In this document: positions 1 through 64,000 of the stretch, one piece after another | Numbering within the stretch: position 1 is the first letter of the stretch | Layout: the number at the start of each line of letters is the position of its first letter | From: Punctularia strigosozonata HHB-11173 SS5 | Taxonomy: Eukaryota; Basidiomycota; Agaricomycetes; Corticiales; Punctulariaceae | Length of the DNA stretch: 64,000 nucleotides | Reading direction: 5' to 3' | Assembly: GCF_000264995.1 (NCBI RefSeq) | Contig: NW_006767453.1 | Span: 16,272 to 80,271 of the forward strand | Program-made: the position numbers and the translations under genes | Notes under the pieces: model-generated | Seen by the model: only the letters and a program-made list of their open reading frames with translations | Told to the model about the DNA's origin: nothing | Database searches by the model: none

Positions 1-698
1 ACCCTAGTTTATGGCAATACAGAATAATAGGGTGGTACCCTGTTCTTTTTAAGGGTGCAACGCTCTTCTGAATTTGAAATTAGTAGTAGTATATAAGGAG
101 GCTGCCCCTCTTGTCCAACTGTATGAACCTGACCCCCCACTGAATCACAGACCTCTCAGCAGTCACAAAGCAGTGTGATTCTTGAGAACTAAGTGTATAT
201 CTGACTGAAGTACCTAAGAGTGAGGCTGAAATAGTTGAGGATTGGAACCTCGTTATTCTCACCTACTTTGACTGTATCAAGCCGGACCTACACTACCCCA
301 AAACAACTCCAGTAACAACTCATTTGACCTGAATCTATAGCCCCTTCAAACTTGCACTGCGGACAGTGTCGACACTATCTTTACCCTGATAGCGTCACTC
401 TTTCTGCTCTGACAGCGGAGTCGGAGACGCGTCGGCGTGGAGTCGATAAGTCGGAAGCGTTGGTGGAGTCGAGATCGGATGCGGACCAAGCCTAAGCTCA
501 TGCGCTAGGCTGCTACGCGCTCTGAGTCCGCAGGAGGAAGAGAGTAAAGCTTAGTCGATATTCAAACTGACTATCTACGGTACAGTTCGACGGTTTATAT
601 GCATAAAAGAGAACAATGGCAAAAGTCGGAGAGTCTGTCAGAGTACGCGCTGGAGCTCCTAGGAGCGGCGCGGATCCCCCGGGACGGCGGTGGAGACA

Positions 699-791
699 CT
701 GTCGCACAAGGCAGGGAGGCAACTGAGTATATACACGAAGATACGAGGGAAAATACACATACCTGTCGCACAAGGCAGGGAGGCAACTGAG
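699..791. repeat. 29-bp direct repeat, two copies
   Basis: Two identical 29-bp copies at 699-727 and 763-791, each beginning CTGTCGCACAAGGCAGGG and ending CAACTGAG. Their starts lie 64 bp apart and the spacer is 35 bp. No coding frame or known element boundary goes with them. Confidence 0.85.
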
Positions 792-1175
792 AGAACAAGT
801 CTGGATTGCTCCCTGGTGCAACAGGCGACTATATAGTAGCTGAATAATCCATCAGCGCAACGAAAGATGGTCCAATGAGAGAAGGGGAGGGTCCTCGGGC
901 GCCCGACACGTGACCGGTGGAGCGGCCTAGGAAGGCCGCGCGGGGTGCGGAGGCCCTAGGAGCGCCGAGCGATGGAACGGAATAGGGAGATGCCAAAAGG
1001 ATGGCGCGGGAAGCCTAGGAGGGCGCGGGAGAGCGTGACCAAATAGGGAGACGGAAGTATTAGGGGAAACAAACGAAATGGGACAGAAGCGGAAGCAGAA
1101 AAGGAGAACAATGAGAGATGAGGCGAGTGTGGGAGCTGTGCCCTGACATCCGGAGATCGGAGGCACCGTTCAGCG

Positions 1176-1329
1176 CACAAAGGGAACATACGGAGACAAG
1201 AGATAACGCATGGAACACAAAGGGAACATATCTACGGAAGAGGCGGAAAGATCGGACCGAAAGATCCGTCGCAAGCGACGGGAAACTAAAGTCTACAAAG
1301 GGAAGCTATGATGTCAGACAAAGGGAACA
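1176..1329. repeat. Short dispersed ACAAAGGGAACA repeats
   Basis: A 15-bp word, CACAAAGGGAACATA, occurs identically at 1176-1190 and 1216-1230. Two shorter relatives (ACAAAGGGAA...) follow near 1295 and 1318. The spacing is irregular, so this is not a clean tandem array. Confidence 0.6.
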
Positions 1330-1619
1330 GGAAACAGGAAAGTCGGAGTTGAATCCGTTCAAGATCTGGAACCACCAGGGCGTGTGATAGGCATATCCCG
1401 CCCTCGACCGAAACGGGAAAGTCAGGATCGGCATCGGCAAAGAAGTCAGTGAAAAGTTGGAGATCGGATCGGAGAAGATCGGCGTAGATCGGTGACAATT
1501 GGCGGAGCGGATCGGCGTAGGTCGGTCTGGATTGACACGTGACACCTCTGTGCAAATAAAACAGGGCTGAATCAATCACGTCAACTTGGGCCGCAACAAA
1601 TCTACTATCTTGCTTACTC

Positions 1620-3935
1620 ACTCATTTTGCAAAGAGAAATGGCCATATATCCTTGGACCAGATTGATCTCAGGGAGATCTTCTGTGCCAGTCATGTGTAT
1701 ACCATCGAATACAGGGATGCACAGTGATTGCGGGATTTGGAGGTTTCTGAGACATTCATTGTAACACTCAATGGAAGCGTAAGTTGGTGACTGAGCACCA
1801 AAACACGCGTTGTGAATGGGGTGGAGACACTGTATGCTAAATTGATATTTAAAGCAAAAGACTAAGGAACCATCAATATTTTTGCTTGGAGGCTATGATC
1901 GGCTATAATCAGAAGTGGAGCTCACAGATAGAGTCCTGTCCGCCCGAATTGTTCAGCATAACTTCTGATGGCAAGGGTGTCCCTATATGCTGTAATGACA
2001 TTGAAGGCAGTCGGCCAAACACTGTGCTCTAAATAGTGGTGCATTAATGCAGATGTATGGCCCGAAGCTAAACGTGTCACGGACCTGCCAGAGGTTGAAC
2101 GCATGGATTTCCCACATCAGAGTCCAGCGTCTATCAGTCTCCTCAGGAGTGAGTTTCCACTTTGGGGATTCCTGGTCTTGTAGGCCGTTAAATCAGTTCT
2201 GACAGTGCGTCATACAAGCGATCCAGCATACGGAGACCAATCTGCGGCCCTGTCAGCAACACATCTGGAACAGGATGTGCAGACTCACACTCTGTGCTAG
2301 CTTGACAACAATACCAATCACTAGTACAAGAGTAAGCCAAACTCTGGATTGAATTCAACGACTAAGGATATCCTTACCTGACCATCGCGCGTTCACGTTC
2401 AAGAACATCATGCAATGGCACATCAGAAACTGATGCCGATGAGCTAAAGTTTGTGCACCAAGGAAACAGGACTCACCAACGCCTGAATCCCCGGTATTGA
2501 CGGATTCTCGAGAGCACAGTGAAGTGACAAAGTGGCTCGTCCTAGATGGTACCAGTACTTCAAATGACTGGCATAGTCGGCATTGCCCAAATCGTGGAAG
2601 GATCCGATGGCCAAGATCATGCATACCACTGCCAGTTGATGGGAGTCTGTCGCATCCCAGACCACCGCCGCATTGGCATCGTAAATTCGCAGTAGAATTT
2701 CGTGATAGAATTCAGGTTCCAATACTGGCCTATGTCTGGTACCCTCAGCTCCGCACTGCACATGAAGGATCATAGTGCATACTTACTTGAACCGAGCATG
2801 CTTGTAATATTGGTCGCTGATTCGACGGGTCTCGTTTACTTTGGGAAGAAGGCCCAGGATTTGCCAGCACACCATGTCGACACCATGGCCCAAATCGGCA
2901 CCTGCTATACGATGAGGTGATATGATAATCTAGGAGGTGATCACAAGAGGCGTTACCGAACAGCCATGAATGGCTGAGCCAGGGTAGGTCATTTCGCGAC
3001 AGGTAGTGTTGTTCGTTGCCTATCTTTTCCTGGTCGAGCGGAATCTCATTCTGTATGCCCAGAGTGAATTCTCCGGATCTTGAACTGTGCCAACATATCT
3101 ATTCACCTCCAACAGAGACTGACAAATTGTAGTGAGCCTCTCCAAAATAAGTGGGATATACCACTGCTCACCCAAGAGTTGGCCGCCTGCCCAAGATAAC
3201 GAGACTGGCTGCCATTTTTTATGCTCCTGCATCGCAGTAGTGTGCTTTAAGCTCGTGGTGACATAAAAAGAAGCTATATATGCTTACAGCGAGCCAAATG
3301 CGTCAATCAAATCCTCAGTATTTGGTTGTGTTGCTTCTATGATGGGTTCAGTCTTGGACCTCTCCAACGGTCGCTTGATTTCAAGCAGTTCCTTGCTCAG
3401 CAGATGATGCCGTGGATCATAAACATCAGAGCATCCTCTAGCTGTCGCACACAATTTGACAGTGTCACTATCTTCTCATGCAGGGCAGCCGTACTGGCAA
3501 GGACAAATCTGCAGGTCAACCTGTCAGCCTCCGAATGTGTTGATAGGACACGCCTCCGTACCTGTTCCCTTTGCCAGTTGTCAGGGTCCCGTCTGGACAG
3601 ATAGCTCTGCATTTATTGACAGATTCAGCCTCAACCAATATACACGCATCGGAGTTACGGACCCTTTCTTAACACAGCTACATAGATATAAGTGCTGGTA
3701 GGATTAGTAGAGGATGAACTTACGGCTTGCAAGGAAAAGATCTGGAGCATCTGAAGGTTAATCACTGTCAACTGCATACCGACATGCCTTAACTAAATAT
3801 ACACACTTGAGTTTGAGTCTGGGGGAAGCTTTAGTGATCGATCTTTCATTACATCACAAATCACTGCACCTTCTGCACTCGGCGCAGGAAAGAGTTCCAT
3901 GTCTTCACTTCCCCTGGAGCGGCGATGCCTCTGGA
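1620..3935 (-). pseudogene. Fungal Zn2Cys6 transcription factor, probably decaying
   Basis: Consecutive minus-strand exons spell a fungal-specific transcription factor. There is part of a Zn2Cys6 cluster near 3600-3760 (CSRSFPCKPC then CVKKGAIC across introns). A leucine-rich linker follows near 3410-3500 (LHEKIVTLSNCVRQLEDAL). The regulatory domain lies near 2370-2770 (HLKYWYHLGRA, FLMCHCMMFLNV) and near 1960-2170 (KWKLTPEETDRRW, VFGRLPSMSLQHI). Related proteins are nuclear gene regulators. Two places do not join in frame: the expected N-terminal CAEC half of the zinc cluster (near 3900) cannot be spliced to the rest, and the frame shifts right after the linker helix (near 3420). I infer a decayed or misassembled gene; an intact gene with unusual splicing is less likely. 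The outer limits are approximate. Confidence 0.55.
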
Positions 3936-4377
3936 ATCACGATCACTTGGGGCTCCATCTATGTCGTTTGAGTACTAAAAGGAATATAAGCCGAGAACAC
4001 CGCTGGTACGATACACCATGAACAGAAGGACCGAGTCGTGCAGAAGGAGGCATAGAGGGGTTATATGCACGCGGAACTGGCCCACGGCAGATTATGCTGA
4101 CGCATGCGCATACGCCTTCCCAGCCGTGATGAAGCCCAACATAATACGTTGATAAGATGACATACAACTGACTCAACAGATGCTAAGGAAGAGTCCTGCG
4201 GTACGTTGGCTATACCCGTGAAACCCGCGGATTGTATTCGCGATGGGAGGCCGCGTCGCCGCCGGCGCCGGAAGGCGCGACGAGTCGCGTACGTCACGTG
4301 TTCACGAGTCCTTATGAGTGCACTGACTTTCGAGTCGTCGCTGCTAGCACAAACAGATTGGTGCCGGGGAGAAAACT
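3936..4377. other. Intergenic, nothing recognised
   Basis: Between the upstream end of the decaying transcription factor and the 3' end of VMA12. Open frames are short and overlap on both strands; I see no family motif. Confidence 0.5.
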
Positions 4378-5185
4378 CTATTCGCTGGAATCATCTGGAG
4401 GCCCGAGAATGACTCTACGCTGGCGGAGAGTGGCCTCTTTCTCCAATGTAGGGATCGGCTCACTATTCTCGTGTGGAGTGACGTCCGCCTCGACTTCTTT
4501 ATGCACAACAACTGTCGTTTGGGGTGGTACAATAGGCCGAAGTTTGCCATTACGGCGTGCCTGCCAAATGATGTACAAGACGGCCTCGGAAATGGCCACA
4601 ACTGTGGCGACGAGGAGCGCAAGCAGCACTCTCTACGTGCAAGTTCGCATATCAGATCGCGGTTGGTGCTTCATGTCAGGTAGGAATAGCTCTCACCCAT
4701 TCCTCTCGCCACCGCAGCGTTCGCGCAGCATACCATGTGGCGAAACCGCAGCCAAGGATGCTCAGAAGAGCGTTCAAGAGGGCAGTAATGACCTTCCTGT
4801 CGTTCGTCGCACGTTTCATCCGCTCCATTTCTTCCCGTTCCTTAGGGACGAACTTCGGAAAGGTTTTGTCGGGAGAGGTGCGCGCGCCGGCGAGAAGTGC
4901 GATCATCTCGTACGCACGAGGATCCAATGGAGGCTCGTGCCCCGCGAGGGCAGCGCGACCATCGCTGGAACGCGTCCACTGCGAAATGGAAGCAAGCAGG
5001 GCGTACGGAATCGTCTTGGTTCGCAGAGATCCAGGTTCTCCTTGTTCGTCGTGCGATAAGTTGGTCACATCCTTGAGCAGCGCACGCAGCTTGGTGGCAG
5101 TTGCACCAGGGAGTAGCGGCACAAGCGGTTGTAGCGCATGCACTAGATGAGGTTCGAGCGATACACTTAGATCAGAGGTCGTCAT
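4378..5185 (-). CDS. VMA12: V-ATPase assembly factor Vma12/Vph2-like
   Basis: Two exons, 5185-4697 and 4632-4378, joined by a GTGAGA...TAG intron, give 247 residues. The ATG at 5185 is the first in frame. The protein fits the ER factor for V-ATPase assembly: an N-terminal soluble region, the conserved stretch DPRAYEMIALLAG near residue 90, a charged FVPKEREEMERMK segment near 115, then two hydrophobic helices (LLNALLSILGCGFATWYAA and VLLALLVATVVAISEAVLYI) split by the intron, and a cytosolic acidic tail. Known members sit in the ER membrane and help assemble the Vo sector, so a second V-ATPase gene in this window (VMA10) is a loose functional partner. The gene is divergent from KIN28 with 287 bp between start codons. 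Confidence 0.85.
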
Positions 5186-5472
5186 CCGTCGTAAGAGTAT
5201 CTTGTAAGAGGTGTTGTCTGCCCTGGCAAAACGCGATGGGAGAGAGAAAGAGAGGACGCGGCCCAGACGCCCTCAGAGTCAGAGCCGCTCTCATCCTCCC
5301 GTCTCTCAGACACTGCTCCTTGGACCCCGACCAACTTATACTTGGTGACGCTATAGTTTCCTAAGCAATCATACCTGAGGCGGATGCTGGGTGCCGCGGC
5401 GTCCTGATTTTCGGTGTCTGAACAGACCTACCCTCCGCTCAGGCTTCGAGCAGGTGCACACGCGCACAAGAT
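5186..5472. promoter_or_regulatory. Shared divergent promoter VMA12/KIN28
   Basis: 287 bp between two divergent start codons, so it must hold both 5' UTRs and core promoters. I did not identify a specific factor site. Confidence 0.6.
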
Positions 5473-7013
5473 ATGGATGCAGTGGAGAAGGCAAACTCGG
5501 AACGCCAGAAACGATGGTACGTGTATCAGTTCGCAGCTTGCTTGCATTGCTCCAATTGCAACGTAGGATAAAGGAGAGGAAGGTTGGAGAAGGTACCTAT
5601 GCCGTTGTATACCAGGGTACGCCCCTCCTCTTGAACCCGTCACGCAGCACAGTCGCCAATAGCATACAACACGTAGGGAAAGAAGCGGCAACAGGTAGAA
5701 AGGTGGCCATCAAGAAGATCAAAGTCGGTCAATTCAAGGATGGACTAGACATGTCCGCCATCCGTGAAGTCAAATACCTACGAGAGCTGAAACATCAGAA
5801 TGTTATCGAGGTAAGCATCAATCCTGCCCATATGGACTCCTCAGAGACCTGCTAACCTGGATGACTTCTTCAGCTCTTAGACGTGTTCTCCAACAAAGCC
5901 AACCTCAACCTTGTACTCGAGTTCTTGGAATCCGACCTTGAGATGATAATAAAAGATCGCTCTCTCGTCTTCCTTCCCGCCGACATCAAGAGTTGGATGG
6001 CAATGACTTTCCGTGGTATAGAGTTCTGCCACCGAAACTTCGTCTTACATCGAGTGAGGACCTCACGGCCCAGCGTATCACTGCGTCTGACTGAAGGCTG
6101 ATTGGCGGTGCAGGATCTCAAGCCCAACAACTTGCTCATCGCCGCCGACGGTCAGCTCAAGGTTGCTGATTTTGGTCTTGCGAGAGATTTCGCGGACCCA
6201 GGCTACAAAATGACGTGCCAGGTCATCACTCGGTAAGTCAATGTTCGTCAACCAACGACGCACCTCGCTCAGGCTGACGGAAGCCGTCGCTTAGATGGTA
6301 TCGGCCGCCAGAGCTGCTCTTCGGGTGTCGCTATTATAGCTCAGCCGTCGACATGTGGTCCATAGGGTGCATCTTTGCCGAGCTCATGCTCCGAACGCCG
6401 TATTTACCCGGCGAGAGCGACATGGACCAGTTGAAGACCATCTTGCGCGCCCTAGGTACCCCGACTGAGGAAGACTGGCCGGCATGTCTTACTCCCCGTA
6501 CGAATGATATAACGTGCTGACGACGAACGCAGGGCCACACCAAACTTCCAGATTACGTGCCAGTAGGCCAATTCCCGAAAACGTCCCTGCGCGATCTCTT
6601 CACCGCAGCCAGCGCCGACTGCCTCAACCTCCTCGGCAAATGCATGGTATACGAACCGCGGAAGCGTATCAGCGCGAAACAGGTAAGCTCGTCCCTAGTA
6701 TAACGCCGGCATCCCACGGTGTACGAATGATCATCTTATTCGCTCCTCGCTTTGACAGGCGCTTAGCCACCCGTACTTCTTCGCCTTGCCGTACCCCACG
6801 CACCCCTCAAAGCTGCCGAAGATCAGCACCGCCCAGTCCTCGCGGCCGCTGGAGGAGGTCGACGGGAACGTTGAGCCCGCCGGGTCTGGGCCCGGCGTGA
6901 AGGCGAATCCGCCCAACAAGCTCAAACGCAAGATGAGCTCCGCAGACCAGGCCAAGAGTCGGATCATCGCCAGAAAGCTCGACTTCGGTCAAGTCGCGCC
7001 TCCCTCGTCTTGA
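5473..7013 (+). CDS. KIN28: Cyclin-dependent kinase 7 / Kin28-like
   Basis: Eight exons (5473-5516, 5567-5616, 5677-5810, 5874-6053, 6114-6232, 6295-6481, 6533-6682, 6759-7013) give 372 residues. The ATP loop VGEGTYAVV, the lysine in VAIKKIKVG, the cyclin-contact helix [16 protein letters not shown], catalytic [16 protein letters not shown] and the T-loop [16 protein letters not shown] are all present. The cyclin helix is the Kin28/CDK7 form and not PSTAIRE. In known fungi this kinase is part of TFIIH, phosphorylates the RNA polymerase II C-terminal domain and acts as CDK-activating kinase. The C-terminal tail after [10 protein letters not shown] is short and basic. Intron 6 begins GCATGT and not GT (see findings). 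It is divergent from VMA12. Confidence 0.95.
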
Positions 7014-7551
7014 GCTGTTTTCACCTGACGAGCAGCCTGCGTATCTTAGCACAGTTTGTTTGTATCCATAGTCAAGTTCTAATATGTACAACAACTCGCA
7101 ACGCCGATATCTGTGCCTAGCGTTGGGGTAATTATACCGCGTAAGATGGTATGAGCGTGGAGATGAAACTTGTGGATCTAAGAGCTGCCGGTGTGAAAGG
7201 CCGTTCTTGTCTTCCATATGTGAGGAACCGATATTTGAGAAGTAATGTCGCCTTATGAGCAGACATCGCTGGTCTATCTATACACTTCAAGGGCTTTGAG
7301 AAACACATTCATGTACCTGTAGGAAGCGTTTTGATCAGTGCGCTGCGGATAAGCATCGCCGATTAAATCCTCCCAACTCCGCGGAATCCCAGATGAACAG
7401 GCGAGCCAACAGCCTGGAAGGAGGAAAGGGCCGAAGAATCGACAAGCTCGGGTTAAATGCGGATGAACTGTTCATGGAACAGGAGGCCATAATTAGGCTG
7501 GGAGAATGGGGGGCTGATCTCGGCAAGCGCGCCCTCGCGATCGCCCGCCCA
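7014..7551. other. Convergent intergenic gap
   Basis: 538 bp between the 3' ends of KIN28 and PCD1. It should contain both terminators and 3' UTRs. No other gene is apparent. Confidence 0.6.
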
Positions 7552-8809
7552 TCAAGAAGAAGAAGCGCAAGGGAGCCCGCCGCTGCACACGCACCATCCT
7601 GTGAGGCCCCATATCTACGAAACGGACGAAACGGTTAGCAAGTACGGTCAACTTCGTGGATGCTGGCAGCGCAGCGCATGTCTCGCTCACCTCAAGTCTA
7701 TCTTCACGCCCAGAACCAATCTCGTCGCGCTCCAGAGGGTCGCTCTTCCACGCGCTCCGGGTAAGCACCAGGTTGGTCACGTCTACACACCAGTACGGCG
7801 TTATGCCCCTAGGCACCGCAGAAGACCCCCGGTAAGCAAGGAGCGAGGCCATGATCATCACACGCACCGGAAGAGTGATGGGTTCAACCGATCGCGATGA
7901 CAGAGAACTGATAACGGGACATGAAATATTTCTGCGACCTCTTCACGCGACACGGCGAGTTTAGACAATACGAGCGAAGGAAGCGGCGTATCGTCCTGGT
8001 ATGCCGGCGGCCTCGCATCGTCGCTTGTCATTGCACTGGCCTCATGCGAGTGCGCAAAGTTTATGAAGCCCTGAAGATGAAATACGATGAGAAGCTAGAT
8101 TGCAGAAGCAGCTTCGGCTTTGCGCGCAGCTCACGACGTATGGCCAAACTCGCAGCTTGCCCAGAGACGTGGTGGGCGGTCCTATCTGGCCGAGGATCTC
8201 TACCTGGCTCGGCCGAACCCCAATCTCCTCGTGCGTCTCACGAAGAGCGGCTGATAGAAAGCCGTCGTCCGTCTATGGACTGTCGTCAGGAAAAATACCG
8301 GAATGAAATTGAAAGTGAAAGACATCATACGTCGTCTACTTTCCCACCAGGAAAGCTATGCAAGATGACCGGGGCTTATTAGCCATGCAGCACGGCGCAG
8401 CAGGGCGTCCTCGTGGCGGTATGCTTACCTCACTTCGCCCGAGTGATGCCTGCGTTAGTCTTTGGTGATGATGCAGAATGACGTCGGACGGAAGGTGTTG
8501 TACCTTAGCTGGCCCCGAACTTCGAGCAACACTCCCGGAACGCCGTTGACGTTGCATAGCGGAATCAACACCTGGGAAAGCCAGGTTACAGCTGGGAGAT
8601 TATGGACTCCAAGACTGTACACACACAGCTGCGTGTTTCTCGTGAGCGTTCACCTCCCACTCCTGCGCAGAGAATTTGGAGGCCAACGCCCGCCTCAGTG
8701 ACGCCAGTGATGCACGTGTAAGTGGCTCCGTGAGGGAGATGTACGGCGAGTGGGTCGCAGGTGTTGCCAGAGAGTTCTTCGCGGCTTTGACGAATGTTCT
8801 CGTGAACAT
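7552..8809 (-). CDS. PCD1: Nudix hydrolase, CoA diphosphatase Pcd1-like
   Basis: No long open frame marks this gene; it appears only after splicing. Eight minus-strand exons (8809-8627, 8571-8504, 8449-8429, 8355-8340, 8272-8135, 8070-7868, 7808-7691, 7614-7552) join in frame to 269 residues. The Nudix box spans three exons: SFPGGK, then TDDGFLSAALRETHEEIGV, matching Gx5Ex7REUxEExGU. VLIPLCNVNG and LLEVRGQLR precede it, and WPYVGFIN and the C-terminal IWGLTGW are further hallmarks of the NUDT7/NUDT8/Pcd1 group, which cleaves CoA and CoA esters in peroxisomes or mitochondria. The N-terminus MFTRTFVKAAKNSL is basic and free of acids, so mitochondrial targeting is plausible. No C-terminal SKL-type signal is present. 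Two internal exons are only 21 and 16 nt. Confidence 0.9.
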
Positions 8810-9040
8810 GTTCGATACAAGTTGGGATCGAGCGTAGGTTTCTACGCCATGCGTTAGATCGTCCAGATGGTCAGAAGCAAACCCTAGCGGCGGCACGTGT
8901 AGGGTGACCGCTTCGGCGCTTTGTGATATGATGACGTCAGTGCGCGCCTATTATGGGACCTCTCCTTCTCTGACGGCGACTTCCATCTCCGAGTCACTCG
9001 GACTGCGTACTGGCCATTGCGGCTGAATATTCATTGGATT
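8810..9040. promoter_or_regulatory. Shared divergent promoter PCD1/ETP1
   Basis: 231 bp separate the two divergent ATGs. Contains a TGACGTCA palindrome at 8932-8939 (a CRE/ATF-type word); whether it is used is unknown. Confidence 0.5.
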
Positions 9041-11125
9041 ATGCTCGGATATCACATCCGGATTGCATTCAATAAGTCTCAAGCATCTCACTCTCAGTCG
9101 GACAACGTAATCGTACCCGAATCGATCTTCCAAACTCTACCGTCACACAGCAAGCTACCTCGTTCACAAGGGCGAGAGGATACCTTCGAGAGCGGTACGG
9201 ACTACAGGCTAGGTCCCATCAGTATTGACTGGATGGACATCGATCAGTCATCAGACGTTCAACAACGCAAGACGTCTGTGAGCGGGAAAGAGCGGCAACG
9301 ACAGCCTACACGAGGTGACGTCCCCCTTCTATTCGTAGCACTCCATCTACTCATGACGAACTACGCACATAGGTACCGCTACGGCAAGCTTCATCGAACG
9401 CTCCCGTTCGAAGTGCGGAACCACCTACCTGCCGGAAGGCGTCGTACACGTGTACCGCGATTCTGCTCCTCCACACACCGTTCGGGATCAAGAATTTCCC
9501 GCCTTACCATCCAGCGCAATCGGAAATGCTGACGTTGACGGGGTCATGCTTGGCGTTCTTGCTGTACCTTCGTGGATGAACCCATCAGACTTCCTGGCAT
9601 TCGTCGCGCCGGCCGCTGACGGGATCACACACCTGAGGATGATAAGGTGTGCGATATGAACGCTGTGATAATACGGGTGTCCTTACACTGATGCTCCTAG
9701 AGACTCAGCGCCGAACCGATCTATCACCGTCATCAAGTTCCGAAAGGCGTCCGACGCGGCCGAGTTCGCGGAAGCGTACAATGGGAAGGCTTTCAACTCG
9801 ATGGAGGTATGATTCCCCCAACCGCCACCCGTATGTGACGCTTGCTCATTAACCTTCTTTATAGCCTGAAATTTGCCACGTCGTTCATGTGTCATCAGTC
9901 ATCATTGACCCCGAGGACTCGACATCTGTGGCAATCTCTCGACTAGCAGAAGGTTCCGCGTACGAGCTGCCGACATGTCCTGTGTGCTTGGAGCGCATGG
10001 ACTCTGCCGTCACCGGCCTGGTGACGGTACCATGTTCTCACACTTTCCATTGTTCCTGTCTCAGCAAGTGGGGAGACAGCCGGTACGTCCTACGCGCCGG
10101 TCTTGGTGAGAACATGAAACTAATACACACCTTACCACCCCAGTTGCCCGGTGTGTCGATACTCCCAGACTCTACTTTCGTCGCACCCGGTATCATCGAC
10201 CTCGCGCCGGCCGGCACCGTTCACGCCTCCATCAACTTCCACCTCCACCTGCTTCGACTGCGCGTCCACGACCAACCTCTGGATTTGCCTGATCTGCGGG
10301 AACATCGGCTGCGGCCGGTACGGCCGCGCACACGCCCAGGCACACTACCAGCGGACGACGCACTTATACGCGCTCGAGCTCGAGACGCAGCGCGTGTGGG
10401 ACTACGCCGGGGACGGCTACGTGCACCGGCTGATCCAGAACAAGGCCGACGGCAAGCTCGTCGAACTGCCCAGCGCGAGCATGAGCGGCGCGGCGATGCG
10501 CGACGGGTCGGCCAGTGGAGCAGGGCCAGGGCCCGCGGACGCCCTGAGCGCGGAGAAGATTGAGGCGATCGGGATCGAGTACTCGTACCTGCTCACGTCC
10601 CAGCTTGACTCTCAGCGCGAGTATTACGAGAGCCAGAAGTCGGCGCAGGTGCGGGAGATGGCGGATATGCGGCGCGCGATGGAGGAGCTGCGAGGCGACC
10701 TCGATCGCCTTCGTACAAACTTCGCAGATGAGGAGCGAAGGAGGAGGGAGGAAGAGGAGGAGCGGTTGGGCGCGATCGAGCGCGAGAAGGAGCGTGCGGA
10801 GAGGAAGTTGGATAAAGTATCCGAGCTGGCCAGGAGGTTGGACAGGGAGCTGAAGGAGGAGAAGGCCGTCACGAGCGGATTGATGGGAAATATATCTCGC
10901 TTGAAGGACCAACTACGCGACGCTGAGGAGGAGAAGGTGGCGCTGAAGGCACAGATCACGGAGTTAGAAGATCAACTAAGGGACGTGATGTTCTTCCTGG
11001 ACGCGAAGACGAAGATCGAGGAGAGCGAGGGTATTGGAGCAGAAATGGCTGGGGGCAGCATCGAACTGGCGCCGTCGACACCGAGCCGCTCCAACGCAAA
11101 GAAGAAGGGCAAGCAGAAGAAGTAA
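9041..11125 (+). CDS. ETP1: BRAP2/Etp1-like RING and UBP-finger E3 ligase
   Basis: Five exons (9041-9314, 9373-9646, 9701-9806, 9865-10082, 10144-11125) give 617 residues with all phases matching. Domains in order: the BRAP2 RNA-recognition-like fold (GVMLGVLAVPSWM to KAFNSMEPEICHVV, about 145-225); a RING finger (CPVCLERM, CSHTFHCSCLSKW, CPVC, about 254-297); a UBP zinc finger (CFDCASTTNLWICLICGN, then GCGRYGRAHAQAHY, about 320-380); and a long coiled coil rich in Glu, Arg and Lys to about 590, with a basic end. Mammalian BRAP2 dampens Ras-MAPK signalling and binds nuclear-localisation signals; yeast Etp1 acts in ethanol tolerance. The role here is inferred from the family. The start MLGYHIRIAF is the first ATG in the correct frame. 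Confidence 0.93.
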
Positions 11126-13523
11126 CCTCCCGCTCCAGACCGGATTTGTAACACCGCACGACCGAGCATCGGCAGGTCCACATGGACTTATTTGGGCCTG
11201 TCCGCAAAGGTTATCACAAGGAAGCTCGGTCTTTGGTGCAGCCCCGACGAAGGTATCAAATTCCCTCTGGATATTATGTCAAGAAGCAGGAGGGATTGGT
11301 TGTACACGATCGGCTACCTTACCGGCGCTAATTGTGGTGGGACCTTCCGAAACCGTGGGATGTCATTACGTCAAAATCCCACTCCATCGAAGAAGCGTTG
11401 CTTGTGCTCGCTTCTTTCGGAACCGCGCCTTTCCAGTCATCTTGTTCCCCCTTGCTTGCACCCCTGTAGCTTTGCTTGCCAACGTTCTCATCGCTATGAA
11501 AGACTCCTCGGAGGGACTACGCAGCGTGCTTGGAGCTACCGGATCGTCGCCCATTGAGCGCCACCTTCACTCACACGGCTAAGAATCCCCAGGCCGGTGA
11601 GACCCGCGCGTGAGTAGCATTTGACATGCGCCTCGTGGATGAGAACACTGCAGGATAACTTGTTTCAACAACTGCCGATTCATGCAACTCTTGAGGCATA
11701 TTCGCGTAAGCATAATCGACGAATCGGGAAAATGACCCTTTACCCCTTCCAGAATACCCTCTCCTCTGCGCTCGGCCATGTCGGTAGGCACGTTATGCTA
11801 AAAACACCGACCCCGACAGATATCCGCGAGACGAGGCATCTCCGCTTGCTTGACACGATCCACGTGTCGGGGCGTTCACGACGCAGGGGGTGTCTATCGT
11901 ACTTATCCGATATCCGATGTCGTCGAGTTGTTACAGGTTGTTACCTTCCCAATTCGGACGAGGTTCCATCCCCAGGACCTTTCTTGTCAGGAGGCGATTC
12001 GCTTCACGTTATCGCCAGGAAACGGACCTCGTGTCGCAAGACAAGGGCATTTGTTTTTCGAGATACGAAGTTATCGTGACGGCAGATCTCGCAATGCATC
12101 CGGGCCTACGCAGGCTGTGCGCGCAGGTCATTTGACTTCGTTCACCTCTCGTATGTCGAAAAGTCTCTTGGCGCTGTGAGTGCAATATAGATGGATCCGG
12201 GTACATCCTCTCCGAACGGCGTGTCAAGTCTGTCGGCCGACGGATTCTTACAGAAGCCGCAGCACAGGAAGGACAGGCACGTCGGCACGCATGTAAAAAG
12301 AGCTATGAAAAGGTGCGAGCGCGTTCATGTCTGTTGCGCGTTTTTGGATCAGAGAATTACTTGCGCTTCGATCGGTTCTATCTTAGCTAGTACCCTTGAT
12401 CCTTTTGCGAGCCAACGGCACACGCGCAACCTTCTCCTTGCTGAGCCTCGTGTGGGGGGGGCGGGGGGGCTGATGCGCCACCACCTTGCAGATCATGCAC
12501 GATTCTTTTTGGAGCGAAGCACCGATTTTCTGGTCGATTTTCGGTTCACTAATGGCCTTGGCACGCGCCGTCCAGGGTCCATATGTACGCTGCACCTATG
12601 GCGTCATTGCCCTGCGGTCGCGTATGTACTGATTGGCGGTTCATCGACAATATGGCTATAAATGGTAAACCGAGATGTGTCGGCGCAGATCGCTGGTCTC
12701 TGAGAACAGGATCCAAAATGGGGGGTAAAAAGTTCCTGGCGAGCGAGCGAACGATGGCCCCCCTGCGGCAAGCCGGCGGAAAGATGGGCAGAGAAGATTC
12801 TGCAGGTTTGCGACCCTCGCTACCCGAGATCCCCACACGAAGCCATCCGAATGAACGCTGCGAGGACAGGTGTGCGCTCCACAACCCCCGCAGCTAGAAT
12901 CAATTAGCTCCGATAAGCTTGCACCTGCTTGCGCTCGCTTGATTATTCACGTTGATGTGCACTACGCGGTGACTCTCTGGATTACCGGTGGTGCCCGCTC
13001 TGGCGTCATAATGTGCGTTAATACCCTGGCCGATCTCCGACCGCCGGCGCCGCGGTGGTACTATGTGCATAGCATGGTGCCAACTGAAGGCTTCGTGGCC
13101 AGAACGATGGAGTAGTAGTCGCTCGTACGCCTGGCGAAATATGTAATTGGAGAAGGGGAATTACCATATAAGGTATTTACAACTCGGCAGTGGCTTGACT
13201 AGGCTCCTTGCCGGGAGCGTAACTCAACGACACTCTGCGCGGAGATACGAGCGCCTCCGTACAATTCGACAGATTGCGAACGAGTGAGCACCTGAATCGC
13301 CCGATTGGCTTCGCTTCGAATGCGGGCACAGTGATTCGAGAGAGATACCCGGAGTGCGCGTCCCGGCGGCTGGAACGCCTTGCGGACCGCCGGCGATATC
13401 CAATCTGGCAGAGATATCCAGGACGAGGTGAACACGGTGGGGTGGGAGATTTGCTGGCACCTAATTTTCCTTCGCCTTCGCCCGCGTACAAGAACCTCGG
13501 GCTGTGCGCCACTACTGGCCGAC
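11126..13523. other. 2.4-kb gene-free gap
   Basis: No supported gene. Open frames are below 185 codons, overlap on both strands and carry no motif I recognise. A run of G residues interrupted once by C lies near 12455-12470. A single short integrase-like word near 11176 was not enough to call an element. Confidence 0.5.
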
Positions 13524-16346
13524 ATGGATCCCCCTCGAGACCCGCCTACAGAGGCCGCTCGCACTTCGCGCAGCTCTCCAGCGGCTGTCCGCGACGTCGT
13601 GCGCCAGCCCGAGACCGCTCCGGCATGGTCGAGTCGGTCAGCAGTGTCGCTTGACCTCGGTATCAATACGAGCGATGCCTCCTTCCGGGTTCCCAAGCGA
13701 AAACGGCTTGCGAAGGTAGGCGGCTACCGGGAGCTCGCAAACACACTCACACCATGGCCCGGCACCTAGGCCTGCAACGCTTGTCACAAGAGCAAAAGAC
13801 GCTGCGACGGATATGGTGCGCCCTGATCTGTGATCGCTAATGCCTAGGCCGGTCTTCATATGATAGTTATTTAGAACCTTGCGGAAACTGGTGCGATAGT
13901 GCCGACGAATCGCCTGCGAATCGTCTTCTAACACGATCGATACGACAGCTATTTTGCTTCCAAGGAGTGCGTATATACGGACGCGTCGGGCGCGCCCGTT
14001 TCAGCGCCCTTTGGCCGGCCTCTAGGGCGCGAGGCCGTGCCTGGGCCATCCGGTGCCAGCACGTCGCCGATAACCGCGACTCCTGCCTCATCCGCCTCGC
14101 CCATGGGCATCCCGGGGCCTGGTCCAGGGTCTGCTAAAAAGCAAAGGGGCACCTCACGCCCGACTGATACTTCGCCCCCAGGTACGGAGCATGCGGGGCG
14201 CAAGCCTTATCACGGGAGCGACAAGCAAGTCGCCGGGCCGCACAACCACTCCTCGGGCATTCATCCGTCTCTCGCTCGAGAGCTCATCAACTGTGAGTCC
14301 TCTTCTGGCGTGGCGCAAGGATGAGTGGGCTGATGCAAACGGCGGTGAACAGTGTTCTTCGCTCATAGTCATCCGCAATGCCTCATCATTCATCGACCGT
14401 CGTTCGATGAGTCTTTGCGGCGCGGCAGTGTGCCACACTATCTACTGCTGGCCATCCTGGCGCTGGCATCTATCCACTCCAAGCACCCCGCGGTGCGGAC
14501 GAACCCTCCGCGGTGCGCGGGCCGCCAATTTGCACGGGATGCGAAGACGATGATGTTCGACGACGAGGGTCGACTCATCGTCGAAAGCAATCTGGCTACA
14601 GCCCAGGCGCTCTGCCTTCTGGAGATGCACACCTATGTCTCGCACCCTGACTTCCTCGCCGGACGCAAATATCACAGTAACTTGCTCAGCAATAGATCCG
14701 AACGCAAGCCGTTTTCTTACGATCATCAACAGCGCTGGCAATGCACATCCTTGACTCGTTGGGTTTTCTCGAAGAGCGACCCGATAATCAGTCTAACGGC
14801 GATCCTCTAGAGATCGAATTGGGCCGCCGCACCTTCTGGCTCATATATTTACTGGACCTCCTGGCGTTCATCTACATCAAGGCGCCGACTCCGGATTTCA
14901 GCAGGCGCACGCACATCCCGTTACCGGTTGACGAGACCTCGTTTGATTTCGCGAGCACTGCATTACCAGGTAAGCTTTTATGAGCCTATTTCAAGTGATG
15001 CCGGCATTGATGCGCGGAAGAATACCTCGATACATTGCCCACACCGAATCAACAACAATGTTCTGAATTTGGGCATTTGCTTCGCATCGTCCATATCAAG
15101 TGGAGACTGGAGCATGACCTCCGGGAACTCAGCGGTGAGCCGATACTTCAATAACGCCGATCTAGATGCCTATACCGTCATGCGATAGGCGCGAGGGATC
15201 CTCGGACTACGCAGGGGGCGTTAGCAATGGGACGGCAGGCGGTTGAAGTACATACACGTTCATCCTCGCCGCGCACGACTTGCTGATAGTCCGATTGTGA
15301 TAGGCATGGGCTGCTTCGGTCCCACTCAACCTCGTCTACTCCAACGAGAATCTACAGATGCAAATGGCGATGTTCGAGACGGGCTCCAACGGCGGCGCCT
15401 GGTGTTACTGTCTCATGCATGTCATGCACGCATCCTGCGTGATCAGCCTGGACATCGTATGTCACGTTCCCAGATCGTCGCGCGAAGCAATGCAGACCAC
15501 AAACAAACCCGACAGGCTTTCCGCAGGCACACGCCAGTCCCAATCACCCAATGGGCCGTCGACCAAATCTTCACCATAATCAACGCAGTCGGCCAGCGCG
15601 CGCGAAACAGCGTCTTACGTGAGTCCGCGCCCCCCTTTCTCCACTTACCAGTCGGCGCTCACGCCCGATCCCATCCCCGCGTCAGTGGCTTTCGCGTTAT
15701 GGGTGAGCGTTCCTCCCTCGTCATCCTCCGAATGAATCGCTGACTCGATTTGCCATTCCCGCAGTCGCTGAGTCAATATTACGGCGAGAACCATCCCATA
15801 TTGGCCCAATGGTCGGCGCACTTCCAGGAGCTTTGGGAGCTCAAAATCGACGCGCTGGCCGCGTCCATGCATCGGCAGTCTCAGCTAGACGAGTCTGGCC
15901 GCGCAGGGCAGACCGAGCTACCCCAGCCCCATCCAGCGCCGCATTTGGATCCGTCCCTCATCAACCCGGCGGCTGCTCAATACGGTGGCGGACAGGGCCG
16001 CCGGGAATCAACTCTTGCGCCACGTCCGCATCGGGGTACTTCAATGCCGCCGATTGCTGGGCCCTCGTCGAGCAGAGATGCGGACGTAGGGCGCGTACGA
16101 GGAGGCATGAGCGCGATGGAGCAGCAGCTCCATTCGAGGCGTGGAGCTGTCCCGATTGAACCTATCAATGTGACGCGGCCGTCGTTGCCATCGCTTAGAG
16201 ATAGCGGTCTTCTCACCGTAAGCCCAAGGCCCAGTCAAAGGCAGGAGCCCCCGGGTTCGCAACCCCAAAATCCTCGACAGCCAGGTGCGAGTACCCAGGG
16301 TGAGCAGTTTGCGGACCTCGGGTTGAACAGTGTTATCGCAAACTAA
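13524..16346 (+). CDS. Zn2Cys6 fungal transcription factor
   Basis: Twelve exons (13524-13715, 13770-13815, 13875-13890, 13949-14292, 14353-14676, 14733-14969, 15021-15134, 15189-15247, 15304-15420 or -15456, 15474-15618, 15686-15702, 15765-16346) give about 730 or 742 residues. The Zn2Cys6 cluster is ACNACHKSKRRC followed by EPCGNC and SKEC, spread over three exons and preceded by the basic KRKRLAK. A fungal_trans middle domain follows (FFAHSHPQCLIIHRPSFDE, LAMHILDSLGF, LGRRTFWLIYLLDL). A helical C-terminal region contains NLQMQMAMFETG and QRARNSVLLAFALW, and the last exon is Pro/Gln-rich. Such proteins are nuclear, bind CGG half-sites as dimers and control metabolic or developmental genes. 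The target pathway cannot be read from the context. One splice junction near 15457 is problematic (see findings). Confidence 0.88.
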
Positions 16347-16569
16347 TCCGGGGAACTAACATTTATATGGTAAACCAGGTTTTCCAATGGGGTTGTCTTG
16401 GCTTGGTGATGAGCGCCACGAGCCTGAACAAAAGTAAATCATACCAGACTGTTACTGGCAGCGATTTCGCAACGAACATAACGGACAGGACATATTACTC
16501 TGCATTATTTCACATACCCTTCACCTGTCATTCTTGCAAAATTCATACATGTATTTGACGCAGTGTCCT

Positions 16570-17099
16570 CTATTGACCGGCTTTCTTGAGGTTACGGTGA
16601 AGTTCAGGCTTGACTAGGACGACGCGGTCCAACAGCTTCTTTACTACCGCGTCTTTCTGGGCCTCATAAGAGCTGGTGATGGACTGGAGCTTGGCTTCGG
16701 TTTCCTTGTCCACAGCGGCTTGCGCTTCTTGGTTCACGCCGGCGTGCTTGACGCGATGCGTTGGTGAGTCGTATAAGCAGACGGAAATGCATAGCGTACC
16801 GAAGATTCGAAAGCCTTGAACTCCTGCTCCTTAGCCTTCTTATACTCCTCAATCTCTTTCAGCGCCTCCGAGCGCGCATCTTTCAGCTTCTGGACCCGAT
16901 CTGGGGGTACATTCTGGCGGTGAATACCTGCGTAGCGCTGCGCATTCATCAGGACGCACACTGGCGAGCTTGCGCGATGATCTTTGCAGCCTCTTTCTCT
17001 GCCTCAAGCAGCGTCTGAATGCCTTGCGATTGTTGAGCAGCCTGTCGCCGTTCATGAATCCCTTGATAGCGCGCAAGCACGGACTAAACCACCGACCAT
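16570..17099 (-). CDS. VMA10: V-type ATPase subunit G
   Basis: Minus-strand exons 17099-17097 (only the ATG), 17041-16960, 16900-16800 and 16746-16570 give 120 residues, the usual length for this subunit. The N-terminal AAQQSQGIQTLLEAEKEAAK, then QARQYRVQKLKDARSEA and EIEEYKKAKEQEFKAFESS, are typical subunit G sequences forming a long helix. The C-terminal half (AVDKETEAKLQSITSSYE, LVKPELHRNLKKAG) continues it. Subunit G pairs with subunit E in the peripheral stalk of the vacuolar proton pump. The join ARQ-YR uses a GTGCGT donor one base pair away from a competing GTGTGC that breaks the frame. The neighbour DnaJ gene starts 162 bp away on the other strand. Confidence 0.9.
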
Positions 17100-17261
17100 G
17101 ACGGAAGGAGACCAAGCGCGAGTGAGGTCCCGTGACCCGTGCGTGGACTTGGCGAAATTTCGAGAAAGCGGCTTGTCTGGGCGCGCGACAGCGGTGCATA
17201 GCGGCGCTTGACGACATGGCTTTAGTAAATCAGCTTGACCATCGACCACGACCACCACGAG
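17100..17261. promoter_or_regulatory. Shared divergent promoter VMA10/DnaJ gene
   Basis: Only 162 bp between divergent start codons. An upstream ATG at 17216 opens a frame that runs past the DnaJ start, so it could act as a short upstream reading frame or simply lie outside the transcript. Confidence 0.5.
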
Positions 17262-19028
17262 ATGTCGACCGACTTGTACGCGGTCTTGGGGCTCTCATCG
17301 AGGGACGCAACGCCCGAGCAAAGTACGTCGTTGCTGCTTTGCGCTCATGCACCACGTTACTGACCTCTGCTTTAGTTCGGAAGGCGTATCGCAAGAAGGC
17401 CTTGCAAACACATCCCGATCGCTTGGGTCCAGATGCGACCGCGTCGGACAAAGCTTCCGCTGAAGAGCAGTTTCGATTGGTAAGTCTATCACCCGGGTGT
17501 GCTCACGCATGAGACATCGTATTCATCCAATGCGTAGGTTAATAATGCGTATGAAGTATTGAGTAATGAGGAAAATCGCAAGGTAAGTGCTGCATATGTG
17601 CATGAAGACACCGTCTCTGACTGCTTCATGCTCAGCTTTATGATCGTCATGGCGTCTGGCCGCCTCCACAGGTGCAGGAGGAACCATCTTACCGCAGCCA
17701 TCGCTACGAACCCTACGACGGGCGTCCGCACCGCCGCGAGACCTTCGACAGCTTTGAGCGGCATTTCAACAATCCCTTCTTCAACGACGACGGATTCGGC
17801 TCATTCGGCTTCGGAGGTGGCAGGCACCGCCGTTCGCCCTTCGAGTTCACGGATCCCTTCGAGCTCTTCCGCGACATCTTCCGAAACGACCCCTTCTTCT
17901 CCTCCGCGATCCGCGACGACCCATTCCTCTCGCGCTCTCCGCTCTTCTCCGACCTCTTTGGCGGGCCAGCGCGCCCCAGTCCGTTCGGGCGCTCGCCGTT
18001 TGGCGGGTTCGGCGGAGGCGGGTCGATGTTCCCGGAGATGCTATTGGGCGGATCGATGTTCCCGGAGATGCAAATGCTCACTGGGCCCGGCGGCGGCGGC
18101 GGTCGCTCGTTCCATTCGTCCTCGCGAACCATCATGGGCAGGTCTGGCGGCGGCGTCTCGGAGTCGATTATGACGCGCACGGTGAACGGCGTTACGGAGA
18201 CTATCCACAAACGCGTAGATGCAGAGGTGAGTGTCACTCGCCAGCTTCCTCCGATCAGTGGTTGACGCATACATTGTGCAGGGTAACGAGCACGTTACGC
18301 TAACGTACCCCGACGGGCGGAAGAAGTATACGCTCAACGGTGTCGAGCAGCCCTCAACCGGAGCGCTTCCATCCCCATCGCGTCCCGAGCGCGGCATAGC
18401 GCCTCCTCCGCTGCCACAGCAGCAGGTACCTCCTGCAATCCAGGCTCCCTCTCCGCCACCCGCCCCGCCGAGCCGCCACTCCCGCGAGCGTGACCCCCAT
18501 CGCCGGCACAGCTCCCGGGGCACGCCCTACGCTCCCCCAGAACAAGCATATCCTCCGCCGCCGCCCACCAGCACCCCGTACGCTCCGCCGCCTCCGCCAC
18601 CTCAACAACCTTACACCCCGGCGCACAGTTACCAGGTGCCGTACCAGCAGCCGTACATGCAGGCGCCCCCTCCCGCCCCCGCGCCTGGGTACGCCCAACC
18701 TCAACCACATCCCGACCCGCACGGTACGACACGGCGCATGTCGACTGGTGATCCGCTGACGATGTACCCGCCCGCGCAGAACATCGCCGCTGGTACCGCG
18801 ACCAGTACGCCGAGTCCGACGGCGGCAGCAGCAGCAGCAGAACCAAGTGGTGGGGCTCGCGGTGAGCACCACCACCACCACCACCATTCCGACAAGCTGC
18901 ACCGTGCGGAAGAGCACGAGCACGCGAAGCACGGACTGGGCAAGCTGCTCAGCCCGGTGGTATCGTATTTCAAGTCCCACTTTGCGCCGTCGACGTCGAA
19001 GACCAAACGCGTGGAGGTTGCGCACTGA
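17262..19028 (+). CDS. DnaJ-domain co-chaperone, DNAJB6-like
   Basis: Five exons (17262-17322, 17376-17479, 17538-17582, 17636-18226, 18282-19028) give 515 residues. The J domain occupies about 1-75 (DLYAVLGLSSRDATPEQ, RKAYRKKALQTHPDR, EEQFRLVNNAYEVLS, LYDRHG), with the HPD motif needed to stimulate Hsp70. A Gly/Phe-rich stretch follows (DDGFGSFGFGGG, DPFELFRDIFRNDPFF, FGGFGGGGSMFPEM repeated). A conserved segment TRTVNGVTETIHKRVDAEG precedes the Pro-rich tail. These features match the DNAJB2/B6 class. The C-terminal third is unusual: about 120 residues of Pro/Tyr/Ala-rich low complexity, then seven consecutive His and a basic end. A cytosolic or nuclear Hsp70 partner is inferred. Confidence 0.88.
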
Positions 19029-19516
19029 TTGCGCCCCCCACTGGCCTCACCCCTTTGGTTTGGTTGTAATTATTCCCATCGCCATGTTCTCCTGCCTGTA
19101 TATGTGGAACTAATGTAGTATGCAAAGTTTGATGTATCGACGTCACAAGTTTCGGCATCGGCTCCGCTTCGACCGCTCTCAACGCATTGTCCCATCACCT
19201 GTAGATAGCTATCGACCGCATTTGTTCCGGCAAAAGATCTTGTGTAAATGTACATTCATGATATGTCATAATGTGGAAGGCGATCGAGCTCGACGTTGAA
19301 CGAAGCCAACGGTAGGGGCACACCACCATGGGGGTATTGAGGACCATCGCCAGGGCGGCGGAGCAAGAGAACACGGGTAACACAAGAACGAGGGAGGTGT
19401 ATCGGATCGGGCTCATAACGGCCAGAGGCGTCTACGAGAACAGAGCGAAAACAAACAGAGCGCCCACCACACAGAACGAAGGCCGTAGCGAGCGCGAAGG
19501 TGGATCTACGAGAAGT
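19029..19516. other. Convergent intergenic gap
   Basis: 488 bp between the 3' ends of the DnaJ gene and the SAM-SH3 adaptor. No gene is apparent. Confidence 0.6.
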
Positions 19517-21989
19517 CTATACGACTGTCGTCGACTTCTGGGTTGCCGGGAACGCAGATGACATCGGGCTCGGCTGGGGGGCCATCGTCGACGAGTCGCC
19601 GTCGAGCGTCACGCTCGTCGCCGATACGTTCGCAAGCGATCCCGGGACCGGCGTCTGCGGCACATTGCTCGACACCTTGCCGATGTACCACGACTGTTGC
19701 CACGGAAACACAATAAGACAGAGTCAGCTCGACCAAAGAAGAACAATAAGCAATGAGCAGTCATGTCTTACCGGCACCCATCCACGCTCTCCGTTCTCCT
19801 CCTTGACGGCGTAGCTCCAGTGGTTGTATCGCTTGAACACCCTCAGCGAGTCGTCCTTCACGAGATCGAGCTCCTCCTCGCCCTTCGCCGTATAATCCGT
19901 CAACGCCACGCCCGGGAAACTCGTCGAGACGATCGCGAGCGGCAATATCGGCGTCTTGCGCTCTTCCCTCCTGCCCTCTCCCTCCCCTTCCTCCGCCACC
20001 TCTCCGTCCTCGCCCTCTGCAGGAAGATTCATCCCCGCACGCGCCTCGGCAATCGCGCTCGCAACCGGTACGCGCGTCTCAAGCAAGCATCCGGCCGGCA
20101 CCCAGCCCTGGAGCGCCGTGTCGGGCTCAACGACGCCCGCCCCGGCCGGGTCGCGCTGGACGACCCACCAGCCCCGCGCGCGGGAGAGGACGACGAACGT
20201 GTCGCCGACGACCACGTCGAACTCGTCGTCCTGCTCGGCCATATACGGGTAGATCGCGACCGCGTACGAGATTCCCGACGCAGACGGCGGCGGGAGCTCG
20301 CGCGCGCTGCCGCCGCCCCCGCTCGGCCCAGAGTTTGGGCTCGGGCCCGAGTGCGGCACGGATCCTGGGCCGGGCGTGCCCGCGCCTGTGGTGCCCGTGG
20401 GAGGCGTCGCCGCAGGTGCGGAGTCGCTGCCGTCGCCGAGTCGTTTCGGCGCGTTCTCGACCGCGGGTGACATCGCCTCTAGCCAACCACCGGCGCCTGG
20501 TCCCTGCGGCGCCGTGCCCGTGACGGGTCCAGGCGCGACGTTTGCGGCGCTTCCGTGCACGTCGATTCGCGGCGGACGTACGCCGGTGCGTCCTGCCCCG
20601 CCGGTCGTTGGTGTTGACGCGGACAGCTGCGCGGTCTTCGGGGCAGAGTGTGGAGTGTGCGCAATCGAGGAGGCCTTTCGCGCGCGTTGCTTTTGCTCGG
20701 CGACGGCGATGGGCGAGCGGATGTCCTTGATATGCTTGAGCATGAAGACCGGGTTCTTCTTCGCATCCTTGAGCTTCTGGAAGAGCAGCAACGGCTTTTC
20801 GTCGTAGGAAAGACAACGTTCGATGCGATTGCCTAGCATGGGGCGAAGCACATGAGTCAATGGTACAGGGTAGACGGAGTTACGGGGGTAAACACACCGT
20901 CAGCCCCGTAGCAGATGAACATGGCGTAGTTTTGCCAATCATCGTTGTTGATTTTGTACTTCTTGAGCGCGGCAGGGAGGACTTTCCATGCCGGGTCTTC
21001 GAGCGAGACCTTGAAGCTCTTGAGGTTGTCGGATGATTCTTGGCGCGTTGGCTGAGGTTTCGGAGGGTGGGTCTGAAGGGAGGAGGGGCCGGATAGGGAG
21101 GTGGAGAGCGAGGAGGGTTCATTGAGGAGCGTGGCGCCGGAGAGCCCAGCCGTCGAGCGTGAGACTGGCGCGGGTGCCGACGCAGACATGGAGGCGGAGA
21201 TGTCGTGCTCTGCGCGAAGGGGCGATCCTTGAGGAGAGTCAATGACGTGGGCGGCTTTGGTAGGCGACTTGGAAGGCTTGATGAAGTTAGCCCAGCGGAA
21301 GGATGTTGAAGCGCCTTCCTTGGGGATGGGGGAGTCTTCGCCTCCCGCGCGGGTCCGGAGCGCGGCGATATCTTCCAAGCACGAGTGGAGCGTCTCGATG
21401 AGGCGCTTGTTTTCTTCTTCGAGTGCTTTGAGGCGGTCGTCTGAAAGATCGGTGATCGTAGAAGTCAGGTGAGCAGGATGATCGGAAGCGGAACAATGGG
21501 GGACGGAGACAGAGACACGAACCTTGTTCTTTGAGCATGTCGTGCAGCTTGACTGGGGTCAAATTCTGCTGTCGATCTTGCTGTTCTTGCACCTCGGCTA
21601 TCAAAGCACCAACAGATTGTCGCATCAGCCTTCACATCCCGCTCAACCTCGCGTCACGACAGGTGCCGCCACAGTTAGACGAACGCACATGGCGGAACGT
21701 AGTGGTCGGGCTCGATGGGGATCCCTTGCGCAACCTTGAGGTTATATACGGCCTTGAGTATCTGCAAGCGCTGTCCGATCGTCGCAACGCCGAGCTCGCG
21801 CAGGCTGTCCGGGTCGAGGAGCGCGAGGACCTCGCCAGAGATGCGCTGCTCGCGGACGTGCGGCGCATACTGCGGGAGATGTAGCGTGGTGCTGAAGAAG
21901 GCGGCAACTGCGCCCTCGTCCCAGTCGAGCAGACTGCCGGCGGCGATGGCGGAGTCGGCGGCGGCGGCGGCGGGGTCGTGCGCGTCCAT
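19517..21989 (-). CDS. STE50: MAPK-cascade adaptor, Ste50/Ubc2-type (SAM-RA-SH3-SH3)
   Basis: Five exons (21989-21689, 21597-21523, 21440-20898, 20832-19772, 19693-19517) give 718 residues. Domains in order: a SAM domain (about 17-90; WDEGAVAAFF, LHLPQYAPHV, LDPDSLRELGV, GQRLQILKAVYNL); a short coiled coil (RLKALEEENKRLIETL); a Ras-association domain (about 265-350; SLEDPAWKVLPAALKKYKI, MFICYGADG, IERCLSYDEKPLLLFQKL); a long Pro/Ser/Thr/Gly-rich linker; and two SH3 domains (AVAIYPYMAEQDDEFDVVV with GWWVVQRD, and GVALTDYTAKGEEELDLVK with GWVPSWYIGKV). Ste50 proteins link Ras/Cdc42 inputs to the Ste11 MAPKKK; the two C-terminal SH3 domains are known from basidiomycete Ubc2, where they matter for mating and virulence signalling. 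Start chosen at the only ATG before the SAM domain. Confidence 0.9.
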
Positions 21990-22155
21990 CGTGGAGGTCG
22001 TCGACGACGGACGGACGGAAGCTATGGTGGGTCTTACCGACTTCACGTGATCTCTGGCTACGCTCAGAGGCGCTTGCAGGCGGGCATCATCGCCGTCGTC
22101 GGGTTCGTTCGTTCGCTGATCGCTCGACGCTGATCGACTCGAGGAATGTTACACG
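21990..22155. promoter_or_regulatory. Shared divergent promoter (adaptor / DAW protein)
   Basis: 166 bp between divergent ATGs. Confidence 0.5.
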
Positions 22156-25100
22156 ATGGACGACAACGTCTGGGGAAACGCATGGGCCGCGCCGTCGTCG
22201 TCCGACCCGCCCCCGGTACCGCGGGCTACTGGCACTTCGTCGGCGACGCCGGACTGGTCCTCGCCGCACCGCGCGCTGCACGATGACTCTGAGGCCGACC
22301 TCTCTATGCCGGCATGGAGCCCGACGGCGGCCGTTGCTTGGGATGCAAGCACCGAGCTGCAGGGGTCGATATGGAGCGGGCCGGAACGTACCGCAGCTGC
22401 TTCGACTCCAAGTTGGACCGCGGGAGGGTTTGCGGGGATCACCCTCGGGAAGGGTTCAGAAAATGAGGAGGACGGTGTTGAAGACGATGTACTTGAAGAT
22501 ATGGAGGACACCCATGCCAGTTCTGATCCGCCAACACCAAGCGTTGTAGAAGATGCATGGAGTCCACCACCAGTAGCTGCTGTTACATCCACTCTAGAAG
22601 ATGCCTGGGTCTCGTCCGCCGTACCCGAAATGGCTGCCGTTCCGGACGCATGGTCACCTACTCCCGACTCGTCTGCATTATCCACTGCTTTGCCTACGAG
22701 CCCGTTCGCTACGGACGAACGCACCGACGAGCAAGAGGCTAAAGACGATGGAGAGGAGGACGCGGAACACGACGCTTGGGTCGCTGGCACCCCGCACGTC
22801 CCTGATCCCGACGCAGATGCAGGACCCGACGCGTGGGGGGCCTCTTGGGACACGGCCGCGCCCGCCGGCGAGCACGTTTCGTCCTCTCATTCGGGGGAAG
22901 CGCCTCTGGACGAATGGGAGCGCGCGCGCATGGAGAAGGAAAAGCGCGACCGACGCATCGTGCGTGCTGCTTTGATCTTCATTTACCTCGCTCATGCGGG
23001 CACCATGAAATGCGCATATAGCCACCCGATCTTCTCCAAGCCATACTCGATCAGTGTACCGAACTGTGCGAGAAGCTCTGGCCGGGTGAATACGTTACAG
23101 CCGACGACTCAGATGCAGGCTCAATTTCGGCTGATTTCAGCTCCATACCACAATTGTATGTCCTATCGCTCCCCCCTACGCATATACTCACTCAACTCCT
23201 CTCTAGCGACCACCTAATCTCCGTCATCCTCCCCACTCCACTCGCCCCGCTCGCACCTCCTCTCAAGATAGGCCAAACGGCTACCTTCCGCGCTCAGCTG
23301 AACGCCCTCAAAGCGACGCGGTATTCTCCACTGGCCCGCCGCTCCCCGCTTTCTCATCTCGCACACGCCAATCCCGCGTGGGAGGTCGCATTGCGCTCGT
23401 CCGGGAAGGGCAAGGAGGATGCAGATGCAGACGTGCCGACGGGGTGGCGCATAGTGGAGAAGAAGGAGGAGAAGGAGGGTGAGAAGAAGGAGGAGGGTGA
23501 GAAGCGGCGCGGCGGGCTGCTCTCCTTTTGGGGCCGGAGGAAGACGGCGTCAACGGTGGAGGGTGAGGCGAAGGCGCCGCCATCGCCTACGCGATCAGAG
23601 TCGGAGAAAGGCAGCATCGCGTCCAAAGCGAATTCGCCGACCGCCTCCCCGCGACCCAGCATCGCGGGCTCGCGTCCTGGCTCGAGTATCGACATACCTA
23701 TGTCCATCCCTGGACGCTCGTCGACGCCAGTCGCAGTCTCCTCCCCGCTCACAAACGTCGCCTCACCCCCTCTTTCCTCCGCCCCGCCACTCGAAGAAAA
23801 ACCTCGCGCGCCCGACTTCTTCACCGATCCTCCCGCCGAAGCTTCTTCCGCTTCGCCATCCGGACCCGCGCCCGCAGCAGCGCCGTCCGCCGTCTCCCGC
23901 TTCCTGGGCCGCTTTTCCCGCTCGTCCGCCTCCTCGTCCTCGTCCTCGCCGCGCAACTCCATCGCGCTATCAGCCGACGATCTCGACGTTTTGCAAGACA
24001 TCGTCCCGTCCTGGTCGGATAAGGACGGTGACGACGACGAACCATTGGCACTCAGAGCGCTAACCGGGATGATTGAGAGCAAGCCCGTCCCACTGCCCAA
24101 GCCGTTAGCGCCTCCGCCTGGATCGGGCCTAGGCGTTGCTAAGCCCGGGAAGCCGCAGGTCCCTATGCTTCCACCGCCTCTAGCCCCCACGCCAGCGGTG
24201 TCGTCCCGACCGCAGACGCCAGTGGTCTCTCCGCTATCAGCCACCGCCTCCTCTTCCTCAAGAGCTCAGACGCCCATACTAGCACCTCCACCGAACGCTC
24301 TCCCGACCTCCTTTATGTCACCTCCAGCTTCCGGCTCCTCCGCCACGCCAACACCCGGCACCGCAAGCCTCTTTGACGACTTCGACGATTTCACCGACTT
24401 CCACTCCCCGCCCCCTCCACCGTCCCATTCCTCTGGCCAAAATCCTCCCGTAGCCACTTCCACCGCCTCCTTCCCCTCCTTCTCCTCATCCGCTTTCGAT
24501 GACTTCGCCGACTTCGCCTCGGCCCCGGCGCCTTCCTCGTCTTCCTCTTCGTCCCTGCACCCGCTCCCCACCCTCCCCTCGTCGTCATACTCCTCTGGGT
24601 CGTTTGCCGACTCGTCGTCGACATCCGCGCTCGTCCCAGGCGCCGGATCGCACCCTGGTATCGGGCCCGCACCCCATGCCGCCCGGCCTCCCGTGGCTAG
24701 CGCAGACCTGGACGGATTTGATGACTTCGACGACTTCGTAAGCTCGCCCGGTGCGCGCACGCCGACCACGGCAGACGCGACTCCGACCGTGCCCCCGCCC
24801 AGCTCGTGGCAAAGCCATGGTAGTCTGAACGGCGAAAGGGCTGGCCCCGGTGGGAGGAGGGCGACGGTCGTCGCGCTCCCCTCGGAGATCGTCAACTCGG
24901 AGCGCGAGATGCACATCCGCCGACAGTCCGAGACGCAAGCTCGAGCGTCCGCCTCTCCGTCGCCACCACCCTGGGGGAGACCATCAATGCCGGCGGGAAG
25001 CGCACCGTCGAGGATCTCTCGAAAGGTGGAGCCAGCTGCTGCGCGGACAACAACTATCTTGTCGCCTCCGCTCGCGAATTCAAGCAATTCTTCGATACCC

Positions 25101-26390
25101 AGAATATTGTCTCCTCCGCCCGGGAACGCGAGTAGGTCATCAACGCCAGGGATCCTCCCACCGCCGCCCGGTAGATCATCTACGCCCGGTATTCTGCCAC
25201 CTCCGCCTGGTAGTTCAGCAAGGTTGCATAGCCAGCGCATATCAGTTATGAACCTGCTCGACGATGAGCCTCTCGTTTCAGCCTCCAACGTCACACCACT
25301 GCCTTCCCAAAACGCCTCTTCCGTCACCTCGGCCTTCGACCTCTTCGACCTCCCCTCGTCCGGTCCTCTAGGCAGCACACGCGGCGTCCCTCCGAAGGAC
25401 AGCCCTCCTCCACCTCTCACCCCGCCCTCGCACTCTCCGCCCTTGCGCCCTATATCCAACTCGCCGCATGGCCGCGCGCCGCCCGCGCTCTCGCCGCACG
25501 CCCGTCGCCCGTCGCGCGCCGTCAACCACGCGCGCGCGGCAAGCCTCGTCGAGACCGCTGCCGCCCACGCGGGGCGCTGGCCACGCCTGCCCGACACCCC
25601 CGCGACCCCCACAAGCCCCACGGCCCCCGCGCTCCCGCCGCCTCCGGGCGCATCCGGATCGCTTCTCGCGCTCTCGCAGAGCGCGGCGAGCGGATTGAAC
25701 GGCCTCGGGACCGGCTCGGGGCCCGGTGGTATGAGCGGGTCCCAATCAATGCCCGCGGGAGTAGGCGGAACGGTCGACTTCTTTGAAGACGCGTGGGCGG
25801 ATCCTACCGCTCCACTGCCTTCCGCTCCGGAGCAGCACCAGCGCCAGCACCAGCAGGTTCAGCCCATCCCGAAGATGGTTACCCCGGCGCTCGCACGCAA
25901 AGCGGATCACGTCCCGATGCTCAACCTTCTACAAGATTCGCGCGCAAAGACCGGGCAGCGGTGGCCGGCGCCACCATCGCCGCTCCCGGGCGTGCTCGCG
26001 CCACCGCCAGGATTCAATCCGGCTGCGGCCCAAGCCCAACAAGACGAGGGCGATCTGCTCGGGGACGGGACCGCGAACGGATCAGATGGCGTCGATGCCG
26101 GCAAAACACCTCGAGCGACGTCACCGCCCATGGCTGCCGGTTTTCCGGCGTTGGGCCCACCGCCGGGGTTCAAGTCGCCGCCGTTAGGGAGCGCCGCGCT
26201 GAGCATGGCTGCTTCTCCACCTTCGGGTCCGGGGACCGCCGCCTTTGGATTGTTTACGTCGCCGTCCGGGCCGTCTTTGGGCGCTCCGTCGCTCGTGCTT
26301 CCTGCGAAAGCGAACGGGACCCCTGCGACCTCTGATAAAGGTGGAGGAGGTTTATCGGCGCAGGATCTGTCGTTCTTTGAGGGTTTGTGA
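22156..26390 (+). CDS. Large disordered protein with DAW and DFxDF motifs
   Basis: Three exons (22156-22959, 23022-23155, 23207-26390) give 1373 residues. I do not recognise a named family. The first 235 residues carry repeated Trp boxes (VWGNAW, EDAWSPPP, EDAWVSS, PDAWSPTP, HDAWVAG, PDAWGASWD). A conserved-looking ordered segment crosses exons 1-3 (DLLQAILDQCTELCEKLWPG, HLISVILPTPL, FRAQLNALKATRYSPL). The rest is Pro/Ser/Ala-rich with acidic-aromatic boxes: FDDFDDFTDF, FDDFADFA, GFDDFDDFV, DFFEDAWAD and the last residues LSFFEGL, plus LNLLDD and LNLLQDS. Such boxes resemble peptides bound by clathrin-adaptor ear domains (aftiphilin, yeast Laa2), so a role in Golgi or endosome traffic is an inference. 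The large antisense open frames across this exon are shadows of biased codon use. Confidence 0.75.
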
Positions 26391-26629
26391 TCTTCTGTTT
26401 ATATCCATCTGAATGCAATGATGTTCTGGCCTCAAAAATAACATTTTAAGAGCTCGTCAAGGTTAAACACCGGGATCGCATGCGGATTTGTATTATCGCT
26501 ATAAGTGATGATATACGATCTTCACGTTTCCATTCCGTATGATAGTACAATTCTAATACAAGGCGAAGTCAATAGCGATACATTGAAAGATTGCTCCAGA
26601 TAACGGATGAGTGATGCAGATGATAAGGC

Positions 26630-27781
26630 TTAAGCCTCGTCATCGCCCAGTATTTGTTTGATACCTGAAAAATCAATCTCAGCACCCTGACACGACGCGG
26701 GGTATATGTGTGCTCACGGCTGATGATGTTGAGATACGCCACGGACGCGGGGCTCTCGGGATATTCGTCCAGAAAGCTGACGCCATAGTCCGCACTCTTG
26801 CCGATCCTCGGATCAAGAGGGACACTCCCCAACAATTCCAAACCAGTCTCCTCCGCGAGCTTTTTCGCGCCACCGGTCGATGGCTTGAAGATCTGAGATT
26901 CGCCCTTACACGACGGGCATACAAACCCCGCCATGTTCTCAACGATCCCCAACACCCTAACTCCAACCTTCCGGCAAAAATCGATTTCTCTCCTCACGTC
27001 CTGAATAGCTACCTCCTGCGGCGTCGTGATCACGACCGCGCCGTCGATACCCGACTCCTTCAGAAACTGCACGACGCTCAGGTGCTCATCCGATGTGCCG
27101 GGAGGCGTGTCGACGAGGAGGTAATCGAGATCGCCCCAATCAACGTCCTTCAAGAACTGTGATATCAATCCGTTCTTCTTCGGGCCGCGCCACATGACGG
27201 CGGAGGAGGATGAAGGGAGAAGGTTGCCGACGGAGATGGCGCAAAGGTTATCCTGGACATAGATAGGTGACCAACCGGCGGCGGAGGAGTGAACTTGTTC
27301 GGAGGCAATACCGAACAGCGTCGGAATGGAGGGGCCACAAATATCGACGTCCATGATGCCGGCCTGCGCAATTGATTCATCAATGGACGACATGTGCAGA
27401 TAACGCGCGCCATGGCTTACTTGCGTGTTTTCATCTGCGGCGAACGCCCATCCGAGCTGCGCGGTGAACGTGGACTTGCCCACACCGCCTTTCCCTGACA
27501 AGATTAGGATCTTGCGCTTTACTCCCGCCATCCTCTCCCGGATCAATGGCAACGCCGGATCGGGACCCTTTGGGGTGTTCGACGCGCATATCTCTTGGTT
27601 CGCGCATCCCGCACATGCATCGGCCTTTCCGGCGAGGTCTGACTCAACACCCTGCGACGATTTGTGAGCGAACCTCCAGCAACATGATAATTGCTGCATA
27701 ACTCACAGGGCAATGCTCGGGGGCGTTCGAAGGAGCCCCTATGGGGTTTGGTACAGAACCAGCTGCCTGAACGGCAATCAT
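26630..27781 (-). CDS. NBP35: Cytosolic Fe-S cluster assembly scaffold Nbp35
   Basis: Four exons (27781-27707, 27651-27421, 27363-26718, 26664-26630) give 328 residues, the usual length. The N-terminal four-cysteine motif that separates Nbp35 from Cfd1 is complete across an intron: APEHC, then [13 protein letters not shown]. The deviant P-loop [43 protein letters not shown] and [11 protein letters not shown] (the bridging CxxC) follow. Nbp35 forms a complex with Cfd1 in the cytosol and nucleus and builds 4Fe-4S clusters for apoproteins such as DNA polymerases and Rli1. The start MIAVQAAG is the nearest ATG before the cysteine motif. It converges on the DAW gene with 239 bp between stops. Confidence 0.95.
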
Positions 27782-28009
27782 CCTTGGTATGGTGGTGGTC
27801 AAGGGTAGAAGCGAAGCGGATGCTTGGTGAGCAAAACACGTGGGTGAAAGGTACCGAAGCACCGCCGCAACAACGTGGGCTCGGATCACGGAGTTCGGCG
27901 TCCGTCATCTTCGGGCGGACCTGGCAATCGTCATCGTTGGACCGAACTCTTATCCACGACGCGGCAGCATCGCGGGACTCTCACACTCATCAACGTGCTC
28001 AGTTGATAG

Positions 28010-29610
28010 ATCACATATGTTGACGCTCATGCACATGGAGACTGGATTTTGGTGCCCGTCGCCGCGCAGCCTGGCATACTACTTGTAAGAATTGTAGCGG
28101 TTGTGCTCGGGGCGCTCTCGACGCTCTCAATAGCTGAGCGATCGGTGGACAGATGGCTGCAATCATCGGGCATATATGGGCTACACGACAATCAAGGACT
28201 TCGGAATATGCGCGGAGCAGCGGGGTTCTCGATGGATTGGAAAGATACGTGCGATGCCCGGAGGAGATGGATAGCGGACGCGACAGCACGATACACCATT
28301 GCAGAACCACGATAAGGAGTGGGGAAAGTGTAGAATGAATGAGAGTAGCGACGTGAAAGCCACGTTACTGGCCAAGAGAGCGGAGACGCCGAGATGGGCG
28401 CCTTCCCTCCTCGGCAATGCTCGATGCCCCGTTTCTATTTGCGCAGCATGATGTAGGGTACGAAGCTCGGCGGGAAACCTTACTCGATGCTCCGTGGAGC
28501 CCCTGATCAGACGTATTTCAGATCCCTGCGGAGTCCACAGACACGCGCGCGATGAAGACATACCAGGAAATTCATCTCGCCTTTGAACCACCGCACGACG
28601 CAGGGGTAGCCGTAGCGCTCGAAGGCTGAGCGATGTTGTGGATCGGGACGGCGACGGTCGGCTTGCGCTTGGCCAGCCAGAGTGGGTTCGGCACAGCTTT
28701 GTTCGTCGCATCCCGACCAGAGGTCGGGGAGGATGAAAGAGATTCGGGTTTGGGCTGGTTCATCGCGAGTCAAATGTCAATGAAAGAATCTGCCCGTTCA
28801 GGTGGTGGACAACTTGTATTTATGCAGATGAAGATTTGCGTCAGGTGGTCCTCGAACTCATAAAGCAGCTTCCAGGACTGAACAAGAACGGGTGTCGGAG
28901 ATCCTTCTTTTGACGAAGGAATTCAACTGCTCATCTGCTCGTGAGCACATCTTGATAGGACCATACTGCCATGCATAGGAGAGGACTCCGGGATTAGAGC
29001 CTTGAAATGGGCGCGGTACAGGTAACTTGTTGTTTGAGGTTATTTGGAAGTCGATAACTTTCCGCAAGGTCTCCACAGCCTCATGGACCTCGAGGAACAA
29101 CAGCTTGAGAGCGTTTCCCAGGCAGTCCTCAATCATCAACTCGCTGCTCTATCGCCATGCAGACGTAACCTACGTACATCTCGGAAACGAGTCAGGAGAT
29201 GCTTTTAGACAGTTTCCACACACGACGACACAAAACTTGGAGATTCCACTCGCCCAGACGATGATAGCTACCGGTCAGCGAGAGATATGGCAGCGGCAGC
29301 GGTCTCCTGGGCATCGCCGAATACTCGCGCGTGCGAGAACGGATACAGCGGAATCCAGACTTGCAGAGGCTCCTTCTGCGTCGTCATGCGAACGATTTCT
29401 GACATGAGTCCCTGGAGAAGCTTCTCTTGACGTGCTGCGACAAGGAAGGATCCGGTTGCATCCCAGTGAGAAAAGCGGCGACGAAGCTAGAGTGCGCAGC
29501 ATCAACGGACGGCCCGAGAATTAATTCGATCGCGGGGTGAGCGCACAAAGCTAGACCAAATAGATTATATCTGAGAGTTGTCGAGCAGAAGAAAGTAGTG
29601 AGATGCAAGA
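28010..29610 (-). pseudogene. Decayed unknown gene, copy 1 of a tandem duplication
   Basis: This stretch matches 30000-31640 in the same order, at an offset drifting from about 1880 to 2060 bp. Matching blocks include 28572-28763 (frame MNQPKPESLSSS...), with a donor GTATGT at 28565-28560 in the place where copy 2 has GTAAGC; the block around 28150-28290 (LLRASHVSFQSIEN); and 29060-29100. No frame stays open through all blocks, so both copies look non-functional or are not protein-coding. I do not recognise the family. Limits are approximate. Confidence 0.4.
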
Positions 29611-29999
29611 GAGATCATAACGCCTGTGCACCGTGCATGCAACTTGGAACCAACCGCAAGACAAAACGCGACGGCGCCACCACGATGTTTGTTCCGCTAC
29701 CTAGGTCCCGCTATATCTAAATGATGAATCTGCCATGAAGTCAGTACTTTACATAATACTTACTGTTGCAACGTCGAACGGCCAAAAGCATACGTGTGTC
29801 ACAGGGACTGATAAGGACCGTCACCCATCAGGCACCGGAACCAAAACAGACTTCAGTCGTTGTATCCAGGCCACATGGCGTACCCAGTAGTTAATCGGGC
29901 CTCGGAGGTTTCGACAAGTACCCCCGCTGAACTCACGGTCGACACAGCACGCGACTGATACTGGGACTGAACACCTTCCAAGGATCTGTAGGGTGCCAA

Positions 30000-31640
30000 A
30001 GAATACTCCATGCGGGTCCAACCTGCGTCAACAACCCGTTTCCCGGAAGCCGACCAATCGATGGGCAGATGACTGCGATGTTCGAGCGGTCATGATGTAC
30101 GAGTGGAATAGGCGGAGTGGCGGCGTTCTCGACGAATTGGAGAAAGACATGTGATACACGGAGGAGACGGGTGGCGGACGAGAGCACGAGGTTATCGGCG
30201 CCATAGCAGAACCACGATAAGGCACGGATAACTTAAGAACGTGCGACCAGAGTGGCCGCTCCGAGAACGCGGATACTCGGAAATGGGCGCGTCCCGCTCC
30301 GGGATTTTCTATTTGCGTAGCATCCTGTCATAGGGTATTGAACATCGAGGATCAACCCTTCGCCGCACTACGCCGAGCCCTAATCGAACAGGGTTCAGAT
30401 TTATATTAAGGACGCAGAAGCATGCACGATGGAGGCTTACAAGGGGATTCACTGCGCCCCCGAACAGCCTGCGCATGATGCAGGGAGGGCCATGGTGCTT
30501 GAAGGTTTGGCGATGTTGCGCGTCGGGGCGGCGACACACGGCTCACGCATGACCAGCCAGAGCAGGTCGGTCGCAGCTCCGTTCGTCTGATCAGCGCTAA
30601 AGGCCGAGGAGGAGGAGACAGACTTGGGTATGGGCTGGCTCATCGTAAGTCGAGTGCAAATGGGAGAATGCTGGGGCGCGACTCTGGTATTTATGCGTTT
30701 GAACGCCGGCGTGAGGCGATCATAAACATAGGTTTATCATCGCCATAAGGTGCGTCCTGGCTACTTCGTCTTGGACAACAGCAACCCAACGTCTGGCGAG
30801 GGCCTGGACAATGACGATCACTGGAAGGACATGATTGGACAGGAGTTGACGCAGTGCCGGGCTCGGGCTTATTGGAGCGGGAGCGCCCCGGGTCCACATG
30901 AGCCTGGGCAGAGTCGCGTTCAGCATTCACGCCCAAGAGGGCTTCTGAGAAGAATGAGGACACGTGCCTGCAGTCCTAAGCTCGACCAAGCTACCAGCTC
31001 TGCAACTTCTCGAACCTGGTTTACGTCGTACTGTACAGCAATGCAATGGAGAGAACCTCGGAAGTAGCCTCCGAGGTGAGCGATGTTCTATTAGGATGCA
31101 AGTTTGAAGTCGAGAAATTTGCTGCGAAGCCTCTACAGCTTCCATGGACCTCGGTTCAGGATAGGTCGACAACGAGCATGCCACGGAGGAGTTCTCCGGT
31201 CGCCGATATACTGTATACTGCTACGGACACCTAAGCTATACACTTCGTGTGAGGCTGGCAAGCTAGAATATGCTTACAAACACAGTGCGCTCCGGCTGGG
31301 ACGTTGATAGCTTTCGGTCAATGATCATCCACATCCCAAGGAATCGTCGGAGATCTGATGGATTTTGGGGCCACAGTTAGCATCCGTATCTATAGGGTTG
31401 GACTCAGTCGGCTTTTGGTCCTTCGCGATTCGGGCATTTCAGTGAGCGAAAGGAGAACGACGGAGTGCAGCATCAACGTTGTGTCCCAGCAAACTGGCCA
31501 ATCGTGCGGTGAGTGCGAAGTTGGATTGTGAATTTAAACTCGGCGAGCAGCAATCCAGAACAGCAAGAAGTCAGGGGAAGTTCATGATGCCAATGTATGC
31601 GAAGTTCGCGAACACCCACTCGAGAGGACGGCGCTGCGCT
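30000..31640 (-). pseudogene. Decayed unknown gene, copy 2 of a tandem duplication
   Basis: Partner of 28010-29610. Blocks: 30449-30643 (frame MSQPIPKSVSSSS...), a donor GTAAGC right after it, 30050-30190 (LLRVSHVFLQFVEN), 31130-31150 and 31460-31510. Homologous stretches are clear by eye but interrupted by indels that change frame between the copies, so the duplication is old. Unknown family. Confidence 0.4.
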
Positions 31641-34600
31641 CTCCGTCAGAGCGGACTGTTTGTGTACGTTTGGTGACCGGCTCTTGCCGGCGCTTTCGTG
31701 CTGCCGTAGTGATCAGCGCTCAGCCTTCAGGTCATCCTAAGGTCATCGTGTGTTGCGGGGAACTATCACATTCCGTCTTGGGATTGTTTCGACAGCGTAT
31801 ACCGGGGCTCTGGTAATGCATCCAGCATATGCAGAACTCAACTGTGGAGCTCGAAAGGGCAGGTATACGATCAATAAGGGTACATGGGTGCCTGATCATC
31901 GCTCCTCTGATCCACTTAATGCAAGCTATTGACCTCAGATTACGTGATTTTGAATTTCAGCCTGCTCTATGAGCTGTCGCAACGAGGCAGGACAGGAGCA
32001 AAAATTCAGGAGAAACTGCGGGGACGGCAAGCGCAAACCGGTGGCTATGAGGGGCTGCGGTTAGGCGCCGTGTTTCTCGGCGATGACCCTAATCGTCCAA
32101 CGTTTCCACCAACGATACGGTCCCTCGGGCGTTTTGTGGGATTCCTTGACAGACATTGTTACCAACAAACGGGACTTGGATATTACCGAAAGCAACGCCT
32201 CGGAGCGGGTCAACAGGCGGGTGTTACGGCATCACTCAGACTCATTCGATAGCTCATATCCGAGAGAGTATAAGGCCGGCGATAGACAGGTATGCATCCA
32301 AACAAATGTGATTATTCGCAACTTTTTATATCAGACTTCAGCGACTGTCTATTGCACCGAGACCTCCTCCGAAGGGTTACAAATGTTTGCATTGCTTCCG
32401 AGACGTGAGGTTTCATAGAATGGGATGTGATCCGTTCCTGCTTCGCTTGGAGCTTACCATTCCGTCACCATTATCTCTCCTCCGAATGATAAGCACGGTT
32501 TCACATACACGGCTAGTGAATGCGTCCGAAGATCAACCAAAGGAATGACTTCCTTTCTCCCGTGCAGGATTGACCATGCGTTCAGTGGTATAAACATAGC
32601 CGGTTTGCTCACATAGCCTTCTTCCTCTACGGTCTTTCGAGTATTAGGTAGTTCTTTCCTGTCATTCTCTGCATCACCCCCGACGGAGCGCCATTCTGCC
32701 GCGAAAGGCAGAGACTCTTTGACCTCCATATCCCTGACTTCGTCGCCTTCAAGATGCAGATCCATATTTGCGATCACCTCGTCATGCACAGCAACTCCAG
32801 GTAGAGCAGGACGCTGTCGTCCGAAAACTCATATACTTGTTGGGAAAGTCGGGCGACCCACGTCAGTACTCCGAGGGCCACTCCTTCTCTGCCTGTCATC
32901 TGCCGGTTAGTAACATCGGTTGTATACTTAATTCACACCTGACGCTCTCCCAGACATCGTGCCACTCGGAAGGCAAGGCTGTTCCGCCGCCTGTGATCGC
33001 GCCGCAGTCAAAGCAGTAGCCTGTCAACCTCAAGATTGGCGCCCAAATTTGCGCTAACCATGTAATTCCCCTGGTGACATAGCGGGGAAGGTGGGTCGGC
33101 TATATGATCTATTGCGCCGTCAGTTTATTGTGTATGACTGCTACGGCGGCGATGGTGACAGACGACGAGAATATATCGACAGCTAGACAGAAACTGTACA
33201 GGAGGACGTATCAAACTGATGAAAAACGCGGGAACGGTGAAAATATGATTGAGTAGCGGGAACACCTGATCTGCCGTTTTGGTCGGCCAAAGAGAGCCCG
33301 ATAATTTCGCATTCCTTCAATATTGTCGCAATCACAGCCAATTGTATGGAGTATCAACTGCCAAGCCCAAAGATGAGTTCTGAGGCGTTATTTCTGGACT
33401 TCCTCGTCAGTGTGTCGGCAAACATATGCGGGCCTTCTGTCGGCAAAGGAGTCTGTCAATACTTTAGCTTATCAGAATCAGTACATTCTATGTGGCGGCG
33501 ACGAAGTTCAGCATGGTCGCCGGAGCGCTCCGCCGACACCTGCAATACGTACGTGTCTTCGGTGTATCGCCTTGAGCATCCAAGAAAGAAGCATTGTGCC
33601 TGAAGAGAGCATGGGTCATAGCATATCAATCAGTGCTGGGGCATCGACCACGTTCCATCGATCCAGACTTCAGCACTTGCAAGCACGAATTCATTGCCAC
33701 GGAATTTCGTTAGAAGACGGTCGACGGACCTCGTAAGGCACGCCATATGCGAGCCTTGATAGGAAACTCCTTACAGACGCCCGACCCAGATGAACGGGAC
33801 AGAGGTCTGTAAGCCGCTCCCGGAAGTCCAGCACCGCTAGCGTCGGAAACGGGGTGGAGAGACAACGGTAAACCCATTTCGCTGTGTTTCCGACGGGGAG
33901 TCTCATGACCGTAGTCTTCCTGTTCCTTGGTGCAGACCCAAATAGCGCCCACGTCCTGGTCGGCTCCAGGTACAAGCCAGACAGAAGCTGGTACTATCCA
34001 TTTGAGAAACGAAAGTCCCGAAGTTGGGTGAGAATAAACGGCATCCGTCTCAACGTTGCCGCGATATCGCGGCTGTCGTCACGGGGGTTGCGTGTGACAG
34101 GACGACAGCGCTGGCGTGACATTCAAACAATTTCCTGTATTCGGCGTCACTGATCTTGCTCCGGACCATCGTCGCCGCAACGTCCGAAAGGCTCCTGGCA
34201 TCCACGACGGATTTGCAGTGGCGCATCTGCTGGTTATGTTAGGTGGGCTTCACGATCTACAACGTGTCATCGAATGACACCCTAGCTGAAGGTACGCTGG
34301 CCGTAACGGACATGGCAAACGACGTTGCGAACAGTTCTATATCATCACGGTCGTCCCCATTGTAGAAATGGAGGTGCATGTGTCTCGATGAAAGTCGTCC
34401 CCTGACGCCGATAGCTTTGCTCGGTCCTCTTTCACTCACCAACATTAACGTTCACCGTACTCACGACGCTGGGTATCGGTGTTCCGCTGGGACGGCGCAA
34501 ACTCTGATTGGGACTTTTGTCCCGTTTCCGAATTCGCGATCGAGGACAAAATCAGAGCACGATTTTGGAATACTGTACAAGCTTATCGCGGAATGGAAGC

Positions 34601-34819
34601 AGATAGGGAGGTAGGTAGATTACCGGGCACGGTCCCTAAACAGGAACAGCCGTGCACTCCAGTGTTTCACCGCTTTTGTGGACTAAAAGAGCCGTCACAC
34701 CAGATGCCTACGCTGGTGCATCTCCTTCAAACTTTGAAATCGCGTGGCGATGCGTAGACTATAAAACCACCTCTGTACTGGTCCGGATCACTCACCCTTT
34801 TACCTCCACCGAAGCCGTC
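31641..34819. other. Gene-free or unrecognised stretch
   Basis: Short open frames only. The longest plausible ones are on the minus strand at 32454-32789 (acidic, VKESLPFAAEW) and 33691-33975; neither has an ATG-led multi-exon context or motif that I recognise. Confidence 0.4.
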
Positions 34820-35663
34820 ATGCAAAACTCTCAGCGAGCGATCACACCTCCTACTTACGAGGAATACCTTCAAGCTTGGGACATCCCACTCGCCCACGAT
34901 TTCTTGACGGCCACGGAAGTATCCTCTGACCCTTGGCATATTCGAAACATCAATAACTCTCCTACCATTGCCTCTCAATATCCGCAACTAGTATCTCCCG
35001 CTCCCGTACAGGCGGCAACCAGCATTTCGAACGCTCGTAACCTTGAAGCACCCTACCTTCACCGCCCTGCCCAGGCTCAGCCTTGGGATACGCAACGTGT
35101 GGTAGGCGCCATTGCACGCTTGCCCCTGAGCGTCGAATCCAATGGACTGACGTCGAGCGCTGATAAACCGAGGTGCGTTACTATATATGTGGCTGCCCAC
35201 CCGTGCGCCTTGTCTCACGCGGAGCCATCCACTACTAGGACGTCAATCGATCAAGCACCGTTATCTTCTCCTCGCCCTATCTCCACGTCCTCGGGCGATG
35301 ACCAGCCCAAGCGTCATCGGTGTGCATTTCCGAACTGCACCAGGACGTTCAGCAGGCAAGCGGATGCCGCACGCCACCACCGGCAGGTTCATCAGAACAA
35401 GCGCGTCAACTGCTTGATATGCTCAGCCGACTTCCAACGGCCGTACCAGCTCACGAAACATGGTACGCGTGTCGTCTGCATTTGCCAGTCCCAACGCAGA
35501 TAACACTTGATTGCTCCTTGCAGAGCGGGAGAATCATACAATCGACAAGCTTGAACCCCGAAAGGCCAAACCGTCTCGGCCCACGCGCACCTCGTCGCGC
35601 GCGAGACGATTTCCAACGACGCGCTCGCTGGACCTGCCGCCATTTCCACCATCAGAGGTGTGA
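34820..35663 (+). CDS. C2H2 zinc-finger protein, subtype C, member 1
   Basis: Three exons (34820-35172, 35239-35462, 35524-35663) give 238 residues. The N-terminal region is Ser/Pro/Ala-rich and opens with TYEEYLQAWDIPLAHDFL. Finger 1 is CAFPNCTRTFSRQADAARHH... (C-x4-C-x12-H-x4-H). Finger 2, CLICSADFQRPYQLTKH, loses its frame at the last intron, and the final exon supplies ERENH, which completes C-x2-C-x12-H-x4-H. The C-terminus is basic (RPTRTSSRARRF). Exon phases (2,1) and the 140-nt last exon are identical in member 6 (51607-52389), so they are paralogues. A nuclear DNA-binding role is inferred from the fingers only. Confidence 0.75.
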
Positions 35664-37630
35664 TTCATATTGTCCGGCCTTATTCACGAGACGCCTCGCC
35701 TCGCACTTGCACTCCGCTCTACTCCAGTATTGCCGTGAAAGGGTAAAATGCGGTTCTTCGCCCCTCCCCGAGGATATCTCCTCCTTGCATCGCCCAATGA
35801 TTTATTGCCTGTTTTCTCATGAAAGTCGTTCGAGGTCGTGATTCTTCGTCATTCAATTCCCCAATCGTCACTTTTTCGCTTGTATCAGCCCCGTGGGCGC
35901 GCATCTCATGCGCATTTGCCATATTAATGTTCGAATATTTTACTTAACCGCAAGACCGTCGACCATTGTTTCACAGAAGTCACGCATTGCAGTTCGGAAA
36001 GGTAAACATAGACACATATGAACCGTGCAGTGTTTTACAATGAATGTGACCAGCAACTAACTTAGATATAAGTTACAGGGTGGCAAACAAAGAAGGGGAC
36101 AGGTTTTGTCGTCGAAGCGTCGATTTAGACCTGACGCGACCATGCAATACGACGGCAGGGAATAAGCTCGCCGAAGATGGCCGCCATGGCCGTTGCGAGA
36201 CGCGTGCGAGAGTGTTGTGTTGGCGATTATATTCTCCTGTAGATAATGCGCGTCGCGACGAGGTGCCGGTTGACGTATCGGCAGAGGCCTGTCAATATTG
36301 TGAGCGGTGCTCAGATATCCTGAATGCCATGGAATAGCTTACCTTCATTGAGAGATACGTCTTGTTGTTGCCGGGTATGCATTCGTGAACCCGGTTGAGT
36401 CTCTACGAGCCGCCGGCAGCTCATCGTGGTTTCGGACTCTGCCGCGGGCCGGCAAGTCCAGAGCCACACGTGGGGCGACAAGGTTTGCCCATAGGCGGCG
36501 GGGGCCGGCAACGATGCGACATAGTTCAAATGAAAATGGCGCACGCCAGAGGCAAGAGAACAGGGGAATTGCAGAGGGCACGGATGGATCGGATGGTTGT
36601 TGCCAGCAAAGCCCGTTCCGAAGGCTTAAGAGCACTCAGCCGCATGAATATGAACTCTTGCGTCCGCCGAGCGCCAAAAGAACGCGCCATGCGTAAGAGA
36701 TCCGGGAGAGCAGCGCCATCGACGCCAACGCCAGCGGCGCAGTGAGCAAGCCTAATATGAGCCCTCAACACGTGTAACTGAACCGGTTGGCGCCAGCGAA
36801 GGATGCGAGTGGCGTGGGTCCGCCGGGAACAGAAGGGCTTCTCATTGGACTTCGTTGATCCATTCATACGCCCATCCCATATTAGCCCCGCTTTCAGCTG
36901 CTCGTCTTCATCCAATGCTTACTGGCGTGCTCATACTGAGAGGCGGCTGTCTTGCCAACAAGGAGTTTCACAAAACGCAAGCACCTCACGACCCGCGAGC
37001 GAAACGTGTTCGCCTGTGTTCGGGAGCACAGGTTCTCCCCCATATTATGGGCGCTTAGATCCGCTGCAATTCTACACTGAAGATTCCCCGCAACCCCGGT
37101 CCGACTCTGGCGCGTGTTTGCTATCGTGTCTGTCCGATTTGCCTGTCGCGACGTGCATGGGAACGTGCCCACCGGCGGTAACAAGACAAGGCAACGATGC
37201 ATGGGACGGACATGCCGATGTCATACTACCTTTACTGCCACGCGGTGCTCCTCCGGCGCTGGCGTACACCAGCGGAGCGCAGGTCATCTATCCTGGCAAG
37301 GCCGTTCTCAAGTTGTGCGGCGCCGTACTGTACGCTCAGAGCAAAACGGAGCGCAGTCGAAGCACGTCACCAATCCGGCAAGGCTGTTGCCAGCGTCACC
37401 AGGCTTTGCTGTTCAGAAAGCGCAACTCGCCTACCCTCAGAGTATGTCGTGTCGGTGAAAGTGCCTTATCCTGCATTGGGAGATGAAGCTGCAACAACAA
37501 TCCTCATCTCCGGAGTGAACGGGATCTGAAGTGCGCTCCCCTTCTGCCATGTCTCAGGTACTGGAGATAAACTGAGATCCTAGAAATATATGCAAGTGCA
37601 GTATAGAAACCCAATAATGTAGCAGTATGT
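35664..37630. other. Mostly gene-free; one unexplained open frame
   Basis: A 227-codon ATG-led plus-strand frame at 36803-37486 is Cys/Ser-rich and without known motifs. It could be coding or chance. Nothing else is convincing. Confidence 0.35.
36803..37486 (+). CDS. Hypothetical open frame, unrecognised
   Basis: Single open frame of 227 residues starting at an ATG. It has several short Cys clusters (LLSCLSDLPVATCMGTC) and no signal peptide, membrane segment or domain I can name. It ends 144 bp before the stop of the disulfide isomerase, which is on the other strand. Codon use is unremarkable, and introns are absent, unlike every confident gene here, so it may be spurious. Confidence 0.2.
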   Translation: MRVAWVRREQKGFSLDFVDPFIRPSHISPAFSCSSSSNAYWRAHTERRLSCQQGVSQNASTSRPASETCSPVFGSTGSPPYYGRLDPLQFYTEDSPQPRSDSGACLLSCLSDLPVATCMGTCPPAVTRQGNDAWDGHADVILPLLPRGAPPALAYTSGAQVIYPGKAVLKLCGAVLYAQSKTERSRSTSPIRQGCCQRHQALLFRKRNSPTLRVCRVGESALSCIGR

Positions 37631-39140
37631 TCACAGTTCGTCCTTGACATGAGACTCTGTCGTAGGAGTGCTCTCCGCCTCCGGAGCAGCGGGCTCGCCG
37701 GTCGCCTTCTCTTCCACCACCTGAGGTTCAGCTGCGCTCTCCGCAGCCGGTTCCGGCGCATCCGCCACAACACTCGGATCGGCCTCAGCTGTCTCAGTGG
37801 CCTTCGCCGCACCCGCATCTGGGGTCTTGGGCCTCGCCTTCTCCTCCTGCTTCTTCGCCGCCTTCTCCTCGCTGCTCTCGGGCTCGCCGTCCTTCTTCTT
37901 CAAGTACTGCCCGCCCATCACGCCCGCGTAGCCGTTCGTGGAGTGAAAGTCCGCCCCGGCGCCGTTCAGCACCGCCTTCTCGAAGTCGATGAGGTCCGAG
38001 AAGCCGCCGTGCGCGAGCGCGATGCGCTGCGCCTCCTGCTTGCGCTGGATCTCGAGCTCCTCGTCCGAGACGACGTACTCCTCCGCAGCTGCCTCCTTGT
38101 TCGCGATCGTCAGGTCGGCGGTGCCGTCCAAGACCGAGTCGAAGAACTTGGACAGCGAGTCGAGTTTCAAGATGCCTGCATAGTGCCGCGTCAGGAAGCG
38201 AGTCGATGTAAAATGTAAAGAGTGGATGATAACTCACCCTCGAAGCGGACGTATTCTGTCTGCCCTGGAGGGTAGATCAGCACCTTCGCCTGATCCCTCT
38301 CGCCGGCCTCCAGGCCCATCGACACGGAACTCTTTCCCTTGCGATCGCGATGGCTCGCGAAGAGGATGTCCTTTCCATATTTGACGCTCAAGACCTGCCA
38401 CAGCAGCGGGATTTTCTTGTCTTTGGTCAGGAGAAGCGCCCGGGGTTTGTCTACATCCTATACGGCCCCTGTCAGCTACAGCGTACTTGAACCACAAAAG
38501 CATATCGTACAGTGTTTTTCCACCCAGGAATATCATCGACGTTGTAGAGCTTCTTCACGGAGTGCGGTATCCGTCTTGATACCCAATAGAAGAACGCGCT
38601 CGCGGTCCGTTCCTGGCCATCAAACTCCATGGGAGGCGCCTTTCCACCTCGAGGGAAGAGCTGTTCGAGGTCCATGATCAGGGCATGCGACAAGAGAACG
38701 CGCGGTGGTGAAACTCCACCTTGACGGTAGGGAAGCCCTTCACGCCTTGCTCGGCGCACAACTTCTTGTTGGCCTGAGCATCGCAGTCGACGGCGTAGAA
38801 GGGAACGAGAGGATAGAGACCGAGTGCCGCCTTGCTGTACTCCGGCGCCATTCGTTGACAATGCTGAGCGCGGAAGACATGAGTGTGTGGGCGATCGCTC
38901 GATAGCTATGAATACATACCCCACACCAAGGCGCAACGAATGCCACTGCAGAGGTCGTCTATCGCCTGATCAGTGTCCAGATTTCATGTCGAGGACGTCG
39001 ACGCTCACGTTCTGCTTCATGACCTTCCTAAACTCCTTGGGTCCGATCTGCTTCACCACCGTATCCTTCGGGAATAGCGCAGCCGACACGAAGGTCGGCG
39101 CGACAAGCAGCGCGAGCATCAACAGATTCCTTAGCCCCAT
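37631..39140 (-). CDS. ER protein disulfide isomerase (Mpd1/P5-like)
   Basis: Six exons (39140-39009, 38958-38920, 38863-38720, 38660-38511, 38457-38238, 38175-37631) give 409 residues. A signal peptide (LLMLALLVAPTFVSAA) precedes one thioredoxin domain. The active site WCGHC at about 55-59 is split by an intron between WCG and HC. PEYSKAALGLYPLVPFYAV and the cis-Pro segment VKGFPTVKLF follow. The second half (KPRALLLTKDKKIPLLW, ILFASHRDRKG) looks like a thioredoxin fold without a CxxC. The C-terminus is acidic, Ala/Glu-rich, and ends HVKDEL, an ER-retrieval signal. The enzyme forms and shuffles disulfides in secretory proteins. It is a conserved gene isolated inside the zinc-finger region. 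Confidence 0.93.
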
Positions 39141-39869
39141 CGTTGTCGTTGTCGTCGTCGAGTCGTTGTCTCGAGCAGAGTCGAGCAGCGAGCGGTGTGC
39201 CAAGAACGAGCCGGTCGGGGCGCCATTATATGATCCCGAGGATGTGACACGTCAGTGTGAACTTCTGGTTGGCCGGCGCACAGGCGCATCGCTTGAGGCG
39301 TCCGGGGGTTACCACGGCTCCGCTTTCCCGATGACTTCAGCGCATCCCGGCGAGGTGGTACGGCCCACGGAGAGGATCGCCTGAGAGCTGCTCAGGTTCT
39401 CCTGTGAAGGCTTGCAACGTGTCCCAGAAAACCCTGGGACAGTGCCAATAAGTATATACCTTGAAGTGGACTTCGCAAACGGCTTTGTCATATGAGATAA
39501 GATACGTAATTGCGTTCCTTATAGATACAGAGCAGGTTGAGGAAATGCGGGCCTATGTGTCGACAAGTCCCCGGCGGGTTAGCATACATATTGTATAGAT
39601 GTCCGGAAGTTACGATAGCAAGCAACAGACAACACGGTTCGAGAGCATTGATGGGAGCGAACGAATAAATATGCGAGTTTTAGGAATCGAGACGCTGAGG
39701 GGTCGCGGTAATCCTTCAGGAGTCGTAGAAGCCGTGAGGCTGGATCGATCGCAGGAAAATGTCAGATAGATGATCTTGTGATCTTGACAGAATACTTGAG
39801 CAAGGAATTACGAGAATGGAGGTGGCGAAGGGAGCGGATAGTAACTTGAGGGGGCGGGAGCGTATGGGA
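39141..39869. other. Gene-free gap
   Basis: Holds the isomerase promoter and the 3' flank of the zinc-finger gene at 39870. No gene seen. Confidence 0.5.
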
Positions 39870-40908
39870 CTACGAAGTGCTTCTCCCGTCCTGGCAGATC
39901 ATGTTAGTGAGGGAACTATATGACGGCGAGCACCTCACTGTGCTTGACCAGCTGATCCTTTCGCTGGAACAACCTGTTGCAGTCAAAGACGCCGCATCTG
40001 TACCTGCGACCTTTATGTACCTCGGCCTCGTGCCTCTTCCTGTCGCGAACACGATTGAAAGGTTTTCGGCAGTACTCGCAGATATGGGCGAGCCGAGGCG
40101 TGCCCAAGAATCCTGCGGTCGACATTGGTGCCTGAGGAACGGTGAAGGGGACGCTGTCTTGCGGTCTTGTGTATGATCCAGAAACCCACTCAGGCGCCTC
40201 CGGATACCTGGTGCCAACAATAATGTCGGTCGTGCAGACGCGCGCTCAAGAAGCATACTCACATAGGGGTGGACAACTGCAGTTGTTGAGGGTTCACTGC
40301 CTCCGTCGGCCACGCACTTGTGACCGGGTACCTGCAAGGGCGAGAAAACTAAATCGTAGATTACCGATACCTAGGGGTAACTCACTGATACGGCAATGCG
40401 AAGTTGTCTGCCGCAGGCCTGCTAATAATATCATCGTGGGGACAATATATGACAAGCGTGTGGTTCTCCAACGTACGCGTACGTGAAGTCTGAGAGGTTC
40501 TGTGGTCGAGGGATCGCCATTTCTCGGGCAGGGATCGCCGCGGTGGTTTGCGGCATGCTATAATATGCGGTGGTGGGATGAGATGGGTTGACGAATTGAC
40601 TAATCGAGGAATGAGCGGTCGTGCGCATGCGCGTTCGGATCTCGTACTCACGAAGGATATGGCTCGGATGCTGGTCGTTGTTCATGGGCATTGAACGTCG
40701 GGAACCCTCCATTTGGAGGAGATATACTCGCGTAACCCCCAGGATATGCGACATCTGGGACAGGCGTCGCGATGTGCGATGGACGCGTCGGCGAGTTGCG
40801 CGAGGTCTCCGAGAACCCGCCATCGAATTCATACCGGTCGATGCACCGATGGGAGTTCTTGAAGAAACAGCATGCACTACAAGCACAGTGGGGATTATGT
40901 CCTTCCAT
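39870..40908 (-). CDS. C2H2 zinc-finger protein, subtype B, member 2
   Basis: Six exons (40908-40652, 40599-40483, 40421-40386, 40331-40263, 40207-39934, 39890-39870) join in frame to 257 residues. The N-terminus carries a compact Cys motif, GHNPHCACSACCFF, like those of members 4 and 7. A long Pro/Ser/Thr/Tyr-rich middle follows. Finger 1 is CEYCRKPFNRVRDRKRHE... (C-x2-C-x12-H-x4-H). Finger 2, CGVFDCNRLFQRKDQLVKH, has only its first His: the final exon adds just DGRSTS, so this finger is incomplete as spliced. All three inner exon junctions are phase 2. Function unknown; DNA binding inferred. Confidence 0.72.
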
Positions 40909-43683
40909 GATGGAAGTGGAGCTATTGTGCCATCCGCCGGGGGGTTTGGGTAACACCGTCGGGTCTTATGCCCTCTCGACGATCCGAAACACGACCCATC
41001 CTCACGCACTCCGGTCGATTCTGCAGCGCCGCTCGGGAGAGGCAGAGCCAGAAGAAGGTGGCACCCGGGGGAAGGGGCGCCAGCGCCACATTGATCATGA
41101 CCGCTATGGAAGGGAGAGGCCGAACGAACGAAGTTCGTGGCGCGGGCGAGTATAGGGACGCCAATAGGGCCCGTAAGCAAACGGGGCCAACAGGCTGAAA
41201 GAACATGAAAATGGTAGGGGTAACGCCATGTACGTACACGGGGCGCGCGAGAGTGCACGCTCCGCCATTACGATCAGGTTCTTGGCGTACGGCGTAATTA
41301 TAATCATGCCGATACCCACCCCTGCTATTCAAGAATTTGGGTCAGGGAGAGGGTGTGGGAAGTAGCCGACTGTGCACGTGATCTAAATACATTGACGAAG
41401 AACTTAGGTTGGGAGACCGGCAGCGCGTGCCGCGTCATTAATTGGCAGACCTTCTTGAGGGACGGAACCGATCGCTCTGTCAATTGACTAGTTATGCAAC
41501 CTGCTGGAAGCACGATGCCTCGTGGGGCTTGCGGAATTGAACGGGGCGGGCCACCTCGTCGCTGGGTGCCGAATCAAGATGGCGCGCTCGCGATGCCTTT
41601 ACGACCAATCTTCTATACATACAACGGGTACAGCGCCCCCGGATAAGGCCGTTAGCGGGCGGGTCAAGGGCGACCTCGTCATCTCATCCGTTCTCCGGTC
41701 ATACTGTGAGATCCCGCGAAGCGTTCCATCCCGGCGTTCGTATCAGGCAAGCAGGCCATGCCCACCTACGTATCCCATCAGCTCAACATCGCGGATTCTG
41801 ATCCTTAGTCGCGGGCAGGTATGGATCGCACCGGATCCATGTCCAGATCCGCATTGGATACTTCGGCTTCATACTGTACTACACGCTGTACCTTCTATTG
41901 ACTGTTCTGCCTTAGCAACATACTCTGAGGCGTCAAGATTACCACGATCATTTGCGCATCTTGCGTACCTGCAGCGAGTACATTTCCGAACTCGTCGGCG
42001 TTCATTGATGCAAGATAGCTCGCACGTCGTGGTACACAACAAACAACATCGGGGTCAGATCGGGATGGCTGATGATCGCCAAGAGGAGCAACGAGAGCGC
42101 TCGGTGAGTATCGACGCGGGCACGCTCCCTCGGAACTGACCTGACCAATATACAACCATTTGCAACAAGCCTGAGCGCGGCGTGAAAAAAAGAGGTCACC
42201 TCCAGCTCGTCACCGTCACCACTATTGCATATCGACTTCATACAATGAGGAATGGAAGAAGACGCATTGCGCCGTGTTGCACACATGATACACGAGAAAG
42301 CGTTTCGATATCATCCTCGGAGGGCCGAAACTAAGCAGATTCCGCTTTGGTTCGTTTGTGATGATCATGATTTGTACGAGTTCGTACAATCAAACTGCTT
42401 AGTAATAGTACATCGTGGGCGCGGCATACACGCGACGATTGACACGCGTTGTGGCGCAGTAGAGATAAGTAAGTACTTATTTCCTACAGCTCTCGCATAT
42501 TCTTTGGTTGTACCCTCTTTTGTCATATCACCTGGGGCATCCATTTGCATGAGAGCGAACTCGAACTGCGGGCTACGAGTTGCGGGATCATCGATCAGGT
42601 GTATCTGGCAGTGTGACACGTCACACGCGCACGTAAGCGCCGGGTCTTCGCAATGCAAATACTTACTACGAAATACAGTAAGTACGATTCTACGAAGCAG
42701 TCCGTAGTAGTCTCCGGGCGGATACAGAGTATGTTGATTTCTGAGATATGAGCATTCGCATCTCGCTGGTCGTCAAGTCGACTTCAGCGCGGCCGGTAAG
42801 CCGAACACCCGCTTTGTCCGCAGAACATGTCATCTAACACCGTGCTATCAGCTCAGTTGCACCCACGTACTGCAAGCCCATTGGCCAACCCTGGCCACAA
42901 GACTCAAGACTGTCAAACCATGGTAGACATCGTATACTCTGGACAGACGGTTACTCCCACCTCGGCTGGCTCATCAGGATCGTTCTAGTTGTAAGTCGAC
43001 CGAAAGAGCATTGGTGTGATCTTTGCGTCGGTTTCAATGGCCATTGTAGCTGACCACTACAACTCTGAGCAGAACAGACGACGGGACTGTCGTCTATCAA
43101 AGGGGTATACGGACACGTCCATCAAATGGTGCATCAAACGGTGCGGGACCGAGAATAGATTACTATGTGAGCTATTCAGCAATTGGGAAAGGAATGTAAC
43201 GCAGAGGTCGTTCCCATAGGTTATGTGCGTTGAATATTGGTACCAAGCGCGTTCAAATCCGGAGCCCTGATCTTTCACCCCCAACCCTACCCCACAATGT
43301 GGCGGTCCCCCCCTCCTCATGCTCGGACCGTCGCGCCACAGGCCAGGTTCATCGCCAGGGTCCGTTCATGGCAATTTTCTCGGCCATGGACTGCGTGTCG
43401 GTTGTCGCCATGGCGCTACCATGCTTATCCTGATGCCCCTCGGATCGGGGGTGTGCACGAAGTGGGGAAAGGTCCGCCTGAATTTGGCTCTCTCTCTATC
43501 TAGAATGGTTCATTCACATTTCCCAACCCAACATATACCCTGAGAGAAGCTCATCACAACACGATTGCAGGGCACACCCCACGTGGCAAGCTATGTAGCT
43601 CCTCTGGCCTCTTGGATGGACCGCGCCATAAAAACACAGGATCCGAGTCTGTACCTCTCGGTCTCTACGATTGTCCACCCACG
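40909..43683. other. Gene-free or unrecognised stretch
   Basis: No supported gene. A minus-strand frame near 42365-42658 begins with a CxC-like cluster (LTCACDVSHC) that vaguely recalls the N-terminus of the subtype B zinc-finger genes, but it has no ATG and no fingers downstream. Confidence 0.4.
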
Positions 43684-45296
43684 ATGCACCCGTTTGGATC
43701 TTCCCGGCCGTGTCAAGCACCAGCTGCAAGCGACAGGCGCGACTCGCAAGCTGTCTGGCTCCGTCAGGGATCCTCCGTCTTAGGCCACCGACCCTACCTT
43801 TGTGCAACGCCGCCTTACAACATCGACGTTCAAGAGTCGGACCAGTCCGTCGGCGGCCAAGATATCATCTCCCTCTCCGCTTCCCTCTGCGCTCTCGCGA
43901 CTCCATCCCGCGACCTCGCGGTTCCCAGGACGTACGACCACTACGTGCCTGCCCAAGCTGAACCCTCCTACCCTCTCACAACGCCGCCTTATAGCCTAGC
44001 GGCTCATATGGTGTATCCGCCCGCCCTCGATTTTAGCGTCCCTAATCAGCCATACTGTCCCGCGACGCCAGTCCACGTCTCGGCGGTTCCTTCACGATAT
44101 ACTCCCGAAGAATTTACTCCAGCTAACCCCTCCTACCCTCCTGCGACGCCGCCCGGCCGGGATCCCGCCCTCCCCAACCAGCCATACCTTCCCAGGCTGT
44201 CATCCTACAACGAGACAATTCCTTCGCGATATGCTCCCCAAGCATCTTCCTCGGCCACCCCGTTTTACCCTCCAGTGATGCTGCATCAAAGCACTCCGAC
44301 TCATATGCCGTACCCGCCTGCTCCCGACCCTGCCCTCCCGACCCCGCCATACTGTCCCGCGGTCTCATCCCGGAACACGGCGGCTCTCCCGCGACCTGCT
44401 CTTCAAGCGTCTATCCCAGCTGCCCCGTCCTACCCTTCCGCATTGCCGCCTCACACCACCGCAACTCATATATCGCACCTGCCCGCCTCCGACCTCGCCT
44501 TCCCTAACCCATACTGTCTCTCGGTGCCATCCCACAACGCGAAGGCTCCTGAGCGGTGCGGTCTCCAAGCGTCTTCTGCAGCTGCCCCGTCTTACCATCC
44601 CGCAACGCCGTCTCATAGCATCGCTGCTCTTACATTGTACCAGCGTGCACTTGTGCCTGCCCTCTCTACTCCATCGCAATCTCTTGCGATGCCATCCCAC
44701 AACGCTGCATTTCCGTCGTCGTATGCGCCTCAAGTGCCTACCCGAGTCGCACCGTACTGCAGCTTCACGACATTGCCGCACGACACGCCGCGCGAGGTCA
44801 CTCCGGTGTCGAAATTACTTCCTGAACAACCTTCGTACGTTCGCGTTATGTATATGCGAGCTGGAGGCGAGACTGATGGTGGCCCTACAGTCCGCCGAGC
44901 CAATTGTTACGTCCCTCGACTGAGACAGTTCTTGCCCCCCTTTCGAAAGCCGCACGCAGATCAGGGTGAGTCCTCGGGAGAATCAACGATGCACGATCTC
45001 AGTGTGTAACAGAACCCGGATCGTTCCCGATCCTACGCTACTCCCCGACGCTCGACTTTCGTGCCCATTCGATGGATGCGGGCATACCTACAAGATGAAA
45101 AAAGAGTATCTCCGTCATCACAGAGAGAGGCATTCAGGGCAGCCTCTTTTACGCTGCTCGTGCGGAAAGACCTTTGCTCGTAGGTACCAGCGGGACAACC
45201 ACTGTGAGCATCGCTTCAACTGCCTACGTCCACTTGTTGATCGTTCTCCTGCTAGTGAAAATCTCGCGGCACCAAATCACAAACGGAACATTCTGA
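43684..45296 (+). CDS. C2H2 zinc-finger protein with Pro-rich repeats, subtype A, member 3
   Basis: Three exons (43684-44965, 45003-45203, 45256-45296) give about 507 residues if the ATG at 43684 is the start; an upstream exon cannot be excluded. Residues about 96-357 are five degenerate units of about 55 residues rich in Pro, Tyr, Ala and Ser (YPPATPP..., PYCPA, APQAS). Finger 1 is CPFDGCGHTYKMKKEYLRHH... (C-x4-C-x12-H-x4-H). Finger 2 is CSCGKTFARRYQRDNH. The last intron follows that His in phase 1, and the final exon provides a further His (LKISRH). DPTLLPDARLSC before finger 1 matches members 5 and 8. Intron 1 would be only 37 nt, the weakest point of the model. Confidence 0.68.
43969..44754 (+). 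repeat. Coding tandem repeat, about 165-bp period
   Basis: Five diverged copies inside exon 1 of the zinc-finger gene, four of 54-55 residues and one of about 44. Each contains a variant of Y-P-P-A-x-P-P, then a PALPNxPYCPA-type core and a SRYAPQAS-type end. Confidence 0.7.
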
Positions 45297-47833
45297 TAAT
45301 TTCGCTCTTGTCACATCTTTTGTCCAATATTATTGCCATACAACGAACGCCGTTACGGTATTTTGCTTAGCATTCTTATATGTATCGCGCGCTTATCCCG
45401 GTGATACTGTTGCAACTTATCTATATGCACCACTGATGTAATACTATCCCGAGCATTTATTCATCATATTTATGTCGGTGATCAAACCCGTGCGCTTCGT
45501 ACACGTGGATAAGGGGCATGTTCGTCTCCATTGTATACAGCACGATCTGAGTCCGTTGCCGATGTATCGTGGGTTCTGGAAGGAGCCGTAGTTGACACAA
45601 CCGGCCTTCATGAAGTTTGGTCTAACACTAGGAAGTAGACGGTCCACCACGCGACAGGCCCCCCCCTGCCGCGTGGTGGACCATAGAGATTGCCGTGTTC
45701 ACAATACATCGCTGTCTCTCTATCAGGACACCAATGTGATACCCGATCGAGGCAGTATGTACTTACCACTATGGTCTTATGACCCATGTAGGTGTCAACA
45801 TCACCTGTGGGGCGAGGGCGAGCTATTTGCATATGTTACGATATATATCTAATCTGTGCTAGAGTTCTTGCTGCTGCGCAAGACCCAGAGCGGTCACCAC
45901 GCCAAGCGCAGCTGCGGAAGCTGTTCATCTACCCCGATTAGGAGCTCCAGGAGCGTTCGGTGGCGCTGTCGCTTGATCGCCGGATGCATAGTGCCGGTGA
46001 TCATGACGTTTACAGTGTACACCGTCTGGCGCTACTTGCTCTGGCGTTCTGGCGTTTGGCGTCGACATGACCAACGACTCTATACATGAAGGGCTACTTG
46101 GGCGCTATGGATGATAGTATATAACAAGGGCATCGCTATCCACTCGTTGCTCTTTGTCGTCGCTCGTCGAATCATCGAATCGCACGAAGATATCCGCTAC
46201 ATGGGCAGAGTTGACCGTCCTGTTTCGGGCCTATTCCGCCCTCGCCCTCGTCCTTATCGCAACATATCATGCCTGCTTCCCGTATGGCTCAACCCGGCAA
46301 CCCTCACATCACAATCCAGCCCAAGACGCCATCGTTACGGGCACCTCATGCAGGTTAGATGGCCATACTACAACGCAGAACCTTCCTGGTTGACTACTGT
46401 ACTCTACAGCTGCTCAACACTGGCAAGCAGTGGATCGCTGACACTGCTATCCATTGGACATCCTGCGGGATGCTCAATCTACATGGAAAGTCCTACGCAT
46501 CGATCAAAATCCTGCGCTCAATAATCACGTCATTTTGTTCCTGCAGTTTGGCCTGACAAGTTCGTTCGCGATTCGTATCGCCGAGCCGCTCAGCCAGTTC
46601 CCCAGATACGACAACGGCTGACTAGCATTTTCAAGTTCAAGCTATCCTTTACGCAGAATTTCCCATCACCGCTCGCGTCATTCACCCTTGTTTCTGATGA
46701 AGGAGACTTGGAGCCGTTGCTCACCAGCCGCGAAACGCCGGAATCAGGATCCTCCGCTTGTGGAAGGCGGAAGGCAGTGTACTCTTGCTGCTCGATATGC
46801 GGACACCGCCTGCAAGAAGGACTCCTGACTGCCCTCTCCATATACTCGTGCGCTACCGGGGGTATGAAGTCGTTCTTTCGTGATCCGCTTGCAAAGATTT
46901 TCCAGAACGAGCCCACCGTATAATTTTTTCCTGTGCTGGTTGAAGCCCGTAAATAGGATCCAATACTTTCTCGTCCAATACCAAGTAGAGTACCATACTA
47001 ATCCGAGCCCTTGACCATCCATATATCCCTGCTCATGACTTCGGTCGTGCACATCAACGGATCTACACCGGCTCTAATCACACGGAACACGGGGTTATTG
47101 TCGGGGCTTACTTTGGCGGAGGCTCAACAGTTGTAGGGTGCCATGAATATAAAGCATATCAACAGTATCTCACCTTTTGCACAAAGACATAGGCGCCAGG
47201 ACACGTGGATCAGAAAATCACGTACACGCATCCGCACCTTGATTGCTCCACTCAGCAACGTGTATCTCACCGCGCGGCGCTTTATCGGGAACCACTTGAC
47301 ATTGAATTCTGATACCATCCCGATAGCGCCGCTTTCAGGTCCGCATTATATCAATCAGCCGTGCCGTGGAGGAAATTCAAGGTATAATGTGTTCATGATT
47401 CCAACGGACAACAAGTCTCCGCTGCACCGCTTCGTACCCTTGAACCGGGATGGTAGAAGTAAATTTTGTCAAATTTTACCAAGCAACACCGGGTCGCATG
47501 TCCGGCATCATGATATTATAGACAAGTCATCTGTCTGTTGAATGGAAGGCGAGAGCCACCCTGGCCGGATCTCATGCGATGCAGCTGCCTCCGAATTGTT
47601 TTCCACACAGGAATCTATTTAACAAAGCCAGCATCTCCCTACCACGAGTAGCCCGAATGATCCAGCCGTTCGAGTCTGCACAGAGAGCCTCGCCGAGGCT
47701 CATGGGTCATGTTAATAGCTATGAGCAGTTTGCGGGGTCAGGGACGAATTCAGTACTGCAGAGAGCATAGTTCAGCAAATGGACAAACTCGGGAAGTCCA
47801 AACCGCAAAGAAATGATCGAGAGATACACGTAC
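45297..47833. other. Gene-free or unrecognised stretch
   Basis: Apart from the hairpin near 45.66 kb, only short open frames. A minus-strand ATG frame near 46600-46840 (MERAVRSPSCRRCPH) has no recognisable continuation. Confidence 0.4.
45641..45682. other. Perfect 13-bp inverted repeat (hairpin)
   Basis: GGTCCACCACGCG at 45641-45653 is exactly complementary to CGCGTGGTGGACC at 45670-45682. The 16-nt loop is C-rich. It lies in a gene-free gap and is not followed by a T run. Confidence 0.85.
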
Positions 47834-48661
47834 CTATGGATTCATCTGCGTTGACCCAGAGTTTGCGTGCGAAGTAGATGTCTGTGCTCTCGCCAACTCC
47901 GGGCACGAGCGAACTACGATGCACGCGAATTTGTGAGAAATTATGATGCGAAGAGTCGCAGTTGTGCCCGCTCACAGTGGTTGCGTAGATGCTCAGTGCG
48001 TTGAACAGTCGTGCCGCATCTGTGCGGGCACGAGATCCTGATGCCATCGTGTACCTCCTTCTCGTGCCTCCTTAGGTCGTGCGCTCGAGTGAAGCGCTTC
48101 CCAGAACATTGCGGTTCATTGCATACGTGCATCCTTGTTGGTGAGACATCTGATGAGGTAGATGTTATATCTATCAAGACGGCAAGGGAATGACAGACTC
48201 ACGGTGCAACGGTGCAGACACTAATCCCAGGGGTGCGGCGACTGAAGCAGCACCACTGCCTATTGGCCATCTTCTAACGCGCTGCGTTGAGTGTCATCCA
48301 AGTGATCAATATACATGGCCCACTGGTAAGTTGGGGCCATAGTAGACGGCACCGATCCCTGAGCGGTGAGACGACCCGAGTTTCTATACATCAGCATGGT
48401 CAGTCATTATGATCGATGCAAGAGGACATGTGGAAGACAGTACTGAGGATATGTCGTTGACATGCCGGACGTTACGTGAGGAGGCAGAATGTTTCCGGCG
48501 GGACGCGCGGTGTTGCTGGCAGAATGTGCCATATTGGGGCCTCGGAGAAAGACAACGTATCCAGTGGGGTTTGGGGTTGTCAAGAGCAAGAACGGCTGCC
48601 CGGTGCCACCAGTTTTGCAATCAGAGCAGCTACACAGGGACGAGTGGGTTTTCGATGACAT
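47834..48661 (-). CDS. C2H2 zinc-finger protein, subtype B, member 4
   Basis: The ATG at 48661 opens MSSKTHSSLCSCSDCKTGGT, closely matching the start of member 7. Exon 1 runs to about 48445. The middle exon joins (about 48200-48380) are ambiguous, so I do not fix them. The finger exon 48170-47976 encodes CNEPQCSGKRFTRAHDLRRH... (finger 1) and CPHRCGTTVQRTEHLRNH (finger 2), and is followed in phase 1 by the last exon 47913-47834, which continues FRSCPE and ends QMNP. With that join, finger 2 has Cys four residues after its His, so it may be a C2HC type. Function unknown. Confidence 0.6.
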
Positions 48662-50616
48662 GTCGGGACGGTGCTGCTGAAGCTGAAGAGGTGGGCTGTC
48701 GAGTTATATAGGTCCGAGGTGTCTTGAGCATCGGAGGAAGTTTGTGAGCTGGCGTATGGCGGCGCCAAGCAGACCATCGTACCATCGTACCTCATTTCGA
48801 TATTCGCGACCCGAGTATGCGCCAGGTATCTCATATTGCGGACACCAATGCGTGTTGCCACTGGGAAGGCCTTGCTGGTGTATGTGGCGCAAGGGAAGTC
48901 AAACCAGAACGCCAGTGCCAGCGCCAGTTGCTCACGCGTCGCTGCCTGAACCCTATTTCGAATATTGAACACATACAGATAACACGAGGTCAAGTGACGG
49001 ACGCACCAACGGTTTCCATTTTGCGGGATTACTCGCTACAGGGTGCCAGCTCCGCGATACTGTAACACGGCCTAGCATTGGATGTCTTTGAAGGGAGAAG
49101 CTGAACGACGAAGTTGAAGCTGCAGCTCGACAAGTTGTGTTAACGTCTCGCGGTACGAGGCGAGTGTTGTTCTGTGTCAAACACTGCTGTGGTTGGAGCA
49201 GACAGCGATGGGCCAGCGCTCAAAACCAAGGCCCGAGGATGACGGCTACCTCTCACGCTTGTTGACGGCGCCGCTGATCTGCTACTCACCGCGTTTCTTT
49301 TCTCCTTTTCTCCAAGCTTCGTACATCTGAAGGAGGCTGAATCATATCGAGTGAAATGTTCGCGAGCGGCACAATGAAGTACTCTACTCTGTACCTTGTC
49401 ATAGTCGGCGAGACTCCAACTATCTGAAAAATGTCGTGCTACATCGAGTTCGCAGGCTCCCGCACCCTGTAGTAATAGTAGACACGCCTGTACATAAGAG
49501 CTTAACTATAAGCAGTGCATCATCACAGCAAGTAAGCTCGCTCAACGTACCCGGATCGGCCTCTCCGCCGATGAACGAGTCGCAGTGAGTAGTGATAATA
49601 TCGATGCTGTCTTGTCTTAAATCGTCCTTGTGAAGCCTTGTTCGAAGATACTCCTTGGTTTTCAGAATGAACGCAGGACGCACGGAGCGTGTGTTATTAC
49701 GTAAACATAGAGAGTCCCCCTGACCGGGAACCCGAAAGCACTTAGTCGGAATCGGAGGTCCGTAGGCTGCACAGTTGGAAGAAAATATAATCGCAAGAAA
49801 GAAACCACTGGTCATGTAGTACTACAGCTGACAGCATGAGCTGTACGTCGCATCTTCTCGTTACTACTTGCACCGTGCGGGATATTTCTAATATACGATC
49901 CCCTGTATTTGGCAGGCACTGGCGCGCTCGTTTCCATGCAAAATGGGTGATCATTAGCTCGGGAAAAGAGCTCGGGCATTTATGGAAGAAGATTCGACAG
50001 ACCAATGGTTTGCCGCAGTCATTGCGAGAATTGTTTATGTTCGTTGATATCCCGGCTGCTCGACTGGAGTCTGGGATCTCGAATCGGTCAAAAGCTGCCT
50101 TCAAACGCGCCCATCACTTACCGATGCTGGCAAAGGGCTGTGGCTCGTGACGGAAAACACTGATGCATCTCGTATAACCTCATCCGGCATAATTGGGGCC
50201 GATCTTTCTCTCACCAATGGCGGTATGTGTCTGATCTGTGTCGACCCTTGCCCGAGTCCGTGACCCTACGCGTTACAATTTTTGGCTCTACCTCCGACGA
50301 GCCTCTCGTGTGTGCTGGCAACCTTACCGTAACCACCCGATCAGCGACGACACGGCTAGGAGACCCTAATGCTGCCCAAACTTGAAACAGCCGCGGCGGC
50401 GCTTACCGCTGCCGAAGTCTACGAAGCTTTTACAGCTTGGCTCCGGAGCGGTACCTGCGGATCTATGAGTCACTACGTGCAAGGCAACGTACTCCGAAGC
50501 AAGCAACGAGATGCCTCCATGCGATCAGAGAGCGATAGCAGGCTGCGTGGACTGTCGGCCCATAAACTTCGGGTATGAATCGTTGCTCACTCCCTTATTT
50601 AATGCTTTGACGCTCA
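48662..50616. other. Gene-free or unrecognised stretch
   Basis: Short open frames on both strands without motifs. The longest, minus strand 49742-50104, is not recognisable. Confidence 0.4.
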
Positions 50617-51379
50617 ATGAACCAGAACAAAAACTCGTATTTCAGCAACTTCAGAAACTTGGGCTCTGCCCCCTCTGCCCCCGAGGATGGCGCCGCACTC
50701 AACGATACGATGACCTGGAAAGCTCGCGACGAGCAGGACATTGCCAACATGTCACACTATCTCGGTGCACAAAGGTCCGACATGCCCCCGCCATCCCCCT
50801 CGCCTGTCATGGACACAGACGGAGCACCGAAGTTTGATACAGACTTCAATTCCTCTGCATTCACTACGGCGCGTTTCGTTCAACAACGTGTGGCTTAAGG
50901 TTTTAAATTCGAAAGTCTAGCTTGCAAGCTGCACCATCAGACGGGGCACCGATGCTGTCGAATGCAGAGCATGTCATACCCCCGTCCGACTTGACAGGCG
51001 TACAAATTACAGCAGCGTGAGTTTATCACGCAAGTGGTCAGAGTTCTACGGTCTCATGCTGTGTTCATCACCAGAACGTCGACCCCACGCTCTCTTGAAC
51101 CCATCTCGCTACCTGACGGTCGCTTTCGGTGCCCTCTCCCCATGTGCCGCCGTAAGTACAAGCATAACCGAGATGATTCTCGTCATTATACGTAAGCGCA
51201 CGACGATCTGCGTTCTCTGCGGTGTGCGTGCGGAAGGACCTTCCAGAGCACCTCCAAGTATCAATTGGTCAACCATTGTGAGTATTGCCCTGACGACTTT
51301 CGTCGGAGCACTGCTAACCCATTTCTTGCCGGCAGCGAACTTGTCGCGGGAACATCTCGCTGTCGACGCCGCGTTGTAG
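50617..51379 (+). pseudogene. C2H2 zinc-finger gene, subtype A, member 5, one stop in finger 1
   Basis: Four exons (50617-50887, 50929-51016, 51075-51277, 51336-51379) match member 8 in layout. Both have a GC|GTGAGT...CCAG|A junction before the finger exon, both have SLPDG/YPDA-like sequence before finger 1, and both have the last intron in phase 1 after NH. All exon phases are consistent over 202 codons. Finger 1 reads CPLPMCRRKYKHNRDDSRHY and is then broken by TAA at 51193-51195, just before its last His. Finger 2 (CACGRTFQSTSKYQLVNH) and the C-terminal exon are intact. Either a very young pseudogene, an assembly error or, less likely, read-through. Confidence 0.65.
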
Positions 51380-51606
51380 ACCTCTGCCTTTCCAACTCGA
51401 GGGTTGACCGTTGGTCGACATATTTCAGGAATGTAGCACGCACCGTGCTGATGACTGCACATCTTAATTCGCATTTCTGGTATTTTTATTCGAACCCGTG
51501 AGAGGGCGCCCCAGGGATGCACACATAGTATTGCTGGTCTATAGAGTAGCACATTACATGGCATCGCACTAGCGCACCCCCGAGCTTGAAGTCAGTCTGT
51601 TTGATA

Positions 51607-52389
51607 TTATAGCGCAAGCACTGCACCCGAGGATAACGTCTCCGGCACAGGGGCGACATACTCGTCAGTCCTCCGCATTGGCTGCGCGACAGGGTTTTCG
51701 ATGTGATGACATTCGCGTTCTGGATAGTGACGCAACAAGAGTGTATCTGCAATCGAGCGATTATATTGAGGCTGAGGGCGCACCATGTTTCCGGAGCTGG
51801 TATACCCTCTGGAATGTCTTCGAGCAATGGCCACAACAATGGCGCTTCTTATCGTGGACCTGTTGGTAGTGGCGCTTAGCATCCGCGTACCTGCTGAATG
51901 CCCTTGCACAGCCAAGGAACTTGCAGCTATGACGCCTGGTGATCGGAGAAGGAGGGTCGCTCGGTGGTCGTATAGCATCGGGGCGCGAGATAACGGACGT
52001 ATCCGCGATCAGGTTGGGACCACTGAGCGGGCGTGAGAGATTGCGGAGAATGACAGAGATCACACAGCACACCTTTCTTGAGCGCCCGCGGCCTGATAGT
52101 CATAAGCAGCATGTGGTGGCGCGGACGCGGTGGGGACCTCTGCGAGGCACATGGTCTGCACGCCGTTCTGCGTGAAGGAATGAATCAAACCCTCCGTATC
52201 CCGATAAGGCAGTGGGGCAGCCTGTATATGGGTCGGGGTAGCCAGCTGGGGAACCCGATGGGCGACGTTTGCCGTCAAGCGGACAGAGTCGAGGGAAGCA
52301 GACGGGGCTTGGGACGAGAACTGAACCCAAGGACTGGGACTGGCAAAAGGATCGTCCCAGAGATATTGCCGGTAGGGAGGTGCAGTCAT
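51607..52389 (-). CDS. C2H2 zinc-finger protein, subtype C, member 6
   Basis: Three exons (52389-52073, 52022-51784, 51746-51607) give 231 residues. The N-terminus starts MTAPPYRQYLWDDPF, comparable in spacing to TYEEYLQAWDIP of member 1. Finger 1 is CKFLGCARAFSRYADAKRHY... (C-x4-C-x12-H-x4-H). Finger 2 is CGHCSKTFQRVYQLRKH, and the next exon brings RHYPERECHH, offering possible further ligands. Exon phases (2,1) and the 140-nt last exon equal those of member 1. It is convergent with member 5, with 227 bp between them. Confidence 0.75.
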
Positions 52390-54541
52390 GATGATTTTGT
52401 GTTAAGGTCAGAGACGAAGTAGTTGTGATCTGAACAAACCGGCGTCAGCTTGCATCGACGGCTATATAGCTCTTCATCTTGTTGACGTACCATGTGCGTC
52501 CGTAGGTCCATATCCGTCTGCTTCCGACCGATATTGTTCAGTTCGCCTGTTTGTGAAATCCGTGAGCACGAGATCCATGTCACAAAATTCAAGAAGTCCG
52601 GGTACGAAGCTCCGCACCCACCGTGACGCCAAAGCTATTCCATCAAGCCGTACTTGTTTGCCCGATATGCACCGCCCATCGCAAGCAACCTCGATTCAAT
52701 GCTATCTTGAGCTTCTCCTGCGCAAGATGATTGATACAACCTAAGATGAGCCTGAGCTTGCCACGCCCGACGGTCCGTATGGGTGTTATCGTCGCGGATG
52801 CCGTCGGATTGGCGTTGTACATAGCTTGGGCCCCGGATCATCTAGTGCCTGTGCAGGTTACAGGTAGCGCGTTCTCAGTAAAGAAGCCTGAGCATCAAGT
52901 CATCCGCGGAAGAGGGGCAGCAAGGCCGAGGAAGGTCAGCGCCGTGACGCCAACTCCGACATTTTGTCCGCGCCATTTCTTCCCACGACAACGCCTCCCT
53001 GCTTAATTGAATGCTTTGGCGTTGGCGTGTGCTGACGATGTACGCGTGTAAAATCTGTGTTGCGAGTTGTTAGCGTCTGCACCATGGCCCACATCTATAA
53101 AGGACATAAGACTGGTCGACATTGCTCGCCCAGTCAACGCTGCTATCTCAATTTCTCGGTCACCATTTGGATCTGGTGGTCTCTTGTCTTTGCGTCTTTG
53201 CAAGAGCGCCACGACACACCTACGTCTGAACCACTTCACCCTGTCACAGCGTAAACGCTCCACCTCGATGGGTAAAGCACATGCTCCAATGGCCGGAAGC
53301 ACAACATCGTGTCGTCCACGCCCTTACCCTAATCATGCCCGGAACGTTTCTCCGATATCTTGCAACAGCTCGTCACAATATGAAGAATGTACTCAGGTAA
53401 GGAGGCCTTTCCATATGTGTCGCACTCGGCTGACCTGCTGCTTAGTTACCCCACCCAGACTACAATTCTCGAGCACAAAATACGATGTGGTCGCGTTTCA
53501 AGAGCTCTTATTCCCGCGCGCAGGATGGTATCACTCGGGCTATCCACCGCTGGGCCATTTCTCAAATCTGTACCATCCTGAGCGGACTAGCTGTGTTCCT
53601 GATATTCAGAGTTAGCAAGTCCTCGCTCCAGGACATGGTCCACGAACTCAGGGACATGATCTGCCACACCACTACTCGAAAATTCGTGGCCTCCGCTGTG
53701 TGTATGTCCGGTCATTTACCATGATCACACCTTGGAAGCGATATTGCACGCCCTCTTGCATCCACTCCTCCCCATCGCATGACCTTTGCTAACTATACCC
53801 AACAGTTACATCGGTTGCATCTGACAGTGGCTAACGCCGATGCATGATTTCCAAATTTGCCGCCCAGTAGAGTGTCAGGAATATGTCGTCCCGAGACACA
53901 GGGCAGGAAGGACCGGTGGACAAAACGTTGATGTGATATGTGTGATGGTCCGCATAACGAGCGCTAGTATACGACTGTCACATACATATCAGGGCTGAGG
54001 CGAAATACTTCAAGCCGTGCTGAAACCCATCTTATGCATCCACTTTAATCCTGTTGCGGGATTTTCGGGGTGCACGCAAACCTCATGCCGCCGGTGAGAC
54101 AGTGAGCTGTTGGAGAAGGCATATCCATGGGCGCTTAACCGCCGCGTGAGTAGCATCGTACACAGGCGAGCTCCGAGGGCTATCGAATTCACGGATCCAT
54201 CTTGATTCTCCCGATGGCATCGCATCAAGGTATGCGAAACCTCAACGAATTGCTCGCGAACAAACAAATAAATGTAGTACAGAATATGGCAATCAAGATA
54301 CTGCGCTAGAAGTCAACTGCAACACTCGACGCGAGGCCAGGTCATGTCGTCGACGGCATCCAGGTTCAGAACACTAAATCGTCATGTCATCAGGTGTTTG
54401 ACTAAGTCGATGCGTTTTGTATGAGCGTGGCGGTGTGCGTAGCCCTAACGGTTCCAGCTGCAGACCGGCACCCACGTCACCTGCGGCGACGTTATGGTGG
54501 GAGGCGATCAACAGAGGAAGAGCCTCCGAAGAGGCTTGCGA
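52390..54541. other. Gene-free or unrecognised stretch
   Basis: The plus-strand frame 53067-53615 (182 codons) is the longest but has no motif or typical exon structure. Otherwise nothing recognised. Confidence 0.4.
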
Positions 54542-55585
54542 TCAGCCAGCGAAGGACAGCGTGGGCCGGATCCTTCGCCAATGAATAAATCTGATGGAAT
54601 GTCCTGAGTCGATCCGGGAGTTGTCCAAGTCCTGAGGTGTCGGAAAAGTGTGAGTCGAAATGATACCTAGTAGGTTTATGGAGTTGGTGGGGCGGCGCTG
54701 TGGTGTCTGGTCCGGTGCTTGACGGTGCTGATTGTTCATGGCGGCGAGGGTTGATGGAACGGCGCTATAGAGGATGACACCTGCGCATATACAGGACATG
54801 AACGGTCTGGATAGACATGCGCATGGCATCAGATCAAGTAGCACTGGAGACTTCATGGGTTCACGTACAGTGGGTTTGGAGATGCTCCTTGCGCTGTACC
54901 CTGTGACCGCAGCCATACGGGCAATCAAGCCGCACACCATCGTGAACCTGTTCCTTGTGCCTTTTGAGATCGTACGCTCTGGAGAAGCCATGAGTACCAC
55001 AGCACGGCGCTTCATAGCATATGTGCCTCATGGCTCCCTGTGGAAGGGCGGCTGCGAAGAGCGTAATTAGTGTCCAGGCAGAAATCGTTTGCGGAGAAAC
55101 ATACCATCCGCCGACGAGGATGGAAGAGACGGAAACGCTACAGGGGCCGCGCTGCTGCGGGACACGATTGGGGACATTCTGATGCACAAGGCTCAGAACG
55201 CATCCAAGCGATCGAGATGCTAGCTCACTGCTGGGCATGTATTCCATGAGGCAGAACCTGAGCTGAATGCGAGGGAATACAAACCCTCCTATCACTAAAC
55301 GTCGATAAGCCTTCGGTGACCGGATGTTAGGGAGAGTAAGAATGCGTACAATTGATACTGCTGATGCGACGTTGCTACGGCGTGGTTGCGCACGGCGCGC
55401 ATCGTCTGCATCGACGTTGAGAGGCTGCCAGATGGATGAGTAGCATTGGTAGCAGGGATCGCGGCAGAAAAGACAACGTGCCCGACCGGATTATCCGTTA
55501 TCCCAGACAAATACATTGGCGTGGAGGTGCCTCCTCGCACACATCGATGACAGCCGCAAAGACTAGAATGCGTCTGGGTGACCAT
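54542..55585 (-). CDS. C2H2 zinc-finger protein, subtype B, member 7
   Basis: The ATG at 55585 opens MVTQTHSSLCGCHRCVRGGT, nearly the same module as in member 4. Exon 1 ends near 55357 at GTACGC. The middle exon or exons (about 55100-55300) are uncertain. The finger exon 55037-54869 encodes CYEAPCCGTHGFSRAYDLKRH... and CPYGCGHRVQRKEHLQTH. The last intron (54868-54781) follows that His in phase 1. The last exon, 54780-54542, is long and adds about 80 residues. After splicing, Cys directly follows the last His. Function unknown. Confidence 0.6.
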
Positions 55586-58500
55586 GGTGGGTGAGACAAT
55601 GCTGCCCGAGCTGTCTTCAGTACGTGATATATGTGCGCTTCCCCATCTTGGTCCCTCGTGGCGTTCGAGCTCATTTTAAGGATGTTGAACTTGGCGGCGC
55701 CATGGCGCGGACACGCCATGATCCTATGAGGATGTCCGGACGAGCAACACCACAGCGAAGCGTGAACCCGTGCGCATGGTCGCGCCAGCACATCGATAAG
55801 AATGCGCCTCCCCCACACCTCAGTCCGTACTGCGCATTACTCGATACTGCGAACGCCAACATTCCGATTTCCTCAGGATATCCGTATATTTCCGTCGATA
55901 GCACTGTGCAAGTCCCGTGGGCCACACAGACATCTAGTATTTGAGTCGTGGATGTCAGTGTATATGCGATATAAGCGGTGGACACACTAGAAAGTTATGG
56001 GGGCCGGAGGGGCCTAGTTTGGGCGAAGGTGCCAGCACCGGTTGGTGCCGCGAGGGCGCGAGCCGAGTCACGGTATTAGTAGAGGTTTTGATAGGTAACT
56101 GAAGGCGTATGTGGCGAGGTAAACGCATAGAATACGACGGGAAAGGTGGTGCTCGTCCCAATCCCGCCCAGCAGCGGACTGAGCGGACAAGTCAGTGGAA
56201 GAGATTGAACCATCCCGCGAGCAGCGGAAGCGACAGCGAATCTCGGGTCGCACAATCGGCGCTTGATCGCGGGAGCGCTTGCTCGGCGCGAATAATCCAA
56301 ACTGAGACTCAGTCGAAATCGCATGTGTCCCCGCAGCAGCCACGTCTGCTCAAATCTACTAGAATCAAAACGTTACTCAGAGCTTCTGGAACGGACAGAT
56401 ACATGAGAAGTTTGATACCACATGTCCACACTATGAATACCGTGCAGCGCGTTCATCCTTGCGCTCTCAGCGCTTCAGCTGTGGATCCATCCCACGATAA
56501 TCATCTTCGTCCGGACCCAAGGCGCCTGTCGATATGCAATCAAGAAATTTAGGGCAATCTAGAGCTTCCAAGGGAAGATCCACCAGTGCCGCCAATTCCA
56601 TACTTACAATGGGGCAATGGGAAGCAGATGGGAAAGCCAGTCCTGCCTGTACACGCCCAAGCTGAACGTGATTACGTAACGTCATCAAGGTCCCACATTC
56701 CGCGCGAAGTCCCTTGGTCATTGCAACCATGCCCATACGAGGCCATCGTCCCGCAACGAAGCCGAAGTTGATCCCGTGACAGATAGCCCCCATGAAGGAT
56801 GGTCACTACTTCGATATCTCCGTCTTCAACGCAAGGCCTCATCGATTCGACAAAAAGTGCCATTTCGGGCGGATGCGCTTTGATTATTGGCTTGGAAGGA
56901 CAGGATGAGGCCCCACGAACTTTACGTGTTATGACGGTGCGGCGGTTGTGGTTCATTCATGTAGTTCCGCCGGGGATGACGGGCGTCCAGTAAGCGAGCC
57001 TGGATTATCTTCGTCGATTTTGTCGTTCGCCGGACTGAAAAAGGAAAACCACAGTCACACAAGGCGCAACAATGCCATGCGAAAGAACAGCCCTAGGTTC
57101 CGCTGCTCATCTAGGCAGTGTTGGCGTCTCCTGCCATTGGCCTATCCATGATACACGTAATTTCTACTCCCTAGCTGCTAGTCCATCTATGGTCCGTGTT
57201 CGTGAACGTCCTTGCAGTCACAACGTGACACACACGCGAACTCCAACAGGTTCCCTGCCCGCAGTCAAGAACATCAGAAATTATGAGCTCCTCGACCCAT
57301 TCCAGGATGCCAGGAGGGTGTTATGCGTATTGAAATCGCTCATCGTAGGAGTCACGCGTGTCACGACCGGTTGACTTGAACATTCCCTCAAATATCTTGA
57401 GGGGACGCGCCGGATCGCTACTACACGCGCCCTCACTCCACCCCAACTGATGATGGATCGTGCTACATGCTCCTCGCCTTCTGGGTCGTCGTCAGGAACT
57501 GACGAAGCGAACAATATCGCGTTCGAACTACTCGAACTCTTCTCTAAACGCAAACCCTCCGTCGCCAGCCCGGCTGGTCAGGTCGCCATGCCAATTCGCA
57601 TTCCAGCCGCACCTGCAGCCGGCATCGGCGTTGGCGAGGAGCGTGGTCTCTAACACAACTCGCTAGAGGCCTCCCCCGGCGCAGTACGTACCTGCGCTGT
57701 CATCTCCACGCGTACAGGGCTTGACCATGTCTTCCCAGTTCGTCGGCCGTGTTTCCAAGTGCGCAGTCGTCGTTGAAAGCTGATCCAATGGCGTCGTAGC
57801 ACGCCGAAACGCTCCTCGAGCGTGTCCTTGTCGGGGACATGAGTATAGCGCAGGCAAAAGCCCGTCATTGGGCTGAAGGTGTCGATTCTGGTCCCGATTA
57901 TGCTGCTTCGTCCCCTTACAGACGTTTAGCATAGGTACCTAGGTGATGTTTATTTGCGTAGGTGTTGTGCTAGGCTGTGCTGACATGATCGCTGCTCCGT
58001 TATAATCTGATTCTGACCTTGGCCTTGGCTATGCCCCATCCAAACCCAATTTATGAGGCGGTGAAGTTCCTATATCGGATCACCGGTACGCTGTCCGGAA
58101 CGCGTTTCGTCAATATTCAACAAGATCAGCGGAAGGACGAATGTAGCTACTGTCTATTGGTATCTGCGTGCGACGATGCGAGCTACTGTCATCGTACAAT
58201 CGGCATCTAATTTTTCTTCGTACTGAGCGTTTGCACATAGCTCGCGCTTCGCAGGATTACGCATCGTCATTAGGCGACATTCATCAAACCTCCTGCATCG
58301 TGCTGGTCGGCCTAACCGAGTACCTGCGAATGCGGCAAATTTGGATGATAACTGGGCGCTACTGAGTAAGGCTTGGGCCGACATTCCTCAAGTGGTAGAA
58401 TGAAAGGCTATGGAAGGTCTCTCTTCTCAACCCCAAGACTCTCAAGCTATATACGTCCTCCGCCGGTACGTGCACGCATGCGTGAGTGCTGTACATGCAG

Positions 58501-59566
58501 ACGTGACCGACACAGTATTTACAGTCACGTCCGCAAGTATGGAACTTTATGACAATACAGAATGACTGCGCGAAGAAATCTGACTTCTGCTTTCGTCGCC
58601 GGAAACAGTGCACCCAATCGCGGCTCCCTGAATTCAATGTGAGGCACGATGCGTATGCAGGTAACGCCTCCAACTTTCTCACTTGCATTGTGACTGACAC
58701 TAGGACGCGAGGATGATGACCATGCTCGTCGTGGAGCTCGCTCAATCGACATCGTGACACAGCTATATTTACACGCGTTCCGATGACAGGTGAATTCTCA
58801 CCTTCTCGCAGGCGGGCCGTTGAATTGGGCCGGCGGATTTCGTCGACTCCAGGCTGCGCTTTCGTCCGTTCAGGTTTCCAAAACAAGCAGAGTGCATGGA
58901 CGTTGTGCGCAGAGGCCGAGACAGCTACTCGCTTTTACGTGTGAGATGCACTGGCAGTACCGGGGAATGGCATGACCACGAATCTGCGGCTGCTTCGGCC
59001 ACGGACCGAAAAGTAAGGATGAAACGTTGCCGACACCATCTGGCGGGATCACAGACTCTTTACGAAGACGAACTTGAAGAAGATTCTGAATGCCCCGCTG
59101 ATTATACCGGTGCATGCAATTTGAACCCTAAAAGCGATTCCTAAATAGTAAGTTCTTCTCACCCAAGCGTATCATTGCGGTGTTGACGTCGACCACGCAG
59201 GCACCGGAATCACCGTTCCTTCCTCCTTTCTTCCTCCCCGCTCGGGGACGTGCCACGCACCTCGACCGCCTCCGCCTCCCCTCTGCCCACGGCTGCGATG
59301 AACTCGCGCCTCAGCCCAGAACCGGGCCGTCGTAATGGGATTCGACTACACGAACACCGCCCGCCCGCCCGTCCGCCCGCCAAGTCACATGCGCGGGCTG
59401 GGCCGCACAGCAGCTCACCGGTGTAATTAAGCATGGCCACCCTCCCTCGCCCCCCTTCCGGACCGTCGCCGAAGCCGTTGTCTGTGGGATCTTGGGGAAG
59501 GTCATCATATCCTTCGGTCCCTGCTGGGTCCACCGCCCTTCTCCCTCCTCTGACTCCCGGCTCACG
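55586..59566. other. 4-kb gene-free or unrecognised stretch
   Basis: No supported gene. A plus-strand ATG frame at 57450-57653 (MMDRATCSSPSGSSSG, then FELLELF) resembles the first exon of zinc-finger member 8 in layout, but no finger exon was found after it. Confidence 0.4.
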
Positions 59567-60324
59567 ATGGACCAGCCTCACCGTACCTCGTCTTCCGGCG
59601 CTGAAGATACGACAGAGGAGCCGCAGACCCACGCGTTGCTCGCAATGCTCCAGCACATACTGCAGTTCTCCAACGCCGCCGCCGCCCTCCCCTACCTCCA
59701 AGTTGCCGTGCCGTCCCCTCTCGCCGCGATCCCGGGCGCGTTCACTCACCCTCGCCACGACGGCTTGCTCGATTTCGTGCAGCAAGCACAGGGTCAGTTG
59801 CAGACGGTGTATGTCCTGGGCTGCTGGGTGCTCGTCGATCCGCAGTCGACTCTGACAATATCCCGCCAGCTCCTCGGCTGCACAATCTCCCCCGCAGACC
59901 CCGCCGTCGTCGGATTCGGCGACATCTGAGATTTCAGGTACTGCGGACACGTTAGCGTGAGTCCAACGCGAAGCCAACAGAACCAGAGCAGCTCGCTCAC
60001 CCTTTGTCTCCTCGCCAGAGACCCCACCATATACCCCGATGCTGTCCTACTCGCCAACGGCCACTTCGGCTGCCCGGCCCCTGCATGCACTTGCAAGTAC
60101 AAGCACAAGCGCGACTACAGCCGCCATTATAAGGAGGTGCATACGGAGCTGCCCGATCTGCGCTGCTCCTGTGGGAGAACCTTCAAGCGCACCCGGCCAT
60201 ATCAGCTCAAGAACCACTGTAGGTAACAGTTACTGCAACCCAGTCGCGCCAGCCAACCTTATTCCCTACCATAGTGCAAGCTTCGCCAGGTCATCAGGCC
60301 AAGAACGGGATGTTGTGTCCATGA
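59567..60324 (+). CDS. C2H2 zinc-finger protein, subtype A, member 8
   Basis: Four exons (59567-59806, 59898-59956, 60019-60218, 60275-60324) give 182 residues with consistent phases. The N-terminal part is helical-looking (THALLAMLQHILQFSNAAAA) and then Pro/Ser-rich. DPTIYPDAVLL precedes finger 1, CPAPACTCKYKHKRDYSRHY... (C-x4-C-x12-H-x4-H). Finger 2 is CSCGRTFKRTRPYQLKNH. The last intron interrupts it in phase 1, and the final exon reads LQASPGHQ..., giving a possible second His. Without splicing, the frame would read NHCR and stop. It converges on the transporter gene with 178 bp between stops. Confidence 0.75.
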
Positions 60325-60502
60325 AGATCTGCATGGTCGGCGGTGGTTGCTGCCGAATTACCCGGAAACTTCGACCTTCGCACCCAGCTTGTTTTGTTAC
60401 TCGACTTATATACCCTTGTTGTGATCACGGGTTTCATACAGTCAAACAATCTATGGATACATGATATGTCGTTTGCTCGGTGCTGGAGGACCGGCGGCTC
60501 CC

Positions 60503-63019
60503 TCATAACGTGTAGCGGTATCCGCTCCATTCGTCACCCTTCTCCCTCTGCGCGTCGTCGACGCTCTCGAACCGGCCGTTCGCCGCCAGACGCGAGTTGA
60601 GCGTCGCCGGGTCGTCGTTGACGCCCTTGATGATCTCGTCCCGATCGCCGCGGTCGCGCGCCGCGTTCTCGCGCCGAAGCACGATGTAGTATATGACGGA
60701 CGTGATCAATCCTGGCGACATGTCGATGACGGTCAGCCGAGGTGAAACATAGCGCGAGTGTCTGAAACGCGCACCGATTCCGATGTACATCAAGACGATG
60801 CCGTGCCCGAGCGTGTACCACGGTTTATCCTGCCCTCGATACTGCACGTCCTCGGCATCAGAACCGGCTTGCCCACAAAACCGACAGCCTGCGGAGAACT
60901 TACCACGTTGGAGGAGACGGCCCCGTTGATGTTGCCGCTGCGGTCAGAGAGTCAGCTAACCATCCACTACGCCAGCCGTGGGTCCACCCACAATCCTATC
61001 ACCATGGCCAGAGAAACACCGCGTTTATATGACCCTTCGACGTTATTGGATACCCATGCACTGTTAGCACAGAAAGGCATCAATCGGAATCCCCGAGGAA
61101 CGTCATCTATCACCAATCACTCACATCGTGTTCGCTATATCAATGGCAATCCTCCGGCGTCAAATCATTCCGTTCGGTTGATCGGAACGGCGAAATCAAA
61201 CTCACGTATGTTGGGATAAATCCCGCTGTTTCAGATCGCAGATCGCAGCTCCGGTCAGCGGACATCAACAGCGCCGATTGCGGATCAGGGATCACTTACG
61301 CAGCGGCGAGATACACAGCGATATACGACAACGTCGCGTTCCGCGACACGATGAGGATGATGTAGCCGACAGCACCGACGCACAGGAAAACCCTACGAAA
61401 TGGCGGTCACCATCGGCTGCGAGGAAGCTGAAAATGGAGGAGGAAAGACGCAACATGTTTTGTATACCGCGACGGCCTTTCCGATCGGCGTACAACCCGG
61501 CCGCGATGGTGACGATGCAGGCGAAGACATAGACGGGAACAGTCAACAGGTTCGCCGGCGTAGCCTTGAATCCGAGCTGGCTGATGATGCTCGGCAGGAA
61601 CAGGGAAAACGCATACAACGGCCCGTCACTGCCCGCATAGACCAGCACTATTGGGTTTTACATCGATGAGCACCATAGAGACCGCGTGGAACGTGGTACC
61701 CACTCGCGATCCAAGTCTTGACGTCCAACAGGCTCTTGAGGATATACTTCCACTTGAGGTCCTCGCCCGCGGCGCTGAACTGGTTGTCGGACTGGAGCCG
61801 CTTCACGATGAACGCGCGCTCGGGCTCGGTCAGGAACTTGGCGGTGTCGGGGAAGTCTTGGATGATGAAGGGCGAGAGCGCGCCGGCGATGACGGTGATG
61901 AGGCCTTCGAGGATGAAAATCCATGCCCTGATACACGAAGTGTTGAATCAGATGATGCGATTGGGTTAATGTGAGAGTGATGAGGGGGAGGGGGCGGCAC
62001 GTACCAGCCGGGTTTGCCAGCGACACCATCCATGTTGGCGATGGCGGCCTGCGAACGTGTGCGATCAGCCCGCGTTTTCTCGACGAGGTCGGCGAAGGGC
62101 TTACAGCCAATAGGCCGCCAAAAGCGCCGCTGACAGTCGCGGCCGCGAAGAAGATGGCTGCTCGAATGCCAAATTCCGAGCGCTTGTACCAGCTGAGGAC
62201 GTATCATGTCATTAATTGACGCATATATTCAGGACGCATATATGCATACCAAGAGAGGTAGAAGTTGACTGTGAACATGGTTCAGTACAACGCAGGTTAC
62301 CAACAGGGCGGACTCACCTCCAGGGAACAACCCAGCCTCGAATAAACCGAGCATCCATCGCATGCCCAACAACCCTCCGTAGTTGTGTACCAGTCCCTGT
62401 ACGGTCTATAGATCCCGTATTTCAGCGTGACTTCATTCACGATGAGGACTGAAGAAGCGCACCATCATGATGCCCCACAGGAACATGAGAAGCGAGAGCC
62501 AGATCGAGGGCCTAAGACGCTTCAGGAAAACGTTCGAAGGCACCTGAACGCATATATACGCTTAATTCGTTAATCTCGAGGAAAGAAGGGGGTCGACTAA
62601 CCTCGAATATCGCGTAAGAAATGAAGAAGATCATGAGTGCAATGTTATATTGCGAATCATTAATGTGTAAGTCCTTCTCCAAACCATAAAGCTAACCGGC
62701 ATCCATTATCAGCGCATATATGCGTGTCATTCAACGTATAACGCACCTTCGCGTTGCCTATGCTCGTGCGGTCGAGGAAGCTCAGCAGATACAAGAACGA
62801 CAGCCACGGTATGAGCGCCAGATCGAGCTTGCGCAGCAGCTTGCGCTCGTCGACCCCGGACGTATCGATCTCGCCCGCGCCGCGGGCGTCCACCGCGTTT
62901 TTCTCCCTATCGGCGGCGACGCCGACGTCCTCGATCTGCCGCGCGCGCCCTTTCTCATCGGAAGCGTCCGTCGATGACGCCGACGTCCGTGAATGTTCCT
63001 GTACATGTGCCTTCTCCAT
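60503..63019 (-). CDS. MFS permease, allantoate/nicotinate (Dal5/Tna1) family
   Basis: Sixteen exons give 533 residues, every phase consistent: 63019-62747, 62691-62602, 62543-62463, 62405-62318, 62268-62250, 62192-62105, 62048-62005, 61927-61704, 61647-61455, 61392-61300, 61225-61206, 61134-61125, 61060-60992, 60937-60904, 60841-60775, 60711-60503. Family signatures: LDLALIPWLSFLYLLSFLDR at helix 1, GMRWMLGLFEAGLFPG, SCWYKRSEFGIRAAIFF, AWIFILEGLITV, YAGSDGPLYAFSLFLPSI, WVSNNVEGSYKRGVSLAM and the ending DEWSGYRYTL. About 12 membrane helices are expected, with cytosolic ends. These anion:proton symporters import vitamins, allantoate or similar acids at the plasma membrane; the substrate cannot be told. 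Three exons are only 19, 20 and 10 nt. Confidence 0.92.
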
Positions 63020-64000
63020 CCTTATTGAGTTCCTTCCGCAAAGAGATCCGCCAAGAGATGGATCAGATGGAATGGGTGGGGAAACGGACGCGCGAGACGG
63101 GTGCGAGAAGTGCCTGGAAGAGCTGCCCAAAGACGGATCGGGCTTCCCCTCCCAAGTCTATATAGTCTCAGCGCGCCTTCTCATTTACCTGCGGGGGTTC
63201 GGCGGTCGGCGCGGTGTGGGGAAGGCGGGGCAAGCGAAACGGTGATCTGGACCTTATCGGCGCCTCCGCACCCAATCATGGCGCCGGCCTTCCCACTAAA
63301 CAGCGTCACCTGAGCGCTTCGACTCGCGGCAGAAGCGCCACGCCGAGCGGTTGATATTTTGTGCCAGCGTCCTCTTCACTAGAGGAAAGGACGGGGTCCC
63401 GCCGATCCACCTTCGCTTGCACCGCCGTAGCCCAACAAATCATGTACATATCAGTGAAGTTTGCGTAGAATCTACGGTGTATGTTTGCCGTTTACCGTGC
63501 ACGTTCGTCGGTTTTGTTTTTAAGTCGGAGAACTAAATCAGGGATTGAACTTGCGAACACAGCCACCATTAGCGATGCTGACTAATTACGGGCTGGGAGA
63601 TACCTGAGACAAGCTCAGGTAATCAAGTTACGACATATCCAGGGCGATACGCAGGGCACAGCGCTTTTCTACATAGAGTGGAGGGTTCGATGGTCCAGAA
63701 CGCCCGAGGGGAACGCCTGCACAAAACAAAGGCTCCTCGTCGACGTTATGTCGGAAAAGACGTATCGATTGCACGTGACAGCGCCCACTCGCCATCCTGA
63801 CCACCGCGCCTGCCGGAATGCCCACTCCATCGCAATGATTTTGCCCGTCCGACTCGTACGATAGTACAATACCTCTCTCAGTCTCGTCTGCGGACGCAAG
63901 CGCTTTATGCTTCGGCTCTCTCGCTGCTCGGCCAGCACACACAAAATCGGAGCTCGCTGGATCGCTCGCGCGATGTCGTCCGCTCAAGACTTGCCGCCGT
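63020..64000. other. Transporter upstream region and right edge
   Basis: 63020-63625 is gene-free and would hold the transporter promoter. From 63626 to the window end, a minus-strand frame stays open off the edge. Confidence 0.5.
63626..64000 (-). CDS. Possible 3' end of an unrecognised gene, partial
   Basis: The minus-strand frame is open from the window edge to a stop at about 63626, around 120 residues, ending LRIALDMS. It has no ATG inside and no motif I know. It could be the last exon of a gene lying to the right, or chance. Confidence 0.2.

Follow-up and report, generated by a model that had tools for sequence, protein, structure and literature searches.

An old cluster of eight two-finger C2H2 genes in Punctularia strigosozonata, with interleaved subtypes that may stem from block duplication

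Why do eight diverged genes with two C2H2 fingers lie together within 25.5 kb of a basidiomycete genome, and how did their subtypes come to be interleaved? We analysed a 64-kb stretch of DNA (hereafter the window) in which the first-pass annotation had placed eight such loci, and a six-frame pattern scan together with a profile scan bore them out at the places and on the strands claimed (Table 1). The pattern scan (26 matches listed, the rest mostly chance) picked up finger 1 of seven of the eight members and missed member 5 because of its in-frame stop; the six-frame profile scan of the whole window recovered all eight, with member 5 split into two pieces. No ninth finger locus was found by the profile scan in any of the six frames of the 64-kb window, non-member matches scoring at most 5.9 bits and the top match in one shuffled window 11.0 bits. 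Several neighbours had been described as degenerate, but the same scan of the window revealed no further finger relics, and extra degenerate members were dropped. Automatic splicing over-spliced, giving no gene models for members 2 and 5, and its models were discarded; we therefore retained only hand-picked introns at or just before the fingers. Our choice of acceptors places the end of member 2 at ~39808 (previously 39870) and that of member 7 at ~54736 (previously 54542), the other bounds being kept. To the left of the cluster lies a NUBPL-type gene (26.6-27.7 kb) and to its right a transporter-like gene (60.5-63 kb). The concentration of eight loci is more than chance, as a simple binomial for eight in 25.5 kb of 33.57 Mb gives ~1e-7 even assuming 120 such genes genome-wide.

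Table 1. Members of the cluster and the divergent B/A spacers, in window positions
Feature	Positions	Strand	Details
Member 1, subtype C	34820..35663	+	fingers 35321-35461; finger-2 intron 35463-35523; tail ERENH...
Member 2, subtype B (outlier)	39808..40908	-	N-terminal HCACSAC; fingers 39940-40080; intron 39891-39938; tail RREKH
Divergent spacer B2/A3, unit 1	40909..43683		2.8 kb; between starts of members 2 and 3
Member 3, subtype A	43684..45296	+	fingers 45062-45202; introns 44966-45012, 45204-45255; long Tyr/Pro-rich repeats
Member 4, subtype B	47834..48661	-	N-terminal THSSLCSCSDC; fingers 47977-48123; introns 48150-48202, 47914-47975
Divergent spacer B4/A5, unit 2	48662..50616		2.0 kb; between starts of members 4 and 5
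Member 5, subtype A	50617..51379	+	fingers 51130-51276; introns 51017-51074, 51278-51335; in-frame TAA in finger 1
Member 6, subtype C	51607..52389	-	fingers 51785-51925; finger-2 intron 51720-51783; tail ERECH
Member 7, subtype B	54736..55585	-	N-terminal THSSLCGCHRC; fingers 54870-55019; introns 55052-55104, 54807-54868
Divergent spacer B7/A8, unit 3	55586..59566		4.0 kb; single copy in genome bar one 44-base match
Member 8, subtype A	59567..60324	+	fingers 60071-60217; introns 59957-60018, 60219-60274

The members are homologous in their fingers. As first described, finger 1 has the form C-x4-C-x12-H-x4-H in members 1, 3, 5, 6 and 8 and begins with C-x2-C in member 2; its Cys-to-His spacing is 13 or 14 residues in members 4 and 7. 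Four ligands per finger can be placed in all eight members if the finger-2 intron is spliced, as predicted, at the chosen acceptor, and the second His or Cys of finger 2 then stands at x3-x6 with these hand-chosen acceptors. Members 4 and 7 have a C2HC finger 2. In type A, finger 2 carries C-x1-C and its second His stands at x5-x6, or at x4 via another acceptor in member 8; given this odd spacing, its zinc binding may not be normal. The C-x1-C form was present in all three A members of the window and absent from all seven other A-like genes examined, C5:389k (CPCC) being scored among these as C-x2-C. The canonical C2H2 linker is TGEKP, and no linker resembling it occurs in any of the eight members, which carry HQNKRVNC, HDKKRHCC, HKGRRYRC, HDGIRISC, HDGVRLDC, HSGQPLLRC, HTELPDLRC and HDDLRSLRC instead.

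Scanned as spliced finger segments, seven of the eight members (member 5 omitted) all matched zf-C2H2 (PF00096) at E up to 1, and only members 1 (28.4) and 2 (28.1) passed the curated cut-off of 25.2 bits, the other five scoring 14.2-21.6. An exon-by-exon search of the genome returned at least 28 PF00096 matches, none of them on the cluster's contig. Since five of the seven scanned members fall below the cut-off and this lower-bound search had no match on the contig, counts of fungal C2H2 regulators based on PF00096 may be too low. A Ser/Pro-rich N-terminal part, which had been ascribed to all members, was found in members 2 and 3 only: Ser+Pro fractions of the hand-cut N-terminal stretches were 0.15-0.30, and 473 six-frame ORFs of the window averaged 0.18, with their 90th percentile, which these two members exceeded, at 0.25. 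The N-terminal parts of members 4 and 7 are homologous (E 8e-10), and a genome search with the N-terminus of member 7, which includes the type B element C-x-C-x2-C, gave matches at members 7 and 4 only. Judged from their sequences, the eight genes, seven of them with open finger frames, most likely encode transcription factors.

All eight members also share an intron position. Directly after the first zinc His of finger 2 there is one base followed by GT, the start of a phase-1 intron, in 8/8 members, compared with 6.7% of the window's 4185 CAY triplets and 0/8 after the first His of finger 1. Recovery of a second ligand by splicing was dropped as stand-alone proof of this intron, since an acceptor yielding a ligand also exists for 47% of random base+GT sites across the window and the test is therefore weak by itself. 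Among 24 further finger pairs examined in the genome, 14 had GT at the same position, indicating that this position predates the cluster, and this splice position inside the last finger can be used for finding kin of the cluster. The subtypes had been credited with their own exon phases, which held for A only (hand-picked pre-finger intron in phase 2, 3/3): in B this intron is in phase 1 in members 4 and 7 and in phase 2 at another place in member 2, and in C it is in phase 2 in member 6 and in phase 0 in member 1, where the reading is doubtful; the finger-2 intron phase is identical in all eight.

In a tree built on 48 columns, with the bootstrap unsettled and 18 of 27 inner branches open, the only firm groups were the sister pairs 1+6 (96/91), 4+7 (95/88) and 5+8 (95/91). 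The 22 rows from outside the window, in the tree as in the intron comparison, were hand-chosen from genome loci; the finger pairs L007 (C3:1212k) and L051 (C16:571k) were unused, and loci without a clean pair and weak matches (e.g. C16:429k, C16:579k, C7:293k, C8:1624k and C3:1799k) were left out. The proposed subtypes A (3, 5, 8), B (2, 4, 7) and C (1, 6) thus stood as far as their sister pairs go, whereas the placing of member 3 in A and of member 2 in B was not rejected (AU 0.55 and 0.58), trees constrained to either placing scoring slightly above the unconstrained tree, whose search had overlooked them. Type A grouped with five genes on C5, C8, C21 and C24 (94/88, just below the tree tool's star). 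Forcing all eight into one clade cost 19 log-likelihood units (AU p 0.104), and a single origin is disfavoured, though not rejected. The family expansion first suggested was kept as in situ duplication in the three sister pairs but not as growth of a single family, the eight not being one clade in the best tree. Elsewhere in the genome, C5 holds another dense group of C2H2 matches at ~1.61-1.70 Mb. A B-type neighbour beside the A-type gene C5:389k (motif CACERC) was considered and dropped, as visual inspection of the flank, in three frames of a single strand, revealed no B-type finger gene.

The layout of the cluster is regular. All three A genes are on the plus strand and all three B genes on the minus strand, with every B directly left of an A; counting orders and strands gives a chance of ~0.001 for this, a post hoc figure obtained with the layout already seen. 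The two C genes are on opposite strands. With support for both 4+7 and 5+8, the sisters within A and those within B occupy the same two units. We put at roughly 0.6 the probability that this is an old regulator cluster whose interleaved subtypes arose from an ancestral C-B-A block duplicated twice, the interleaving being due to the proposed duplication of a block of neighbouring genes. The ancestral block would have comprised C followed by a B and an A gene that point away from a common spacer, and two duplications would have yielded unit 1 (C1, B2, A3), unit 2 (B4, A5) and unit 3 (C6, B7, A8); units 2 and 3 would be the later pair, with C lost from unit 2 and inverted in unit 1 or unit 3. The products would be small nuclear regulators that bind DNA through a pair of C2H2 (or C2HC) fingers at the C-terminal end; each protein would bind a short site of ~6 bp via conserved contact residues and have a diverged N-terminal part, and we infer that the B and A genes of a unit are co-expressed. 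A rather unlikely alternative is that A, B and C belong to a large genome-wide two-finger family and arrived here separately, each subtype then being duplicated locally and the B/A order being a coincidence. The relatives of type A elsewhere, the lack of a single clade in the best tree, the finger-2 GT position in the 14 other pairs and the second concentration on C5 all fit such a gathering place, whereas the regular strand and order of B and A, and the sister pairs of both subtypes sitting in the same units, argue for block duplication.

Against the block reading stand the opposite strands of the two C genes and the spacers between the genes. Comparison of the 700 bases adjoining each start gave no convincing spacer similarity between units, and shared promoter motifs were dropped, nine of ten upstream comparisons resembling shuffles; the B2/B4 upstream match is weak, being equalled by 2 of 100 shuffles, and the A set gave nothing. 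The stretches 45300-47800 and 55600-59500 (the latter being the part of the B7/A8 spacer searched) are single copy in the genome. A mobile-element origin was dropped on these two spacers, and the members are taken as neighbouring paralogues of a single region, not as mobile-element copies.

The copies are old, with saturated synonymous sites and constrained amino acids. The three closest pairs have pS of 0.74-0.77 and pN of 0.24-0.30, and dS was infinite in 20 of the 28 member pairs and no lower than 1.55 for the remaining eight, in agreement with the old expansion proposed at the outset. Of its further description as still evolving, the one sign is the in-frame TAA inside finger 1 of member 5, which is probably a pseudogene. 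The loci might all be old pseudogenes retained by chance, as this stop, the large divergence and the failure to fix whole-gene models could suggest; yet pN is far below pS, seven of eight finger frames are open despite saturated synonymous sites and the base+GT is retained in 8/8, making decay a highly improbable account. Animal KRAB zinc fingers are fast-evolving arms-race regulators, and the strong divergence between clustered copies might likewise reflect contact residues diversifying against mobile elements. Positive selection at these residues, a check proposed earlier, was contradicted by the three sister pairs, whose contacts were conserved at 21/24 positions compared with 41/98 elsewhere (Fisher p 6e-5; members 2 and 3 left out of the count). 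Diversifying selection was dropped on this reverse pattern, which argues against an arms race, and with two fingers only and single-copy sequence in both spacers tested we regard that reading as scarcely credible.

How far is such a cluster new? The available parts of PMC12295980 and PMC3998117 describe the C2H2 class as relatively expanded in basidiomycetes and under purifying selection, and those of PMC12295980 report tandem and proximal C2H2 duplicates in several Agaricomycotina, where dispersed duplicates predominate. The present cluster has the same finger class and local duplicates, but the finger-2 intron, interleaved subtypes and divergent B/A blocks are not met in those parts of the two papers, and five of seven scanned members here are under the Pfam cut-off. 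The first-pass annotation knew of no described system with this layout, a claim that goes too far as regards local C2H2 clustering itself, since local duplicates are reported in PMC12295980; what stands is the repeated divergent B/A arrangement, of which neither the available part of that paper nor a limited literature search gave any mention, although prior publication is possible. The c2h2 gene of Schizophyllum commune and Agaricus bisporus (PMC4947489, available in part) is likewise a C2H2 regulator of mushroom-forming fungi. As an old set of fungal regulator genes, seemingly grown by block duplication, the present cluster exemplifies a known type of gene cluster and does not represent a novel type of system.

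HD1/HD2 pairs undergo tandem multiplication at mating loci. By analogy, the divergent B/A pair might itself be the unit of selection, with A and B as partner regulators and the pair retained through two block duplications like HD1/HD2. Such mating loci, going by the part of PMC4915694 available, resemble the cluster in that genes for two different regulators stand as divergent pairs, of which the cluster has three, but have homeodomains in place of zinc fingers, and a mating role or allelic diversity here would be speculative. We think a selected pair improbable; if it were true, the cluster would represent an as yet undescribed regulatory or recognition locus of paired zinc-finger genes.

Msn2/Msn4 and Adr1 are two-finger yeast regulators with a finger pair and a long non-finger part. 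The cluster members share this plan, and a short site would be expected for them as well, whereas their linker is not of the TGEKP type and their finger 2 is split by a predicted intron. Member 1, the member compared with PDB sequences, matched ZNF568 and Aart best, then WT1 and Zif268-type fingers, and Adr1 (2adr) was among the matches.

A pattern scan of the window recovered finger 1 of seven members; member 5, the one missed, was added by a separate reading and has a TAA within finger 1. A profile scan of the window recovered all eight members, with no other match above one shuffled control that could indicate a ninth finger locus.

In all eight members, one base and GT directly follow the first histidine of finger 2, at the start of a putative phase-1 intron. 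The same arrangement is seen after 6.7% of the window's 4185 CAY triplets and, in finger 1, after the first histidine of 0/8 members; thus its presence in every finger 2 is far from chance (4e-10 at the 6.7% rate). With hand-chosen acceptors the introns are 48-64 bases long and the next exon supplies His or Cys, giving the tails ERENH, ERECH, RREKH, FRSC, YRSC, LKISRH, SNLSREH and LQASPGH (SSPGH with an alternative acceptor in member 8). An automatic search allowing a ligand spacing of 3 to 5 found a ligand-giving acceptor in seven of the eight, and none for member 5; members 1 and 5 have a possible ligand even without splicing. The second-ligand test is weak by itself, because 47% of random base-plus-GT sites also pass it, and the agreeing tails of pairs 1/6 and 4/7 are a better sign.

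Relatives were sought in the 33.57 Mb genome (32 contigs) by protein searches with seven finger queries (E up to 1), and the resulting family count is a lower bound. Type-A kin lie at C21:174k, C21:181k, C21:207k, C5:389k, C5:462k, C8:517k and C24:131k (contig and kb position), and further C2H2 matches are concentrated on C5 near 1.61-1.70 Mb (loci L052-L054, L011, L024 and L064). At least two genes of this C5 region (1655k and 1658k) look three-fingered, with an intron within the first finger. The same finger exon occurs there twice, at C5:1609746 (L012) and C5:1610942 (L013), 1,196 bases apart and with identical finger peptides; one copy is followed by a run of N, and the doubling may reflect either recent duplication or an artefact of the assembly. 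GT stands at the same phase-1 place in 12 of 22 non-window finger pairs hand-picked among the retrieved loci; of these 12, C13:531k lacks a ligand-giving acceptor, and at four of them, C21:174k, C5:462k, C5:1658k and C2:2525k, a possible ligand is present also without splicing. Two A-like genes read additionally both have the GT, giving 14/24, a tally of GTs at putative introns.

The closest pairs among the members, compared over finger exons, are 1-6 (60% of amino acids identical, pS 0.76, pN 0.30), 4-7 (55%, 0.74, 0.24) and 5-8 (61%, 0.77, 0.27). Of the 28 member pairs, 20 have an infinite dS and the other eight have values of 1.55 or more. In the three closest pairs, aligned by hand, helix positions -1, 2, 3 and 6 are identical in 21/24 comparisons versus 41/98 at other non-ligand positions (Fisher p 6e-5). 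Finger 1 reads R..D..R in members 1, 2, 4, 6 and 7, which under the zinc-finger recognition code would suggest a GCG-like triplet. The cluster proteins are most likely sequence-specific transcription factors, whose DNA binding, partners and targets we infer.

A tree of 30 finger pairs (48 columns) supports 1+6, 4+7 and 5+8 and places the three A members together with C5:389k, C21:174k, C5:462k, C24:131k and C8:517k (94/88); 18 of its 27 inner branches are open. Holding the eight members as a single clade cost 19 log-likelihood units (AU p 0.104), which is neither support nor firm rejection. Finger 2 has C-x1-C in the three window A members and x2 or x4 in seven other A-like genes (counting CPCC of C5:389k as x2), which fits local duplication of A. 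The N-termini of members 4 and 7 are homologous, both with C-x-C-x2-C, and a genome search with that of member 7 matched 7 and 4 only; a resembling element in member 2 is beyond the reach of this search. Beside these groupings stands a rival explanation, rather unlikely in our estimate, in which A, B and C genes arrived separately at a gathering place and each subtype was duplicated locally.

From left to right the finger genes are C1 +, B2 -, A3 +, B4 -, A5 +, C6 -, B7 - and A8 +. The A genes all lie on the plus strand and the B genes all on the minus strand and, counting finger genes alone, every B has an A directly to its right. Arrangements with BA three times, or AB three times, make up 20 of 560 possible orders; the joint chance of order and strands, calculated after the fact, is approximately 0.001. 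The supported pairs 4+7 and 5+8 sit in the same two units (B4-A5 and C6-B7-A8). From these regularities we read an ancestral block that would have been duplicated twice, C having been lost from unit 2 (B4-A5) and turned round in unit 1 (C1-B2-A3) or 3 (C6-B7-A8). The best explanation is one of old two-finger regulators with a C-B-A block duplicated twice (probability approximately 0.6); the weakness of the ligand test slightly lowered this figure and slightly raised that for separate arrival.

For basidiomycetes, PMC4947489, PMC12295980, PMC5415576 and PMC3998117 report fruiting regulators of the C2H2 class, an expansion of that class and locally duplicated members, so that the cluster is of a known kind. 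The host, too, is probably a basidiomycete.

The window covers C21:16272-80271 of a 371 kb contig, and the genes left of the cluster are ordinary. Between members 1 and 2 is a presumably PDI-like gene with KDEL, which signals ER retention, at the end of its last exon; a Pfam scan of that exon gave nothing over the cut-off. The gene to the right we take from its sequence to be a transporter, and two of its exons scanned against Pfam gave no match.

Features around and within the cluster (window positions)
Feature	Position	Strand	Remarks
zf-UBP protein gene			left of cluster
Fungal_trans factor gene			left of cluster
NUBPL-type ATPase gene			left of cluster
Diverged tandem pair	28010-28910 and 30096-30745		33-54% identity in several frames of both strands; no relation to finger genes
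Gene between members 1 and 2	37.6-39.2 kb; last exon 37631-38233	-	last exon ends KDEL
Apparent transporter gene	60.5-63 kb		right of cluster
44-base match	59176-59219		~350 bases upstream of member 8; 98% match to C10:1173885-1173928 (minus); surroundings otherwise single-copy
Repeats in Tyr/Pro-rich part of member 3	43793-44630		neighbouring copies in places 162-174 bases apart
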